Position numbers and translations under genes: made by a program. The notes under the pieces were generated by a model. That model made no database searches. It worked only from the letters and a program-made list of their open reading frames with translations, and was not told the DNA's origin. This document shows positions 1-64,000 of a DNA stretch of 64,000 bases, one piece after another; position 1 is the first letter of the stretch; every line of letters starts with the position of its first letter. This DNA is from Vogesella margarita. GTDB taxonomy: Bacteria; Pseudomonadota; Gammaproteobacteria; Burkholderiales; Chromobacteriaceae. The DNA lies in the NCBI RefSeq assembly GCF_028548475.1, contig NZ_JAQQLE010000015.1, positions 1-64,000 of the forward strand, given 5' to 3'.

Positions 1-24
1 GACACCGATTCGGCTAACGTTCAT
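1..24 (-). CDS. N-terminal fragment of an unidentified protein
   Basis: Only the first eight codons lie in the window, reading MNVSRIGV from an ATG at 24 on the minus strand. A good ribosome binding site (AAGGAG) sits just upstream, which supports a real start. Eight residues are too few to name a family. The leader upstream holds a small perfect inverted repeat (47-70). Confidence 0.5.
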
Positions 25-46
25 GGTGGACTCCTTCCTTCTGTCT

Positions 47-70
47 GACTGGTGGTGAACCCTTCCAGTC
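47..70 (-). promoter_or_regulatory. Hairpin in the leader of the edge gene
   Basis: GACTGG and CCAGTC form a perfect 6-bp stem around a 12-nt loop, ending about 22 nt before the start codon of the minus-strand gene at the window edge. A second weak stem (GGCA/TGCC) lies just upstream of it in the same transcript. This could be a leader control element. It matches no riboswitch class I can name. Confidence 0.25.
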
Positions 71-294
71 TGGCACCTGGATGCCGTTGCGGGAGGGAGG
101 AGTCCATCTCATTGGGCTATGGTTTTGGAGACTGCCAACGTTGGCCGCAAGCCCTCCCCTGCACACACTGTTCTGCATCCCGCCGCTGGCGGCGCCTTTA
201 ATTGCCGCCACCGACCCCCATCTCATTCGCATGTGGCGGCCGTGGCCGCCTTTCCTTCCTTGCCCTTAGCGGCACACCGACAGGACTTCTGCTC

Positions 295-1179
295 ATGAGC
301 GAATCGCGCTACACCCCGCCCCGCGTCTGGACATGGGATCAGGCCAATGGCGGCCAGTTTGCCAACATCAACCGCCCCATCGCCGGGCCGACCCACGAGC
401 AGGCCTTGCCGGTGGGCGAGCATCCGCTGCAGCTGTATTCGCTGGCCACGCCCAATGGCGTGAAGGTGACCATCATGCTGGAGGAGCTGCTGGCGCTGGG
501 CCATCGCGGTGCCGAGTACGATGCATGGCTGATCCGCATCCACGAGGGCGAGCAGTTCGGCAGCGGCTTTGTCGCGCTGAACCCGAATTCCAAGATCCCG
601 GTGCTGCAGGATCGCAGCGGCGCCGAGCCGCAGCGGGTGTTCGAATCCGGCGCCATCCTGCTGTATCTGGCGGAGAAGTTCGGCGCGCTGTTGCCGCAGG
701 ATCTGGCGGCGCGCACCGAGTGTCTGTCGTGGCTGTTCTGGCAGATGGGCAGCGCACCGTTCCTGGGCGGCGGTTTCGGCCATTTCTACGTCTACGCGCC
801 GGAGAAGTTCGAATACGCGATCAACCGCTTCGCGATGGAAGCCAAGCGGCAGCTGGACGTGCTGGACCGCCGCCTGGCGGACAAGCGCTGGCTGGCGGGC
901 GACGAGTACAGCATTGCCGATATCGCGGTGTGGCCGTGGTATGGCGAGCTGGTGCGCGGCAACCTGTATGGCGCGGCGGAGTTCCTGCAGGTGCAGGAGT
1001 ACCCGCACGTGCAGCGCTGGGCAAACGAGATGGCGGCACGGCCGGCGGTACAGCGCGGGCGCATGGTCAACCGCCTGCGCGGCGAGCTATCGGAGCAGCT
1101 GCACGAGCGCCACGCCGCCAGCGATTTCGATACCCGCACCCAGGACAAGCTGCAGGCACAGGAAGCCACGCCGGCCTGA
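295..1179 (+). CDS. yghU: YghU-like glutathione S-transferase / disulfide reductase
   Basis: The 294-residue product resembles E. coli YghU (288 aa), a Nu-class GST-fold protein with glutathione-dependent disulfide reductase activity in the cytoplasm. A long N-terminal extension precedes a thioredoxin-like domain whose TPNGVKV (residues 52-58) matches the family's glutathione-binding loop. An all-helical GST C domain follows, including the DEYSIADIAVWPW segment. The ATG at 295 was chosen over an in-frame ATG at 202 because it fits family length and the upstream stretch looks non-coding. The gene is monocistronic and faces a LysR-type gene across a 24-bp palindrome. The native substrate is unknown. 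Confidence 0.85.
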   Translation: MSESRYTPPRVWTWDQANGGQFANINRPIAGPTHEQALPVGEHPLQLYSLATPNGVKVTIMLEELLALGHRGAEYDAWLIRIHEGEQFGSGFVALNPNSKIPVLQDRSGAEPQRVFESGAILLYLAEKFGALLPQDLAARTECLSWLFWQMGSAPFLGGGFGHFYVYAPEKFEYAINRFAMEAKRQLDVLDRRLADKRWLAGDEYSIADIAVWPWYGELVRGNLYGAAEFLQVQEYPHVQRWANEMAARPAVQRGRMVNRLRGELSEQLHERHAASDFDTRTQDKLQAQEATPA

Positions 1180-1200
1180 TCGCAGCCTGATCCCGCTACG

Positions 1201-1224
1201 CTTGCGGCCAACGTTGGCCGCAAG
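1201..1224. repeat. Perfect palindrome of the GTTGGCCGC repeat family
   Basis: A 24-bp perfect palindrome with core GCGGCCAACGTTGGCCGC lies between the convergent yghU and LysR genes. It contains two head-to-head copies of the dispersed 9-mer. Position and symmetry would let it act as a bidirectional terminator, though no T-run follows. Confidence 0.8.
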
Positions 1225-1238
1225 CACCCCCTCCCCGA

Positions 1239-2198
1239 TTACTGCCCACCCTGGCACTGCTGGCGCAGCGCGGCGGCGAACAGCTGCTCGATCGGGCGCG
1301 GCGGGCTGCCGGTGCGGCTGAACAGCGCGATCGGCGGCAGCGTCCATTCGAACGAGTACGGCACGATGGCGACGCCGGCGGTGCGCACCAGCTCTTCGGC
1401 GATGTCGGCCGGCACGATGGACACCGCGCGCTCGTTGCCGACGATCATCTCGCCGATCAGCTTCGACGAGTAGCTCTCCACCACCGGCGATGGTGGCGCG
1501 ATGCCGGCGGCCAGGAACAGGTCGGCCACCTGCTCGCGCATCGGCGTATTGGGCGCGCCAAGAATCCAGTCCAGCCCCACCAGCGCACGCCAGTCCAGCT
1601 TGCTGCGCCCCAACTGCGCCGCCAGGCGGCGGCTGGCGATCATGCGCGCCTGCTGCCGGTACAGCACCTCGAACGCCACATCCTGCACGTCCACTGTCGC
1701 CGACGCGCGCCCGATCACCAGATCCAGCGTGTGGTCGCGCAATTGCGGCAGCAGCTGGTCGCTGGTGCCCTCGTGGATGGTGACGGTCAGCCTCCCGCCG
1801 TCCTGCGGCAGCGTGTGCTGGATGGCGGCCGACAACAGCCGGCCGGGCACGAACGGAATCACGCCGATGTGCAGGTGCGCCACGTGGCCGGCGGCGGCGG
1901 TTTCCATGTCCTGCACCAGATGGCCGAGGTCGTGGATCATCGCCTCGGCCCGCGCCAGCACCAGCTTGCCCAGCGCCGTCGGCGCCATGCCGCGCACCGA
2001 GCGGTCGAACAGGGTGCCGCCGAACAGGCTTTCCAGCTCGGCCAGCGCATTGGTGATCGCCGGCTGGCTGCTGGCCATCTGCTCGGCCACGCGCGTCAGC
2101 GAGCCGTGCTGGCGGATTTGCAGCAGCAGGATCAGGTGACGCATTTTCAGGCGCGCACTCAGTCGGCGCAGCAGTTCGGCGGAGGCATTGGCCGGCAT
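1239..2198 (-). CDS. LysR-family transcriptional regulator (GbpR/PcaQ-like)
   Basis: The 319-residue protein has an N-terminal winged helix-turn-helix (about residues 18-77; the recognition region includes SQPAITNALAELE) and a C-terminal periplasmic-binding-protein-like effector domain. The N-terminus with a short leader before RHLILLLQIRQHGSL recalls the GbpR/PcaQ subgroup, which senses sugars or aromatic acids. It is divergent from malic enzyme maeB across 212 bp, so control of maeB is possible but unproven. The ATG at 2198 has only a weak ribosome binding site, so a slightly internal start cannot be excluded. Confidence 0.85.
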   Translation of the reverse strand: MPANASAELLRRLSARLKMRHLILLLQIRQHGSLTRVAEQMASSQPAITNALAELESLFGGTLFDRSVRGMAPTALGKLVLARAEAMIHDLGHLVQDMETAAAGHVAHLHIGVIPFVPGRLLSAAIQHTLPQDGGRLTVTIHEGTSDQLLPQLRDHTLDLVIGRASATVDVQDVAFEVLYRQQARMIASRRLAAQLGRSKLDWRALVGLDWILGAPNTPMREQVADLFLAAGIAPPSPVVESYSSKLIGEMIVGNERAVSIVPADIAEELVRTAGVAIVPYSFEWTLPPIALFSRTGSPPRPIEQLFAAALRQQCQGGQ

Positions 2199-2210
2199 GG
2201 CAGCTCACTT

Positions 2211-2228
2211 CATAAGGTAAATGTTATG
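2211..2228. promoter_or_regulatory. Candidate LysR-type operator upstream of maeB
   Basis: CATAA-N8-TTATG forms an interrupted palindrome just upstream of the LysR-type start, in the AT-rich part of the divergent spacer. LysR-type regulators commonly bind T-N11-A dyads in this position. The match is short and the assignment is inference. Confidence 0.3.
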
Positions 2229-2410
2229 GCTGCATAGTAATTCAAAATAATCTGCTTATGTTACGGCGCTAGACTGCTCGCAAGTCAGGTGCGTCGCGGC
2301 GAATTGCCCACCACCCGACCCGCATTTCAGGTGGCTGCCCGCCGCGGGCGGCAGGATTTTGATACGGTGCCGGCACCATGCCGCCGGCACCCCGGAACAA
2401 GGTACCGACC

Positions 2411-4699
<2,289 letters not shown>

Positions 4700-4719
4700 T
4701 CCACGCCCCGCGCCACCGC

Positions 4720-4753
4720 AACGGCTGTCCCCACAACGGGGGCAGCCGTTTTT
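4720..4753 (+). terminator. Rho-independent terminator of maeB
   Basis: A 13-bp stem, AACGGCTG-TCCCC pairing with GGGGG-CAGCCGTT (one G-U pair), has a 5-nt loop and ends in a run of five T. It lies 20 nt after the maeB stop codon. Confidence 0.85.
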
Positions 4754-4778
4754 GCGTGTGCCTTGTGCGCCCTGCACC

Positions 4779-4800
4779 TTGCGGCCAACGTTGGCCGCAA
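4779..4800. repeat. Palindromic copy of the GTTGGCCGC repeat
   Basis: A 22-bp perfect palindrome with the GCGGCCAACGTTGGCCGC core lies between maeB and the RlmN-like gene. It falls outside the canonical maeB terminator just upstream, so termination alone does not explain it. Confidence 0.8.
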
Positions 4801-4887
4801 CGCCGTTTCGTCGCCCGCCCGCTTGCTGTACCCTGTGCGCCTTGCGATCAACCCGGCGGCCCGCGCCGCCCTGCCTGCCCTTTTGCC

Positions 4888-5952
4888 ATGCGTATTCCGG
4901 ATTTCCACCAAGCCCTCGCCGATCTCGGCGCCCGTCCCTGCCATATCGGCCGCATCAATCGCGCCTGGCTGAAAGGCCAGCCGCTGGACGCCGGCACCCG
5001 CCACCAGAAGGGCGAGCACTACTTCCCGCTGGCGGTGCGTAACGGCCTGCCGCCGCTGGCGGCGCAGCTGGACGCGCTGGCGCGCATCGAATCGCAGCAC
5101 CCGGCTGAGGACGGCTCGCTGCGGCTCTTGGTTCGGCTTAACGACGGCCAGATGGTGGAAAGCGTGCTACTGCCGCGCGACGGGCTGTGCGTATCCAGCC
5201 AGGTCGGCTGCGCGGTGGGCTGCACCTTCTGCATGACCGGCAAGAGCGGGCTGCTGCGCCAGCTGGGCAGCGCCGAGATCGTGGCGCAGGTGGCGCTGGC
5301 GCGGCGCATCCGTCCGGTGAAGAAGGTGGTGTTCATGGGCATGGGCGAGCCGGCGCACAATATCGACAACGTGCTGGACGCCATCAACCTGCTGGGCACC
5401 GACGGCAATATCGGCCACAAGAATCTGGTGTTTTCCACCGTCGGTGATCCGCGCGTGTTCGAGCGCCTGCCACAGCTGCAGGTCAAGCCGGCGCTGGCGC
5501 TGTCGCTGCACACTACCGATGCCGGGCTGCGCGCGCAATTGCTGCCGCGCGCACCGCGTTATGAGCCGGCCGAGCTGGTGGCGCTGGGCGAGGACTACGC
5601 CCGTCGCGTCGGCTACCCGATCCAGTACCAGTGGACGCTGCTGGCCGGCATCAACGACACGCAGGCAGAAATGGACGCCGCCGTGCAGCTGCTGCGCGGC
5701 AAGTACGGCGTGCTCAACCTCATCCCGTACAACAGCGTGGAAGGCGATCACTACCAGCGCCCGTCCGCCGAGCGCATCCAGCAGTTCAAGCGTTACCTGC
5801 ACGATAACGGCGTGCTGACCAAGGTGCGCGACTCCGCCGGCCAGGACATCGACGGCGGTTGCGGCCAACTGCGCGCCCGCGCCGCCGACGTCATCGACCA
5901 CAGCCGACTGCTGCGCCGCCAGCAAAGCGCAGCGGGCAACGCCACAGACTGA
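4888..5952 (+). CDS. RlmN-family radical SAM RNA methyltransferase
   Basis: The 354-residue protein is a radical SAM enzyme of the RlmN/Cfr type, which methylates C2 or C8 of adenosine in 23S rRNA or tRNA. The [4Fe-4S] motif is C108-x3-C112-x2-C115. The two cysteines of the ping-pong methyl transfer are also present: C101 in LCVSSQVGC and C325 in GGCGQLRA. It is somewhat shorter than canonical RlmN (about 370-385 aa) and its cluster loop (CAVGCTFCMTGKSG) differs, so I read it as the betaproteobacterial RlmN paralogue rather than rlmN itself. The ATG at 4888 is preferred to a start 192 nt upstream, which would run through the repeat palindrome. Confidence 0.8.
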   Translation: MRIPDFHQALADLGARPCHIGRINRAWLKGQPLDAGTRHQKGEHYFPLAVRNGLPPLAAQLDALARIESQHPAEDGSLRLLVRLNDGQMVESVLLPRDGLCVSSQVGCAVGCTFCMTGKSGLLRQLGSAEIVAQVALARRIRPVKKVVFMGMGEPAHNIDNVLDAINLLGTDGNIGHKNLVFSTVGDPRVFERLPQLQVKPALALSLHTTDAGLRAQLLPRAPRYEPAELVALGEDYARRVGYPIQYQWTLLAGINDTQAEMDAAVQLLRGKYGVLNLIPYNSVEGDHYQRPSAERIQQFKRYLHDNGVLTKVRDSAGQDIDGGCGQLRARAADVIDHSRLLRRQQSAAGNATD

Positions 5953-5990
5953 CAGCACGCTGCCGCTCGCAGGTTGGGTGCCGGAGTGCC

Positions 5991-6932
5991 TTAGGTGGCC
6001 TGCCGCTGCGCCGCATCGTCGAGCAGGGCTTGCACCTGCTGCGCCCGCTGTGCCAGCCGCGGCTGCAGGAACGCCCGCAACGTCTGCGCCAGCGTGCCGG
6101 AGGCGCGACGGTCGGCACAGATCAGCCATAGCGGCGCCGCCTCGCCCTGCCAGTGGGGACACAGCGGCAACAGCCGGCCGGCAAGCAGGTCGTCGGCCAC
6201 GTCCAGCATCGACTTGTAGGCGATGCCCGCCCCGGCCAGTGCCCAGCGCCGCACCGCGTCGCCGTCGTCGGCCATGCGCCGGCTGTCCAGCGTCACGCTG
6301 TGCAGCAAGCCGTCGCGAACAAACGACCACTGCTGATGCAGGCTGTCGCCCAGCATGTAGCTGAGACAGACATGGCCGTTCAGGTCGGCCGGCGTGCGGG
6401 GCGTACCGTGGCGCGCAAGGTAGTCAGGAGCCGCACACAGCACGCGGCGGTTGTCCGGCAGCAGGGGCAAGGCCACCAGCGAGGAATCGGCCGGCGTGCC
6501 GTAGCGGATGGCCAGATCCACCGGCTGGCGGTACACGTCGGCCAGCCGGTCACCCATCTGCAGGCGCAGCGACAGTTGCGGATGCTGCGCCAGGAAATCG
6601 TCCAGCCACGGCAACAGCACGTTGCGGCCCAGGTCGGAGGGCAGCGACAACTGCAGCAGGCCGCGCAGCGCCGCCTGACCTTGTGCCGCCTGCTGTGCTG
6701 ACGCCCACAGCGCCAGCATCTGCTGCGCCTGCGGCAGAAACTGTTCGCCCTGCGGGGTGAGCCGCAGATGGCGGGTGGAGCGCACGAACAGGCGCGCGCC
6801 CAGCTCCGCCTCCAGCCGTTTCAATGCGGCACTGGCCGCCGCCGGCGTCAGCCCCAGCGCGTGCGCGGCGGCGGTCAGACTGCCGGTTTCGGCGGTACGC
6901 ACCATGATGTCGAGAGGATGCAGTGCTTTCAT
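5991..6932 (-). CDS. LysR-family transcriptional regulator
   Basis: The 313-residue protein has an N-terminal HTH (GSLTAAAHALGLTPAAASAALKRLE) and a LysR substrate-binding domain. The style, with LFVRSTRHLRLTPQGEQF, is that of the CrgA/DmlR/YafC subgroup. It is divergent from the nitroreductase at 7030 with a 97-bp AT-rich spacer containing a symmetrical pair of 9-nt half-sites, so it probably regulates that gene. The ATG at 6932 is preferred over an in-frame TTG at 6938. Confidence 0.85.
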   Translation of the reverse strand: MKALHPLDIMVRTAETGSLTAAAHALGLTPAAASAALKRLEAELGARLFVRSTRHLRLTPQGEQFLPQAQQMLALWASAQQAAQGQAALRGLLQLSLPSDLGRNVLLPWLDDFLAQHPQLSLRLQMGDRLADVYRQPVDLAIRYGTPADSSLVALPLLPDNRRVLCAAPDYLARHGTPRTPADLNGHVCLSYMLGDSLHQQWSFVRDGLLHSVTLDSRRMADDGDAVRRWALAGAGIAYKSMLDVADDLLAGRLLPLCPHWQGEAAPLWLICADRRASGTLAQTLRAFLQPRLAQRAQQVQALLDDAAQRQAT

Positions 6933-6942
6933 ATTCAAATTT

Positions 6943-6982
6943 TATTTGATAGTTATGCAAATATTACGCTGTTTATCAAATA
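6943..6982. promoter_or_regulatory. Candidate operator of the LysR/nitroreductase pair
   Basis: TATTTGATA (6943-6951) and its exact reverse complement TATCAAATA (6974-6982) flank 22 nt in the otherwise AT-rich divergent spacer. Two perfect inverted half-sites here fit binding by a dimeric regulator, presumably the adjacent LysR protein. The spacing is wider than a simple T-N11-A box. Confidence 0.45.
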
Positions 6983-7029
6983 TATTTTCACAAGCATGAT
7001 TGCACGCACACTGACAGCAAGGAGTCATC

Positions 7030-7683
7030 ATGCACATCGCCGATCTGGTCCAAACCCGTTACACCACCAAATCCTTTGATCCGTCATTCCGCCTGACTGC
7101 CACGCAGGCCGCCGACATCGAGAGCCTGCTGCGCTTCAGCCCGTCGTCCACCAATGCCCAGCCGTGGCACTTCGTGCTGGCCGACAGCGCCGAGGGCAAG
7201 GCGCGTGTCGCCCAGGCGACGCAAGGTTTCTACAGCTTCAATGAAGGCAAGATCCTGAACGCGGCGCGGGTGGTGGTGTTCTGCACCCGTGCCCAGCTGG
7301 ACGACGCCCATCTGGCCGCCCTGCTGGAGCAGGAGGACCGCGACGGCCGCTTTGCCAATGCCGACATCCGCGCCGGCCAGCACCGCGGCCGCAGCCACTT
7401 CGTCAACCTGCACCGCTACGAGCTGCGGGACGCCGCGCACTGGATGGAAAAACAGACCTATCTCGCCGCCGGCACCCTGCTGCTGGGCGCCGCCGCCATG
7501 GGGCTGGATGCCTGCCCGATCGAGGGTTTCGATCAAGAGGCGCTGTCCGGGGCGCTGGATCTGCGGGCGCAAGGGCTGGTGCCGTCGCTGATCGTCGCGC
7601 TGGGGCGCCGCGCTGCCGACGACTTCAACGCCACGCTGCCCAAGTCGCGGCTGCCGGCAGCGCAGACCATCACCCGCCTGTAA
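7030..7683 (+). CDS. nfsB: NfsB-like oxygen-insensitive nitroreductase
   Basis: The 217-residue FMN protein matches E. coli NfsB (217 aa), which reduces nitroaromatics and quinones with NAD(P)H in the cytoplasm. The N-terminus RYTTKSFDP and the FMN-binding SPSSTNAQPWHF (about residues 37-48) are diagnostic. GMDxCPIEGFD-type residues occur near 160 (AMGLDACPIEGFD). AAGGAG lies 8 nt before the ATG. Control by the divergent LysR protein is inferred from arrangement only. Confidence 0.9.
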   Translation: MHIADLVQTRYTTKSFDPSFRLTATQAADIESLLRFSPSSTNAQPWHFVLADSAEGKARVAQATQGFYSFNEGKILNAARVVVFCTRAQLDDAHLAALLEQEDRDGRFANADIRAGQHRGRSHFVNLHRYELRDAAHWMEKQTYLAAGTLLLGAAAMGLDACPIEGFDQEALSGALDLRAQGLVPSLIVALGRRAADDFNATLPKSRLPAAQTITRL

Positions 7684-7688
7684 GGCTT

Positions 7689-7719
7689 TGCGGCCAACCT
7701 TGCCGCAAGGTTGGCCGCA
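7689..7719. terminator. Bidirectional hairpin built from two repeat copies
   Basis: TGCGGCCAACCTT and AAGGTTGGCCGCA form a 13-bp perfect stem around GCCGC, between the convergent nfsB and sbcC genes. Each arm is a copy of the dispersed 9-mer. A T-run is lacking, so termination is likely but not certain. Confidence 0.65.
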
Positions 7720-7724
7720 TTGCC

Positions 7725-10700
7725 CTAGCCCACCACCTGCAGGCTGGATTGCCCCAACCCGCCGCCCTTCTTCACCACGATCTGCACCGCGATGCGCTCC
7801 TGCATGCCCGTCACGTGGCTGATCACGCCGATGGACTTGCCGCTGGCGTTGATGCTGTCCAGCGCGTCCAGCGCCACTTCCAGCGTGTCGCCGTCCAGTG
7901 TGCCGAAGCCTTCGTCGAGGAACAGCGAGTCGATGGAGGTCTTGTGGCTGACCAGGTCGGACAGCGCCAGCGCCAGCGCGAGGCTCACCAGAAAACTCTC
8001 GCCGCCAGACAGGGTGCGGGTGTCGCGCGCCGCGTCGGCCTGCCAGGTATCGACGATCGCCAGCTCCAGCTCGCCGCCGGCCTTGCGCTGCAGCAGGTAG
8101 CGGCCATGCAGGCGCGCCAGATGGCGGTTGGCGAGGTGCATCAGGTGGTCCAGCGTCAGCCCCTGCGCGAACTTGCGGTACTTGTCGCCCTCTTTCGAGC
8201 CGATCAGGCTGTTGAGCCGTTGCCAGATGTCGGCATCGGCGGCCTGTTGTTCGATCTGCAAGAACAGCGCCTGCTGCTTGTCGCGGCGCTGCGCGTCGTC
8301 GTGCAACAGCGCCTGCAGCGCACCCTGCTGGCCGGACAGCGCATGGCGCTGCGCGTCCAGTGTCACCAGCACCGCATCCAGCTCGGCCAGTGACAGCGGG
8401 CTGAGCGCCTGTTGCTGCAGCGATTTCAGCGCGGAGAGCGCGGTCTGCCGCACCGCCAGGCTGCGTTGCAACGCCTGCTCCAGCTGTTGCTGCCGCACCT
8501 GTAGCCGCTGGCGCTCCTCCTCCGGCAACAGCGCCTGCAAGAATGCTTCCCGATCGACAAACGGGCTGGCGGCCAGTGCGGCCAACCATGCCTGCTCGGT
8601 CTGCTCGTGCTGCCGCTGTTGCGCCTGCAGATCGGCCGCCAGCTGCGCCTGCTGGCCCTGCAGGCCGGCGATCTGCCGCGTCAGCACCTCCACCTGCTCG
8701 GCGCAGTGCACCAGTGCCTGCGCGTCGATCGTCAGCTCGTCGATGGCCAGCTCATCACCAGCCGGCTCGTGCCCGACCGCCAGCGCCGCCCAGCGCGCCT
8801 GCCACGTCTCTGCCACGCTGGCCGCCTGCTCGCAGCGCGCCTGCTGTTGCAACAGCGCAGCCTGTTGCTGCTGTTGCGCCTGCTGCTGCGCCTGCCAGTG
8901 TTGCCAGTCTTGCTGGCGCGCGGCCAGCCAGTCCGCCATGTCATCGTCGCGGCCCAGGCCGGTGGCGTCAAAACCGGCGGCGGCGATGGCCGCGGCCAAC
9001 GTTTGCCCGGCCTGTTCGATGGCTTGCGCGGTGGCGGCCAGCTGGCGCTGCAGCTCGGCGATGCCGTGCTGCAGGTGCGCGTGCTCCTGCTGCAACAGCG
9101 CGCCCTGCTGGGCGAGCTGCTGCAACTGCGCGGCCTGCGCGGCTTCCTGCCTCTGCGCTGCGGCCAACGTTTGCTCGGCGGCTTCGGCCTGCTGCAGGCC
9201 GTGTTTCAGGCCGGCCTCCTGCGCCTCGGCCGCCGCCAGATGCTGTTGCAGCATCACCGTCTGCTGCCAGTCGCCGTCATCCAGCGGCAGCTGGCCAGCC
9301 AGCTTGCGCCAGTCGGCCACGGCCTGCACGCAGGTCTCGCGCACCGTGTGCAGCGCCTGCTGCTGTTGCTCGCGCGTGGCGGTCAGCGCGGCCAGCCGGT
9401 TCCTGGCCTGGTTGCCAGTGTCCTCCAGCTGTTGCAGCGCGGCTTCCTTCTGCTGCAGCGCCTGCGCGGTGGAGGAGACATCGAGCGCCCGGTAGGCCTG
9501 TATCGCCGGATGCTGCTGCGAGCCGCACAGCGGGCAGGCCTCGCCCGGCTGCAAGGCGGCGCGGTGCGCGTCCAGGCTCTGGATGCGCTGCTCCTGCGCC
9601 AGCAGCTGGCGCTTGTCGGCCACCTGCTCTTTCAGCTGTTTGTAGTCGTGGCGCAGCGTGGCCAGCACGCCGTGCTGGGCTTCCAGCTGCGCATCGCTGT
9701 CGGCCAGCGCCTGTTCCAGTTGTGCCTGCTGTGCCGACTGCTGGCGCAGCTGCGCGGCGTGCTGCTGCAGTTGCCGCCACAGCTGCACCCTTTCCTGGCT
9801 GTGCAGCCATTGCGTCCGCAGCGCCGGCAGGCTGTGGCCCTGCAGCAGCGCCGCCAGCATGGTGGCGGCCTGTTCGCTGGCGGCGCTGGCCTGCTGCTGC
9901 GCGGCCTGTGCCGTTTGCAGCTGCTGTTGCTGCTGTGCCAGCCGGCTGGCAACTGCCGCCAGCGCCTCGGTCTGGCTGAGCGCCTGCGCCTGCTGCTGCC
10001 GCTGCGTGTCGTGCAGCTGGCGGATCTGCTGGCAGGTGCCGTGCCAGCCGCTGAGCTGTTCGCCCAGTGCGGCAAAGTGGTCGTGCCGGGCGAGCCAGTG
10101 CTGCAACTGCTGCTGCGCGGCCTGTTGCTGCTGCCACTGTTGCCGTTCGCGCTCGGCCAGGGCGGCGGCGATGCGGCGCGCCTGCCAGTGCGCGGCGACC
10201 GACTGCTGCCGACTGTCGGCAAGCTGCGTCTGCACCCTGTCCGTGGCGGCGCGGGTCTGTTGCAGCCGCTCCGCCGCCTGCTGCCACGCCTGCTGCAGCG
10301 GACGGATCGCCTCCGCCGGCGCGCTCTGTTGCAGGCGCTGCAAGTCTGGCCGCGCCTGTTCGATGGCCTGCTGCGCCGCCTGCTCGGCCAGGGCGGCGGC
10401 TTGCTCGGCCTGTTCGGCCTGGCCCAGCTCGTGTCGCCACTGGCGCAGTGCCTGCGTCTGCTGATGTTGCTGCTGCAATGCGGCCAACCGTGGCGTCAGC
10501 TCCGCCACCTGCTGCTGCATGGTCAGGCGCTCGGCTTCCGGCAACAGCTCCACGCCGTCGGCGCGCGCCTGCAGCTGTTCCAGCGCCTGGCGGGCGTCGC
10601 GCGCCCGTTCGAACACGCGCTGCGAGATCTGGCCGTAGATGTCGCTGCCGGTCAGCTCTTCCAGCAGCTCGGCACGCTCGTTGGCACTGGCATTGAGGAA

Positions 10701-11177
10701 GGCGGCAAAACCGCCCTGCGCCAGCAGCATCGACTTGGTAAAGCGCGCGAAATCCAGCCCGGTGATCGCCTCGATGCGCTTGAGCTTGTCGTTGATATGG
10801 GTGGTGAGGATGGTGCCGGCCGCGTCGGCCAACTCCACCTTCGGCGCCTGCAGCTGGCCGTCTGCCTTGTCGCGGGCGCGGCGCTGGCTCCAGAACGCGC
10901 GGTACAGCTGGCCCTTCACCTCGAATTCCACCTCGGCCAGGCAATCGGCAGTATGGCGGCTCATGATCTCGTTGCTGCTGGCGGAGATGGTCTTCAGCCG
11001 CGGTGTTTCGTGATACAGCGCGAGGCAGATGGCGTCCAGCAGCGTGGACTTGCCGGCGCCGGTGGGGCCGGTGATGGCGAACAGGCCGTTGTCCTTGAAC
11101 GGCGGCCGGGTGAAGTCGATCTTCCACTCGCCTTGCAGCGAGTTGAGGTTCTTCAGGCGCAGGGTCAGGATTTTCAT
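7725..11177 (-). CDS. sbcC: Exonuclease SbcCD, ATPase subunit SbcC
   Basis: The 1150-residue SMC/Rad50-type protein partners SbcD to cleave DNA hairpins and protein-blocked ends. Walker A GPTGAGKS is at 37-44. A long, very Gln/Ala-rich coiled coil is split by a zinc hook CPLC at 548-551. The ABC signature [18 protein letters not shown] and Walker [13 protein letters not shown] lie in the last 120 residues. Its start overlaps the sbcD stop by 4 nt (ATGA), indicating translational coupling. Glutamine codons give the gene a CTG/TTG-repetitive look, which generates long spurious frames on the opposite strand. Confidence 0.95.
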
Positions 11178-12394
11178 GCCTCGCCCTCCTGCAGGCTGGC
11201 GACGATGTCGCGGTAGCGCGCCTGCAGCTGCGCGGCCAAGGTTTCGTCCAGCGTTTCCTGCTGCAGCCGCTTGTCGAACACGTCGAACGGCGTCAGTTCG
11301 TCCAGTGTCTCGCGCGCTTCTGCCTGTAGCGTGGCGGCGGCATTGCCGCGTTCGCGGCGGATGCGCAGCACCTCGACCGGAAGGTCGGTGGTGATGGCCT
11401 GGATGCGCGCCTGCAGATCGGACAGGTAGTCGTCACCCTGCACCAATACCTCCAGCCACACCGGCTGCGCGTCGCTGGCGAGCTTGGCGGCGTCAGCAAT
11501 GGCTGCGGCCAACGTTGCCAGATCCCCCTTCACCGACACCAGCTGCTGGAAGCGTGGCACCGGCAGCGGCGTCACCCCCAGCAGGCCGATGGCGTCGACA
11601 TCCACCAGCAGCACCTGTTTCTGCTGGCCGGCCTCGTCGAAGCTCAGCGGGATCGGTGAGCCGCTGTAGCGGACGTGTTCCAGTCCGCCCACCTGCTGCG
11701 GGCGGTGGATGTGGCCCAGCGCGATGTAGTCGGCCGGCGGAAAAGCGCTGGTCGGAAACGCCTCCAGCGCGCCGACATAGATTTCGCGCACCGATTCGCT
11801 GGCGCTGGCGCCGACGGTGGTGAGGTGGCCGGTGGCGATGATGGGCAGCGGCAGATTCAGCGCGTCGCGCCGGGCGCAGGCCAGCCGGTACAGCGCCTGG
11901 TAGTGCTGGTGGATGGCCTCCTGCAGCGTGAGCTGCTTTTCCTCGGCACTCTGTCCGGCCTGACTTTGCATCACATCGCGCGGGCGGATGAATGGGATCG
12001 CGCAGACGATGGCGCCGGGCGTGCCGTCGCGCTGCGGCAACACCAGCACCTGCTGCTCAAGGTCGGCCTCCACCGCCGGGATGACACTGGTGCCCAGGCA
12101 GCTCAGCAGCGGCCGGCTCTCGCCCAACGTGGCCACCGAGTCGTGGTTGCCACCCAGCACCAGCAGTACCACGTTGGCCGCATGCAGCGCCACCACCAGC
12201 CGGTTGTACAGCTCGCGCGCGTAGCTGGGCGGCGCGCCGGTATCGAAGATGTCGCCGGCGATGAGCACCGCGTCTACCGCCTGTTGCTGCACTTGCTGCA
12301 GCAGCCAGTCGATGAAGGCCTGGTGCTCGGCCTGGCGGGGCTTGCCCATGAAGTGCTGGCCGAGGTGCCAGTCGGAGGTGTGGAGGATGCGCAT
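11174..12394 (-). CDS. sbcD: Exonuclease SbcCD, nuclease subunit SbcD
   Basis: The 406-residue calcineurin-like phosphoesterase is the Mre11-type partner of SbcC. The N-terminus [15 protein letters not shown] carries metal ligands D8 and H10; [10 protein letters not shown] and GGNHDS supply further ligands. Length matches E. coli SbcD (400 aa). It is the first gene of the two-gene sbcDC operon, running into sbcC with a 4-nt overlap. The ATG at 12394 gives the canonical N-terminus. Confidence 0.95.
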
Positions 12395-12512
12395 GGAGGA
12401 TACGGGGGCGTTGGCAATGGCGCCGATTGTAGCAAGCCCGCCGTGCCGGCCGCATGGCGGCGGACGGATTGCCCGCCCGCCGCCTATTTATCCAGAATCA
12501 GGTTATCCAGAC

Positions 12513-13409
12513 TCAGGCGCCGGCCTTTGCCGCTTGCGGGGCAGCCACGACCGGCACTCGCTGCAGCCCCCACACGTTGGCCGCAACAATCAGTAGCACA
12601 CCCAGCAGCTGCCAGCCGTCCAGCAGCCGGCCATAGGCGAGATAATCCACCAGCAGCGCCACCACCGGGTAGCTGAACCCCAGCAGGCCGATCCAGTGGG
12701 TGGGCAGCTGGCGGAAGGCGGCGTACATGATGATGTACATCAGCGTGGTGTGTACCAGCCCCAGCGTGGCGAGATAACCCCAGTGGCTGCCGGCCACCCA
12801 CAGGCTGGCGTTGTCCAGCAGCGGCCACAGCAGCAGCACGCCGGTCAGCGTCTGCACGCAGGCAATGTGGGTGGGTGCCAGCGTTTTGGGCAGCTGCTTG
12901 CTGATCAGCGTCACCACCGCGTACAGCATGGCGGCGCCCAGCGCCAGCAGGATGCCCAGCAGCGCCCCGCCGCCGCCCTGCCCCGGCTGCACGATCAGCA
13001 GCATGCCGGCAAACGCCACCGCCACCGCGGCCAACTTGCGCAGCGTCAGCGCCTCGCCCAGCAGCAGCCGGCTCAGCAGCAGCAGCCAGAACGGCTGGGT
13101 GTGATACACCACGGTGGCGATGCCGATCGAGCTGTAGTGATAGGCGTTGAACAGCAGCAGCCAGTTGCCCACCAGCGCCACGCCACCGGCGATGCACCAC
13201 AGCAGGCTGCTACGGGTAAACGGCCACGTCTGCCACTGTCCGCGCCACCAGGCGTACAGCCCCAGCCCCAGCGAGCCCAGCACGCAGCGCACGAACACCA
13301 CGTTCCATACCGATTGGCCGGATTGCAGCACGAACCAGCCGATGGTGCCGGACAGCGCCATGGCGGCCAGCATCTGCCATACGCCGGTGCGTAAATTTTG
13401 TTGTGTCAT
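12513..13409 (-). CDS. EamA/DMT-family transporter
   Basis: The 298-residue, very hydrophobic protein has about ten predicted membrane helices in two repeated EamA halves, typical of drug/metabolite transporters of the RhaT/YdcZ type in the inner membrane. The ATG at 13409 follows AAGGAG at good spacing; a longer in-frame upstream start would run through the divergent promoter. It is divergent from an Lrp/AsnC-type gene, an arrangement often seen for amino acid exporters under feed-forward control. The actual substrate is not evident. Confidence 0.85.
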   Translation of the reverse strand: MTQQNLRTGVWQMLAAMALSGTIGWFVLQSGQSVWNVVFVRCVLGSLGLGLYAWWRGQWQTWPFTRSSLLWCIAGGVALVGNWLLLFNAYHYSSIGIATVVYHTQPFWLLLLSRLLLGEALTLRKLAAVAVAFAGMLLIVQPGQGGGGALLGILLALGAAMLYAVVTLISKQLPKTLAPTHIACVQTLTGVLLLWPLLDNASLWVAGSHWGYLATLGLVHTTLMYIIMYAAFRQLPTHWIGLLGFSYPVVALLVDYLAYGRLLDGWQLLGVLLIVAANVWGLQRVPVVAAPQAAKAGA

Positions 13410-13537
13410 GATCAAGCTCTCCTTGCAGGCTAGTGTGCAACAGCATAAGCAAGTCGCACAGCTGGCTGAATGGGCTTTGCAAGGCAAAAGCCAGTTGCTA
13501 CCTTGCAAATATCGCCAAATCGACAGGATTGCCTGCA

Positions 13538-13978
13538 ATGAAAGACTGGATCGACGTACAGCTGGTGGGGCTGCTGCAACAGGACGCGCGGCAGAGCATT
13601 GCCGAGCTGGCACGAAAGCTGAAAATGTCCGGCCCCAGCGTGTCAGAACGGCTGAAGCGGCTGGAGGAACACGGCACCATTCGCGGCTACACGCCGGAGC
13701 TGGACTGGCCGCAGTGGGGCTACACCCTGCAGGCCATCGTGCGGCTGCGCCCGCTGCCAGGCCAGCTCAAGACGCTGGAGGCGCGCCTCGTCGCCACACC
13801 GCAGTTCACCGAATGTGACAAGGTCACCGGCGAGGATTGCTACATCGCGCGCCTGCTGCTGCGCGACATCGGCCAGCTGGACGAGATACTGGACGGTTTT
13901 GCCGAGCTGGCCACCACCGCCACCAGCATCGTCAAGGCCAGCCCGGTGTTGCGCCGGCTGCCGCCGCTGTTGCCCTAG
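13538..13978 (+). CDS. Lrp/AsnC-family transcriptional regulator
   Basis: The 146-residue protein carries an AsnC-type HTH (about residues 4-60, with ELARKLKMSGPSVSERLKRLEEHGTI) and a C-terminal RAM/ligand-binding domain. Size and layout match the family. It is divergent from the EamA transporter with a 128-bp spacer, and probably senses the amino acid the transporter exports (inference). The ATG at 13538 aligns with the usual short N-terminus before the HTH; a start 105 nt upstream was rejected. Confidence 0.85.
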   Translation: MKDWIDVQLVGLLQQDARQSIAELARKLKMSGPSVSERLKRLEEHGTIRGYTPELDWPQWGYTLQAIVRLRPLPGQLKTLEARLVATPQFTECDKVTGEDCYIARLLLRDIGQLDEILDGFAELATTATSIVKASPVLRRLPPLLP

Positions 13979-14018
13979 CAGCAAAGCAGCCACGCAAGGT
14001 TGGCCGCAGACGTATTGC

Positions 14019-14471
14019 TCAGTCGGTGACGGGATGGATCTCGATGCCGAGCGCGCGTCCCAGCCCAGCCGGCTGAACCAGCAGATCGGCCAGGGTGTGC
14101 TGTGACAGTTCGCCGTAGAAGGCCTCCTGCGCCGCATGCAGCACCCGGTACAGGCGGCAGCAGGCGGCGATGCGGCAGTGCGAGTGCTGCGCGTCAAAAC
14201 ACTCGACCAGCACGTTGTCGGCCTCCGCCGCCCGCACCAGCTGGCCAAGGTTGACCTGCTGCGGCGCGTGCGTCAGGCGCATGCCGCCGCCCTTGCCGCG
14301 CACCGTGGTCAGATAGCCCTGCTGCCCCAGAAAATGCACCACCTTGGTCAGGTGGCTGGCGGAAATGTCGTAGGCGTGGGCGATCTCGCCGATGGTCACC
14401 AGGCGCTCGCCCGCCAGCGCGCTGTACATCATTACCCGCAGGCAGTAGTCGGTAAAGGCGGTCAATCGCAC
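14019..14471 (-). CDS. nsrR: Rrf2-family nitric oxide sensor NsrR
   Basis: The 150-residue protein begins MRLTAFTDYCLRVMMY, the standard NsrR N-terminus, with an HTH (about 25-60). It has four cysteines at 91, 99, 104 and 105 in a window where NsrR coordinates its [Fe-S] cluster (E. coli C91, C96, C102). NsrR represses NO-detoxification genes until NO destroys the cluster. It is divergent from norVW, whose promoter holds two NsrR-like operators. The exact cluster ligands among the four cysteines are uncertain; IscR was considered, but neighbours and cysteine position favour NsrR. Confidence 0.88.
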   Translation of the reverse strand: MRLTAFTDYCLRVMMYSALAGERLVTIGEIAHAYDISASHLTKVVHFLGQQGYLTTVRGKGGGMRLTHAPQQVNLGQLVRAAEADNVLVECFDAQHSHCRIAACCRLYRVLHAAQEAFYGELSQHTLADLLVQPAGLGRALGIEIHPVTD

Positions 14472-14621
14472 GGTCGGGGCATCCCATAGAGTTGTTCAAC
14501 CCGGCAGCTTATGCATCCGGGCTCGGGCCGTCATTCTACCCTGCCGGCCGGCACCCGGTAGCGGCGGTTTGCGCCACGCGGGCCTGCCGTTGCGGTAAAA
14601 ACCGGCCGGAAACGCCTGTTC

Positions 14622-14635
14622 TTGATGCGCCTCAA
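14622..14635 (+). promoter_or_regulatory. Candidate FNR/ANR box upstream of norV
   Basis: TTGATGCGCCTCAA matches the TTGAT-N4-ATCAA consensus at 9 of 10 positions. Its centre is about 38 bp upstream of the centre of the first NsrR-like palindrome. A class II activator position would put the start of transcription near 14670, inside that palindrome, fitting anaerobic activation plus NO-relieved repression. Confidence 0.5.
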
Positions 14636-14653
14636 GCGAATGCACTTTGCTTC

Positions 14654-14680
14654 ATAACATTCATTTTTTATGAATGTTAT
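14654..14680. promoter_or_regulatory. NsrR-like operator 1 of norVW
   Basis: ATAACATTCAT and ATGAATGTTAT are perfect 11-bp arms around TTTTT. The inner portion fits the 23-bp NsrR consensus of two AAnATGCAT-like halves. It probably overlaps the norV -10 region or start site, as expected for a repressor. Confidence 0.65.
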
Positions 14681-14682
14681 CC

Positions 14683-14715
14683 GGTATAAGATTCATCTCA
14701 GACGAATCTTATACC
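14683..14715. promoter_or_regulatory. NsrR-like operator 2 / leader palindrome of norVW
   Basis: GGTATAAGATTC and GAATCTTATACC are perfect 12-bp arms around 9 nt, and the spacer itself is nearly symmetrical. The inner 23 bp (14688-14710) match NsrR half-site AAGATTCAT. The centre is 32 bp, about three helical turns, from operator 1. It lies just before the norV Shine-Dalgarno AAGGAG, so in RNA it would also form a hairpin. Confidence 0.6.
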
Positions 14716-14733
14716 CCCTCAAGGAGCATCACC

Positions 14734-16122
14734 ATGGCTTTCACCGTCAAGAACAACATCCACTGGGTCGGCAAACAGGACTGGGAGCTGCGCGAATTCC
14801 ACGGCAGCGAGTACAGCACCCACCGCGGCTCCAGCTACAACAGCTATCTGATCAAGGAAGAGAAGATCGCGCTGATCGACACCGTATGGGCGCCGTACGC
14901 CGAAGAGTTCGTCGCCAACCTGGCGAAAGAAGTCGACCTTGGCGCCATCGACTACATCATCGCCAACCACGGCGAGATCGACCACAGCGGCGCTCTGCCG
15001 GCGCTGATGGCGCGCATCCCGGACACCCCGATCTACTGCACCGCCAACGGCGCCAAGTCGCTGCGCGGCCACTATCACCAGGACTGGAACTTCAAGATCG
15101 TCAAGACCGGCGACAGCCTCGACCTTGGCAACGGCAAGCAACTGGTGTTCGTCGAGATGCCGATGTTGCACTGGCCGGACAGCATGGCCACCTACATGAC
15201 CGGCGACGCCGTGCTGTTCAGCAACGACGCCTTCGGCCAGCACTACGCCAGCGCGCAGATGTTCAATGACCAGTGCGACCCGGTCGAGCTGCACGAGGAG
15301 TGCATCAAGTACTACGCCAACATCCTGACCCCGTTCAGCCCGCTGGTGACCCAGAAGATCCACGAGGTGCTGGCGCTCAACCTGCCGATCGACATGATCG
15401 CCACCAGCCACGGCATCATCTGGCGCGACAAGCCGACCCAGATCGTCGAGCAATACCTGAAATGGGCGGACGACTACCAGGAAAACCAGATCACCCTGGT
15501 CTACGACACCATGTGGAACGGCACCCGCATGATGGCCGAGGCGATCGCCGAGGGCATCCGCAAGGCCGACAGCGAGGTGGTGATCAAGCTGTTCAACCTG
15601 TCTAACAGCGACAAGAACGACGTGCTCACCCACGTATTCAAGTCCAAAGCCATCCTGGTCGGCAGCCCGACCGTCAACAACGTGATGCTGCCGCACGTCG
15701 CCGCCCTGCTGGAAGAAATGACCGGCCTGCGCTTCAGGAACAAGGCGGCGGCGGCCTTCGGCACCCACGGCTGGAGCGGCGGCGCGGTGGAACGCATCGC
15801 CAAACGCCTGGACGATGCCGGCTTCCGCGTCCTTAACCAGGGCATGGCCGCGGAATGGCGACCGACTGACGACGCGCTCTCGCAGGCGGTGCGCTTTGGC
15901 GAGTCCTTCATCGAGCAACTGGGCAAGACCGATACGCCCACCGCCGAGGCGACAAGCAGCTGTAGCGGCAAGATGCGCTGCAAGACTTGCTCGTGGGCCT
16001 ACGACCCGGAACAGGGTGAAGCGTCGCAAGGCGTGGCCGCCGGCACCGCCTGGCCGGATGTCGCGGAGAGCTTCCTGTGCCCGGTGTGCTTCATGGGCAA
16101 GAGTGACTTTGTTCCCGCGTAA
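14734..16122 (+). CDS. norV: Flavorubredoxin (anaerobic NO reductase NorV)
   Basis: The 462-residue protein reduces NO to N2O under low oxygen. The N-terminal metallo-beta-lactamase domain holds diiron ligands H79, E81, D83 and H84 at the same numbers as E. coli NorV. A flavodoxin domain (about 254-397) binds FMN. A fused C-terminal rubredoxin has C416, C419, C449 and C452. AAGGAG sits 8 nt before the ATG. It is followed 23 nt later by its reductase norW, and is controlled by divergent nsrR. It is slightly shorter than the E. coli protein (479 aa), mainly in the linker before rubredoxin. Confidence 0.95.
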
Positions 16123-16145
16123 ACGACCGATCCCGGAGATTCCTG

Positions 16146-17273
16146 ATGAAAAAACCTCTCGTCATCATCGGTAGCGGCCACGCCGGCTACACCCTGGCGC
16201 GGGCGTTCCGCCAGCTTGATACCAGCACCCCCGTCATCATCCTGACCCAGGACGGCGGCGAGCAGTATCCCAAGCCGCAGCTCAGCCACGGCTTCGGCCG
16301 GCAAATGGCGGCCGAACAGCTGGTGCAGCAGCACGCCACCGCCGTCGCCGCCGAGCTGAAAATCATGGTGCGGCCCAATACGCTCGTCACCGCGATCGAC
16401 TTCGACGCCAAACTCGTCCACGCCGGCGACGCGCGCATCCCCTACAGCGACCTGGTGCTGGCGGTGGGTGCCGAGCCCTTCGTGCCGGCCATCCGCGGCG
16501 ACGCGGTGCAGGACATCCTGACCCTGAACAACCTGGAGCAGTACCGCCGCTACTTTACGCAGCTTGAACGCAGCGAACGCGTGCTGGTCATCGGCGGCGG
16601 CCTGATCGGCACCGAGATCGCTCACGACATCGCCCGCCACAAGCAGGTAACGCTGGTGGACATCGGCAGCCGGCTGCTGGAGCGGCTGGTGCCCGAGGTG
16701 GTCAGCCAGCGCCTGCACCATGCCATGGCGCCAGTGACGATGCGTTTCGGCACCGCGGTGGACCGCATCGACCGTGCGACGACCGGTTACCACGTGAAGC
16801 TCAGCAATGGCGAAATCCTTAACGTGGACGCCGTGATCTGCGCGGCGGGGCTGAAGCCGCGGCTGGAACTGGCCGCAGGACTGGCGACTGGATTGGCAAC
16901 CGGGCGCGGCATCAGCGTCGACCGCTATCTGCGCACCTCGCAGCCCAATGTCTACGCGCTGGGCGACTGCGCCGAGATCGAGGGCCAGATCCTGCCCTAC
17001 CTGCAGCCGATCACGCTGTCTGCACGGGCGCTGGCCAGCACGCTGGCCGGCAAGCCGGAGCCGGTGCGCTTCGGCCCGCTACCGGTGGCGGTGAAAACGC
17101 CGCACTATCCGATCCAGCTGGCGGGCGTCACCCACGGGCAGGCGCTGGACTGGCAGATCAGCGAGGGCGACGACGGCCTCACCGCGCTCGCCCATCGCGA
17201 CAGCAAGCTGGTCGGCTACGTGACCACCGGCAGTCGCAACGGCTTCAGCCTGCTGCCAGGCCTGGCCTGCTGA
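16146..17273 (+). CDS. norW: NADH:flavorubredoxin reductase NorW
   Basis: The 375-residue FAD/NAD-binding oxidoreductase passes electrons from NADH to the rubredoxin domain of NorV. The FAD motif IIGSGHAGY is at the N-terminus (residues 7-15), a second dinucleotide fold VLVIGGGLIGTEIA near 143, and NVYALGDCAEI is the FAD-binding C-terminal motif. Length matches E. coli NorW (377 aa). A good ribosome binding site (GGAGAT) precedes the ATG. Co-transcription with norV is inferred from the 23-nt gap. Confidence 0.93.
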   Translation: MKKPLVIIGSGHAGYTLARAFRQLDTSTPVIILTQDGGEQYPKPQLSHGFGRQMAAEQLVQQHATAVAAELKIMVRPNTLVTAIDFDAKLVHAGDARIPYSDLVLAVGAEPFVPAIRGDAVQDILTLNNLEQYRRYFTQLERSERVLVIGGGLIGTEIAHDIARHKQVTLVDIGSRLLERLVPEVVSQRLHHAMAPVTMRFGTAVDRIDRATTGYHVKLSNGEILNVDAVICAAGLKPRLELAAGLATGLATGRGISVDRYLRTSQPNVYALGDCAEIEGQILPYLQPITLSARALASTLAGKPEPVRFGPLPVAVKTPHYPIQLAGVTHGQALDWQISEGDDGLTALAHRDSKLVGYVTTGSRNGFSLLPGLAC

Positions 17274-17510
17274 AACGGGCGCGCCAGCATCCCTCTCTGC
17301 ACCGGCTGGCATGCAGCAGCCGGCCTAACCCTCCCCCGGCCAGCGACAAAAGGTTGGCCGCAACGGCGCAACGGCCCGCCGCCACTGTCGCGCGGCGCAC
17401 GCTCTACACCCGGCACTGGCAAAAGCAGACCCATTCACTAAGATGCAAACACACCAGCTTCTGGTGACACGCTCCGCATTCCTCTCACCCACCAGCAAGA
17501 GGCACGCACT

Positions 17511-18287
17511 ATGAAAACACTGCAAGCATCCGCCAGGCCGGCCACGCGGGCCTGGCTGGCCGTCGTGGCGATGGCCGCCAGCCCGCTACTGGCCAGCGCC
17601 GGCGACCTGTCCGCCACCTATCGTGGCAAGCCGGTTACCTTCGGCCAAGGCCAGGCGCATACCGAAGTACGCACCGACAACGCAGGCAAAGTGGCCGCCA
17701 TCAGCATCGTGCTGAGCGAGCAGGCACTCACCGGGCTTCCGGCCGCCAAAATGGCGCCGGCCTACCTGCTGCGCATGCCGGCCAAGGGACCGCGCACGGT
17801 GGTGGACCACGTGGTCATCAACTGGGAAGCGGCCGGCCATCCGCCACCCAAGATCTACGACGTGCCGCATTTCGACTTTCACTTCTATATGGTGAAACGG
17901 GCGGAGACGATGAAGGTGCGCTTCAACAGCGACGCCGAATCGGCCGACCCGGGCCAGCAGCCACCGGCCGAGCTGCTGCCCGCCGGCTACATCCTGCCTC
18001 CGGGCACCGCCGTTCCGAAAATGGGCGTGCACGCCATCAACACCAAGGCGCCGGAATTCCAGCAGCAGCCGTTCACCGCCACCCTGATCTACGGCTACTA
18101 CAACAAGCGGCAGACCTTTATCGAACCGATGGTGGCGCTGTCTTTCCTGCAGTCCAAACCGGCCTTCAGCGCGCCAATGGAGCGTCCGGCCAGCTACAGC
18201 AAGGCGGGCAGCTACCCGTCCAGCTACAGCGTGAGCTACCACCCGGACAGCAAATCCTACGAGATAGCCCTGAACGGCTTTCAATGA
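17511..18287 (+). CDS. Secreted protein of unknown function, TTHB210-like
   Basis: The 258-residue protein starts with a clear Sec signal peptide, likely cleaved after ASA near residue 30, so it is periplasmic or exported. The mature part has VPHFDFHFYMV, whose histidines and aspartate suggest a metal or cofactor site, and a proline-rich middle. The pattern reminds me of the TTHB210-like/DUF5602 family, whose function is not established; this match is from memory. It stands alone and ends in a terminator made from repeat copies at 18334. Confidence 0.75.
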   Translation: MKTLQASARPATRAWLAVVAMAASPLLASAGDLSATYRGKPVTFGQGQAHTEVRTDNAGKVAAISIVLSEQALTGLPAAKMAPAYLLRMPAKGPRTVVDHVVINWEAAGHPPPKIYDVPHFDFHFYMVKRAETMKVRFNSDAESADPGQQPPAELLPAGYILPPGTAVPKMGVHAINTKAPEFQQQPFTATLIYGYYNKRQTFIEPMVALSFLQSKPAFSAPMERPASYSKAGSYPSSYSVSYHPDSKSYEIALNGFQ

Positions 18288-18333
18288 GTGAGCCGCCGCC
18301 CGTCACTTGCAACGGCGCGGGCGGTTTCAACGC

Positions 18334-18361
18334 AAATGCGGCCAACCCTGGCCGCATTTTT
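18334..18361 (+). terminator. Terminator containing the GCGGCCAAC repeat
   Basis: AAATGCGGCC pairs with GGCCGCATTT around a 6-7 nt loop and is followed by more T, about 50 nt after the preceding stop. One arm is an exact copy of the 9-mer; the other is changed by one base (CTGGCCGC). Confidence 0.75.
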
Positions 18362-18440
18362 CATGCACGAGCGCAGTACATCGCGCACACAAACACGCGA
18401 CCGCCGGCTTAGGCACGGCGGTCGCGGCATGACGGGTGGA

Positions 18441-19001
18441 CTACTTCACCGGGATCATCAGGTGCTGGTAGGGTGTGCCCGGCCACATCACGTACGGCAC
18501 CGCGGTGTTGGGCGTCGCATCCTTGGGATACATGTCGTAGAACGCCGGCTCCGCGCCGACGATCATCACGTGCGCCCCGGTCTTCACCCAGTGGTTGCCG
18601 GGCTCCGGCTTCGCCGCGTACGGATCGGTATTGCTGGCGTCGGTGCCACCCTCCAGCATGTACATGAAGCCGATCTGGCCGACAACCGGTGTGGTGTGGC
18701 CGATCCAGGCCATCGCCCACGCCATCGCCGCCTTGTCCATGCACATCGGGTCCGGCCCAGGGGTGGCCGGGTTGTCAGGCATGCAGGTGAAGCCGTTGCT
18801 GCCCTCGCGCAGGGTGCGCATCGTGCCGTCGGCGGTCATGGTGACGATGCTTGCCTTGGCCGCGACTTTTTTCGGGGCGGCACTCATCGCGCTCTTGATC
18901 ATCTGCGCATCGCTGGCGGCCATTACGGCCGGCGCATGGCCGATGGTGGCAAACGCCATGACGACAAGCAGCCAGCGGGGTATCAGGGTCGAAGTCGACA
19001 T
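18441..19001 (-). CDS. Secreted protein of unknown function
   Basis: The 186-residue protein has an N-terminal signal peptide (cleavage near AVMAAS, about residue 30). The mature chain is rich in Met, Gly and Pro, has a CMPDNPATPGPDPMCMD segment with two cysteines that could form a disulfide, and ends VMWPGTPYQHLMIPVK. The ATG at 19001 follows AAGGAG and gives the signal peptide directly; longer upstream starts were rejected. I do not recognise a named family. It is convergent with the preceding secreted protein gene. Confidence 0.7.
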   Translation of the reverse strand: MSTSTLIPRWLLVVMAFATIGHAPAVMAASDAQMIKSAMSAAPKKVAAKASIVTMTADGTMRTLREGSNGFTCMPDNPATPGPDPMCMDKAAMAWAMAWIGHTTPVVGQIGFMYMLEGGTDASNTDPYAAKPEPGNHWVKTGAHVMIVGAEPAFYDMYPKDATPNTAVPYVMWPGTPYQHLMIPVK

Positions 19002-19395
19002 GATTACTCCTTCTTGCATTTCAACGGGTGCATACCCGACTGCCGCAACCACGACGCATGACCCCTGAATTGTCCGAAGAACAGGCGCTGATGCCGCCGT
19101 TACCCGCTGGCAGTCTGAAACGGGCAAACGCAAAACGCGGCAGCACGGCCGGTGTGCCCTAAGTGTAGGAAACGGCCCGGCAAGCGCAACCGCCAGCCAG
19201 CCGGCTGCCCGCACCCACTGCGCTGGCACAATCATTGCACCGCAGCATGGATCGCGCCTTGCAGTACCACATATGCAAATCGTATTGTTTGACCCAAACC
19301 AAAATGACGTTGATTAAGGCCGTGCCAGCACAATGCCGATGCTATGCTAGGTGGCTGTTTGTTCGCCCTCACCGCTTTGCCAGGAACCCCCGCAC
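19002..19395. other. 394-bp divergent intergenic region without a gene
   Basis: This space lies between two divergent genes, the secreted protein (minus) and the GGDEF protein (plus). It becomes AT-richer after 19260. TTGACC at 19289 could be a -35 element for the GGDEF gene, but no convincing -10 follows at normal spacing. I see no RNA gene, repeat or credible small ORF. Confidence 0.5.
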
Positions 19396-20589
19396 GTGCA
19401 CAGTCCCACGCTAGTCGCCATTGCCGCAATCCTCATGGTCGTGATGACCCTGATGCTGGCCGCTGCCTGGCGCTTCAACCCGCGCATTGCCGGGCTGGGC
19501 GCCTGGACGCTGTCCTATTTCTTCGGGCTGCTGGTCTGCGTCAACCTGCTGCTGCGCGCGGTGGCGCCGGAGCTATTGCTGGTGCTGCTGACGCAGCTGT
19601 CGGCCTTCCTGATGGCGTGGCTGAACTGGGTGGGCACCCGTGCCTATGTCGGCGCCGCGCCGGTGCCACGGCGCTACGGCGTACTGGGCGCCGTCTTGCT
19701 GCTGGCAACCGCGGCCTGGTTTACCGTGGTGCAACCGGAGCAGACGATACGCTTCACGCTGATGAGCCTGGTGGTGGGCACGTTGTTCCTGCTGTGCGCG
19801 CGCACCATCGCCCAGGGCCGGCTGCAGGATCACCCGGCCCGCTACCTGTATGCGCTGGCCAGCGGCGGGCACGGGCTGTTCCTGCTGCTGCGACCGTGGC
19901 TGTTCCGCGTCGGCAACCACGGCCTGTTCGACGCGCAGCACGCCATCGTGGTATCGCATCTGGTGGTGGTGGAATCCATCGCCGCCATCGTGCTGATGGC
20001 GTTCGGCATCGTGATGCTGGCCAACGAGCAGGTGACGCTGGAGTTGCGCCGCATCGCCGACCGCGACCCGCTGACCGGCGTGTTCAACCGCCGCGCCTTC
20101 CTCGCCCTGCTGGACAAGGGCAGCCACTACGCCGAGCGCATGGCGTTTCCGCTGTCGGTGCTGCTGGTCGATCTGGACCACTTCAAGAAGGTCAACGACA
20201 ACTGGGGTCACCAGCTCGGCGACCGCGCGCTGCACCATTTCGTGACGGTGGCGCAAGCCTGCCTGCGCGATGGCGACGTGATCGGCCGCCTCGGCGGCGA
20301 GGAGTTTGCGATCTTCCTGCCCAACGCCCGGCTGGCACAGGCCGAAGCCATCGCCAGCCGCCTGCGCGGCGCACTGGAGATGCAGCCGCTGCGCCACGGT
20401 GAGGCGGCCATCGCGCTGACAGCCAGCATCGGCGTGGCACAACGCCAGCCACAGGAAGCACCGCAAGCGCTGCTGCATCGCGCGGACGAGGCGATGTATC
20501 TGGCCAAACACAATGGCCGCAACCGCATCGAACTGGCGGCGAGCAGCCCGTCACCTGCCGACGGCACCGCGACACCGGCACTGCCGTGA
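19396..20589 (+). CDS. Membrane-bound diguanylate cyclase (GGDEF)
   Basis: The 397-residue protein has six or seven membrane helices in its first 210 residues and a C-terminal GGDEF domain making cyclic di-GMP from GTP. The active site is GGEEF within RLGGEEFAIFLPN. An RxxD inhibitory site (RDGD) lies five residues before it, so product inhibition is likely. The GTG at 19396 was chosen because AGGAA precedes it and the membrane domain starts there; an upstream GTG at 19351 is the alternative. A paralogue of the same architecture is at 41582. The signal sensed is unknown. Confidence 0.88.
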   Translation: MHSPTLVAIAAILMVVMTLMLAAAWRFNPRIAGLGAWTLSYFFGLLVCVNLLLRAVAPELLLVLLTQLSAFLMAWLNWVGTRAYVGAAPVPRRYGVLGAVLLLATAAWFTVVQPEQTIRFTLMSLVVGTLFLLCARTIAQGRLQDHPARYLYALASGGHGLFLLLRPWLFRVGNHGLFDAQHAIVVSHLVVVESIAAIVLMAFGIVMLANEQVTLELRRIADRDPLTGVFNRRAFLALLDKGSHYAERMAFPLSVLLVDLDHFKKVNDNWGHQLGDRALHHFVTVAQACLRDGDVIGRLGGEEFAIFLPNARLAQAEAIASRLRGALEMQPLRHGEAAIALTASIGVAQRQPQEAPQALLHRADEAMYLAKHNGRNRIELAASSPSPADGTATPALP

Positions 20590-20601
20590 ACCCTTGCCGC
20601 C

Positions 20602-20621
20602 TGCGGCCAACGTTGGCCGCA
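20602..20621. repeat. Palindromic copy of the GTTGGCCGC repeat
   Basis: A 20-bp perfect palindrome with core GCGGCCAACGTTGGCCGC lies just after the GGDEF stop codon and before a separate T-tailed terminator. Confidence 0.8.
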
Positions 20622-20643
20622 AGCCCGCCCCACCATCGGACAA

Positions 20644-20672
20644 GACCCTGCTGTTGCAGGGCCTTTTTGTTG
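20644..20672 (+). terminator. Rho-independent terminator of the GGDEF gene
   Basis: CCCTGC-TGTT-GCAGGG forms a compact stem-loop followed by CCTTTTTGTTGTT. Confidence 0.75.
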
Positions 20673-20741
20673 TTACCAGTCGCCGGCTGGCCGGCATCCC
20701 GCGTCCGCCAGAACACAGGACAGGGGTTGGGCTAGCGACGC

Positions 20742-22088
20742 TTAGCGCATGTCGAACAGTTCCTGGTGAAAGCGCGCCGCCGGCAGGCCGAGGGCGAGCA
20801 GGCGTTCGCGCAGCTGGCGGCCAAATGCGGCCGGTCCGCAGAACCAGATGTCGGCATCGCGCCACTCCGGCACGCTGCGGGTCAACCGCTCTGCATCCAG
20901 ATAACCGTCGCGCGGCTGCCACAGCAGGTGCAGATCCACCCCGGCGGCAGCGGCGTCCTGGCTCAGCCGCTGCATCACGCTGGCGTCGTAGTCGCTGGTG
21001 GCGTGGAAGAAGTCGATGGTCTGCCCCGCCGGCGCGGCGGCCAGTGCCTGCATCCGCGCCACGAACGGCGTCACGCCGATGCCGCCACTGATCCAGATCT
21101 GGTGCGGCCGCGCGCTGTCGAAGGTAAAGCAGCCGTACGGGCCTTCCAGCTGGATGCGGTCACCCGTTTTTAGCCGCGCCGGCAGCGCGGCGGTGTAGTC
21201 GCCCAGCGCCTTGATCAGCAGCCGCACGCGGCCGTCGCCCTGCCACGCGGAGGCCAGCGTGAACGGATGCGCGCCCTCGCCGGGGTGAAAGGTGACAAAG
21301 GCGAACTGGCCGGCCTTGTGCCCCGGCCACGCCGGGTCCAGCTGCACGTCCACCGCCAGCACCTTCAGCGCCGGCTGGTAGTCCAGTGCCACGATGCGGC
21401 CATCTGTGCGCGGCTGACCGCCATGGCGGCGGCACAGCGACAGGATGGCGGCGACGCTGCCACCGGCCATCAGCAGCGCCAGCAACCAGCCGCCAGGCGT
21501 GGCCCAGTTGTCGAACTTGAGCAGCAGCACCGAGTGGAAGACCAGCGCCAGATAGGCCAGCGGCAACAGGCGATGCAGCTGGACAAAGCGGCGGTACGGC
21601 AGCCGCTTCAACAGCGCCAGCACCATCAGCACGGCGGCGACGTAGAACGCCCACTCGCCGACCCCTTCCGCGGTATGGCGCAGGCTGATGAAGGTTTGCT
21701 GCAGGCTGCCCTCCGGCAGCGGCAACGGCGCGCGACGCGGGCGGCCGCCGCTGAGCAGGCCCAGCGCCGACAGCCATTTCGGCGCCTGCGCCAGCAGCCA
21801 GTGGCTGAGCGACAGCACCAGCGCGGCGATGCCCAGCCATTTGTGCAGCCGGTACATCTTGTCCAGCCCGCCCAGCGGGCGTTCTGCCGGGGTTGGCCGC
21901 ATCGCCAGCAGCATGGCCACACTCATCACCGCCATGCCCAGCACGCCACTGTACTGGGTCAGCACATTGCGCCAGGCAATGAAATTGGGCTGCCCGGCCA
22001 GCACCGCCGGGTTGCTGGCCAGCCACAGCAACGACAACAAGGCGAGGCCGCTCCAGAAGTACCACGTAATCTTGCGCATCGGTGTCAC
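20742..22088 (-). CDS. Ferric reductase-like transmembrane flavoprotein
   Basis: The 448-residue protein has six membrane helices with histidines (HKW, SHW, LHR, FHS) suited to bind two b-type haems. The C-terminal half is a ferredoxin-NADP reductase module with HPFTLAS (FAD) and GGIGVTPFVARM (NAD(P)), as in the FRE/NOX family. It likely moves electrons from NAD(P)H across the inner membrane to ferric iron or oxygen; the acceptor is not known. The start may be MTPMRK (22088) or MRK (22079). It is divergent from a MarR-type regulator, with a dyad between them. Confidence 0.8.
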   Translation of the reverse strand: MTPMRKITWYFWSGLALLSLLWLASNPAVLAGQPNFIAWRNVLTQYSGVLGMAVMSVAMLLAMRPTPAERPLGGLDKMYRLHKWLGIAALVLSLSHWLLAQAPKWLSALGLLSGGRPRRAPLPLPEGSLQQTFISLRHTAEGVGEWAFYVAAVLMVLALLKRLPYRRFVQLHRLLPLAYLALVFHSVLLLKFDNWATPGGWLLALLMAGGSVAAILSLCRRHGGQPRTDGRIVALDYQPALKVLAVDVQLDPAWPGHKAGQFAFVTFHPGEGAHPFTLASAWQGDGRVRLLIKALGDYTAALPARLKTGDRIQLEGPYGCFTFDSARPHQIWISGGIGVTPFVARMQALAAAPAGQTIDFFHATSDYDASVMQRLSQDAAAAGVDLHLLWQPRDGYLDAERLTRSVPEWRDADIWFCGPAAFGRQLRERLLALGLPAARFHQELFDMR

Positions 22089-22130
22089 CTTGCGAGTTCG
22101 GATTCAGATACAACCAGCGTAAACGGCACA

Positions 22131-22148
22131 TATCTTTCTCGCAAGATA
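22131..22148. promoter_or_regulatory. Candidate MarR-type operator
   Basis: TATCTT-N6-AAGATA is a perfect interrupted palindrome in the 120-bp spacer between the ferric-reductase-like gene and marR-type gene. A related CATCTTGCCG lies 30 bp downstream. Dyads of this size suit MarR dimers. Confidence 0.45.
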
Positions 22149-22208
22149 ACTACACATCCGTTAACATCTTGCCGTAATCGTTAACAACTCGTCGCCAGAA
22201 AGCCCGCC

Positions 22209-22679
22209 ATGCGCATCAAGAACCGGATGGACAGCCATCAATGGGACAGCAGCTTCGACCCGCAAACGGTGCAGCTGTTTTTGCAGCTGCAGTGGGCACA
22301 GGCGCAGTCGCTGCACACCATGCGCCCGATGCTGGAAAAATTCGCGCTCAGCGCGGTGGAGTTCGACGTGCTGGCCACGCTGCGCAACGCGCCGGCGCCG
22401 CACCAGATGACGCCGTCGATGATTCAGGACGCGGTGGTGATCAGCTCCGGCGGGCTGACCAAGGTGCTGCTGCAGCTGGAAACGCGCGCCCTGGTGACGC
22501 GCCGCCAGCTGGCCGACGACCTGCGCATCAAGCCGGTGTGCCTCACCGCCGCCGGCGCGGCGCTGGTGGAACAGGCGATGGCCGAAACGGTGGCCGATAC
22601 CGGGCACTGGCTGCGCCAGCGGCTGGATGCCGTGGAAATCGGTCAGCTCACCGTGCTGCTGACCAAGCTGGCGCAGTAG
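22209..22679 (+). CDS. MarR-family transcriptional regulator
   Basis: The 156-residue winged-helix protein has the MarR layout: N-terminal dimerisation helix, HTH at about 55-95 including MTPSMIQDAVVISSGGLTKVLLQLE, and a wing (TRRQLADDLRIKPVCLTAAG). It is probably an autorepressor and regulator of the divergent flavocytochrome. The ligand is unknown. Confidence 0.85.
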   Translation: MRIKNRMDSHQWDSSFDPQTVQLFLQLQWAQAQSLHTMRPMLEKFALSAVEFDVLATLRNAPAPHQMTPSMIQDAVVISSGGLTKVLLQLETRALVTRRQLADDLRIKPVCLTAAGAALVEQAMAETVADTGHWLRQRLDAVEIGQLTVLLTKLAQ

Positions 22680-22683
22680 TACG

Positions 22684-22701
22684 GCGGCCAAGGTTGGCCG
22701 C
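22684..22701. repeat. Palindromic copy of the repeat
   Basis: GCGGCCAA-GG-TTGGCCGC lies five bases after the marR-type stop codon. One arm is an exact 9-mer copy, the other has G instead of C at the last base. Confidence 0.7.
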
Positions 22702-22784
22702 AGCGGAACCATGAGCCGCCGGCAGCGGTCTGTGACACACCGGCACCGAGGTGGTGGCCGGCACCATCGACAAGGAGAACAGTC

Positions 22785-23123
22785 ATGCAGTGCCCGGTTT
22801 GCAAGGATACGACGCTGGTGATGAGCGAACGCCAGGGGATCGAGATCGACTACTGCCCGCAGTGCCGCGGGGTGTGGCTGGACCGTGGCGAGCTGGACAA
22901 GATCATCCAGCATTCGCTGGGTCACATGGCCGCCGCCAATGCCGAGCCGCAAGCTGCCGCACCGCAGGCCGCACAGCCCGGCTACCCGCCACGCCAGCCG
23001 CAGCAACAGCCCTACCCGCAACAGCAGCCTTACCAGCAGCAGCCGTATCCGCAGCACGACAAGTACGGCGACAACCGCCACTACAAGCGCAAGAAGAGCT
23101 TCTGGGAAGACCTGTTCGATTAA
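22785..23123 (+). CDS. Zinc-ribbon (TFIIB-type) domain protein
   Basis: The 112-residue protein has an N-terminal zf-TFIIB zinc ribbon, CPVC at residues 3-6 and CPQC in DYCPQCRGVWLDRGELDKI. A Pro/Gln/Tyr-rich low-complexity middle follows, with repeated PYPQQQ units, and a basic tail ends in KKSFWEDLFD. AAGGAG precedes the ATG. Such proteins are common in proteobacteria with no known function; nucleic-acid or protein binding is a guess from the zinc ribbon. Confidence 0.85.
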   Translation: MQCPVCKDTTLVMSERQGIEIDYCPQCRGVWLDRGELDKIIQHSLGHMAAANAEPQAAAPQAAQPGYPPRQPQQQPYPQQQPYQQQPYPQHDKYGDNRHYKRKKSFWEDLFD

Positions 23124-23253
23124 GCGCAGCTCCCCCCTGATCCTGCGTTGCGCCGCCTTGCCGTACGATTTGTACTGCCTGCGTCGGCGCGCCCTGGCTC
23201 CGGTGCGCTGCGCGGTTTTGTTCGCGGCGCTAAAAGCGGACACGGAAAACGAT

Positions 23254-23288
23254 GGCGGCCAACCTTTGCAGGTTGGCCGCCTTGTTTT
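23254..23288 (+). terminator. Terminator made of two repeat copies
   Basis: GGCGGCCAACC and GGTTGGCCGCC pair around TTTGCA and are followed by TTGTTTTG. Both arms contain the exact 9-mer in opposite orientation. Confidence 0.75.
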
Positions 23289-23343
23289 GAGGGCCTGCCT
23301 CAGCCCGGCAACAGCCGCAGCAGCTGGCCGTCGTCCTCGTCGG

Positions 23344-24408
23344 TCAGCAGGTAGACGAACCGTCCGGCCCTTCGCGCACGTCGCGCACGCGCTGGCCAAG
23401 GCCGGTGAGCAGTATTTCCTCACGCACCACGCGCGTGCCGTCCAGCTCCAGCCGCATCAGGTGACGGAATTTCAGCGAGCCCAGCAGCAGGCTGCCCTGC
23501 CACGCCTTGCCGTAGCGCGTACCGCGCACGAAGGCCATGCCGGACGGCGCGATCGACGGCGTCCACTGCCACAGCGGCTGCTCCATCCCCGCCTTGCGGG
23601 TGAGGCCGGCGCCGACCGGGCCGCCGCCGTAGTTCTCGCCGTAGGTGATCACCGGCCAGCCGTAGTTCTTGCCGGCCTCCAGGCGGTTCAGCTCGTCGCC
23701 GCCCTGCGGCCCGTGCTCGTGCGTCCACAACCGGCCGTCCGGCCCCAGCGCGGCGCCCTGCACATTGCGGTGACCGAGGCTCCAGATTTCCGGCCGCGCG
23801 CCGGCGCGGCCGACGAAGGGGTTGTCCGCTGGAATGCCGCCATCCTTGCGCACGCGCACCACCTTGCCGTGGTGGTTGTCCAGCGTCTGCGCGTCGGCCA
23901 TGCGCTGAAAACGGTCGCCCAGCGTCAGGAACAGCGTGCCACCGGCCTCGACGATGCGGCAGCCGAAGTGGGCGCGGCTGCTGAACTTCGGCTGCTGGCT
24001 GAACAGCACCTTCACCTGCTCCAGTCGGCTGGCGTCGTCCGACAGCCGCGCGCTGGCCAGCGCGGTGGAGTTGCCGTAGCCGCTGGCCGCCGGCTCGGCG
24101 TAGCAGAAGTACAGCGTGCGGTTGCGGGCGAAACCGCTATCCGTGACCAGGTCCAGCAGGCCGCCCTGCCCGCCGGCGTCGATGCGCGGCAGCCCGGCCA
24201 GCGGCTTGCCCAGCTGGCCGTTGGCGCTGACCAGGCGCAGGCGGCCGGGGCGCTCGGTGACCAGCATGCGCCCGCCGTCGATGAAGGCCACCGCCCACGG
24301 GTGCTCCAGTCCGCGGGCGACCACCTCCGTTCGCGGCGCGGCCTGCGCCGGGCTGGCCAGCACCAGCAGCGCCAGCGGCCACGCCAGCCATCGTGTCTGC
24401 TTGTCCAT
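23344..24408 (-). CDS. PQQ-dependent aldose sugar dehydrogenase (YliI-like), 3' frameshift
   Basis: The protein is a soluble-type quinoprotein beta-propeller of the YliI/Asd family, periplasmic, oxidising aldoses with PQQ. A signal peptide (about residues 1-24, ending AQAAP) is followed by GLEHPWAVAFIDGG, LGDRFQRM, GHRNVQGAA and HGPQGGDELN, all typical. As read, it stops after VREGPDGSSTC. Restoring one base at about 23359-23361 gives DGFVYLLTDEDDGQLLRL and a stop at 23300, the normal family ending. So this is either a real frameshift that loses the last propeller strand or a sequence error. The start at 24408 is preferred; an in-frame start at 24423 is possible. Confidence 0.8.
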   Translation of the reverse strand: MDKQTRWLAWPLALLVLASPAQAAPRTEVVARGLEHPWAVAFIDGGRMLVTERPGRLRLVSANGQLGKPLAGLPRIDAGGQGGLLDLVTDSGFARNRTLYFCYAEPAASGYGNSTALASARLSDDASRLEQVKVLFSQQPKFSSRAHFGCRIVEAGGTLFLTLGDRFQRMADAQTLDNHHGKVVRVRKDGGIPADNPFVGRAGARPEIWSLGHRNVQGAALGPDGRLWTHEHGPQGGDELNRLEAGKNYGWPVITYGENYGGGPVGAGLTRKAGMEQPLWQWTPSIAPSGMAFVRGTRYGKAWQGSLLLGSLKFRHLMRLELDGTRVVREEILLTGLGQRVRDVREGPDGSSTC

Positions 24409-24448
24409 ATTCGTCCCCTCCACGTTGGCCGCGCGCTGCGGTGGCCAG

Positions 24449-25138
24449 TTACAGCAGGCGGTAGCCGACGCCGGTTTCGGTGCGCAAAAAGCGCGGCTGC
24501 GCCGGATCAGCCTCCAGCTTTTGCCGCAGGTGGGCCATATAGATGCGCAGATAGTGGCTGTGTTCCACGTAGCCCGGCCCCCACACCTCCTGCAGCAGCT
24601 GGCGGTGGGTCAGCACCTTGCCGCGATGGGCCAGCAGCGTGGCCAGCAGCCGGTATTCCAGCTGCGTCAGGTGCAGCGGCTCGCCGTCGCGGCTCACGCT
24701 GCGGTTGGCCAGATCCACCGTCACCGTATCGCCGAGGCGGACGAGGCTGCCGTTGCCCTCGCCGGCGTCGCCGCCGCGCCGCCGCTGCAGCGCGCGCACC
24801 CGCGCCTGCAGCTCGCCGACGCCGAACGGCTTGGTCAGGTAGTCGTCGGCGCCGGCGTCCAGCGCCGCGATCTTGTCGACCTCGTCCACCCGTGCCGACA
24901 GCACGATCACCGGCACCTTGCTCCAGCTGCGCAGGTCCGGCAACAGGCTGAGACCGTCGCCATCGGGCAGGCCGAGGTCCAGCACCACGATGTCCGGCTT
25001 GCGGGTGCCGGCCTCGATCAGGCCGCGCGCCACGGTGTCGGCCTCGAATACGCGGTAGCCCTCGTCTTCCAGCGCGCTTTTGACGAAGCGGCGGATGGCG
25101 GCTTCGTCCTCGATGATCAGTGCCGTCAGGGCGTGCAT
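24449..25138 (-). CDS. kdpE: Response regulator KdpE
   Basis: The 229-residue OmpR/PhoB-type regulator activates kdp transcription when phosphorylated by KdpD. The receiver domain carries phospho-acceptor D54 (VVLDLGLPDGDG). The C-terminal winged helix includes HLTQLEYRLLATLLAHRGKVLT and YMAHLRQKLE. Length matches E. coli KdpE (225 aa). Its start overlaps the kdpD stop by one base (TGATG), so it is translationally coupled. Confidence 0.95.
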   Translation of the reverse strand: MHALTALIIEDEAAIRRFVKSALEDEGYRVFEADTVARGLIEAGTRKPDIVVLDLGLPDGDGLSLLPDLRSWSKVPVIVLSARVDEVDKIAALDAGADDYLTKPFGVGELQARVRALQRRRGGDAGEGNGSLVRLGDTVTVDLANRSVSRDGEPLHLTQLEYRLLATLLAHRGKVLTHRQLLQEVWGPGYVEHSHYLRIYMAHLRQKLEADPAQPRFLRTETGVGYRLL

Positions 25139-27786
25139 CAGGGCAGGTTCTCCGGGTCAAAATCCAGTGCCGGCGGCGGGCGCAGCGGCAGGGACAGGGT
25201 GAAACAGGCGCCACCGTCATGGCGGTTGGCCGCGCTCAGGCGCGCGCCGTGGACATCGGCAATGGTACGGCAAATCGCCAGCCCCAGCCCGACGCCGCTG
25301 ATCGCCGACTCGCGCTCGCCGCGGCTGAAGGCGTCGAACAGCCGCGCCGGATCGCCCGGCGGCAGGCCGGGGCCGCGGTCGGCGACGCGCAGCAGGATGC
25401 GGCCGTCCTCGGCGGCGGCGCTGACGCGGATAGGGCTGCCGGGCGGGCTGTACTTGGCCGCGTTCTCCAGCAGGTTGACCAGCAGCCGCTCCAGCAGGAT
25501 GGCGTCGCCATACAGCATCGGGCAGGCCGGATCGACGTCCAGCTGCAGCGGATGCGCGTCCAGCATGCTGCCCAGCGCCGCGATGGCGCTGCCGATCACC
25601 TCGTCCGCCGGCAGCCAGTCCTGGTGCAGGGTGACGCCGCCGGCCTGCAGCCGCGCCATCTCCAGCAGATTGGTCACCAGCCGCGTGATCCGCTGCGACT
25701 GCGCCAGCAGCAGCGCCGCCTGCTCCTGCTCGGCGCGGCCCGCGCGCTGCAGGGCCAGCAGCAGGGTCTCGGCATTGCCGGACAGCGCGGTCAGCGGCGT
25801 GCGCAGGTCGTGCGACAGCGCCGCCAGGAGCGAATGGCGCAGCCGTTCCGACTCCATCGACAGCAGCGTCTGCTGCGCCACCTCAATATAGTGCAGCCGC
25901 TCCAGCGTCTGCGCCGCCAGCGCCGCCACCGCCTCGCACAGGCGGCGGTTGTCCGGGTCGGCCAGCGCCAGCGCGTCCGGCACCGCCACCACCAGCACGC
26001 CACGGGTGCGCATCGGCGCCTGCAGCGGCAGGTACAGCTGCGCCGCGTCCGGCAGCGTGTGCGTGCCCTGCCCGGCCGCCTGCTGGTGGTCGAAGCTCCA
26101 GCGCACCAGCGCCGCGTCCACCGTGAGCGGCGTGTCCGGCAGCGCCTCCAGCTGTTCCTCGGCGTCCGGCAGCCACAGGCTGATCTGCGCGTTGAGGCTG
26201 GCCTGCAGGAAGCGGCCGGTGATCTCGCCGACCTGCTCCGGCATCAGCGCGCTGCCCAGCTCGCGCGCCATCTCGTACAGGTAGCGGGTGTGCGCCTCGC
26301 GCCGGCCGGCCTGCGCCGCCGACTGCCGCTGGCTGGCCACCAGCTGGCCGGCGACCAGGCCCACGGTCAGCATCACGGCGAAGGTGATCAGGTACTGGAT
26401 GTCCGACACCGCGAACGACCAGTGCGGCGCAACAAAGAAGAAATCGAACAGCGCCACCGACAGCACCGCCGCCCACGCCGCCGGCGCGCGGCCGTAGCGC
26501 ACCGCCGCCAGCAGCACCAGCAGCAGGTACAGCATCACCAGGTTGGCCGCATCCAGCACGCCGCGCAGCGGCAGCATGGCCGCGGTGAGCGCGAGGCTGG
26601 CCAGCGTGGTTTGCCACCAGCCGCCGGCCTCTGCCCGCGGCCAGCGCCAGCCGGCGGTGCCCCCCTTGGCGCGCTCGCCGGCAGCCAGGATCAGGCAGTT
26701 CAGCTCCGGCGCGCGTTGTGCCAGCTGCTGCTGCAGGCTGGCGCCCAGCCAGCGCGGCCGGTTGCCGCGCTGGCTCAGTGCCAGCAGCGACAGGTTGTGG
26801 CGCCGCGCGTAGTCGGCGATCAGGCTGGCCGGTGCCGGCCCGGCCAGCACCAGCGTGTGCGCGCCCTGTTCCGCCGCCTGCGCCAGCGCCGTCAGCACGC
26901 TACTGCGCGCTGCCGCGCCGGCATGGCCGCGATCGACCCACACCGCGTGCCACGGTGCCGACAGCGCGCGCGCCAGCCGCGCCGCCTGGCGCACCGCGCT
27001 GTCCTCGTCGCCGTGGCCCAGCACCAGCAGCACGCCAAGCGAGGTCGCCCACACCGGCGCGCGGCTTTGCACCTCGCGCTGCGCGCGCATCTGGCCATCC
27101 ACGCGGTCGGCCAGCCGGCGCAGCGCCAGCTCGCGCAGCGCGATCAGGTTGCCCTTGCGGAAAAAATGGCCGGCGGCGCGCTCCGCCACTTCCGGCAGGT
27201 AGACCTTGCCGGCGGCCAGGCGCAGCAGCAGGTCGTCCGGCGGCAGGTCCACCAGCCGCACTTCGCTGGCGCGGTCGAACACGTGGTCCGGCACCGTCTC
27301 CGCCACCGCCACGCCGGTCACGCCGCTGACCACGTCGTTGAGGCTGTCCAGGTGCTGCACGTTCATCGCGCTGTACACGTCGATGCCGGCACTGAGCAGC
27401 TCGTCCACGTCCTGCCAGCGCTTGGGGTGGCGGCTGCCCGGCGCGTTGCTGTGCGGCAGCTCGTCCACCACCACCAGCGCCGGCCGCCGCGCCAGCACCG
27501 CGTCGAGGTCGAATTCCGCCACCTGCTTGCCGCGGTAGGCGATCTGCTTGCGCGGCAGCACCTCCAGCCCGACCAGCAGCGCCTCGGTTTCGGCGCGGCC
27601 GTGGGTATCGACCCAGCCCACCACCACGTCCAGCCCGGCGGCGCGCTTTTCCTGCGCCTCGGCCAGCATCGCGTAGGTCTTGCCCACCCCCGGCGCGGCG
27701 CCGAAGAACAGCTTCAGCTTGCCGCGCGGCGCCGGCAGCGCCGCCAGCAGTGCGTCCGGATCGGGCCGCAAATCGTCATCCATCAT
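25138..27786 (-). CDS. kdpD: Sensor histidine kinase KdpD
   Basis: The 882-residue sensor controls K+-limited induction of Kdp. In order: N-terminal KdpD domain with Walker A GAAPGVGKT, a universal-stress-protein-like domain, four closely spaced membrane helices (about 400-500), a GAF-like region, and a HisKA domain with phospho-acceptor H659 (ALSHDLRTPLTALSG), then an HATPase domain with GVGLGLAICRTIADVHG. Length matches E. coli KdpD (894 aa). It is separated from kdpC by 94 bp containing a 19-bp perfect hairpin, so its expression may be uncoupled from the pump genes. Confidence 0.95.
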   Translation of the reverse strand: MMDDDLRPDPDALLAALPAPRGKLKLFFGAAPGVGKTYAMLAEAQEKRAAGLDVVVGWVDTHGRAETEALLVGLEVLPRKQIAYRGKQVAEFDLDAVLARRPALVVVDELPHSNAPGSRHPKRWQDVDELLSAGIDVYSAMNVQHLDSLNDVVSGVTGVAVAETVPDHVFDRASEVRLVDLPPDDLLLRLAAGKVYLPEVAERAAGHFFRKGNLIALRELALRRLADRVDGQMRAQREVQSRAPVWATSLGVLLVLGHGDEDSAVRQAARLARALSAPWHAVWVDRGHAGAAARSSVLTALAQAAEQGAHTLVLAGPAPASLIADYARRHNLSLLALSQRGNRPRWLGASLQQQLAQRAPELNCLILAAGERAKGGTAGWRWPRAEAGGWWQTTLASLALTAAMLPLRGVLDAANLVMLYLLLVLLAAVRYGRAPAAWAAVLSVALFDFFFVAPHWSFAVSDIQYLITFAVMLTVGLVAGQLVASQRQSAAQAGRREAHTRYLYEMARELGSALMPEQVGEITGRFLQASLNAQISLWLPDAEEQLEALPDTPLTVDAALVRWSFDHQQAAGQGTHTLPDAAQLYLPLQAPMRTRGVLVVAVPDALALADPDNRRLCEAVAALAAQTLERLHYIEVAQQTLLSMESERLRHSLLAALSHDLRTPLTALSGNAETLLLALQRAGRAEQEQAALLLAQSQRITRLVTNLLEMARLQAGGVTLHQDWLPADEVIGSAIAALGSMLDAHPLQLDVDPACPMLYGDAILLERLLVNLLENAAKYSPPGSPIRVSAAAEDGRILLRVADRGPGLPPGDPARLFDAFSRGERESAISGVGLGLAICRTIADVHGARLSAANRHDGGACFTLSLPLRPPPALDFDPENLP

Positions 27787-27800
27787 TCATCGTCCACCGT

Positions 27801-27841
27801 GCCACAAGGTTGGCCGCAACGATTGCGGCCAACCTTGTGGC
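27801..27841. repeat. 19-bp perfect hairpin between kdpC and kdpD
   Basis: GCCACAAGGTTGGCCGCAA pairs with its exact complement across a 3-nt loop. Each arm carries one copy of the 9-mer. No T-run follows in either direction. In the kdp transcript it could act as a terminator, attenuator or processing/stability element separating pump from regulator genes. Confidence 0.8.
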
Positions 27842-27880
27842 TGTCAATAGGATTATGGCCGCCAGCCAGCGGCCACGGCA

Positions 27881-28507
27881 TCAGCCTGCCGCCAGCCGGC
27901 GCAGCGCCAGATTCAGCTGTAGCACATTGACGCGCGCCTGCTGCGCGTTGCCGAACCAGCCCTGCTCGCGCTGCGCGGCGATCAGGGCCTCGACCTGAGG
28001 CAGCGGACGCTTCAGTTCACGCGCCACGCGCGGGGCCTGGTACAGCGCGGCCGCCAGGCTGATGTGCGGATCCAGCCCGCTGGCCGAGGCGGTGACCAGA
28101 TCCAGCGGCACCGGGCCGCGCTGTTCGGGGTGGGCGGCGCGCAGCGCGGCGATGCGCTCAGCCACCACCTTGGTCAGCGCAGGATTCGACGGCCCCAGGT
28201 TGCTGCCGCCGGAAGCGCCACCGTTGTAGGCGCTGCCGGCGGTGGCCGACGGCCGGCTCCAGAACTCACCGCGGCTGTGGAAGGCCTGGCCGATCAGCGC
28301 CGAGCCGATCACCCGGCCGTGATTGTCGCGCAGCAGCGAACCGTTGGCCTGCGCCGGCAGCAGTAGCTGCGCAAGGCCGGTGACCGCCAGCGGATAGAGC
28401 AGCCCCAGCACGAGGATGAGAAACAGCAGCAGAGTCAGCGCCGGGCGCAGCACCGCCGCGCGCGGCAGGCTGAGCGCGCTTGCCGGATGATAGGTAGTCA
28501 TGGCCAT
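27881..28507 (-). CDS. kdpC: K+-transporting ATPase subunit KdpC
   Basis: The 208-residue subunit has one N-terminal membrane helix (about 20-45) and a periplasmic domain with the family's FHSRGEFWSRPSAT and SASGLDPHISLAAA motifs. KdpC stabilises the KdpFABC complex and raises ATP affinity. AAGGAG lies about 8 nt before the ATG at 28507. The gap of 52 nt to kdpB is consistent with one operon. Length is somewhat above E. coli KdpC (190 aa). Confidence 0.95.
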   Translation of the reverse strand: MAMTTYHPASALSLPRAAVLRPALTLLLFLILVLGLLYPLAVTGLAQLLLPAQANGSLLRDNHGRVIGSALIGQAFHSRGEFWSRPSATAGSAYNGGASGGSNLGPSNPALTKVVAERIAALRAAHPEQRGPVPLDLVTASASGLDPHISLAAALYQAPRVARELKRPLPQVEALIAAQREQGWFGNAQQARVNVLQLNLALRRLAAG

Positions 28508-28559
28508 GATGGCACTCCTTGTTTGGTGCGCCGGGCGCGGCGGGCGCCCGGCGGCGGGG

Positions 28560-30686
28560 TCAGACCAGTCCCAGCAGGGACAACAGCATGTCGATCAGCT
28601 TGATGCCGGCGAACGGCAGCAACAGACCGCCGACGCCGTACAGCAGCAGGTTGCGGCGCAGCAGCTCGGCCGCGCCCAGCGCGCGGTAGCGCACGCCCTT
28701 CAGCGCCAGCGGGATCAGCGCGATGATGATCAGCGCGTTGAAGATCACCGCCGACAGCAGCGCCGAGGCCGGGCTGGCCAGCTGCATCACGTTAAGCAGC
28801 CCCAGCTGCGGATAGGTGACGGCGAACGCGGCCGGGATGATGGCGAAGTACTTGGCCACGTCGTTGGCCAGGCTGAAGGTGGTCAGCGCGCCGCGCGTCA
28901 TCAGCATCTGCTTGCCGATCTCCACCACCTCGATCAGCTTGGTGGGGCTGGAGTCGAGGTCGACCATATTGGCCGCCTCGCGCGCCGCCTGGGTGCCGCT
29001 GTTCATCGCCACCGCCACGTCGGCCTGCGCCAGCGCCGGTGCGTCGTTGGTGCCGTCGCCGGTCATCGCCACCAACTGGCCGCGCGACTGGTAGTCGCGG
29101 ATCATCGCCAGCTTGTTCTCCGGCGTCGCCTCGGCCAGGAAGTCGTCCACCCCGGCCTCGGCGGCGATGGCGGCGGCGGTCAGGCGGTTGTCGCCGGTGA
29201 TCATCACCGTCTTGATGCCCATCTGCCGCAGCTGGGCAAAGCGCTGGCGGATGCCGGGCTTGACCACGTCCTTCAGCTCGATCACCCCCAGCACCTGCGC
29301 GCCCTCGGCCACCACCAGCGGCGTGCTGCCGCGACTGGAGATGGTGTCGACCTGTTGCAGCAGGCTGCGCGGCAGGCTGCCGCCCAGCGCCTCGACGTGG
29401 CGGCGGATCGCGTCGGCGGCGCCCTTGCGGATCTGGCGGCCGTCGAGGTTGATGCCGGACATGCGCGATTGCGCGGTGAACGGCACGAAGCTCGCACCGG
29501 CAGGGGTCAGCCCGGCGTGCAGGTCGGCCAGCGCCGTGCGGCCAACCTTGCCGTCATCGAGATGCCCGCCGGCGCCCTCGGTCAGCCGCTGCGCCAGCAC
29601 CACGATGCTCTTGCCTTCCGGCGTGTCGTCGGCCAGCGAGGCCAGCCACGCCGCCTCGGCAAGCTGCGCCTGGCTGACGCCGCTGGCAGGAACCAGCGTG
29701 CTGGCCTGGCGGTTGCCGAAGGTGATGGTGCCGGTCTTGTCCAGCAGCAGCACGTCCACGTCGCCGGCGGCCTCCACCGCGCGGCCGGAGGTGGCGATCA
29801 CGTTGGCCGCCATCAGCCGGCTCATGCCGGCGACACCGATGGCCGACAGCAGGCCGCCGATGGTGGTCGGGATCAGGCACACCAGGAGCGCGATCAGCAC
29901 CGGCAGCGATACCACTTCGCCGCTGCCGGCCGCGTTCACGCTGTAGGCGGAAAACGGTAGCAGGGTGACGGTCACCAGCAGGAAGATCAGCGTCAGTGCC
30001 AAGAGCAGGATGGTCAGCGCGATCTCGTTCGGCGTCTTGCGGCGCTTGGCACCCTCCACCATCGCGATCATGCGGTCGATGAAGGTTTCGCCGGGGTTGA
30101 CGGTGATGCGCACCACGATCCAGTCCGACAGCACGCGGGTGCCGCCGGTGACCGAGCTGAAATCGCCGCCGGATTCGCGGATCACAGGCGCCGATTCGCC
30201 GGTGATCGCCGACTCGTCCACGCTGGCGATGCCCTCGATCACCTCGCCGTCGCAGGGGATCACGTCGCCGTGCTGCACCAGCACCACGTCGTCGCGACGC
30301 AGGTCGAAGGACTCCACCATGGCGAATTCGGCACCGTAGCGCTGCGGCGCGGCCAGTTTCTTCGCCCACGTCGACTTCTGCAGGCCCTTGAGGCTGGCCG
30401 CCTGCGCCTTGCTGCGGCCCTCCGCCAGCGCCTCGGCAAAGTTGGCGAACAGCACGGTGAACCACAGCCACACCGCGATGCTGCCGGCCAGCCACGCCGG
30501 CGCCTGGCCCTGCCCCAGCAGCGCCTGCACCCACAGCACGCTGCACAGGATGCTGCCGAGGTAGACCACGAACATCACCGGGTTTTTCAGCTGCGCACGC
30601 AGCCCGAGCTTGAGAAAGGTGTCGCGCAGCGCCGGGCGCAGCAGTGCGGCGTCCAGCAGCGGCAAGACCATTTTTTTATGGGACAT
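28560..30686 (-). CDS. kdpB: K+-transporting P-type ATPase catalytic subunit KdpB
   Basis: The 708-residue P-type ATPase hydrolyses ATP to drive K+ uptake. The phosphorylated residue is D316 in [20 protein letters not shown] is the dephosphorylation loop, [21 protein letters not shown] the hinge. Membrane helices lie at the N-terminus, around 240-300, and at the C-terminus. AGGAG precedes the ATG; kdpA ends 9 nt upstream. Length fits the slightly longer betaproteobacterial KdpB (E. coli 682 aa). Confidence 0.97.
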
Positions 30687-30695
30687 ATTGTTCTC

Positions 30696-32387
30696 CTAGT
30701 GGGTCGCCCAGATCGCCAGATGCTCGACCACCGGCCCCAGCGCCAGCGCCGGCAGGTAGGTCAGTGCACCGACCAGCAGCACGCTGCCGATCAAGAGGCC
30801 GATGAACAGCCCGTCGTGGGTCGGCATCGAGCCCAGGGTCGGGGTGAGGCGTTTTTTCGCCGCCAGCGAGCCGGCCAGCGCCAGCACCGGCACGATTACC
30901 GCGAAGCGGCCAAACCACATCGCGATGCCCAGCATGGCGTTATAGAACGGGGTATTGGCCGACAGCCCGGCGAAGGCGCTGCCATTGTTGTTGGCCGCCG
31001 ACGAAAACGCGTACAGCACCTCGGAAAAACCGTGCGCGCCCGGATTGGCGAGGCCAGCCAGCCCCGGTGCCACCACCACCGCCACGGCGGTACCGGCCAG
31101 CACCAGCAGCGGGGTGACCAGGATGGTCAGCGCTACCATTTTCATGTCGAACGGTTCGATCTTCTTGCCCAGGTATTCCGGGGTGCGGCCAACCATCAGC
31201 CCGGCGACGAACACCGCCAGCACCGCGAACACCAGCATGCCGTACAGGCCGGAGCCGACACCGCCGAACACCACCTCGCCCAGCTGCATCAGCAGCATCG
31301 GCACCAGGCCGCCCAGCGCGGTGAAGGAATCGTGCATCGCGTTGACCGCGCCGCAGCTGGCGGCGGTGGTAACGGCGGCAAACAGGCTGCTGCCGGCGAT
31401 ACCGAAGCGCATGTCCTTGCCTTCCAGGTTGCCGCTGCCACCGTCGGCGCCCAGTGCGCTCAGCAGCGGATTGCCCTGCGCCTCGAACCAGGCGATGGCA
31501 CTGGCGGCGACGACGAACAGCACGCTCATCGCGATATAGATCGCCCAGCCCTGGCGGCGGTCGCCGACCACGCGGCCGAAGGCATGGCACAGCCCGGCCG
31601 GGATCAGGAAGATGGCCAGCATCTGCAGCAGGTTGGACAGCTCGGTCGGGTTCTCGAACGGGTGCGAGGAGTTGGCATTGAAGAAGCCGCCACCGTTGGT
31701 GCCCAGCATCTTGATCGCCTCCTGCGACGCCACCGGCCCCATCGCCAGCGTCTGCCCGTGGCCGGCCAGCGCGGTGTAGCCCAGATAGCCGGACAGGTTC
31801 TGCAGCACGCCCTGGCTGACCAGCAGCAGCGCCAGCACGACGGACAGCGGCAGCAGCAAATACAGCGCGATGCGCAGCACGTCGGCCCAGAAGTTGCCGA
31901 TATCGCCGCTCTCGCGCCGCGCAAAGCCGCGTATCAGCGCAAACGCCACCGCGATGCCGGTGGCTGCGGACAGGAAGTTCTGTACCGCGAGGCCGGCCAT
32001 CTGCGTGAGATAGCTCATGGTCGTTTCGCCGGCATAGCCCTGCCAGTTGGTATTGCTGACAAAGCTCACCGCGGTATTGAACGCCGAACCGGCCTCCACC
32101 GCGCCCAGCGCCGCCGGATTCAGCGGCAAGTCACCCTGCAGCCGCTGCAGCGCGTACAGCAGCACCGCGCCCAGCACGTTGAACACCAGCAGCGCCAGCG
32201 TGTAGTCGCGCCAGCCCATACCTGCATCGTTCAGCCCCAGCCGGCGCAACAAGGCGGCGTCGAACGCGCGCCAGCGGCCGGGCAGCGTACCGCTGGCCAG
32301 CGGCGCCAGCCAGGCGCCCATCGGCCGCACGCTCAGCGTCAGCAGCAGCATGAACAGCGCCAGCATCCAGAAAAAAGCGGTCATCAT
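30696..32387 (-). CDS. kdpA: K+-transporting ATPase K+-binding subunit KdpA
   Basis: The 563-residue integral membrane protein forms the K+ selectivity filter. About ten membrane helices occur, with filter segments such as [14 protein letters not shown] and [30 protein letters not shown] and [13 protein letters not shown]. The start MMTAFF at 32387 overlaps the kdpF stop by one base; the alternative ATG is three bases later. A longer upstream frame runs through kdpF and was rejected. Length matches E. coli KdpA (557 aa). Confidence 0.96.
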
Positions 32388-32476
32388 CACATCTCCTCCG
32401 CGTGCAACAGCGCGTACAGCAGCCACAGCGCCAGCAGCAACGCCACCAGCCCACACAAACCGGACAGCACGTTCAT
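32387..32476 (-). CDS. kdpF: Small subunit KdpF
   Basis: A 29-residue ORF encodes [18 protein letters not shown] and continues with [11 protein letters not shown], a single hydrophobic helix. That is the size and type of KdpF (E. coli 29 aa), the stabilising peptide of the KdpFABC pump. Its TGA overlaps the kdpA ATG by one base, and its ATG overlaps the stop of the upstream 33-residue ORF by 4 nt. GGAGGG precedes its start. Confidence 0.85.
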
Positions 32477-32574
32477 CGCGCCCCTCCTTGCGACTTGGTC
32501 GCATACAGCAGCAGCAGGCCGCGCACTGCCAGATACAGTGCGGCCAACCCTGCCAGCCAGATCAGGTCTTGCAT
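32473..32574 (-). CDS. 33-residue membrane peptide upstream of kdpF
   Basis: An ATG at 32574, preceded by AGGGGA, opens a frame starting [17 protein letters not shown], followed by [16 protein letters not shown] and a stop overlapping the kdpF ATG by 4 nt (ATGA). It forms one hydrophobic helix with a basic C-terminus. Overlap chain, ribosome binding site and composition argue for translation. It would be the first gene of the kdp operon, perhaps an accessory peptide of the pump or a translational leader. I know of no named family for it. Confidence 0.6.
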
Positions 32575-32642
32575 CACATTCCCCTTGTCAGTAACAGACA
32601 CTGCCACTGTAGGTTTTACGGTGCAAAAAAGCGGTTAAAAGG

Positions 32643-32673
32643 CCGGGCGGCGGTATAAACGGGATATAAAAAT
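32643..32673 (-). promoter_or_regulatory. Candidate KdpE binding site of the kdp promoter
   Basis: Read on the minus strand, this is CATTTTTATATCCCGTTTAT followed by ACCGCCGCCCGG, about 70 nt upstream of the first kdp ORF. As I recall it, the E. coli KdpE site has the same layout: a CATTTTTATA-like block, a T-rich block, then ACACCCCGCCCG. The likeness is from memory and was not scored. Confidence 0.45.
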
Positions 32674-32850
32674 GTGATGCTTCTGGCGTAGAAGGCGTCG
32701 TGACGGGGGGAGAGATGGCCAGCGCGCGGCGAGGACCTGTGGCAATTCATCTCGGCCGGATCGGTCCGCATCCTGTCGCAGCCAGCCAGTGGCAAGCGCC
32801 ATGACCGCGCGGACAATGGCGGCATTCGTCAGCCAGCACAGGAGAGCACC

Positions 32851-33171
32851 ATGAACACGCAGCACATCCGCCCCGCCAGCTTTACCGCCGAGCGCGCTTG
32901 GGGCGCGCGCACCATCGCCTGCATGAACGGCATCAGCACCCGCCTGCACTGGACCGACCAGCCCTACCGCTGGCATGTCAACGACGGCGAGGAAGTGTTC
33001 GTGCTGCTGGACGGTGCGGTGGACATGCACGTGCGCGACGCGGACGGCAGCGTGCGGGTGATCGCGCTGCAGTGCGGCGACATCTTCTACGCCGGCGCCG
33101 GCTGCGAGCACGTCGCCCATCCGCACGGCGAGGCACGCATGCTGGTGATCGAACAGGAAGGCAGTATCTAG
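32851..33171 (+). CDS. Small cupin-domain protein
   Basis: The 106-residue protein is a single cupin barrel. The first cupin motif is around WHVNDGEEVFVLLDG and the second around GDIFYAGAGCEHVAHPHGEA, with histidine and glutamate ligands for a metal. CAGGAG lies just before the ATG. Small cupins bind metals or small ligands and the role here is not evident. It is a single gene, convergent with the globin/reductase pair across a strong hairpin. Confidence 0.8.
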   Translation: MNTQHIRPASFTAERAWGARTIACMNGISTRLHWTDQPYRWHVNDGEEVFVLLDGAVDMHVRDADGSVRVIALQCGDIFYAGAGCEHVAHPHGEARMLVIEQEGSI

Positions 33172-33227
33172 ACGTGGCGGTGTGGCGGGCGCAGGGTTTG
33201 ACACCCGGCCGCCATGCTCACACGGCG

Positions 33228-33263
33228 AACGGGCTTGCGGCCAAGGTTGGCCGCAAGCCCGTT
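33228..33263. terminator. Bidirectional hairpin between cupin and globin genes
   Basis: Two 17-bp perfect arms (AACGGGCTTGCGGCCAA and its complement) flank GG. One arm contains an exact GTTGGCCGC. Its place between convergent genes suggests a shared terminator. Confidence 0.7.
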
Positions 33264-33288
33264 TCAGTCACCGGTTTCGGTCACCAGT

Positions 33289-33660
33289 TCAGTCCAGCGG
33301 CGTGTTCATCAGCGCGATCGATTGCCCGATCATGCGCGCCTTGCGCAGCCACTCGTCGGCGTCCGGCGAGGCGACATGGCGGCGCACGATGGGCTCGAAC
33401 AGCGCCAGCCATTCGTCGACCAGCGCCGGGGTGACGCCGATGTCGAGGTGCTTGCGCGCCACGTTGTACTGGGTGTCGAGGTAGGCGTCGCCGCCGAGCA
33501 TCGTCCACCAGAAGTGGCTGATGTGCGCCTCGTGCTGCGGCCAGTCGTGCACCACGGCGAAGATCGGCGCCAGCCGCGGGTGGACGCGGATCTGCGCGTA
33601 AAACTGGCGGCTGACGGTGTCGATCAGCTCGCGGCCGAGGCGCTGGGCGATGCTGCTCAT
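33289..33660 (-). CDS. Group III truncated haemoglobin
   Basis: The 123-residue globin resembles group III truncated haemoglobins such as Campylobacter Ctb. HFWWTMLGG (49-57), the proximal-histidine segment ARKHLDIGVTP (H71 candidate) and EWLALF with Trp84 at the G8 position are characteristic. It overlaps the upstream ferredoxin reductase by 4 nt (ATGA), so the two are probably made together. In Campylobacter this globin belongs to an NO-stress regulon. An NsrR-like site upstream of the pair suggests NO detoxification here too (inference). Confidence 0.85.
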   Translation of the reverse strand: MSSIAQRLGRELIDTVSRQFYAQIRVHPRLAPIFAVVHDWPQHEAHISHFWWTMLGGDAYLDTQYNVARKHLDIGVTPALVDEWLALFEPIVRRHVASPDADEWLRKARMIGQSIALMNTPLD

Positions 33661-34415
33661 GGCGTCGCCTTCTGCCAGTAGTTTTCGAACAGCATGTTGC
33701 CGCTCAGGCCGCGCCGGCACGGGGTGAAGCCGCGCTCGTTGAGCAGCGCGCGCATGTCGGCGGTGAAATCCGGGTTGCCGCACACCATCACCCGGTCGCG
33801 TTGCGGATCGAGCGGCGTCATCGCCAGATGCTGTTCCAGCGCGGCGCTGCGCAACAGTGTCGGGATACGCTCGTGCAGGCCGCCCGCCACCTCGCCGCGC
33901 GTCACCACCGGCACGTAGTGGCAGTGCGGGTGCGCTGCCGCCCAGGCGCGGCATTCGGCGTCGTAGGCCAGATCCGCCGCCTCGCGCACGCTGCACACCA
34001 GGTTGACGCGGGCAAAACGCTGCAGAACCGTCTGCTGGCGCAGCATCGACAGGTAGGGGCCGATGCCGGTGCCGGTGGCCAGCAGCCACAGCACCTCGCC
34101 GTCAGCCAGGCTATCGGGCAGGAAAAAGCCCATCGCCGCCTTGGCCATCAGCACCGTGTCGCCCTGCTGCAGCGCGCCCAGATGCGGCGACAGCGCGCCG
34201 CCGGGGATCACGGTAAAGAAGTATTCCAGCCACGGCTCGTGCGGCGCCGAGACGATGGAATAGGCGCGCCACACCGGCTCGGCCAGTGCCGGCACCGACA
34301 GCCGCGCATAGTGCCCGGCCTGGAAGGCAAAGCCCTCCGGCTTGCTGGTCAGCAGGGTGACGCCGCGCGCGGAGCAGTGCTGCACGCGGATCACTTCCGT
34401 TTCTACGATGTTCAT
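33657..34415 (-). CDS. fpr: Ferredoxin-NADP reductase (Fpr-like)
   Basis: The 252-residue flavoprotein has the FAD-binding motif RAYSIVSAP, the NADP-binding GTGIGPYLSML, and MVCGNPDFTADM near the C-terminus, typical of bacterial subclass FNRs (E. coli Fpr 248 aa). It ends by overlapping the globin start. FNR-globin pairing could provide the reductase function that flavohaemoglobin carries in one chain; this is inference. Fpr is otherwise linked to oxidative stress and Fe-S maintenance. Confidence 0.88.
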   Translation of the reverse strand: MNIVETEVIRVQHCSARGVTLLTSKPEGFAFQAGHYARLSVPALAEPVWRAYSIVSAPHEPWLEYFFTVIPGGALSPHLGALQQGDTVLMAKAAMGFFLPDSLADGEVLWLLATGTGIGPYLSMLRQQTVLQRFARVNLVCSVREAADLAYDAECRAWAAAHPHCHYVPVVTRGEVAGGLHERIPTLLRSAALEQHLAMTPLDPQRDRVMVCGNPDFTADMRALLNERGFTPCRRGLSGNMLFENYWQKATP

Positions 34416-34444
34416 CTTGATTTCCCGTCACGGCCGGCTAATTG

Positions 34445-34467
34445 AAGATGTTTAAAATATACACTTT
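34445..34467. promoter_or_regulatory. Candidate NsrR operator of the fpr-globin pair
   Basis: A 23-bp imperfect palindrome reads AAGATGTTT on one arm and AAAGTGTAT on the other, against the NsrR half-site AAGATGYAT (8/9 and 7/9). It lies 30-52 nt upstream of the fpr start in an AT-rich promoter stretch. Confidence 0.55.
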
Positions 34468-34520
34468 AACCATCACAATAAAAACGCTGACACGAGCAGG
34501 GACAAGCAGCCACCGGCAGC

Positions 34521-34545
34521 AAAACGCCCCGCGCAAGGCGGGGCG
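34521..34545 (-). terminator. Rho-independent terminator of the Gcr-like gene
   Basis: CGCCCCGC and GCGGGGCG form an 8-bp perfect stem around 5 nt, followed on the minus strand by TTTT. It lies about 32 nt after the stop codon at 34578. Confidence 0.8.
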
Positions 34546-34577
34546 TAATGGCAAACGTGGCATCAACCGGCAAAGGC

Positions 34578-36584
34578 TCAGGCCGGTGGTGCGGCCTCCT
34601 CCACCTCCTCCACCCGCTCCCGCGGCGGAATGAAGAACGCCTTCGGCCCGCGCAGGAAGCGCTTGAGCACCGCCGGCAGCAGCGGCAAGGCGTCGCTGCC
34701 GCGCAGCTTGCGCGAACGCAGCGCCACCCACAGCGCCAGGCTGAAACTGACCAGCAGGTTGGTCATGCCGATCAGCGCCACCCCGGCCACCGACCACAGC
34801 ACCGTCGAGAGCGGCAGCGCGTAATCGTAGGTGACCGCCGCGTAGGACAGGTAGGCCGACGAGAAGGTGATGTGGCGGATGTCCAGCGGCAGGCCCAGCA
34901 GGAAGCCGATGGTGCCGGTGACGCCGAGGAACATGCCGAAGTAGAAATTGCCGGCCAGGCCGCCGAGGTTGTGCTCGACATAGTGGGCAAAGCGGCGGGT
35001 GCGCGCCTCGCCCAGCAGCCGGTTCAGCCACGGCACCGCGGCCAGCCGCTGCGGGATCTGGCGGTAGATCGCCTTGTTGTCGTAGTAGCCGGCGATCAGG
35101 CCGGACAGGAACAGGTAGACGCCAGCGATGGCGGCGTGGAACAGCGCCAGGCTGCCGACCGGATCGAGATCGTGCAGCAGGTGCGCTGCCTTGGCCTCGT
35201 CGATCACCGGCGTGCCGGCCAGCCACAGCCAGGCCTCGGCGATCGCCCATGCCACCGGAATCGCCAGCAGCACGTTGCCGAGAATGGCCACGAACTGGGT
35301 GCGCATCACCTTCACCACCAGCTCGGCCAGCTGCGCCATGTCGGCCTTGCCGCCGGCCTCGTGGATGGCGGCGGCGATGCGCGCCGCCGTCATCGCCGGC
35401 TGCTTGGTGGCGATGGTGTAGTGCAGCACGTGTACCAGCATGAAGCCCAGCGAGTAGTTGAGGCCGAAGGCCAGCGCCTCCCAGATCAGCGGCAGGTGCA
35501 GCGTGGCGATCAGTAGCTTGAACAGCGCCATGAAGCCGACGATGACGCCGGCGCCCATCGCCGCCTTGCCCATCGCCAGCCACTGGCTGCGGTTTTCCGC
35601 GATGTAGTGCTCGCCGTGACGGCCGGCGTGTTCGGTGACCTGTCGCGCCAGCAGCTCGGTATTGCTGGCAAACACGTCGCGCAGGCTGTACTTGCGGTTT
35701 TCCGCGCGCACCAGCTCGGCCAACAGGTGAAACAGCGTGGCATCGCGCGCCGGGCTGCGCTCCGGGTCCAGCAATGCCAGCAGCGTGCGCAGGCGCTGGA
35801 TGTGCTGGCGCAGGCGGGTGACGTGGTAGGTCAGGCTCACCGACACGCCACGGTTGGCTGCCGCCTTGCGCAGGCGGGCGATCACGTCCTCGCACTGCTC
35901 CAGCAGCACCAGCATCTGGCGGTCGTCCTCGTCCGGGCAGGTCTCGTCCACCATCGCCGCACGCGCCGATTCGACGTAGCGCTGCGCCTCGGCGGACAGG
36001 TGCAGGAACGGCGACTCGAAGCGCTCGATGTCGGGATAGGTCTTCACCAGCTCCGGCTCCAGCCCGATGGCGGTGATGCGCGCGGTCAGCACCTGTACCG
36101 CCTCCAGCAGCTGCAGCCGGGTCGGGTTGGCTACCATCTGCCGCTCCTCGTCCCACGCCAGCGCCTGCCACAGCTCCTGCCACACTTCCTGCGACAGCGC
36201 GGCCACCCAGCGGTAGTCCTCGCGCTGGCAGAAGATCACGCCGAACTGGTCGGACAGGTGGCTGGCGGAGCGTGCCGGCGGCAGCAGGCGCTCGCCGATG
36301 CGACGGCGCAGCGCCTGGGAAAAGGTCTCGTTGGACAGGGTGCCGGTGTCGGTATACAGCTGCACCTGGCGGGTGGAGCCGAGCAGGTCGATCAGCGCCT
36401 GGCGCAGGCCGGCGCGGTAGCGGGCGTGGCGCGACAGCAGATAGGTCAGCGCGCGCAGATTGCTGGTGGCCTGCACGAAATCGCCGGCGTCGTCGGGGCG
36501 GACCTGCGCCACCAGCCGCGCCAGGTACGGCACCGGCGGCGCGTCACTGTGGCGGTCGGCCAGTTGGGAAAGTATTTGATCCAT
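34578..36584 (-). CDS. Membrane protein of the 'site-specific recombinase' (Gcr) family
   Basis: The 668-residue protein belongs to the family labelled site-specific recombinase after gonococcal Gcr. It has no recognisable integrase or resolvase motif. The first 330 residues look soluble and helical (QMLVLLEQCEDVIARLRKAA). The last half has about seven membrane helices, including LNYSLGFMLVHVLHYTIATKQPA and GGLAGNFYFGMFLGVTGTIG. I would trust the membrane topology more than the family name; the true function is unknown. A terminator follows at 34521. Confidence 0.75.
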   Translation of the reverse strand: MDQILSQLADRHSDAPPVPYLARLVAQVRPDDAGDFVQATSNLRALTYLLSRHARYRAGLRQALIDLLGSTRQVQLYTDTGTLSNETFSQALRRRIGERLLPPARSASHLSDQFGVIFCQREDYRWVAALSQEVWQELWQALAWDEERQMVANPTRLQLLEAVQVLTARITAIGLEPELVKTYPDIERFESPFLHLSAEAQRYVESARAAMVDETCPDEDDRQMLVLLEQCEDVIARLRKAAANRGVSVSLTYHVTRLRQHIQRLRTLLALLDPERSPARDATLFHLLAELVRAENRKYSLRDVFASNTELLARQVTEHAGRHGEHYIAENRSQWLAMGKAAMGAGVIVGFMALFKLLIATLHLPLIWEALAFGLNYSLGFMLVHVLHYTIATKQPAMTAARIAAAIHEAGGKADMAQLAELVVKVMRTQFVAILGNVLLAIPVAWAIAEAWLWLAGTPVIDEAKAAHLLHDLDPVGSLALFHAAIAGVYLFLSGLIAGYYDNKAIYRQIPQRLAAVPWLNRLLGEARTRRFAHYVEHNLGGLAGNFYFGMFLGVTGTIGFLLGLPLDIRHITFSSAYLSYAAVTYDYALPLSTVLWSVAGVALIGMTNLLVSFSLALWVALRSRKLRGSDALPLLPAVLKRFLRGPKAFFIPPRERVEEVEEAAPPA

Positions 36585-36814
36585 AAGTCATCCGTTGGAC
36601 AGTTTGCGTCACGTTTGACACGTTGCGATGGGAGCGTGCCGCGGCAGGTAATGGCGGCACGAACAGCAGATATAACAGCGTCTGACCGTGCCTTGTGCCA
36701 AAAAATTCCGGCTGGATAGCGGACGGGTGGCTGGCCGCCGTGACCATAATTTCTGTTTTTTCTTTTTAATCAGTAAGATACGGAGAAAAGTCGTTTTTTG
36801 CGATGCAGCAAAAT

Positions 36815-36828
36815 TGCCGCACCCGGCA
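36815..36828 (-). terminator. Weak terminator after lysR
   Basis: TGCCG-N4-CGGCA is a 5-bp stem just after the lysR stop, followed on the minus strand by ATTTTGC. The remaining spacer down to 36585 is AT-rich and shows nothing further. Confidence 0.35.
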
Positions 36829-36831
36829 GGG

Positions 36832-37761
36832 TCAAGCCAGCGCCTGCTCCAGCGCGACGGTGGCGTGCGCCAGCTCGGCGACCACCGCGTCGGCAAAGGC
36901 GCCGGTCAACGGCGTCGACGGGCGGAACTCCGGCAGCACCAGGCTGACGCGGAACGGCACCGACACCGCGAAGCGGCGCAGCTGCACCCCCTGCCCGGCC
37001 AGCGACAAGGCGGTCAGCGGGTTGACGATGGCCACCCCCAGCCCGGCGGCCACCATCGCGCACACCGCCACCGCGCTGTGCGTCTCCAGCAGCATCTGCC
37101 GCGCCACGCCGGCATCGGCAAACACGCGGTCCAGCTGCACGCGGTAGGGGTCGTCCGGCGACAGGCTGACAAAGTCCTGTCCGGCAAAGTCCTGCGGCAC
37201 CAGCACCGTGCGTGCCAGCAGCGGATGGCCGTCGGGCAGCACGCACACCTCGTCGGCCAGCCATTGCGCCTGCAGCCGGGTGCCCGGCGGCGCGGCCTCG
37301 CGCTCGGTGAGGCCAAGATCGTAGCGCTGCGCCGACAGCCACTCTTCCAGCAGCGGCGACTCCTGCGGCGTGATGGCGATGCCGACGCCGTGGTGGCCGG
37401 CGGCAAAGCGGCGGCACACCGCCGGCAGCAGCGCGTGCGCGAACGCCGGCAGGCACAGCAGCGACAGCTGCCCGCGATCCTGCCTCCCAAGGTTGGCCGC
37501 AACGTCGGCGATGCGCTCCAGCCCGATATAGGAGCGCTGCACCTCGTCGAACAGCGCCAGCGCCGGCGCCGTCGGCTGCAACCGGCCACGCTGGCGCTCG
37601 AACAGCGCAAAGCCCAGCAGCTGCTCCAGCCGCGCCAGCTCGCGGCTGACCGTCGGCTGCGAGGTGTACAGCAGGCTGGCGGCGCCGGTGACACTGCCGC
37701 TGGTCATCACCGCGCGGAACACTTCGATGTGACGGTGGCTGATACTCACGGCGCACTCCAT
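36832..37761 (-). CDS. lysR: Transcriptional activator LysR
   Basis: The 309-residue protein closely resembles E. coli LysR (311 aa), the activator of lysA. Shared landmarks include RHIEVFRAVMTSGSVT, TSQPTVSRELARLE, PQESPLLEEWLSAQR, DEVCVLP and GVAIVNPLTAL. The N-terminal HTH spans about residues 8-67. It is divergent from lysA, the classic arrangement, with a 277-bp spacer. Diaminopimelate is the co-inducer in E. coli. Confidence 0.92.
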   Translation of the reverse strand: MECAVSISHRHIEVFRAVMTSGSVTGAASLLYTSQPTVSRELARLEQLLGFALFERQRGRLQPTAPALALFDEVQRSYIGLERIADVAANLGRQDRGQLSLLCLPAFAHALLPAVCRRFAAGHHGVGIAITPQESPLLEEWLSAQRYDLGLTEREAAPPGTRLQAQWLADEVCVLPDGHPLLARTVLVPQDFAGQDFVSLSPDDPYRVQLDRVFADAGVARQMLLETHSAVAVCAMVAAGLGVAIVNPLTALSLAGQGVQLRRFAVSVPFRVSLVLPEFRPSTPLTGAFADAVVAELAHATVALEQALA

Positions 37762-37940
37762 ATCAAAAATGAATTACCAGCCAAAATATTAGCATTTTAC
37801 TGAATCACCCACCAAGGGCATGATGCCGGCTACGGCGGAGCACGCAGCGCGGCACAGACCGCAACCGCGCTCCCTTGCGGCCAACCCTGGCGCAAGCGAA
37901 CAGGCCGCAAAACGCCGACGAGACAGAAGGCACCCTCAGC

Positions 37941-37974
37941 CTGGCGGGGCGCACCCATAGTTTGTCCCCGCCAG
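37941..37974 (+). promoter_or_regulatory. Inverted repeat in the lysA leader
   Basis: CTGGCGGGG and CCCCGCCAG are perfect 9-bp arms around 16 nt, ending about 65 nt before the lysA ATG. It could be a leader hairpin or a binding site. It does not resemble the lysine riboswitch, which is far larger. Confidence 0.35.
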
Positions 37975-38038
37975 GCACCCGACACCGCCGCCCCGCACCG
38001 CACGGGCCGGCCACCATGACGACCAAGGACTCACCGAG

Positions 38039-39277
38039 ATGCAGACCCCCGACACCGCCCGCCTCGCCGCCCTCGCCCAGCACTACGGCACCCCGCTGTG
38101 GGTGTACGACGCCGACACCATCCGCCAGCGCATCGCCGCGCTGCGCCGGTTCGACACCATCCGTTTTGCGCAGAAGGCGTGCAGCAACACCCACATCCTG
38201 CGCCTGATGCGCGAACAGGGCGTGAAGGTGGACGCGGTGTCGCGCGGCGAGATCCTGCGCGCGCTGGCCGCCGGCTATGACGCCGCCGGCGAGCCGTCCG
38301 GCATCGTATTCACCGCCGACCTGATCGACCGCGACACGCTGGCGACGGTGACCGAGCACCGCATCCCGGTCAACGCCGGCTCCATCGACATGCTGCACCA
38401 GCTGGGCCAGGCCTCGCCCGGCCACCGCGTGTGGCTGCGCATCAACCCCGGCTTTGGCCACGGCCACAGCAACAAGACCAATACCGGCGGCGAGCACAGC
38501 AAGCACGGCATCTGGCACAGCGACCTGCCGGCGGCGCTGGACGCGATCCGCCAGCACGGCCTCAGCCTGGTCGGCCTGCACATGCACATCGGCTCCGGCG
38601 TCGACTACAGCCACCTGCAGCAGGTGTGCGGCACCATGGTCGAGCTGGTGCAGCAGGTGAAAGCCCACGGTCACGACCTGCACGCGATCTCCGCCGGCGG
38701 CGGGTTGTCCATCCCTTACCGCGAAGGCGACGCCAGCATCGACACCGAGCACTACTTCACACTGTGGGATGCCGCGCGCCAGCAAGCCGCGGCCGTGATC
38801 GGCCATCCGCTGGCGCTGGAGATCGAGCCGGGCCGCTACCTGGTGGCCGAATCCGGCAACCTGCTGGCCGAGGTGCGCGCCGCCAAGGACGCCGGCAGCA
38901 ACCACTTCGTGCTGGTCGACGCCGGCTTCAACGAGCTGATGCGCCCGTCGATGTACGGCAGCTACCACCACATCACCGTGGTGCCGCAGGACGGCGTGCA
39001 GAAGCCCGAAAAAGACACCGTGGTCGGCGGCCCGCTGTGCGAATCCGGCGACGTGTTCACCCAGGGTGACGGTGGCGTGGTGCTGCCGCGCCCGCTGCCG
39101 GCAGCACGGGTGGGTGACCTGCTGGTGTTCCACGACACCGGCGCCTACGGCGCGTCGATGTCCAGCAACTACAACACCCGCCCGCTGATCGCCGAGGTGC
39201 TGGTGGACGGCGAGTCCGACCGCCTGATCCGCCGCCGCCAGACGGTGGAGGAACTGCTGGCGCTGGAACAGCTGTAA
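38039..39277 (+). CDS. lysA: Diaminopimelate decarboxylase
   Basis: The 412-residue PLP enzyme makes L-lysine from meso-diaminopimelate, the last step of the pathway. The PLP lysine is in RFAQKACSN (about residue 46), HIGSG binds phosphate (LHMHIGSGVDY), and GGPLCESGDVF carries the active-site cysteine of the dimer partner. It is of the shorter E. coli-like LysA type (420 aa) and paired with lysR. A repeat-based terminator follows. Confidence 0.95.
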   Translation: MQTPDTARLAALAQHYGTPLWVYDADTIRQRIAALRRFDTIRFAQKACSNTHILRLMREQGVKVDAVSRGEILRALAAGYDAAGEPSGIVFTADLIDRDTLATVTEHRIPVNAGSIDMLHQLGQASPGHRVWLRINPGFGHGHSNKTNTGGEHSKHGIWHSDLPAALDAIRQHGLSLVGLHMHIGSGVDYSHLQQVCGTMVELVQQVKAHGHDLHAISAGGGLSIPYREGDASIDTEHYFTLWDAARQQAAAVIGHPLALEIEPGRYLVAESGNLLAEVRAAKDAGSNHFVLVDAGFNELMRPSMYGSYHHITVVPQDGVQKPEKDTVVGGPLCESGDVFTQGDGGVVLPRPLPAARVGDLLVFHDTGAYGASMSSNYNTRPLIAEVLVDGESDRLIRRRQTVEELLALEQL

Positions 39278-39295
39278 GCCCGACAGAAGCAAAAT

Positions 39296-39332
39296 AAAAA
39301 GGTTGGCCGCAGATATGCGGCCAACCTTTTTT
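39296..39332. terminator. Bidirectional terminator made of two repeat copies
   Basis: GGTTGGCCGCA and TGCGGCCAACC pair around GATA, with AAAAA before and TTTTTT after. It lies between the convergent lysA and selD genes and is the clearest case of the 9-mer pair acting as an intrinsic terminator in both directions. Confidence 0.9.
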
Positions 39333-39350
39333 CATTCCGGACACTGTCGC

Positions 39351-40391
39351 TCAGCGCACGTGGATCTTCGCCTCGCCCTGCTCTAGCGTGCCGATGATGC
39401 TGGCGTAGCCGAAGCCCGCGGCATGGAACTGCGCCAGCACGCTGTCGGCCGCCTCCGGCGCGACCGCCACCAGCAGGCCGCCGCTGGTCTGCGCATCGGC
39501 CAGCACCCGTAGCTGCCAGTCGGCCACGCAGTCGGCGCAGTGTACGTCCTCGCCAAAGCTCGCCAGGTTGCGCTCGATGGCGCCGGGGCCGTAGCCCTTC
39601 TCCGCCCACGCCTGCGCCTCGCGGATCACCGGCACCTGCGCCATGTCCAGATGCGCGGCCAGTTGCGAGCCGCGGCAGATTTCCAGCAGGTGGCCGAGCA
39701 GGCCGAAGCCGGTGACGTCGGTCAGCGCGTGCACCTCGGGCATGGCCGCCAGCTGGCTGCCGACCTTGTTCAGCTGCGTGGTGGAGGCGATCAGCGCCTG
39801 ATAGCCGGCGACGTCCAGCTCGCCCTTCTTCATCGCCTGCGCCAGGATGCCGACGCCCAGACCCTTGCCGAGGATCAGCACGTCGCCGTCTTTTGCGTCA
39901 CAGTTGCGCTTGATCTGCTCCGGATGCATCAGCCCCATCACCACCAGGCCGTAGATCGGCTCCGGCGCGTCGATGGAATGGCCGCCGGCAATCGGGATAC
40001 CGGCCTCGCGGCACACCGATTCGCCACCCTGCAGGATGTCGCGGATGGTTTCCACCGGCAGCGTGTTCACCGGCATGCCGACGATGGCTAGCGCCATGAT
40101 GGGCGTGGCACCCATCGCGTAGATGTCGGAGATGGCGTTGGTGGCGGCGATGCGGCCGAAGTCGCGCGCGTCATCGACGATGGGCAGGAAGAAGTCGGTG
40201 GTCGCCACCAGCGCCTGGCTGTCGTTGAGACGGTACACCGCCGCGTCGTCGCTGGTTTCGGCGCCGACCAGCAGTTCGGGGTACGGCAGTTTGTCGCGGG
40301 CGCCGGACAGGATCGCCTGCAATACCGACGGTGCAATTTTGCAGCCACATCCGCCACCGTGCGACAATTGCGTCAATCTGATTCCTGTCAT
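39351..40391 (-). CDS. selD: Selenide, water dikinase (selenophosphate synthetase)
   Basis: The 346-residue enzyme makes selenophosphate from selenide and ATP for selenocysteine or 2-selenouridine. The N-terminus TGIRLTQLSHGGGCGCK has catalytic C15, with C17 and K18; it is the Cys rather than Sec form. VATTDFFLPIV and GGHSIDAPEPIYGL are ATP/metal-binding segments. The ATG at 40391 gives the conserved N-terminus; it overlaps the divergent selU start codon, so each promoter must lie inside the other gene. Confidence 0.95.
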   Translation of the reverse strand: MTGIRLTQLSHGGGCGCKIAPSVLQAILSGARDKLPYPELLVGAETSDDAAVYRLNDSQALVATTDFFLPIVDDARDFGRIAATNAISDIYAMGATPIMALAIVGMPVNTLPVETIRDILQGGESVCREAGIPIAGGHSIDAPEPIYGLVVMGLMHPEQIKRNCDAKDGDVLILGKGLGVGILAQAMKKGELDVAGYQALIASTTQLNKVGSQLAAMPEVHALTDVTGFGLLGHLLEICRGSQLAAHLDMAQVPVIREAQAWAEKGYGPGAIERNLASFGEDVHCADCVADWQLRVLADAQTSGGLLVAVAPEAADSVLAQFHAAGFGYASIIGTLEQGEAKIHVR

Positions 40392-41445
40392 GGCCCACGC
40401 CTTCCTATCTATGTTTTTCAAGCTCGCGACCGTAGCACAGCGCCACCAATTTGACGAGATCATCGACGTGCGCACCCCGGCAGAATTTGCCGAAGACCAC
40501 ATACCCGGCGCCATCAACTGCCCGGTAATGAGCGACGAGGAGCGCGTGCGCGTCGGCACCCTGTACAAGCAGGTGTCGCCGTTCGAGGCGCGCAAGGTCG
40601 GCGCCGCCATCGCCGCTCGCAATATCGCGCGCCACCTCGACGAGCAGTTCGCGCGCCACCCCAAGTCGTGGCGACCGCTGGTGTACTGCTGGCGCGGCGG
40701 CCAGCGCTCCGGCTCGATGGCCATTATCCTGGCCCAGATCGGCTGGGCGGCACACCAGTTGGAAGGCGGCTACAAGGCCTATCGCCACCAGGTGCTGGCA
40801 GACCTCGCCACCCTGCCGCAGCAGTTCCGTTTCCGCGTGATCAGCGGCCCCACCGGCAGCGGCAAGAGCCGGCTGCTGGCGGCGCTGGCGGCACAGGGCG
40901 CACAGGTGCTGGATCTGGAAGGCCTCGCCGCGCACCGCGGCTCGGTGCTGGGGCGGCTGCCGGACGTGACACAGCCGTCGCAAAAGCGCTTCGACAGCCT
41001 GCTCGATGTCGCGCTGCAGGCTTTCGACCCGACGCGGCCGGTGTTCGTGGAAGCGGAAAGCAAGAAAATCGGCTTCGTGTCGCTGCCGGACGCGCTGTAC
41101 AGCCGCATGCACGACAGCGAGTGCCTGCAGCTGGAGGTGCCGCTGGCGGCGCGGGTGGAGTTCCTCAAGCGCGACTACGACTTCTACCTCAGCGAGCCGG
41201 AACGGCTGGTGACCCAGCTGGGCTTCCTGCGCAATGTGCACGGCAAGGCGCAACTGGAGGCGTGGGCGGCGCTGGCGCGCGGCGGCGATTTCGACACCCT
41301 GGTCGGCGAGCTGCTGACCGGCCACTACGATCCGCTCTACCTGCGCTCGCAGGGCAAGCACTACACGCAGGCAGTGCAGCCGCTGGCGGTACCGGCACTG
41401 GACGACGCCACGCTGCAGCAGGTGGCAAGCCAGCTGGCCGGCTGA
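40390..41445 (+). CDS. selU: tRNA 2-selenouridine synthase
   Basis: The 351-residue protein (MnmH/YbbB) replaces sulfur by selenium at the tRNA wobble 2-thiouridine using selenophosphate. The N-terminal rhodanese domain has catalytic C100 in LVYCWRGGQRSGS. The C-terminal P-loop domain has GPTGSGKS at 153-160. The start is uncertain: the ATG at 40390 overlaps the selD start, while an ATG at 40411 gives MFFKLATVAQR, closer to homologues as I recall them. Neither has a strong ribosome binding site. Confidence 0.92.
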   Translation: MAHAFLSMFFKLATVAQRHQFDEIIDVRTPAEFAEDHIPGAINCPVMSDEERVRVGTLYKQVSPFEARKVGAAIAARNIARHLDEQFARHPKSWRPLVYCWRGGQRSGSMAIILAQIGWAAHQLEGGYKAYRHQVLADLATLPQQFRFRVISGPTGSGKSRLLAALAAQGAQVLDLEGLAAHRGSVLGRLPDVTQPSQKRFDSLLDVALQAFDPTRPVFVEAESKKIGFVSLPDALYSRMHDSECLQLEVPLAARVEFLKRDYDFYLSEPERLVTQLGFLRNVHGKAQLEAWAALARGGDFDTLVGELLTGHYDPLYLRSQGKHYTQAVQPLAVPALDDATLQQVASQLAG

Positions 41446-41460
41446 GGCCGCCCCCAACCA

Positions 41461-41500
41461 CAAGGTTGGCCGCATCGCATCAAGCCTGCGGCCAACCTTG
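41461..41500. repeat. Inverted pair of repeat copies
   Basis: CAAGGTTGGCCGCA and TGCGGCCAACCTTG are perfect 14-bp arms around a 12-nt loop after the selU stop. A T-run is lacking. Confidence 0.75.
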
Positions 41501-41581
41501 GCAAGCTGCCGGCCATGAGCACCCACTGCTCGCCGGCGCCCTCCCTGACCACCACCCGACCCCGCCCTGGCAAACGGCCAC

Positions 41582-42730
41582 ATGAAACTCGATCTTTACA
41601 CCCTGTACGTCGGACACGTCACCACTTTTGTACTGATGACCACCATCCTGCTGCTGATCGGCCTGCGCTACCGTCAGGAGCAGGCGCTGCGCATCTGGGG
41701 CGTGGCCGGCGTGCTGGCCTGCGCCGGCATCGCGCTGATCGCGTTGCGGCCCTACCTGCCGCTGTGGCTGGGTGTCGGCCTCGCCAACTGCCTGCTGTTT
41801 TTCTCGCTGATGCTGACCTGGGTTGGCGGCGTGGCGCTGGATCACGCGCGTCTGCCGTGGCGGCCGGGGCTGCTGCTGGCGGGTGCGGTCAGCGGCGTGT
41901 TCCTGCTGCTGCCGTTCGGGCCCGAGGCGTTCGCCTGGCGCATCCTGCTGTTCAGCGCCGCCTACCTGCTGTTTCACGCGCTGTTGTGGCGCAGCCTGCG
42001 CCGCAGCCCGCACCAGGCGCGGCTGGGCTACCGCCTCGGCCGGCTGATCGTGCTGCTGCTGATGCTGACCTACAGCGTGCGCCTGCTGTATTCCAGCGCC
42101 GTCAGTAGCGGCTGGCTGGCCAATTCGGCGCTGTTCGCCTACCTCGACTACCAGGCGATGTGGCTGGAGTACGCCAAGCTGCTGTGCTTCATCTTCATCT
42201 GCTTCGAGCGGCTGGAAATCCGCCTCTACCAACAGGCGATGCTGGACAGCCTGACCGGGCTCGCCAACCGGCGCGCCTTTCACGAGCAGGCCGAACAGCG
42301 GCTGGCGGCCAACCCCGATGCGCCCGTGGCACTGCTGGTGATGGATCTGGACTGGTTCAAACGTGTCAACGACAGCCACGGCCACCTCGCCGGCGACGAG
42401 GTGCTGGTGCACTTTGCCACGCTGCTGGACCGCCACTTCGGCCACTTCGACGCGGTGTACGGCCGCAACGGCGGCGAGGAGTTCTCGGTGCTGCTCAGCG
42501 GCAGCGCGGTGCCGCACGCGCCGGCACTGGCGGAAACGCTGCGCCACACCCTGGCCGCCGAGCCGATCGCCACCAGCGACGGCAACACGCTGCAGCAGAC
42601 GGTAAGCACCGGACTGGTGGTCGCGCCCCGCGGCCACACTCCGCTACGCGAGCTGTTCCGGCAGGCCGACCTGCAGCTGTACGCGGCCAAGGAACAGGGC
42701 CGCAACCGGGTCTGCGTCGGCGCGTTGTGA
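41582..42730 (+). CDS. Membrane-bound diguanylate cyclase (GGDEF), paralogue
   Basis: The 382-residue protein has about seven membrane helices in the first 210 residues and a C-terminal GGDEF domain with GGEEF (GRNGGEEFSVLLSG) and DSLTGLANRRAFHEQ. Unlike the protein at 19396, no RxxD precedes the active site at the usual distance, so product inhibition may be lost. Layout and length otherwise match that paralogue. The sensed signal is unknown. Confidence 0.88.
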   Translation: MKLDLYTLYVGHVTTFVLMTTILLLIGLRYRQEQALRIWGVAGVLACAGIALIALRPYLPLWLGVGLANCLLFFSLMLTWVGGVALDHARLPWRPGLLLAGAVSGVFLLLPFGPEAFAWRILLFSAAYLLFHALLWRSLRRSPHQARLGYRLGRLIVLLLMLTYSVRLLYSSAVSSGWLANSALFAYLDYQAMWLEYAKLLCFIFICFERLEIRLYQQAMLDSLTGLANRRAFHEQAEQRLAANPDAPVALLVMDLDWFKRVNDSHGHLAGDEVLVHFATLLDRHFGHFDAVYGRNGGEEFSVLLSGSAVPHAPALAETLRHTLAAEPIATSDGNTLQQTVSTGLVVAPRGHTPLRELFRQADLQLYAAKEQGRNRVCVGAL

Positions 42731-42769
42731 CCACGCCAGCCTGGCCGCAAGGCAAGCCAGCCCGCGCGC

Positions 42770-43789
42770 CTAGCGCAGCGACCGGGCTGGCGCGGCGACG
42801 CGCCGGAAACGGTTGTAACGCGGCGGCGGATTGACCTCTACCGTGACATGCACCAGCTGCGGGCAGGCGGCCAGCAGGCGGCGGAAGTCATCCGCCGTCG
42901 CCTTGCCCTCGCAATCCAGCGCCACGATGCAGGCGTAGCGCCCCTTGCCCACCCGCCACAGGTGCAGGTCGGTGATGCTGACCGGCCACGGCCCGGCGTC
43001 TAGCAGCGCGCGCACCTGCGCCGGCAGCGGGGTATCCATATCCGCGTCCAGCAGTACGCGCCCGGTCTGTTGCAGCAGTCCCTTGGCCCACACCGCCACC
43101 AGCACCGCGCCGATCACGCCCATCAGCGGGTCCAGCCACACCGCGCCCCACAGCTTGCCGGCAAACAGCGCGATGATGGCCAGCACCGACGTGGCGGCAT
43201 CGGCCAGCACGTGCAGGTAGGCCGAGCGAAGGTTGAGGTCGGCATGCGCCGCGTGATCATGATGATGATGACCGTGGTGGTGATGGTGGCCGTGATCGTG
43301 GTGATGATGGCCATGGTGATGCGCCGCGCCATGGTGATGACTGTCGTTCAGCAACCAGGCGCACACCAGGTTGACCAGCAGGCCGAGCAAGGCGACCACG
43401 ATGGCCTGGTCGTAGTGGATGGGCATCGGCGACAGCAGGCGTTCCACCGACTGGAACAGCATCAGCGCCGCCACCGCCAGCAGCAGCAAGGCACTGCTGA
43501 AACCGCCGAGGATCTCGATCTTCCAGGTGCCGAAGCTGAAGCGCGGATCGTGCGCGTAGCGCCGCGCGGCGGCGTAGGCCAGCACCGCCAGCCCCAGGGC
43601 CAGCGCGTGCGAGCTCATGTGCCAGCCATCGGCCAGCAACGCCATCGAGTTGAACCACCAGCCGCCGACGATTTCCGCAACCATCATGCTGGCGGTCAGC
43701 AGCACCGTCCAGCGGGTGTTGCGCTCCGCCAGCGGATTGCCTTCGTCAAAAACATGGTGGTGCTGGCGCGGGTGAGGCTGGGGTGGCAT
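42770..43789 (-). CDS. dmeF: Cation diffusion facilitator DmeF-type Co/Ni exporter
   Basis: The 339-residue CDF protein has six membrane helices and metal-site motifs MALLADGWHMSSHALAL and YLHVLADAATSVLA. Between helices IV and V lies a very His-rich loop (about 150-185) with HHHDHGHHHHHGHHHHDH, typical of DmeF, which exports Co2+ and Ni2+ from the cytoplasm. It is divergent from an RcnR-type repressor, and two RcnR/DmeR-like operators lie between them. Metal specificity is inferred from this pairing. Confidence 0.9.
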   Translation of the reverse strand: MPPQPHPRQHHHVFDEGNPLAERNTRWTVLLTASMMVAEIVGGWWFNSMALLADGWHMSSHALALGLAVLAYAAARRYAHDPRFSFGTWKIEILGGFSSALLLLAVAALMLFQSVERLLSPMPIHYDQAIVVALLGLLVNLVCAWLLNDSHHHGAAHHHGHHHHDHGHHHHHGHHHHDHAAHADLNLRSAYLHVLADAATSVLAIIALFAGKLWGAVWLDPLMGVIGAVLVAVWAKGLLQQTGRVLLDADMDTPLPAQVRALLDAGPWPVSITDLHLWRVGKGRYACIVALDCEGKATADDFRRLLAACPQLVHVTVEVNPPPRYNRFRRVAAPARSLR

Positions 43790-43812
43790 GGTGGCATTCC
43801 GTGGTCTGGTTT

Positions 43813-43829
43813 ATACTCCCCCATAGTAT
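43813..43829. promoter_or_regulatory. RcnR/DmeR-type operator 1
   Basis: ATACTCCCCCATAGTAT has the ACT-C-tract-AGT layout of RcnR/CsoR-family sites, with a dyad of ATACT and AGTAT around a run of five C. It lies close to the dmeF start. Confidence 0.6.
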
Positions 43830-43845
43830 ATTCATGACTATAAAT

Positions 43846-43862
43846 ATACTACCCCCTAGTAC
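43846..43862. promoter_or_regulatory. RcnR/DmeR-type operator 2
   Basis: ATACTACCCCCTAGTAC repeats the same layout 33 bp from operator 1, just upstream of the regulator gene. Two sites suit joint control of dmeF and its repressor. Confidence 0.6.
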
Positions 43863-43878
43863 CAACAAAGGATTGCGC

Positions 43879-44154
43879 ATGTCCCACCTGCTCCGCAACA
43901 ACAAGCCGCTGCTCAGCCGCGTGCGCCGCATCAAGGGCCAGGCCGAGGCGCTGGAACGGGCTCTGGAGGGCGATGCCGACTGCAGTGCCGTGCTGCAACA
44001 GATTGCCGCCATCCGCGGTGCGGTCAACGGTCTGATGGCCGGCGTGCTGGAAGACCATATCCGCGAGCACATCGGCGCCGCCGACATCAGCGCCGAGGCC
44101 CGCAACGCCGAGATCGACCAGCTGGTCGGCATCCTGCGCTCCTACCTCAAGTAA
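43879..44154 (+). CDS. dmeR: RcnR/DmeR-type metal-responsive repressor
   Basis: The 91-residue all-helical protein belongs to the CsoR/RcnR family and resembles E. coli RcnR (90 aa), sharing AAVLQQIAAIRGAVNGLM-like sequence. Likely metal ligands are the N-terminal His (MSH), C42-type Cys in DADCSAVLQQ and His in REHIGAA. It should release DNA on binding Ni2+ or Co2+, derepressing dmeF. The ATG at 43879 gives the family N-terminus; an upstream in-frame start crosses the operators and was rejected. Confidence 0.9.
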   Translation: MSHLLRNNKPLLSRVRRIKGQAEALERALEGDADCSAVLQQIAAIRGAVNGLMAGVLEDHIREHIGAADISAEARNAEIDQLVGILRSYLK

Positions 44155-44193
44155 GCGCGCAAGGTTGGCCGCAAGCGGCAGGCACGTACCATG

Positions 44194-44225
44194 AAAAAAG
44201 GCTGCCCGTATCTGGCAGCCTTTTT
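44194..44225. terminator. Bidirectional terminator between dmeR and yajQ
   Basis: GGCTGCC and GGCAGCC form a stem around 7 nt, with A6 before and T5 after. It serves the convergent dmeR and yajQ genes. Confidence 0.88.
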
Positions 44226-44243
44226 GGAGACAACGCGCGGCAA

Positions 44244-44729
44244 TCAGTCGCGGAAGTTATTGAATTGCAGCGGGAAGTCGGTGACTTCCTTGCGCAGCAG
44301 CGCCATCACCGCCTGCAGGTCGTCGCGCTTGGCGCCGGTCACGCGCACTGCTTCGCCCTGGATGCTGGCCTGCACCTTGAGCTTGGCATCCTTGATCAGC
44401 TTGACGATCTTCTTCGCCAGTTCGGTCTCGATGCCTTCCTTGACGGTCACGGTCTGGGTGGCCTTGTTGCCGCCGACCTGCTTCACGTCGCCGTACTCCA
44501 GGCAACGCACGTCGATGCCACGCTTGGCCAGCTTGCCCAGCAGGATGTCCAGAATCTGCTGGATCTGGAATTCGGCGTCACCGTGCAGGGTAATCACTTT
44601 TTCCTTCAGCTCCAGGCTGGCGCTGGTGCCCTTGAAATCGTAGCGGGTCGCCACTTCCTTGCTGGTCTGGTCGACCGCGTTGCGAACTTCAACGGTATCC
44701 ACTTCGGAAACGGTATCAAATGACGGCAT
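44244..44729 (-). CDS. yajQ: YajQ-family nucleotide-binding protein
   Basis: The 161-residue protein matches YajQ (163 aa), with [23 protein letters not shown] and [21 protein letters not shown]. Members bind nucleotides, and in some species cyclic di-GMP, to affect transcription. AAGGAA precedes the ATG. It follows the cold-shock/DUF1294 gene by 53 nt on the same strand and may be co-transcribed. Two diguanylate cyclases elsewhere in the window make the cyclic di-GMP link worth noting, nothing more. Confidence 0.93.
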
Positions 44730-44782
44730 CACATCTTCCTTATCAAAATTGCCGCTTATTCTAGCGCCGCGCCCGGCAATTG

Positions 44783-45403
44783 TCAGCGCAGCAACGCCAG
44801 CAGCCGCTCGCCCTGGTACAGGCCGTAGCCCAGCAGCGCGCCATTGCCCAGCACCGTCACCCAGAACCAGCGGCGGAAGGCCGGCTTGGTCGACTTGTGA
44901 CGGAACCAGTACTGCGCCAGCATCGCGCCCGGCCAGCCGCCCAGCAGCGCCAGCCAGTGCAGCGTGCGCTCCGACGTACGCCAGCGATTGCGCAGCGCCG
45001 CCGCCTTGTCGCGGTGGTAGACCAGCACCGTCAGCACGCTGATCAGCGCGTACAGCATCAGCACGTCGCGCGGCAGCAGTCCGCGCACGTACAGCGCACA
45101 CAGCGCGATCACGAACAGCACCGCCAGCCACGGCCGCGGCGTGTTGTCCGGTAGCGCCCGCGCCGTCACCGCCTGCTGTGGCACGGTGGCGAACGCGGCC
45201 CAGCTGGCGCGCGGCTTGCCCTTGCCGTCCCGCGCGCGCAGGAAGTACACCGCGTCCCCCACCGCCGGCCGCCGTGGCGTGGCGGCAAAGGCGCTGACGT
45301 GCACGAACAGCGTCGCTCCCTGCTCCGGCTGGATGAAGCCGAAGCCGCGCACGTCCTGCCAGCGGCTGATGACGCCCTTTTCCTGGCGCGCGCCGCCGCT
45401 CAC
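44783..45403 (-). CDS. Cold-shock domain plus DUF1294 membrane protein
   Basis: The 206-residue protein joins an N-terminal cold-shock domain (about 8-70; [26 protein letters not shown]) to a DUF1294 membrane region with about four helices ([29 protein letters not shown]). This fusion is common in proteobacteria; function unknown, possibly linking RNA binding to the membrane. It overlaps the upstream DUF2788 gene by 4 nt. Confidence 0.88.
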
Positions 45404-45603
45404 TTCATCACCAGGAACTCGACCAGGATATTCTTGAACACGAAACCCATCACGCCGAAGCCCAGCACCACGAACAGCGCGATCATGCCGGTCTTGCCGG
45501 CACCGGATTTCTTGCCCAGATCCCAGATGATGAAGCCCATGAAAATGATCAGACCGGTGAGCAGGATGCCCATCGACCAGTTGGTGAATTCTTCTTCGCT
45601 CAT
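45400..45603 (-). CDS. DUF2788 small membrane protein
   Basis: The 67-residue protein has two membrane helices ([19 protein letters not shown] and [17 protein letters not shown]) around a short KKSGAGKTG loop, matching DUF2788. The ATG at 45603 follows AGGAAA; a TTG four codons upstream is less likely. It overlaps the next gene by 4 nt. No function is known. Confidence 0.82.
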
Positions 45604-45655
45604 GATTTCCTGCAAACGGATCGGTAAGGTTGGCCGCCGATTATAAGAGCGGCAA

Positions 45656-45688
45656 TAAAAAACCGCACCCGATGAGGTGCGGTTTCAT
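45656..45688 (-). terminator. Terminator of the argF-argG operon
   Basis: AACCGCACC and GGTGCGGTT form a 9-bp stem around 6 nt, flanked by an A-run that reads as T-run on the minus strand. It lies 20 nt after the argG stop. Confidence 0.88.
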
Positions 45689-45706
45689 GAGCCAGATCAG
45701 TCCGGC

Positions 45707-46927
<1,221 letters not shown>

Positions 46928-46964
46928 CGTTTTCTCTTTCAGATACGCTTGGGTTGGCGCCGGA

Positions 46965-47888
46965 TCAGTCGTCAATACGACCCAGCATCAAGTATTCAAT
47001 CAGGGCTTTTTGTGCGTGCATGCGGTTTTCCGCCTCATCCCATACTACGCTTTGCGGGCCGTCAATGACAGCAGCAGCCACTTCTTCGCCACGGTGCGCC
47101 GGCAGGCAGTGCATGAACAGCGCGTCAGGGTTGGCCGCAGCCATCAGCTCGCTGGTGACCATGAAACCGTCGAAGGCCTGACGGCGCGCCTCGGCTTCTC
47201 CCTCGTAGCCCATGCTGGTGAACACGTCGGTGGTCACCAGATCGGCGCCGTGCGCGGCGGCCATCGGGTCGTTCGACGCGGCAAAGCAGTCCGCGCCGTA
47301 GTTCTGGCCGTCCAGCACCGTCAGCTCGTAGCCGACCGGGGTGGCGATCTGCAGCTTGAAGCCCAGCAGCTTGGCCGCCTGCAGCCAGGTACGGCTCATA
47401 TTGTTGCCATCGCCGATCCAGGCCACGGTCTTGCCGCGGATGTCACCGCGGTGTTCGATATAGGTCAGGATGTCGGCCAGAATCTGGCACGGATGGTATT
47501 CGTTGGTCAGGCCGTTGATCACCGGCACGCGCGAGTTGGCGGCCAGCGTTTCCACCATGCTCTGCTCGAAGGTGCGGATCATGATGATGTCGCTCATGCG
47601 CGACAGCACGCGCGCGGTGTCTTCCACCGGCTCGCCACGGCCGATCTGCGAGCTCTTGCCGTCCAGGAACATGGCGTGGCCGCCCAGCTGCGACATGCCG
47701 GCCTCGAACGACACGCGGGTGCGCGTGGAGTTCTTCTCGAAAATCATGGTCATGACCTTGCCCAGCAGCGGACGGTACAGCTCGCCAGAGACATGTCGTC
47801 GCTTCAGAACCTGCGCTCGGTGGAAGATGTGCTGGCACTCTTCGGCTGTCAGGTCACTGAATTGTAAAAAATGTCTGGTTTTGGTCAT
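46965..47888 (-). CDS. argF: Ornithine carbamoyltransferase
   Basis: The 307-residue enzyme makes citrulline from ornithine and carbamoyl phosphate. [12 protein letters not shown] binds carbamoyl phosphate, and [10 protein letters not shown] carries the catalytic cysteine for ornithine. Length matches the anabolic type. It is the first gene of argFG. A small hairpin lies in its leader (47924-47942). I found no convincing ArgR box. Confidence 0.96.
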
Positions 47889-48191
47889 GTTGAATTCCGG
47901 AAAAAATGAATGCCACGGCAGCGTGAAAACGTGGCGTTTTCATGCGCGGTGGCACATTACTACACGCAAACTGGCGTTGCCTGGCTCGGATTGTCGCAAC
48001 ATCTGCCCATGTCTATTTCATGTTTTACAGAATTGCGACATGGTTATATGTATCCGAAATCCAATCTGGTGACAAGTCCGCGTGGCGTTTACGCACCAGC
48101 GTTCGCGCGCCACCTCTCAAAAAAACCGATACGAATCAGCAAGCTAGGCGAATTTCAGTGTTTAGCATAATCAACACCGACGCGCCGGCAC
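47889..48191. other. 303-bp AT-richer spacer upstream of argF
   Basis: This spacer separates argF from the decarboxylase gene, both on the minus strand, and is clearly AT-richer than its surroundings. It should contain the argFG promoter. TGAAAACG-TGG-CGTTTTCA (47924-47942) is a perfect 8-bp hairpin near the argF start. Elsewhere I see short AT-rich runs but no RNA gene, repeat copy or credible small ORF. Confidence 0.5.
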
Positions 48192-50159
48192 TCATTCCTG
48201 CGTCACCACGTCGGGCTGCCCCGGCAACGCCGCCAGTTCCGCCACCGTCAGCACCCGCACCCGGTACTCGCCGCCCTCCTCGTCCAGGCCGTGCATCTCG
48301 ATACGCTTCTGCGTTTTCAGCAGCCGCGCCAGGTAGGCGATGATGCCGTCGTCTATCACCTGCCCCGGCACCAGCACCGGAATGCCTGGCGGATAGGGCA
48401 CGATCTGGTCGCAGCAGACGCGGCCGCTCAGCTGCGGGTTGGCGCGCCCCTCGTCGTCGAACAACGGCAGGCGCTCGCCCGTTTCGTAGAAGGCATCGCG
48501 CGGCAGGCAAGCCAGGCGGGTAAAACCTGGGATCTCCGGCATCCGCCCCAGCAGCCGCGGTGGGCGCTGCTCCTTGGCCAGCCGCAGCAGCGCATCGAAC
48601 AGCCGCGACACCTTGCTGCGCGTGGTGCCCACCGTCAGCAGCAGGGTGATGGTATTGAAGGTGGACTTCTCGAACTGGATGTTGAAGCGCTCGAACAGTG
48701 CGCGCTGCAATTCGTCGGCGCTGTAGCCGGCTTGCGAGATGTCCACCGTCAGCTTGGTCGGGTCGAGGCGGACGCCGTCATCGCGCACGCTGTCCGGCAG
48801 CAGGTCGCCCAGCTCGAGCACGCGAAAGGCGCCGGTGGCGTCGATCTTCTGCCGCAATTCCTGCGCCAGCTTCAGCGCGCGGTCGAGCAGGCGAAAACCT
48901 TCGGTCACCGCCTGCTTGCGCGCCACGTCGAGGCTGGCGATCAGGTTGTACTGCGGGCTGGTGGAGGCGTGCATGTTGAAGTTTTCGCGGAACAGGTGCT
49001 CGTCGAAGGCCGGGTCGTTGACGTGGATCATGCTGGCCTGCGAGAACGCCGACAGCACCTTGTGCGTGCTTTGCGTGACGTAGTCCGCGCCGGATTCCAG
49101 CGCCGTTGGCCGCAACGCATGGTGGAAACGGGCGTGGCCGTACCAGGCCTCGTCGACCACCACCTTGATGCCGGCGGCGTGGGCGGCGGCGATGATGGGC
49201 GGCAGGTCGTAGCGTAGGCCGTCGTAGGTGCAGGAGGTCAGGATCAGCGCCCGTGCGTCGGGGTTGGCCGCAATGGCGTCGAAGATCACCGCCTTGGGCA
49301 CCGGCCCGAAGATGCCGTAGTGACGGTTGACCGAGGAATCCAAGTACACCGGCAGCGCGCCGGACAGGATCACGCCGTGGTGCACCGACTTGTGACAGTT
49401 GCGGTCCAGCAGCAGCTTGTCGCCCGGCGCCAGCAGCGTCTGGAAGATCACCTTGTTGGAGGTGGAGGTGCCGTTGGTGGCGAAATAGGTCTTGCGCGCG
49501 CCGAACGCCTTTGCGGCCAACGTTTGCGCGTCGGCGATCACCCCGGTCGGGTGCAGCAGCGAGTCCAGCATCGGCACCGACACCGACAGGTCGGCGCGCA
49601 GCATTTCCTCGCCGACGAAATCGTAGAAATCGCCCACCCACGGGCTGTTCTTGAACGAGTCGCCGCCGGAATGACCGGGGGTGTGCCACGAGTCCTTGGC
49701 CATGCTGACGTACAGCTTGAGGCGGTCGTAGAACGGCGTCGCCGACTTCTCCGCCAGCTCGGCGGCGAGGATGCGGAACCAGCCGTGAAAATCCTGCTCA
49801 TCGCGATAGAAATAGCCATCCACCGCGTGGCTGGCCAGCGTTTCCATCAGCACCTTCTCGTCGTCGTCCTGCAGCAGGATGTACAGCGACAGCTCCGGCC
49901 GCAGCGCGGAGATCTGGTTGGCCAGCTCCACCGCCGGCTGCGTCTGCCCCTGCTCCTTCATTCCCTTGTCCAGCAGCACGAACTGCAGCTCACCGTCGTG
50001 CGCCACCTGCCCCAGCGCGTCGCGGCTGCTGGCGACGCCGGCAAAACACAGACCCAGCGGATTGTGCAGCTTGGCGGCGGCCGCATTCAGTCCCGCCAGC
50101 ACGCTGGCCTGCCAGCGTGCGTCGTTGCTGACGATCAAGACCCGGCTTACTGGTGTCAT
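48192..50159 (-). CDS. Orn/Lys/Arg decarboxylase with receiver-like N domain
   Basis: The 655-residue PLP enzyme belongs to the fold-type I basic amino acid decarboxylases. The N-terminal 130 residues form the flavodoxin/receiver-like wing domain. The core has SWHTPGHSGGDSF, ATNGTSTSNK and PLP lysine K367 in TQSTHKVLSAFSQ. At 655 residues it is shorter than E. coli LdcC or SpeC (about 711-715), mainly at the C-terminus. Whether the substrate is lysine, ornithine or arginine cannot be told from sequence; nearby argF gives no proof. AGGAGG precedes the ATG. Confidence 0.88.
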   Translation of the reverse strand: MTPVSRVLIVSNDARWQASVLAGLNAAAAKLHNPLGLCFAGVASSRDALGQVAHDGELQFVLLDKGMKEQGQTQPAVELANQISALRPELSLYILLQDDDEKVLMETLASHAVDGYFYRDEQDFHGWFRILAAELAEKSATPFYDRLKLYVSMAKDSWHTPGHSGGDSFKNSPWVGDFYDFVGEEMLRADLSVSVPMLDSLLHPTGVIADAQTLAAKAFGARKTYFATNGTSTSNKVIFQTLLAPGDKLLLDRNCHKSVHHGVILSGALPVYLDSSVNRHYGIFGPVPKAVIFDAIAANPDARALILTSCTYDGLRYDLPPIIAAAHAAGIKVVVDEAWYGHARFHHALRPTALESGADYVTQSTHKVLSAFSQASMIHVNDPAFDEHLFRENFNMHASTSPQYNLIASLDVARKQAVTEGFRLLDRALKLAQELRQKIDATGAFRVLELGDLLPDSVRDDGVRLDPTKLTVDISQAGYSADELQRALFERFNIQFEKSTFNTITLLLTVGTTRSKVSRLFDALLRLAKEQRPPRLLGRMPEIPGFTRLACLPRDAFYETGERLPLFDDEGRANPQLSGRVCCDQIVPYPPGIPVLVPGQVIDDGIIAYLARLLKTQKRIEMHGLDEEGGEYRVRVLTVAELAALPGQPDVVTQE

Positions 50160-50292
50160 GCTTGCCTCCTGCGGCGCCGGCCGTGTTCCCAGTCTAGCCG
50201 CCCCGATGACAGGCTGCTAAGCGGCGTTGCGAGACGAACCCGGCCGGCGACGCGGCAAAGCAGGCGGACGGTCAATCCGCTACAATGCGCGG

Positions 50293-52425
50293 ATGCTGAC
50301 CGACGCCGAAAAAGATTCCCTGCGCGAGTACTATCGCGCCATTGCCGACAACCTGCCGGGCTTCCGCCCGCGCGCCGCGCAACGCCAGATGCTGGCCACC
50401 GTCGCCAACGCCTTCGGCAACACCCTGAGCAAGGCCGAGGACAGCGACGAGGCGCCGGAGCGCAACGGCGAGAGCATCGCCGTGATAGAAGGCCCGACCG
50501 GCGTCGGCAAGAGTCTGGCCTACCTGCTGGCCGGCGGCGTGATGGCCAAGTCGCGCGGCAAGAAGCTGGTGGTCACCAGCGCCACCATCGCGCTGCAGGA
50601 ACAGCTGGTCAACCGCGACCTGCCGTTCGCCATCGAAAAAAGCGGCTTGCCGGCCACCTTCGCGCTGGCCAAGGGCCGCGGTCGTTACCTGTGCCCGTAC
50701 CGCCTGTACCAGCTCACCGCCGACAACGCGCAGGGCGAGCTGATCGCGCAGGACCCGGCACTGGCGCTGTGGGAGCGCAAGCCGGAACAGGGCGAGATCG
50801 AGGCGCTGCGCCAGCTAGCCGACGCGTTTTACTATCGCAAGTGGAATGGCGACCGCGACAGCTGGCCGGAAATGATCAACGACGAACTGTGGCGCCGCGT
50901 CACCAACGACCGCCACGGCTGCCTGAAAGCCGGCTGCCCCAACCGTCCCGAGTGCCCGTTCTACCTGGCGCGCGAAACGCTGGAAACCGTCGACATCGTG
51001 GTCGCCAACCACGACCTGATGCTGGCCGACGTGGCGATGGGCGGCGGCGTGATCCTGCCGGCGCCGGAGAACAGCTTCTACTGCATCGACGAGGCGCATC
51101 ACCTGGCCAAGAAGGCGGTCAACCAGTTCGCCGCCGAACACAGCCTCGCGCAGGCGATGGCGTGGCTGGACAAGGTCACGCCGCTGGCCACCCGCGTCGA
51201 AAGCCTGATCGACAAGCCGGAGCTGGCCAGCAACGCCTGCGAGGCGGCGGCGGCCTGCATGGAAAGCCTCACCGAGTGGCTGTGGCTGCTGCAGACCGAG
51301 CCGTCGCTGGAAGCCAGCAGCGACAATCTGGAGCCGTCGTGGCTGGTCGAGGACGGCGTGCTGCCGGAGTCGATGAAGATCCCTGCGGCCAACATGGCGC
51401 TGTCGGCGCGCATGCTGTACAAAAACCTGACCGGCATGAGCGACGGCCTGGCCCAGCTGCGCAAGGACAAGCAGCAGGAGACGCTGCTGATCGACAAGAC
51501 CAGCTCCGATGTCGGCTTCATGGTCGGCAAGTGCGAACAGCTGATGGCGCTGTGGGATCTGTTCGAGAAGGAGCCGGAAGAAAACGCGCCGCCGATCGCC
51601 AAGTGGGTGACCCGCCGCGCCGACGGCAAGGGCGACTACCTGTTCTCCGCCTCGCCGGTGAGCGCCGCCGGCAGCCTCGCCGCCACGCTGTGGCGCCGTG
51701 CCGCCGGTGCGGTGCTGACCTCGGCCACGCTGCGCTCGCTGGGCAGCTTCGAGTTGCTGCTGTCTCAGACCGGCCTCAAGTGGCTGGAGCAGGTACAGAC
51801 GGTGGCGCTGGATTCGCCGTTCAACTTCAGCGAACAGGGCGAGCTGTACGTGCCGCCGCTGCTCAGCACCCCGAAAGACCCGGCCGGCCACACCCGCGAA
51901 ATCATCGACTGGCTGCCCAAGCTGGTCGACCTCAACGAGGCGGTCGGCACGCTGGTGCTGTTCACCTCGCGCAAGCAGATGCAGGAGGTGGCGGAAGGGC
52001 TTGCGGCCAACCTGCGCGAACGGGTGCAGATGCAGGGCGAGCTACCCAAGGCGGTGCTGCTGCAGAACCACCGCGACGCGCTGCAGGCCGGCCTTGCCAG
52101 CGTACTGTTCGGGCTGGACTCGTTCTCCGAGGGGCTGGACCTGCCGGGCGAAGCCTGCGTGCACGTGATCATCGCCAAGCTGCCGTTCGCGATGCCGGAC
52201 GACCCGGTCGGCCGCACCCTTTCACGCTGGATCGAGAAACGCGGCGGCAACCCGTTCGTGGAGCTGACGGTGCCGGAGGCGTCGATCAAGCTGATCCAGG
52301 CCGTCGGCCGCCTGATCCGCACCGAACAGGACTATGGCCGCGTCACCATTCTGGACACCCGCATCGTGCGCCAGAACTATGGGAAACGCATGCTGGCCGC
52401 ACTGCCACCATTCCGCCGGATTTGA
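50293..52425 (+). CDS. dinG: ATP-dependent DNA helicase DinG
   Basis: The 710-residue XPD-like superfamily 2 helicase unwinds D-loops, R-loops and replication conflicts. Walker A GPTGVGKS is at 67-74, the 4Fe-4S cysteines are C134, C210, C215 and C221, and YCIDEAHHL is the DEAH box. The C-terminal motif AVGRLIRTEQDYG is motif VI. The ATG at 50293 gives the family N-terminus; a TACAAT -10-like hexamer ends only 6 nt before it, so a leaderless message is possible but has no good -35. Confidence 0.94.
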   Translation: MLTDAEKDSLREYYRAIADNLPGFRPRAAQRQMLATVANAFGNTLSKAEDSDEAPERNGESIAVIEGPTGVGKSLAYLLAGGVMAKSRGKKLVVTSATIALQEQLVNRDLPFAIEKSGLPATFALAKGRGRYLCPYRLYQLTADNAQGELIAQDPALALWERKPEQGEIEALRQLADAFYYRKWNGDRDSWPEMINDELWRRVTNDRHGCLKAGCPNRPECPFYLARETLETVDIVVANHDLMLADVAMGGGVILPAPENSFYCIDEAHHLAKKAVNQFAAEHSLAQAMAWLDKVTPLATRVESLIDKPELASNACEAAAACMESLTEWLWLLQTEPSLEASSDNLEPSWLVEDGVLPESMKIPAANMALSARMLYKNLTGMSDGLAQLRKDKQQETLLIDKTSSDVGFMVGKCEQLMALWDLFEKEPEENAPPIAKWVTRRADGKGDYLFSASPVSAAGSLAATLWRRAAGAVLTSATLRSLGSFELLLSQTGLKWLEQVQTVALDSPFNFSEQGELYVPPLLSTPKDPAGHTREIIDWLPKLVDLNEAVGTLVLFTSRKQMQEVAEGLAANLRERVQMQGELPKAVLLQNHRDALQAGLASVLFGLDSFSEGLDLPGEACVHVIIAKLPFAMPDDPVGRTLSRWIEKRGGNPFVELTVPEASIKLIQAVGRLIRTEQDYGRVTILDTRIVRQNYGKRMLAALPPFRRI

Positions 52426-52440
52426 TATTGGGGAAAGCCG

Positions 52441-52467
52441 TCATCCTGCCACCTCCGCGCAGGATGA
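52441..52467 (+). terminator. Inverted repeat after dinG
   Basis: TCATCCTGC and GCAGGATGA are perfect 9-bp arms around 9 nt, 15 nt after the dinG stop. No T-run follows, so termination is only possible. Confidence 0.4.
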
Positions 52468-52597
52468 TGCCCACCCGGATTTACGGTAGAATGCAGGGTA
52501 AACCCGAAAACCGTGACCGAGCATCGCGGAGCAGTTAGCCCTGCCAAATAACTATCCAGCACAGGGCAAGAGACCTCACCCACTCAAGAACGCGCCC

Positions 52598-52912
52598 ATG
52601 ATCTGTAATCCATACGAAATCGTTATCCAAGGCCTGACCTCCGAAGGCCGCACTTTCCGTCCCAGCGACTGGGCCGAACGCCTTGCCGGCATCCTGTCGT
52701 CGTTTGGCGACGACCAGAAACTCGCCTATCACCAGTTTGTCCGCCCGATGATGCTGGACAACGTCCGCTGCGTCGCGGTGGACAAGAAGCTGGAAAAAAA
52801 CCAGCCGCAGGTATTCCGCTTCCTGATGGACTTTGCCAAGGATAACGATCTGCGCATCGTGGATTGCCGCACCCTGATCGACGAAATCTACCCGAACCAG
52901 TTTCTGGCCTGA
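52598..52912 (+). CDS. DUF3579 protein
   Basis: The 104-residue protein (MICNPYEIVIQGLTSEGRTF, then RPSDWAERL) matches DUF3579, a small cytoplasmic family found in betaproteobacteria and relatives. No catalytic motif is visible, and function is unknown. TAGAAT at 52487 may be its -10 element. It is followed 91 nt later by map on the same strand. Confidence 0.85.
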   Translation: MICNPYEIVIQGLTSEGRTFRPSDWAERLAGILSSFGDDQKLAYHQFVRPMMLDNVRCVAVDKKLEKNQPQVFRFLMDFAKDNDLRIVDCRTLIDEIYPNQFLA

Positions 52913-53003
52913 CATGCTGGCGGCACGCAGGCAGACGGCGCGGGTCGTCCGCTAACGTGATGTTTGCTATCATGGCGGCTTGAACCCATCAAGCGATGAA
53001 CGC

Positions 53004-53801
53004 ATGTCCACACTGATCAAAAGCCAGCAAGATATCGAAAAAATGCGCGTTGCCGGACGGCTCGCTGCGGAAGTGCTCGACTACATCACGCCCTTCGTCA
53101 AACCCGGCGTTACCACCAACGAACTGAACCAGCTCTGCCACGACTACATGGTCAATGTGCAGGGCACCATCCCGGCGCCGCTGAACTACGCACCGGATGG
53201 CGGCATTCCGTATCCGAAATCGATCTGCACCTCGATCAACCACGTGATCTGCCACGGCATCCCCGACGACAAACCGCTGAAAAGCGGCGACATCCTCAAC
53301 ATGGACATCACCGTGATCAAAGACGGCTACCACGGCGACAACAGCCGCATGTACTACGTCGGCCAGGTCAGCGATTTTGCCCGCCGCCTGTGCAAGGTCA
53401 CCTACGAGTGCATGTGGAAAGGCATCGAGAAGGTCAAGCCGGGCGCCCGCCTCGGTGACATCGGCAACGCCATCCAGCGCCATGCGGAGGCCGCCGGCTA
53501 CAGCGTGGTGCAGGAATTCTGCGGCCACGGCATCGGCACCAAGTTCCACGAAGAGCCGCAGGTGCTGCACTACGGCCAGCCGGGCACCGGCATGGAGCTG
53601 AAGGCCGGCATGATCTTCACCATCGAGCCGATGATCAACCAGGGCAAGCGCCACCTGCGCCTGCTGGCGGACGGCTGGACCGTGGTCACCAAGGATCGCA
53701 GCCTGTCGGCGCAGTGGGAACACACCGTGCTGGTGACCGAAACCGGCTACGAAATCATGACCACCTCCGACGGCACCCCGCCGAAACCAGTGTGGAAATA
53801 A
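53004..53801 (+). CDS. map: Methionine aminopeptidase, type I
   Basis: The 265-residue enzyme removes the initiator methionine from new proteins. Metal ligands are D101 and D112 (DITVIKDGYHGDNSRM), the His in CGHGIGTKFHEEP, and glutamates in TIEPMI and WEHTVLVTE. Length matches E. coli Map (264 aa). The ATG at 53004 gives the standard N-terminus; TATCAT about 30 nt upstream could be its -10. A strong terminator follows. Confidence 0.96.
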   Translation: MSTLIKSQQDIEKMRVAGRLAAEVLDYITPFVKPGVTTNELNQLCHDYMVNVQGTIPAPLNYAPDGGIPYPKSICTSINHVICHGIPDDKPLKSGDILNMDITVIKDGYHGDNSRMYYVGQVSDFARRLCKVTYECMWKGIEKVKPGARLGDIGNAIQRHAEAAGYSVVQEFCGHGIGTKFHEEPQVLHYGQPGTGMELKAGMIFTIEPMINQGKRHLRLLADGWTVVTKDRSLSAQWEHTVLVTETGYEIMTTSDGTPPKPVWK

Positions 53802-53819
53802 GCCGCAGCAGCGTTGACG

Positions 53820-53845
53820 AGGCCGGACTGAATGTCCGGCCTTTT
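53820..53845 (+). terminator. Rho-independent terminator of map
   Basis: AGGCCGGAC and GTCCGGCCT form a 9-bp stem around 5 nt, followed by TTTT, 19 nt after the map stop codon. Confidence 0.88.
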
Positions 53846-53993
53846 GCGTGAATATGCACACTCCGGCCAAAAAGCGGCCAACACCCCTTTTCTTCCGCCA
53901 CTAAGCAGGCACAATGCCCTGCTACCGGCGCGCGCTGAGCCCGCCATCTTCCTCATTTTCCAAGCTGGCGTCTTGAATGTGCTGACCCTCGTC

Positions 53994-55432
53994 ATGGCCA
54001 TCGATCTGGCCGAAGCAGTCGAATTTGCCGACCTGATGCGCGCGAGCGGCGAACAGGCAGGCGAGCACGGTGCGCGCCAGACCCTTTCCGCTGCCGAGAC
54101 CCTGTTGCGCGAGCTGCACGCCGCATTGAGCGGCAGCAACACCCCCCTTCTGCCGGCACAACGCGCCCAGGCCGACCGTCTGCTGCCGACATTGCTGGAA
54201 CTGGCCCGCCGCTTGGACACCTCGCAGCCGCAGCAGGCGCTGTTCGCCATGGTGCTGGCCCAGGCGCTGGCCGCCGGCCGACTGCACCAGGCAAAACAGG
54301 CCTTGGCCGCAACGGCTTTTTCAGCAGCAACAAAGGCAAGATCGAGGCCTGCGCCGACTGTCTGGCCTGCGCCATCGAGGTGTTACGCACCCATGCCCTC
54401 GGCTACAGCAACCTGCCATCCGGCTTCTGGCTCGATTGCCACCGCCTGTACCGCTACGTGCAGGATGGCGGCTGGGATGGCAAAACCGCCACCGGCAAGA
54501 ACGACACCCTCGGCGCGCTGTACCGCCAGCTGCTGCTGCTCGGCGTCGCCGCTGGCAACCGGCTGGACCCGGCGCGCATCGAGTGCCTGGTACGACTGGT
54601 GCGGGAAGGCGGCAAGCACGCGCAGCTGCTACCACTGGCATCGGCCGTGGTCGACAACGGTTTCATCGTCAACCTGGAGCGTGATGCCGCCCCGCGACAC
54701 AGCAGCATCCGTGGCAAACCGGGGGCGGAACATGCCCAGCTGCTACTGGGCGTACACCGCGTGCTGCAGAGCTGGGAAGAAAAAAGCCAGGCCACCGCGC
54801 AGCTGGATGCCGCGGCACAGCTGGAGCAGCAGCTGATCCTGAAACTGCGCCAAGAGCTGGTCTACCCGCCACAGCGGCGCTACCTGCGCCTGCACAGCAA
54901 GCACGAAGAGTTCGTACAGCTGCATGTCACCCTCGATCACTGCTGGCAAGCCCTGCAAACCACCGAAGACGACAAGTCGCCACCTGCGGCCAACATGCGG
55001 GTGTGCAATATGAGTGCCACTGGCTACCTGCTGCGCGGCCAACTGCCGCTCATGCCGCTGCGCAGCGGCGAGCTGGTGCTGATCCGCCGCCCCGGACGTG
55101 ATCATTTCCTTGGCGTGGTGCGCTGGATCAACCGCTACAGCCCGTGCGGCGATACCGAGTGTGGTATCGAGATCATCGGCAAGAACCCCGAGGCCACCCG
55201 GGTAACGCCGGTGGTGACCCACGCCACCGAGCCGGCGCAAAACGCGATCCGGCTGGCCGCCAATGCCCGCCTCAACCCGCAGGACGTGCTGGTGATGTAC
55301 GGCAAGCCGTACCAGGCGCTGCGCCAATTCGAGGTCCACCAATCGCAGGGCGTGCTGCCGGTCAAGGCTACCCGCCTGCTGCTGCAGACCGCCTACTACC
55401 AGCTGATCAACGTCCGTGCCGAGCGCCACTGA
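53994..55432 (+). pseudogene. Frameshifted gene for a PilZ-like protein
   Basis: Two open frames join into one protein only if a base is restored near 54309-54312. The first frame (MAIDLAEAVEFADLMRASGE...) runs to LHQAKQALAA, then loses coding character. The second supplies NGFFSSNKGKIEACADCL and continues to 55432. The C-terminal 130 residues hold VCNMSATGYLLRG, SGELVLIRRPG and GVVRWINRY, which look like a PilZ fold; RRYLR upstream gives an RxxxR, though farther away than usual. About 478 residues in total. The shift falls in TTGGCCGCAACGG, a one-base variant of the dispersed repeat. The start is uncertain (ATG 53994 or GTG 53979, neither with a good ribosome site). Inactivating mutation or sequence error cannot be separated here. 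Confidence 0.65.
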
Positions 55433-55546
55433 GTCATTCCACTGGCAAGCTCTTGTCACTTCCGGTGCCGCACCTGCATAAAACCCTTGAGCGGCAATGG
55501 GGATTTTACTAGTCTGTAGCTCTCCAACTGCCGTCCAGAGCGCCCC

Positions 55547-57214
55547 ATGGCCACCGCCCGCTTTCACCCCGCCCTGCTGCACACCCTGCGCCACTACGAC
55601 AAGGCCACCCTGCGCCAGGACCTGATGGCCGGCATCACCGTCGGCATCGTCGCGCTACCGCTGGCGATGGCGTTTGCCATTGCCAGCGGCGTGCCGCCAC
55701 AGGCCGGCATCTTTACCGCCGTCATCGCGGGCTTCCTGACCTCGTTGCTCGGCGGCAGCAAGACCTCGGTCAGCGGCCCGACCGGCGCCTTCATCGTCAT
55801 CATCTACGGCATCGTGGTCAAATACGGCCTCGCCAACCTGATCATCTGCACCTTCATGGCCGACGCGATGCTGGTGCTGATGGGACTGCTGCGCCTGGGA
55901 CAGGTGATCAAGTTTTTCCCGATGCCACTGATTACCGGCTTCACCAACGGCATTGCGGTACTGATCCTGCTCACCCAGCTGAAGGATTTCTTCGGTCTGC
56001 CCATCGGCAGCATGCCCAGCGGCTTCTTCGCCGTTGTCGACCTCCTGCGCCACACCCTTCACCAGTTCGACCCGCTGACGCTGGCCGTCTCCGCCGCCTC
56101 GCTGCTGCTGATCTTGCTGTGGCCGAAGACACTGAACCGGAAGCTGCCGGGGCCGTTTGTGGCGCTGGTGCTGGCCACGCTGACCACCAGCCTGCTCTCG
56201 CTACCACTGGCCACCATCGGCAGCAAGTTCGGCGGCATCCCGCAAGGCCTGCCCGAGCTGCACGGCCTGGCCTTCGATCCGGAACACCTGTCCGACCTGC
56301 TGGCCCCGGCCTTTACCATCGCGCTGCTCGGCGCCATCGAATCGCTGCTCTGCGCCGTGGTCGCCGACAAGCTTACCGGCGACAAGCACGACGCCAACCA
56401 GGAGCTGATCGCTCAGGGCATCGCCAACATGGTGGTGCCGTTCTTCGGTGGCATCCCGGCGACCGGCGCCATCGCCCGCACCGCCACCAACATCAACAAC
56501 GGCGGCAAGACACCGGTCTCCGGCATCGCGCACGCGCTGTTCCTGCTGCTGGTGATCCTGATCGCGGCACCGCTGGCCGCCTACATCCCGCTGGCGGTGC
56601 TGGCCGCCATCCTGATCGCGGTCGCCATCAAGATGGGCGACTGGGACATCCGCAAGGCGGCGCAGTTTCCCAAGCGCGACACACTGGTACTGGTGGTGAC
56701 CTTCGCGCTGACGGTCATCTTCGACCTCACCATCGCGGTGCAGATCGGGCTGATGATGGCGGCGGTGTTCTTCATCCAGCGCATGGCCGGCAGCACCAGC
56801 GTGCAGGAGCTGAAAGCCGAACATCAGCAGCTGTACGAACGCCACTCCATCGCCGGCAAGCACATCCCCGACGGCTGCATCGCCTACCGCATCGAGGGCG
56901 CGCTGTTCTTCGGCGCCACCGACCGCATTGAGGCCATCGCCAACGCCCATCCCGAGGCGCGGGTCATCATCCTGCAACTGCACCGGCTGGTGATGCTGGA
57001 CACCACCGGCCTGCTGGCGCTGTCGGCGCTGAACCGGCACCTGAAGGCGCAGGGGCGCACCCTGATCCTGTGCGGCGCCGGCACCGAGGTGATGCAGATG
57101 CTGAAACAGGCACGCCTCGCCCGCGAGATGGGCAACCGCAACATCCAGCCCGACCTGACCACCGCGCTGCAGCACGCAGAAGAAGTCCTCACCGCCGGCG
57201 TGGTATGGGCCTGA
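55547..57214 (+). CDS. SulP-family anion transporter with STAS domain
   Basis: The 555-residue protein has 10-14 membrane helices, including IASGVPPQAGIFTAVIAG and GGSKTSVSGPTGAF, and a C-terminal cytoplasmic STAS domain (about 440-550; LHRLVMLDTTGLLALSALN). SulP proteins carry sulfate, bicarbonate or dicarboxylates across the inner membrane; the substrate cannot be told from sequence. The ATG at 55547 fits the family start. It is a single gene with its own bidirectional terminator. Confidence 0.9.
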   Translation: MATARFHPALLHTLRHYDKATLRQDLMAGITVGIVALPLAMAFAIASGVPPQAGIFTAVIAGFLTSLLGGSKTSVSGPTGAFIVIIYGIVVKYGLANLIICTFMADAMLVLMGLLRLGQVIKFFPMPLITGFTNGIAVLILLTQLKDFFGLPIGSMPSGFFAVVDLLRHTLHQFDPLTLAVSAASLLLILLWPKTLNRKLPGPFVALVLATLTTSLLSLPLATIGSKFGGIPQGLPELHGLAFDPEHLSDLLAPAFTIALLGAIESLLCAVVADKLTGDKHDANQELIAQGIANMVVPFFGGIPATGAIARTATNINNGGKTPVSGIAHALFLLLVILIAAPLAAYIPLAVLAAILIAVAIKMGDWDIRKAAQFPKRDTLVLVVTFALTVIFDLTIAVQIGLMMAAVFFIQRMAGSTSVQELKAEHQQLYERHSIAGKHIPDGCIAYRIEGALFFGATDRIEAIANAHPEARVIILQLHRLVMLDTTGLLALSALNRHLKAQGRTLILCGAGTEVMQMLKQARLAREMGNRNIQPDLTTALQHAEEVLTAGVVWA

Positions 57215-57250
57215 GGCCGCGACGGCCGTGAGTCTTGCGGTACGAACATG

Positions 57251-57281
57251 AAAAAGGGCAGCCAGCCGGCTGCCCTTTTTT
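57251..57281. terminator. Bidirectional terminator between sulP and nagZ
   Basis: AGGGCAGCC and GGCTGCCCT pair around AGCC, with A5 before and T6 after. It serves both convergent genes. Confidence 0.9.
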
Positions 57282-57315
57282 CTTGCTGCGGACGTGCTGA
57301 GCACGTCCACACCTT

Positions 57316-58404
57316 TTAGCAGGCCTCGCCCACCGCGGGCCCAGCCAGCGCATCCTTGGGCATGCTCAGCTGCTGCACCGCCGCGCGCGCCTGCGCGAAG
57401 CTGTCGGTGGCCAGCAGTGCCTGCCAGTCCGCCTGCGCACCCCGCCCGGCCATCTTCTGCAGCCGTGCGGCCAACCCTGGCAGTTGTGGATCGGCCAGTT
57501 CGGCCAGCAACTGGTCGGCCAGATCCGGGCGATTGCACACCAGCGCCATGTCACAGCCGGCGTCGAAGGCGGCACGGGCACGCTCGACGATATTGCCGAC
57601 ACCGGCGGCGCCTTCCATGGTCAGGTCGTCGGAGAAGATCACGCCGTCAAAGCCCAGCTCGCCGCGCAGGATGTCCTGCAACCAAACCTTGGAAAAGCCG
57701 GCCGGTTGCGCGTCCACCGCCGGATACACCACGTGCGCGGGCATCACAGAGGCCATGCCGGCCGCCGCCAGCTGCGCAAACGGCTGCAGGTCGTCGGCCT
57801 GCAATTGTGCCAGCGTTCGCTCATCGACCGGGATCACGTGATGGCTGTCGCCCTCGACAAAACCGTGACCGGGGAAGTGCTTGCCGCAGGTGGCCATGCC
57901 GCCACCGGCCAAGCCCTGCTGCAGCGCCAGCGCCAGCGCGGACACCGCTTGCGGATCGCGGTGGAAGCTGCGGTTGCCGATCACCGCGCACTGCCCCCAA
58001 TCCAGATCCAGCACCGGTGTGAAGCTGAGGTCGATGCCGCAGGCACGCAGCTCGGCGGCCAGCACGTAGCCGACCTGGCGCGTCAGTTCCGCCGCCTTGT
58101 CGGCGTTGACATCCCACGCCTCGCCCAGCACCTGCATCGGCGGCAGGCGGGTGAAGCCATCAATGAAGCGCTGCACGCGGCCGCCTTCGTGATCGACGGC
58201 GATCAGCAACTGCGGCTCGCGCAGAGCGCGAATCTCGGCGGTCAGCGCCTGCAGTTGTTCGATGTTCTGGAAATTGCGGCGGAACAGGATCACGCCGCCG
58301 ACCAGCGGGTGGGACAGTCGCTCGCGCTCGGCATCGGTCAGGGTAAAGACCGCGACGTCGATCATCACCGGGCCACGCGGCAGTTGCAGGGGAAGCTTGT
58401 TCAT
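57316..58404 (-). CDS. nagZ: Beta-N-acetylhexosaminidase NagZ
   Basis: The 362-residue GH3 enzyme removes GlcNAc from muropeptides in cytoplasmic cell-wall recycling. KHFPGHG and GDSHH contain the catalytic-loop histidine and DDLTMEGA the nucleophilic aspartate. Length matches E. coli NagZ (341 aa) with a slightly longer tail. The ATG at 58404 lies 13 nt after the acpS stop, with no clear ribosome site, so coupling to acpS is likely. It is the last gene of the lepA-nagZ cluster. Confidence 0.94.
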   Translation of the reverse strand: MNKLPLQLPRGPVMIDVAVFTLTDAERERLSHPLVGGVILFRRNFQNIEQLQALTAEIRALREPQLLIAVDHEGGRVQRFIDGFTRLPPMQVLGEAWDVNADKAAELTRQVGYVLAAELRACGIDLSFTPVLDLDWGQCAVIGNRSFHRDPQAVSALALALQQGLAGGGMATCGKHFPGHGFVEGDSHHVIPVDERTLAQLQADDLQPFAQLAAAGMASVMPAHVVYPAVDAQPAGFSKVWLQDILRGELGFDGVIFSDDLTMEGAAGVGNIVERARAAFDAGCDMALVCNRPDLADQLLAELADPQLPGLAARLQKMAGRGAQADWQALLATDSFAQARAAVQQLSMPKDALAGPAVGEAC

Positions 58405-58417
58405 GGAGTTAACGCTA

Positions 58418-58813
58418 TCAAGGGTTGGCCGCAAGCGCGCTCTCGCAGACCACGAAAGCGAACGCGTGTTGTTGTTCATCGCTGATCGACAAGTGTACCG
58501 CGCAGATGCCGCGCTGGTGCAGGAAGTCCTGCAGCGGATCGGAAAAGGCAAACATCGGCTTGCCCAGCGCATCGTGCACCACGGCAATCGCGGTCAGCAG
58601 CACCGGCGCACGCACGCCGGTACCCAGCGCCTTGCCCAGCGCCTCCTTGGCGGCGAAGCGCTTGGCGAGAAAGCGCGCCGGCTGTTTCGCCAGCGCCAGC
58701 TCAGCCCGCTCAGATTCGGCCAGCAAACGTTGGCCGCAACGCAGACCGTGACGTGCCAGCAACGCGTCGAAGCGCTCGATGCGCGCCATGTCGGTGCCGA
58801 TGCCGTAAATCAT
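58418..58813 (-). CDS. acpS: Holo-[acyl-carrier-protein] synthase
   Basis: The 131-residue enzyme transfers phosphopantetheine from CoA to acyl carrier protein. [15 protein letters not shown] carries the metal-binding Asp and [16 protein letters not shown] the Glu and Lys of the active site. Length fits (E. coli 126 aa). It overlaps the pdxJ stop by one base (TAATG), as in E. coli where pdxJ-acpS are also coupled. A repeat copy sits at its 3' end. Confidence 0.95.
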
Positions 58814-59547
58814 TACAGCCCCTGACGACCTTCGATCATCAGCGCCTTCATCTGCCGCACCGCCTCGGCAAAGCCGACAAACAGCGCGTGGCTGACCAGC
58901 GCGTGACCGATGTTCAGCTCGGCGATCTCCGCAATCGCGGCGATCGGTTTCACGTTGTGGTAGTTGAGGCCGTGACCGGCGTTGACCACCATGCCGAGAT
59001 GGCTGCCGAACACCGCCGCCTCGCGGATGCGCGCAAGCTCGACCTGCTGCTCGTCATGCTTGAAATCGGCGTGGGCGTAGGCGCCGGTGTGCAGCTCGAT
59101 CACGCGGGCGCCGGCGTCGAACGCGGCCTGGATCTGCTCACGATCCGGGTCGATGAAGATCGACACCCGGCTGCCCGCCGCCGTCAGCTGGCGGGTGAAG
59201 TCGCGCACCTGGTCGAAGTAGCGGATCACGTCGAGGCCACCCTCGGTGGTCACTTCCTCGCGTTTTTCCGGCACCAGGCACACGTCTTCCGGCTGCACGC
59301 GCAGCGCGTTGGCCAGCATCTCGTCGGTCAGCGCCATTTCCAGGTTCATGCGCGTCTTGATCACGCGGCGCATGGTGTCGACATCGTGGTCCTGGATATG
59401 GCGGCGGTCTTCACGCAGATGCAGCGTGATCAGGTCGGCGCCGCTGGATTCGGCCACCAGTGCCGCCTCGATCGGGCTGGGGAAACGGGTACCGCGCGCC
59501 TGGCGCAGCGTCGCCACATGATCGATGTTTACACCTAGCAATATCAT
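58813..59547 (-). CDS. pdxJ: Pyridoxine 5'-phosphate synthase
   Basis: The 244-residue TIM-barrel enzyme forms pyridoxine phosphate from deoxyxylulose phosphate and aminoacetone phosphate. [17 protein letters not shown] and [15 protein letters not shown] are signatures, and ELHTGAYA and [11 protein letters not shown] bind phosphate. It lies between recO and acpS, the standard order. Confidence 0.96.
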
Positions 59548-59572
59548 TCTGTATCTCCGGCAAGGCGCGCCG

Positions 59573-60301
59573 TCAGTCGGACAGCGCGTAGAGGGTAGTC
59601 AGCAGTTCGCGCGAAGCCAGCGGCTCCGGCCCCAGCAACTCGTCCAGCAACAGCCGCAACAGCAGGCGCGCTTCGCGCCGGGTCTGCGGCTGCTCGAAAT
59701 CGGCGGCGGCCAGCGCCAGCAAGGTGGCGCCACTGACGTTGGCCGTGCCGCGCGGTGCCTGCTCGCTGTCGGTCGGCTCTGGCGCGGCGCCGAAGCGGCA
59801 CAGGTAGCGTGCCTGCGGCACGATGGGCTGCGCCAGGTGATCCTGTGTCAGCGCTGGCGCATAACCCAGCTCTTCCAGTAGCGCCAGCTCAAAGCGGCGC
59901 AGCACGGTGGCAGTCAGCGCATGGTCGACCAGGCTGCGCACCGCGCGATCGTACAGCTTGAACAGCGATGGCGACGGGTCGTCGCGGGCCGCCAGGCGCA
60001 GCACCAGTTCGTTGAGATAGAAACCGGTCACCAGCCGCGCACCGGCAAACTGCGGCACGCCGCCGCGCCAGTCGGCGCTGTGCAGGGTGCGCAATTCGCC
60101 CTTGCCGAACCAGGCCAGCTGCAAGGGCTGGAACGGCAGCAACAGCCCGCGCAGGTCGGAACGCGGCCGCCGTGCGCCGCGCGCCACCAGCGTGAAACGC
60201 CCGTGGTCGCGGGTCAGCACTTCCACCAGCAGGCTGGTCTCGCGGTAGGGCTGGGTGTGCAGCACGTAGGCCGGCTGGCGATCAACCTTGCCCTGCTGCA
60301 T
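59573..60301 (-). CDS. recO: DNA repair protein RecO
   Basis: The 242-residue protein loads RecA with RecR and anneals DNA. It has an N-terminal OB fold ([30 protein letters not shown]) and a helical domain ([17 protein letters not shown]). It lacks the zinc-finger cysteines of some RecO. The start MQQGK at 60301 lies inside the end of the upstream monooxygenase-like gene (20-nt overlap), so coupling is likely; a longer upstream frame was rejected. Confidence 0.92.
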
Positions 60302-60638
60302 CCGTCCCTGCCTGCGGCTTGCGCCAGCCGTGTACGCGGCCAACCTCTGCCACGCGCAGCTCGAAGCCTGCATACCACTGCGCAAAGCCCTGCCGCTGCG
60401 CCAGCTGGTGCTCGCTATTGGCCTTCCACGCCGCGATGGCCGCTTCGCTGTCCCAGTACGACACGGTGATGCCGAAACCGTCGGCATCGCGCACGCTTTC
60501 CACACCGAGAAAACCGGGCTGCCCGGCCGCCAGCTCGACCATGCGCTGACCCATGTCGGCGTAGCCCTCATCGACAACGCTGCGCTGGCTGCTGAAAATC
60601 ACCGCCCAGTACGGCGGCTCGGGAGTGTTCGCAAACAT
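60282..60638 (-). CDS. Antibiotic biosynthesis monooxygenase (ABM)-domain protein
   Basis: The 118-residue protein has a ferredoxin-like ABM dimer fold: WAVIFSSQRS, MVELAAGQPGFLGVESVRD, ITVSYWDSEAAIAAWK. Such proteins are monooxygenases or haem-handling enzymes of varied role, often unassigned. It is inserted between era and recO, which are neighbours in many genomes, and overlaps recO by 20 nt. Confidence 0.85.
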   Translation of the reverse strand: MFANTPEPPYWAVIFSSQRSVVDEGYADMGQRMVELAAGQPGFLGVESVRDADGFGITVSYWDSEAAIAAWKANSEHQLAQRQGFAQWYAGFELRVAEVGRVHGWRKPQAGTDAAGQG

Positions 60639-60660
60639 GCGGCCAACCTTTTGTTCAGGC

Positions 60661-61551
60661 TCAGTTGAGGCCGAAATCGCGCAGGAAGCGTACGTCGTCG
60701 GCCCAGCCGGACTTCACCTTCACCCACACCTCGAGGAACACCTTGCAGTCGAACAGCTGCTCCATATCGAGACGGGCTTCGGTGGAAATCTTTTTCAGTT
60801 TCTCGCCGCCACGGCCGATCACGATCGGCTTCTGCCCTTCCTTGTCCACCAAGATGGCGACGTGGATGCGGAACATGTGGCCATCGACCTCGAAAGCCTC
60901 GACCTCCACGTTCATCTCGTACGGCAGCTCTTCACCCAGGTAGCGGAACAGCTTCTCGCGCACGATCTCGGCAGCGAGGAAACGCTGGCTCTTGTCAGTG
61001 ATCATGTCTTCCGGGTACAGCGGCATCGAGACTGGCAGGTGCGGGCGCACCTTGTCCAGCAGCTCGCCCAGACGCTGGCCGTGCTTGGCGCTGACCACTT
61101 CGGCGTCGGTGAACTCGAACTCGGCGCGGACCTGGTCGATGAACATGCTCAGCATCAGGCTGTCCTTGGCCTTGTCGACCTTGTTCAGCACCAGGATCAC
61201 CGGCGTATTCTTCGGCAGCAGCGCCATCACTTCGCGGTCGGCGTTGGACAGACGCATCGCTTCCAGCACGAACAGCACGCAATCGACGCTACCCAGGGTG
61301 TCCTTCACCGACTGGTTCAGCGTGGCATTGAGCGCGCCCTTGTGGAAGGTCTGGAAGCCCGGGGTATCGACGAACACGAACTGCGCGTTCGGCTCGGTAT
61401 GGATGCCGTTGACGCGGTGGCGCGTGGTCTGCGCCTTTTTCGAGGTAATGCTGATTTTCTGGCCGATGAGATGGTTCATCAGCGTGGATTTGCCCACATT
61501 GGGGCGGCCAACGATGGCGACAAAGCCACAGCGGAAATCGGTATCGGTCAT
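60661..61551 (-). CDS. era: GTPase Era
   Basis: The 296-residue GTPase aids 16S rRNA maturation and 30S assembly. G1 is GRPNVGKS (15-22), G3 DTPGF, G4 NKVD, and a C-terminal KH domain includes PIVIGRGGEKLKKISTEAR. Length matches E. coli Era (301 aa). It follows rnc with a 3-nt gap, the conserved rnc-era pairing. Confidence 0.97.
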   Translation of the reverse strand: MTDTDFRCGFVAIVGRPNVGKSTLMNHLIGQKISITSKKAQTTRHRVNGIHTEPNAQFVFVDTPGFQTFHKGALNATLNQSVKDTLGSVDCVLFVLEAMRLSNADREVMALLPKNTPVILVLNKVDKAKDSLMLSMFIDQVRAEFEFTDAEVVSAKHGQRLGELLDKVRPHLPVSMPLYPEDMITDKSQRFLAAEIVREKLFRYLGEELPYEMNVEVEAFEVDGHMFRIHVAILVDKEGQKPIVIGRGGEKLKKISTEARLDMEQLFDCKVFLEVWVKVKSGWADDVRFLRDFGLN

Positions 61552-61554
61552 GGC

Positions 61555-62259
61555 TTATTTCTTGCCTGCGGCAAAGTGTTGTTCAAGCAGCAGCAGCGCG
61601 GCGTCGGCCGCCTGCTGCTCTGCCCCGCGACGGCTGACGCCGTCGCCGGTGGTGATGATGCCCAGCTCGGCCAGATCGCACTGCACGCGGAAGCTCTGCT
61701 CGTGCGCTTCGCCGCTCTGCGACAGGATGCTGTAACGCGGCAGGGACAGCCGGCGCGCCTGCAATGCCTCCTGCAGCCGGGTCTTGGCGTCCTTGGCGTG
61801 CTTGCTGGGGTCGATGGCGACCACGCGCTCCTGGTACAGGCGGCGCACCACACGCTCCGCCGCCATGAAGTCGCTATCGAAGCTGATGGCGGCAAAGATG
61901 GCCTCCACCGCATCGGCCAGGATCGACGGCCGGTTGAAACCGCCGCTCTTCAGCTCGCCCTCGCCCAAGTACAGGTAATCGCCCAGCTTCAGCTGCTGCG
62001 CGATCTCGGCCAGCGTGCTCTGGTTCACCAGGTTGGCGCGCAGGCGCGACAGCTCGCCTTCCGACAGTTTCGGAAAGTGATCGAACAGCATCCTGGCGAC
62101 GGTGTAGTTGAGAATGCTGTCGCCAACGAACTCGAAACGTTCGTTGTTCGGCGCGCCAAAGCTGCGATGGGTTACTGCCTGGCGCAGCAATTCGAAGCGG
62201 CTAAAAGAATAATCCAGCGCCGTGCACAGGCGCCGGAAACGTTGATCAGGCTGATTCAC
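61555..62259 (-). CDS. rnc: Ribonuclease III
   Basis: The 234-residue double-strand RNase processes rRNA and mRNA. The RNase III signature NERFEFVGDSILNYTVA carries catalytic Asp and Glu, with a second Glu in ADAVEAIFAAI, and a double-stranded RNA-binding domain fills the last 70 residues (KTRLQEALQARRLSLPRY). It is preceded 5 nt upstream by a DUF4845 gene. Confidence 0.97.
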   Translation of the reverse strand: MNQPDQRFRRLCTALDYSFSRFELLRQAVTHRSFGAPNNERFEFVGDSILNYTVARMLFDHFPKLSEGELSRLRANLVNQSTLAEIAQQLKLGDYLYLGEGELKSGGFNRPSILADAVEAIFAAISFDSDFMAAERVVRRLYQERVVAIDPSKHAKDAKTRLQEALQARRLSLPRYSILSQSGEAHEQSFRVQCDLAELGIITTGDGVSRRGAEQQAADAALLLLEQHFAAGKK

Positions 62260-62264
62260 TATGT

Positions 62265-62633
62265 TTAGGGATTCGATTCCAGGACAGGGGTACCTGCCTC
62301 ATGTTCAAAAGAAAGGATCAGGCCGATATGGTCGACCAGGGGCACTTCGCGGCGATAGCGCACGCCGATGCCGACCGTATTCGGCGTCGTCAGGATGTGC
62401 AGGTCTTCCGGCTTGATCGAGACGATGCCGTGCACCGTGGTGCGGTCCCTGAATTCGCGACGCAACTCGCCATCAGTTTTCCCTGGGGTCGCCGCCATTT
62501 CGTCGATGGTCTTCTTGATCGCGAAATACTCGGTGTACACCGGCAAGAGCTTGAAGAAGCCCAGCAACACGACCGACAACACGATGGCCAGTGCCAGCAC
62601 CACCAACAGGGAAAAACCACGTTGCTGCTTCAT
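62265..62633 (-). CDS. DUF4845 small membrane protein
   Basis: The 122-residue protein has one N-terminal membrane helix (GFSLLVVLALAIVLSVVLLG, resembling a pseudopilin start) and a soluble domain containing AIKKTIDEMAATPGKTD. DUF4845 genes lie between lepB and rnc in many proteobacteria; function unknown. The ATG at 62633 follows AGGAG; an in-frame GTG 15 nt upstream is less likely. Confidence 0.88.
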   Translation of the reverse strand: MKQQRGFSLLVVLALAIVLSVVLLGFFKLLPVYTEYFAIKKTIDEMAATPGKTDGELRREFRDRTTVHGIVSIKPEDLHILTTPNTVGIGVRYRREVPLVDHIGLILSFEHEAGTPVLESNP

Positions 62634-62653
62634 ATCATGCTCCTGCACCCGGA

Positions 62654-63616
62654 TTAATGGATGGATTTGCCAATACGCGAGAAGTCACCCAGGTTCAGCC
62701 AGATCAGGAACGCCTTGCCTACCAGCAGACGATCCTCGACAAAGCCCCAGTAGCGGCTGTCTTCGCTGTTGTCGCGATTGTCACCCATCATGAAATAGTG
62801 TCCCTGCGGCACCTTGCAGCTGAAGCCGTCGTCGCGGTATTCGCAGTTTTCACGCAACGCAAAGGAGCGCACACCGGCCGGGTTGTAAACCGGCGCCTCC
62901 GGAATCACCAGCGTATCGTAGCTGACCTTGCCCAAGGTTTCGGTATAGCGCTGGTTCTGCACCAGCATCAAGCCCTGTTCCAGGTAGCTGTGCTCGCCGG
63001 CGCTCAGGCGCGGCAGCAGCTTGCCGTTTACCGACAGCTGCTTGTTGCGGTATTCCACCGTGTCCCCCGGCAGGCCGATGGCACGCTTGATGAAGCTGAC
63101 CTTCTCGTTTTCCGGATAGGCAAACACCACCACGTCGCCATGCTCGACCTTGCCGACCGGCACAAACACCTTGTTCAGCACCGGCACGCGCAGGCCGTAG
63201 CCGAACTTGTTGACCAGAATGAAGTCGCCGACCACCAGTCCCGGGCGCATCGAGCTGGAAGGAATCTGGAACGGCTCCACCACGAAGGCGCGTAGCAGGA
63301 ACACCACCGCAATCACAGGGAAGAAGCCGCGCGGGAAGTCGATATAGTGCGGCACCACCACGCCCGGTTGCCGGCGCTTGGCCAGCACCAGCTTGTCGAA
63401 CAGCCAGACGCCACCGGTCACCACCACCACGAGCAGCATCACCGCGGTGAAGCTCATGTGGTCGGACAGCAGGCCGAAGGCCCCGCCCAGAACCGCCAGA
63501 TAGCCCCACTCGATGGATGCAGCGTGGGTACCGTCTTCCCGCTTGCCGCCAAACGCGATCAGCATCACGCCGACCGCCAGCAGCACCATCCACGCCCAGA
63601 ACAGGTTTGCCCCCAT
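62654..63616 (-). CDS. lepB: Signal peptidase I
   Basis: The 320-residue inner-membrane protease removes signal peptides from exported proteins. Catalytic S122 lies in IPSSSMRPG and K177 in FIKRAIGLPGD; GDNRDNSEDSRYWG is box E. Several N-terminal membrane helices precede the periplasmic domain. The ATG directly follows the lepA stop (TAAATG), so translation is coupled. Confidence 0.96.
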   Translation of the reverse strand: MGANLFWAWMVLLAVGVMLIAFGGKREDGTHAASIEWGYLAVLGGAFGLLSDHMSFTAVMLLVVVVTGGVWLFDKLVLAKRRQPGVVVPHYIDFPRGFFPVIAVVFLLRAFVVEPFQIPSSSMRPGLVVGDFILVNKFGYGLRVPVLNKVFVPVGKVEHGDVVVFAYPENEKVSFIKRAIGLPGDTVEYRNKQLSVNGKLLPRLSAGEHSYLEQGLMLVQNQRYTETLGKVSYDTLVIPEAPVYNPAGVRSFALRENCEYRDDGFSCKVPQGHYFMMGDNRDNSEDSRYWGFVEDRLLVGKAFLIWLNLGDFSRIGKSIH

Positions 63617-64000
63617 TTACTTGTCCCCAACTTGCAAGATCGCGAGGAAGGCTTCCTGTGGAATCTCCACGTTGCCTACCTGCTTCATTCGCTTCTTACC
63701 GGCCTTCTGCTTTTCCAGCAGCTTTTTCTTACGGGTGATGTCGCCACCGTAGCACTTGGCCAGCACGTTCTTGCGCAGCGCCTTCACCGTTTCACGGGCG
63801 ATGATGTGGCCGCCGATCGCTGCCTGCACCGCGATGTCGAACATCTGGCGCGGAATCAGCTCGCGCATCTTCGACACCAGCTCGCGACCGCGATACACGC
63901 TGGTGGCGCGGTGCACGATCAGGCTCAGCGCATCGACCTTCTCGCTGTTGACCAGCACGTCCAGCTTCACCAGATCGGCGGACTGGAATTCCTTGAACTC
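63617..64000 (-). CDS. lepA: Elongation factor 4 (LepA), C-terminal part
   Basis: The last 127 residues of LepA are present; the gene continues beyond the window. The segment [18 protein letters not shown], the run [20 protein letters not shown] and the basic LepA-specific tail ([19 protein letters not shown]) are diagnostic. LepA is a ribosome-bound GTPase involved in back-translocation or initiation. It heads the lepA-lepB pair. Confidence 0.95.

What the first reader, a model, noticed from the sequence alone, without database searches (positions are those of the whole stretch)
140..61512. Possible new DNA-uptake-like sequence: GTTGGCCGC
The 9-mer GTTGGCCGC (or GCGGCCAAC) occurs about fifty times in 64 kb. 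A base-composition estimate at 65% GC predicts only one or two. Copies lie in both orientations, inside genes (often read as Ala-Ala-Asn or Leu-Ala-Ala) and between genes, where they are often paired as inverted repeats, some with T-runs. This matches Neisseria DUS behaviour, yet the motif lacks the CTG core shared by known Neisseriaceae DUS dialects. Alternatives are a methylation or protein-binding site, or a terminator-linked repeat.
Basis: partly seen in the sequence, partly recalled or inferred. Interest (0 to 1): 0.9.

Follow-up and report, generated by a model that had tools for sequence, protein, structure and literature searches.

The report
New DNA-uptake tag family in Vogesella
A short DNA tag is repeated about 2,500 times in this freshwater bacterium, and close variants of it are abundant in several related genera; it looks like a so far undescribed set of passwords by which these bacteria recognise and take up their own kind's DNA.

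Summary
GTTGGCCGC occurs 61 times in the window (2.4 expected) and 2,499 times in the 3.33-Mb genome, against 49 for the reversed word. The genus is Vogesella; 13 of 13 genomes held carry 2,312-3,490 copies. The consensus is about CAAGGTTGGCCGCA. Codon shuffling yields 33 of 213 coding copies, composition about 2 of 143 intergenic ones. Copies pair as hairpins and palindromes, densest between convergent genes, and are better conserved than other 9-mers. Five more genera of the family, and one genome of a sixth, carry sister motifs ending AA or AG; outside the family none of 386 genomes exceeds 223 copies. A ComP-like pilin, ComEC, DprA and pilus genes are present; solved ComPs are the three best PDB matches of the pilin profile, and its loops covary with motif and dialect. 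Best explanation: a DNA uptake sequence with its own dialects, lacking the CTG core of Neisseriaceae, read by a ComP without the four-cysteine DD region. Uptake itself is untested.

The parts
1204..1221 (.). head-to-head pair, 18-bp core palindrome
   Evidence: intergenic, convergent genes
4781..4798 (.). head-to-head pair, 18-bp core palindrome
   Evidence: intergenic
7690..7718 (.). head-to-head inverted pair, 11-bp spacer
   Evidence: intergenic, convergent genes
20603..20620 (.). head-to-head pair, 18-bp core palindrome
   Evidence: intergenic, convergent genes
23255..23280 (.). head-to-head inverted pair, 8-bp spacer
   Evidence: intergenic, convergent genes
27809..27833 (.). tail-to-tail inverted pair (hairpin), 7-bp spacer
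   Evidence: intergenic
39302..39325 (.). tail-to-tail inverted pair (hairpin) followed by a T run, terminator-like
   Evidence: intergenic, convergent genes
41465..41496 (.). tail-to-tail inverted pair (hairpin), 14-bp spacer
   Evidence: intergenic
140..148 (+). single copy
   Evidence: upstream of the first called CDS
4493..4501 (-). single copy
   Evidence: in CDS
5861..5869 (-). single copy
   Evidence: in CDS
8578..8586 (-). single copy
   Evidence: in CDS
8992..9000 (-). single copy
   Evidence: in CDS
9160..9168 (-). single copy
   Evidence: in CDS
10480..10488 (-). single copy
   Evidence: in CDS
11505..11513 (-). single copy
   Evidence: in CDS
12173..12181 (+). single copy
   Evidence: in CDS
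12576..12584 (+). single copy
   Evidence: in CDS
13027..13035 (-). single copy
   Evidence: in CDS
13999..14007 (+). single copy
   Evidence: intergenic
17353..17361 (+). single copy
   Evidence: intergenic
18338..18346 (-). single copy
   Evidence: intergenic
21892..21900 (+). single copy
   Evidence: in CDS
22693..22701 (+). single copy
   Evidence: intergenic
24424..24432 (+). single copy
   Evidence: intergenic
25225..25233 (+). single copy
   Evidence: in CDS
26542..26550 (+). single copy
   Evidence: in CDS
29538..29546 (-). single copy
   Evidence: in CDS
29802..29810 (+). single copy
   Evidence: in CDS
30990..30998 (+). single copy
   Evidence: in CDS
31185..31193 (-). single copy
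   Evidence: in CDS
32540..32548 (-). single copy
   Evidence: intergenic
33246..33254 (+). single copy
   Evidence: intergenic
37492..37500 (+). single copy
   Evidence: in CDS
37877..37885 (-). single copy
   Evidence: intergenic
42305..42313 (-). single copy
   Evidence: in CDS
44164..44172 (+). single copy
   Evidence: intergenic
45629..45637 (+). single copy
   Evidence: intergenic
47130..47138 (+). single copy
   Evidence: in CDS
49105..49113 (+). single copy
   Evidence: in CDS
49263..49271 (+). single copy
   Evidence: in CDS
49513..49521 (-). single copy
   Evidence: in CDS
51385..51393 (-). single copy
   Evidence: in CDS
52003..52011 (-). single copy
   Evidence: in CDS
53874..53882 (-). 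single copy
   Evidence: intergenic
54986..54994 (-). single copy
   Evidence: in CDS
55035..55043 (-). single copy
   Evidence: in CDS
57467..57475 (-). single copy
   Evidence: in CDS
58424..58432 (+). single copy
   Evidence: in CDS
58729..58737 (+). single copy
   Evidence: in CDS
60336..60344 (-). single copy
   Evidence: in CDS
60639..60647 (-). single copy
   Evidence: intergenic
61504..61512 (-). single copy
   Evidence: in CDS

Best explanation
CAAGGTTGGCCGCA is the DNA uptake sequence (DUS) of Vogesella, and the sister motifs GTTGGCCG-AA and GTTGGCCG-AG are dialects in other genera of its family. The inferred mechanism: type IV pili carry a ComP-like minor pilin, encoded in Vogesella behind a FimT-like pilin gene, next to and facing the aroB-aroK-pilQPONM cluster. 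It binds the motif on free double-stranded DNA. Pilus retraction pulls the DNA through the PilQ secretin, ComEC brings one strand across the inner membrane, and DprA and RecA recombine it (pathway recalled from Neisseria). Preferred uptake of tagged DNA makes copies spread and persist wherever the local code tolerates them, hence thousands of copies in both orientations, in several reading frames, and re-used as terminator-like hairpins. Shown: the motif, its abundance, arrangement, conservation, dialects, the genes and their covariation. Inferred: binding by ComP, uptake bias and natural competence.
For: Abundance: 61 in the window, 2,499 in the genome against 49, 13 of 13 Vogesella genomes. 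13-mer AAGGTTGGCCGCA: 117 exact copies in 444 kb, reversed control 0; with one mismatch 129 against 0. Not codon usage or composition. No strand polarity (172 + / 184 -, summed). Intergenic density 4.3 times coding; convergent gaps 6.6 per kb, divergent 0.7; 40 close intergenic inverted pairs, 28 head-to-head and 12 tail-to-tail. Aligned window copies are identical in relatives more often than ordinary 9-mers: 43 of 51 vs 61%, 31 of 38 vs 62%, 5 of 9 vs 25%. Dialects: GTTGGCCGA 889-2,363 copies in 9 genomes of 6 other genera (the next base). ComP candidate: Pfam ComP_DUS 48.9 bits, cut-off 27.3; the family profile's three best PDB matches are the three solved ComPs, E 8e-20 to 3e-18. N-x-D-x-G between strands 1 and 2 in 21 of 23 motif-bearing and 0 of 27 motif-poor genomes compared. 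ComEC over cut-off in 57 of 61 family genomes, DprA in 13 of 13 Vogesella, PilM, N, O, P and a secretin.
Against: No uptake or binding data. ComP-like pilins and ComEC also occur in motif-poor genera, so the genes alone do not predict the motif. The genome's other ComP_DUS protein, in a minor-pilin cluster, scores higher on the Pfam model than my ComP candidate (70.8 against 48.9 bits); I prefer the candidate for its match to the solved ComPs, which the other lacks. Two Vogesella drafts rich in the motif (G057, G058; 98% and 88% complete) show no ComEC above cut-off. The candidates lack the four-cysteine DD region of solved ComPs. Prophages are only partly depleted (30 copies in three spans, 49.3 expected; single P 0.13, 0.022, 0.079). 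The covariation was found after the fact and is confounded by descent: only 2 independent contrasts on well-supported branches. G045 and G060 carry the motif without N-x-D-x-G.
Confidence: 0.87

Rival explanations
1. A recognition site for a DNA methyltransferase or another chromosomal DNA-binding protein (nucleoid, segregation or Chi-like), maintained for chromosome biology and not for uptake.
For: The core holds the palindrome GGCC; head-to-head copies make 18-bp and longer palindromes; copies are spread through every stretch sampled (12-21 per 20 kb; mean spacing 1,177 bp).
Against: Chi-like or KOPS-like motifs are strand-polar on each replichore (recalled); here 172 + / 184 -, and 29/32 in the window. 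The information reaches over about 13 bp and is not palindromic in single copies. The concentration in convergent gaps and the dialect changes alongside ComP loop residues are not expected.
Confidence: 0.06
2. A terminator-linked or REP-like repeat that spreads as a selfish or regulatory element and has no role in uptake.
For: 53 of the 137 sites in classified intergenic regions lie in convergent gaps, at 6.6 per kb; hairpins with T runs exist.
Against: 213 of 356 copies lie inside coding sequence, in several frames and both orientations; the logo shows no conserved unit beyond 13-14 bp.
Confidence: 0.03
3. A relict: an uptake sequence of an ancestor, now decaying, in lineages no longer competent.
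For: Two drafts (G057, G058) lack ComEC above cut-off; copy numbers are lower in some genomes of the AA dialect (G036 889, G047 321).
Against: In the window's genome exact 13-mers are almost as common as one-off ones (117 and 129 in 444 kb) and copies are conserved above background; ComEC and DprA are present in most or all Vogesella genomes (11 of 13 above cut-off; 13 of 13).
Confidence: 0.04

Closest known systems
Neisseriaceae DUS dialects (Frye et al. 2013, PMC3630211; abstract and the sections on dialects and DUS counts read)
   Same: Thousands of copies per genome, 10-12-bp motif, dialects differing by 1-2 bases, inverted pairs associated with terminators, ComP homologue; Chromobacteriaceae stand in the order Neisseriales
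   Different: All eight described dialects share CTG; the motif here has no CTG and is not a point variant of them (GCCGTCTGAA: 2 copies in 444 kb). That paper found no obvious DUS in five genomes of Laribacter, Lutiella, Pseudogulbenkiania and Chromobacterium; the word Vogesella does not occur in it.
Pasteurellaceae USS (AAGTGCGGT and ACAAGCGGT types; motifs recalled)
   Same: Short, hyperabundant, both orientations, coding and intergenic (recalled)
   Different: Unrelated sequence (2 and 5 copies in 444 kb)
ComP, DUS receptor of Neisseria (PDB 2nba, 2m3k, 5hz7; PMC4906244, passages read)
   Same: PF16732 above cut-off; best PDB matches; the loop after the long helix ends in WPxLP as in 2nba; C-terminal cysteine pair
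   Different: Two instead of four cysteines in the soluble part of 21 of 23 sequences, the last two 9-10 residues apart, hence no DD region as defined there; in Vogesella encoded behind a FimT-like pilin gene

Membership tests
DNA uptake sequence (functional class) | Extreme overrepresentation in the genome beyond composition and codon usage | tested here: met
DNA uptake sequence (functional class) | Present in coding and intergenic DNA in both orientations, often as inverted pairs at gene ends | tested here: met
DNA uptake sequence (functional class) | Competence and type IV pilus genes in the same genome | tested here: met
   window's genome; genus: 11 of 13 with ComEC above cut-off, 13 of 13 with DprA
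DNA uptake sequence (functional class) | Tagged DNA is taken up or transforms better than untagged DNA | not testable with these tools
   needs an experiment
Neisseriaceae DUS dialects | CTG core | tested here: not met
   motif letters and logos; the CTG core as shared feature from PMC3630211
Neisseriaceae DUS dialects | Known dialect words abundant in the genome | tested here: not met
   444-kb sample: GCCGTCTGAA 2, GGCTACCTGAA 0; GGCAGCCTG, a partial king-type word, 30, without a control; not every dialect was counted
ComP | Pfam ComP_DUS match, and closest solved structures are ComP | tested here: met
   The genome's second ComP_DUS protein scores higher on Pfam (70.8 bits) but lists no solved ComP up to E = 1
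ComP | DD region held by two disulfides (four cysteines) | tested here: not met
   21 of 23 have two soluble-part cysteines, 2 have three; definition from PMC4906244
ComP | Binds its uptake sequence | not testable with these tools
   covariation only; single-sequence model of the V. indigofera protein too poor (mean pLDDT 60.5)
Pasteurellaceae USS | AAGTGCGGT or ACAAGCGGT core | tested here: not met
Chi or KOPS-like polar motif | Strong strand bias along a replichore | tested here: not met
   172/184 in all, 29/32 in the window; replichores were not mapped
Methyltransferase recognition site (HIP1-like) | Cognate methyltransferase or modified bases | not tested
   needs methylome data

The most novel reading that the evidence does not exclude
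The family of Vogesella has its own uptake-sequence language, separate from that of Neisseriaceae: a GTTGGCCG core without CTG, at least three dialects set by the two 3' bases (CA, AA, AG), and a ComP receptor without DD region. An N-x-D-x-G loop between strands 1 and 2 marks motif recognition, and the turn before the first C-terminal cysteine (TG[IVM], QDGN, ESGN) tracks the dialect. Bacterial uptake codes can thus be rewritten down to their core by remodelling one pilin.
Probability: 0.5. Interest if true: 0.87.

Novelty: new variant of a known kind. Interest (0 to 1): 0.78.

Why it matters
Uptake sequences are, to my knowledge, established in Neisseriaceae and Pasteurellaceae only. Here a further set appears in environmental relatives of Neisseria, a group in which the five genomes looked at in 2013 showed none (PMC3630211), with a core not described before in what I could search and with natural dialects. 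That gives paired receptor and motif variants for working out how a pilin reads DNA, a long-open question, in a genetically tractable, pigmented species (V. indigofera; PMC12826045, passages).

Tried and rejected
Codon usage, base composition, strand-polar motif, REP-like repeat and known DUS/USS words were tested and rejected. A single-sequence AlphaFold model of ComP was too poor to use for fold searches, and none was run. The ComEC tree was first built with wrong frames (G034, G035; G000); only one search counts. Resemblance of GGCCG to part of AG-DUS: I reckon it within chance for two short words and drop it. PF07963 on its own did not list the ComP candidate at E 0.001; PF16732 did. Of the eight largest motif-free gaps listed (7.5 kb and less) I looked at the genes of three, by eye from their first residues; they looked mostly ordinary, so gap size did not reveal foreign DNA. 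The place list was cut, so further PF16732 paralogues were not followed. Literature lists were seen only in part: 30 of 301 papers, 10 of 1,310, 25 of 58, 12 of 13; some searches were seen whole (0, 2 and 7 papers).
Full report
What is there. GTTGGCCGC occurs 61 times in the 64-kb window; 100 dinucleotide shuffles gave a mean of 2.44 and at most 7. The window's genome (3.33 Mb, 26 contigs) holds 2,499 copies, 1,188 forward and 1,311 reverse, against 49 of the word read backwards. I studied a 444-kb sample: the window plus 19 stretches of 20 kb. It holds 356 copies, between 12 and 21 in every 20-kb stretch. The ten-base form GTTGGCCGCA is there 286 times with 13.7 expected from an order-5 Markov model.

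Form. At intergenic copies the consensus reaches C-A-A-G/C-GTTGGCCGC-A-(A): A 87% at -3 and -2, G 69% or C 29% at -1, A 91% after the core; coding copies show the same preferences more weakly. The C at -1 fits head-to-head palindromes TTGCGGCCAAC-GTTGGCCGCAA. The 13-mer AAGGTTGGCCGCA is present exactly 117 times, with one change 129 times, with two 86 times; the reversed 13-mer 0, 0 and 9 times.

Not codons, not composition. With a simple codon-usage gene caller of my own, 86% of the sample is coding and holds 213 copies; 143 lie between genes, 4.3 times denser. Shuffling synonymous codons within each of 395 genes leaves 33.2 +/- 5.0 copies (largest of 100 runs 44) against 213; an order-1 simulation of the intergenic DNA gives 1.8 (largest of 60 runs 5) against 143. 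Control words: GCTGGCCGC 114 against 107.5 and CGCCGGTTG 2 against 6.3, but GCGCTGGCC showed an excess too, 134 against 82. Coding copies read AAN (100 of 213), xLAA (47), VGR (43) and others.

Arrangement. Neither strand dominates (172/184 summed; window 29/32). Convergent gaps hold 6.6 copies per kb, tandem 2.5, divergent 0.7. Forty intergenic inverted pairs lie within 40 bp, 28 head-to-head and 12 tail-to-tail, several followed by T runs; two more inverted pairs and one direct pair fall in coding DNA.

Conservation. Aligned to relatives, window copies are kept exactly in 43 of 51 aligned cases in G049 (random aligned 9-mers 61%), 31 of 38 in V. indigofera G052 (62%), 5 of 9 in G060 (25%); one-sided binomial P 0.0003, 0.008 and 0.049, not independent of each other. 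One-mismatch words in the window are kept less often (24 of 54, 26 of 46, 2 of 13), and the relative has a perfect copy at 4, 3 and 2 of those places.

Whose genome. G052 shares the genus of the window's genome, so the window is Vogesella. All 13 Vogesella genomes held carry 2,312-3,490 copies; the other 48 genomes of the family 57-313. G040 matches Paludibacterium purpuratum by a contig length of 287,330. By name, C. haemolyticum has 206 and P. purpuratum 245 copies of GTTGGCCGMR against reversed controls of 100 and 115.

Dialects. De novo word counts in 40-60 kb from each of the nine other genera found the same core with other ends in five of them, g5, g6, g7, g9 and g10. GTTGGCCGA genome-wide: g5 2,120 and 1,780; g6 889 and 2,363; g7 1,291; g9 2,010; g10 1,220, 1,017 and 321 (the last 84% complete, weak); and in g2 only G010, 1,453, of ten genomes; the next highest are 308 and 252 in g8, reversed controls 94 and 87. 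The two bases after the core GTTGGCCG are CA in Vogesella (286 of 380 core copies in the window's genome; less strictly in G060, 30 of 67, and G054, 18 of 39, though C follows the core in most), AG in g5 (65 of 88; 48 of 59 in its second genome), AA in G010 (25 of 30), g6 (60 of 81; only 9 of 20 in G036), g7 (42 of 49), g9 (42 of 50), g10 (45 of 55; 19 of 35 in G048). G003 of g2, G017 of g3, g4 and G039 of g8 have 5-8 core copies in 40-60 kb where base composition predicts 2.3-2.9, with no preferred ending; two other g8 stretches gave 18 (2.5 predicted), also without a dialect. In 399 genomes of the order, the 13 of this family include 8 with 1,304-3,107 copies of GTTGGCCGMR; none of the other 386 exceeds 223.

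Machinery. G000:C1:11036-11467 (L039:9537-9971) encodes a 144-aa pilin with a Pfam ComP_DUS match of 48.9 bits, cut-off 27.3. Its best PDB match is the N. subflava ComP 2nba, E 4e-10 (species from PMC4906244 and PMC12061091), and a profile of 15 family sequences ranks the three solved ComPs first, E 8e-20, 1e-18 and 3e-18. A FimT/GspH-like gene lies just upstream and overlaps it; its Pfam match is borderline (21.2 bits, cut-off 21). Beyond a 129-aa gene, on the other strand, lie AroB, AroK, a secretin (PilQ by context), PilP, PilO, PilN and PilM. FimT-like, ComP-like, 129-aa and AroB genes are neighbours in all 13 Vogesella genomes; between the two clades AroB is 72-75% identical, the FimT-like pilin 34-38%, the ComP-like pilin 38-52%. 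A second ComP_DUS gene sits in a minor-pilin cluster; it scores higher on Pfam (70.8 bits) but lists no solved ComP up to E = 1. ComEC is over cut-off in 57 of 61 family genomes, DprA in 13 of 13 Vogesella.

Covariation. I compared the ComP-like pilin of 50 of the 61 genomes; 11 were left out (no match, or only weaker or unfetched matches), and at least three of the 27 motif-poor rows (G014, G016, G033) look like other pilins by eye. N-x-D-x-G between strands 1 and 2: 21 of 23 motif-bearing (not G045, G060), 0 of 27 motif-poor (the weak G047 counted as motif-bearing, its dialect taken from its genus). The lysine at position 66: 21 of 23 against 0 of 27. The turn before the first C-terminal cysteine: TG[IVM] in 13 of 13 CA, QDGN in 8 of 8 AA, ESGN in 2 of 2 AG; QDG also stands in 22 of 27 motif-poor rows. 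[quoted passage not shown] Within g2 the one motif-bearing genome has the loop and the eight motif-poor ones compared do not. On a ComEC tree of 19 genomes the motif changes state 4 times, 2 forced by well-supported branches; both independent contrasts go the expected way, far too few for significance.

Against. No functional test exists. The candidates lack the four-cysteine DD region (21 of 23 have two cysteines in the soluble part, two have three). A terminase search found prophages in 3 of 13 Vogesella genomes, one hit weak; 9 of 10 proteins scanned there match phage families. The three spans hold 10, 11 and 9 copies with 14.7, 19.9 and 14.7 expected at their genome rates, the rest of the same 180 kb 91 with 88.1 expected: partial depletion only. 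ComP-like pilins also exist in motif-poor genera, and two motif-rich drafts lack ComEC above cut-off.

Known and new. Frye et al. 2013 (PMC3630211, abstract and two sections read) describe eight dialects, all with CTG, and no obvious DUS in five genomes of Chromobacterium, Laribacter, Lutiella and Pseudogulbenkiania. PMC12061091 (2025, passages) still counts eight dialects with a CTG core. For Pasteurellaceae a minor pilin has been predicted as USS receptor (PMC12616744, search listing only). My literature searches (listings, partly capped) showed no uptake sequence for Vogesella or its family in the held open-access library. I therefore file the motif as a DNA uptake sequence by behaviour, not as a member of the Neisseriaceae CTG dialect group, and its likely reader as a ComP relative without DD region.

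Noticed in passing
L039:9001-9971 (G000:C1): A FimT/GspH-like pilin gene overlaps the start of the ComP-like gene in Vogesella; both diverge far faster between clades than neighbouring AroB, so the FimT-like pilin may share in DNA recognition.
   Followed up: partly
G057 and G058 (Vogesella drafts): Motif-rich genomes with no ComEC match above cut-off; either assembly gaps or loss of competence.
   Followed up: no
L300 (G045:C3:1541296-1543079): ComEC of the motif-rich genome G045 matches in two separate pieces, possibly a broken gene or an assembly error in a draft.
   Followed up: no
L226, L227 (G043 and G040, Paludibacterium group): 18 core copies in 40 kb with C preferred at -2 and no dialect end; possibly another, weaker word.
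   Followed up: no
444-kb sample of G000: Other words exceed an order-5 model more mildly, e.g. CAGCGCCAG 193 against 86, and GCGCTGGCC exceeds codon shuffles (134 against 82); cause unknown.
   Followed up: no
window 14734-16122 and 25138-32387: A flavodiiron-type protein with fused rubredoxin domain, and a kdp potassium-transport region with KdpD and KdpA; ordinary.
   Followed up: no
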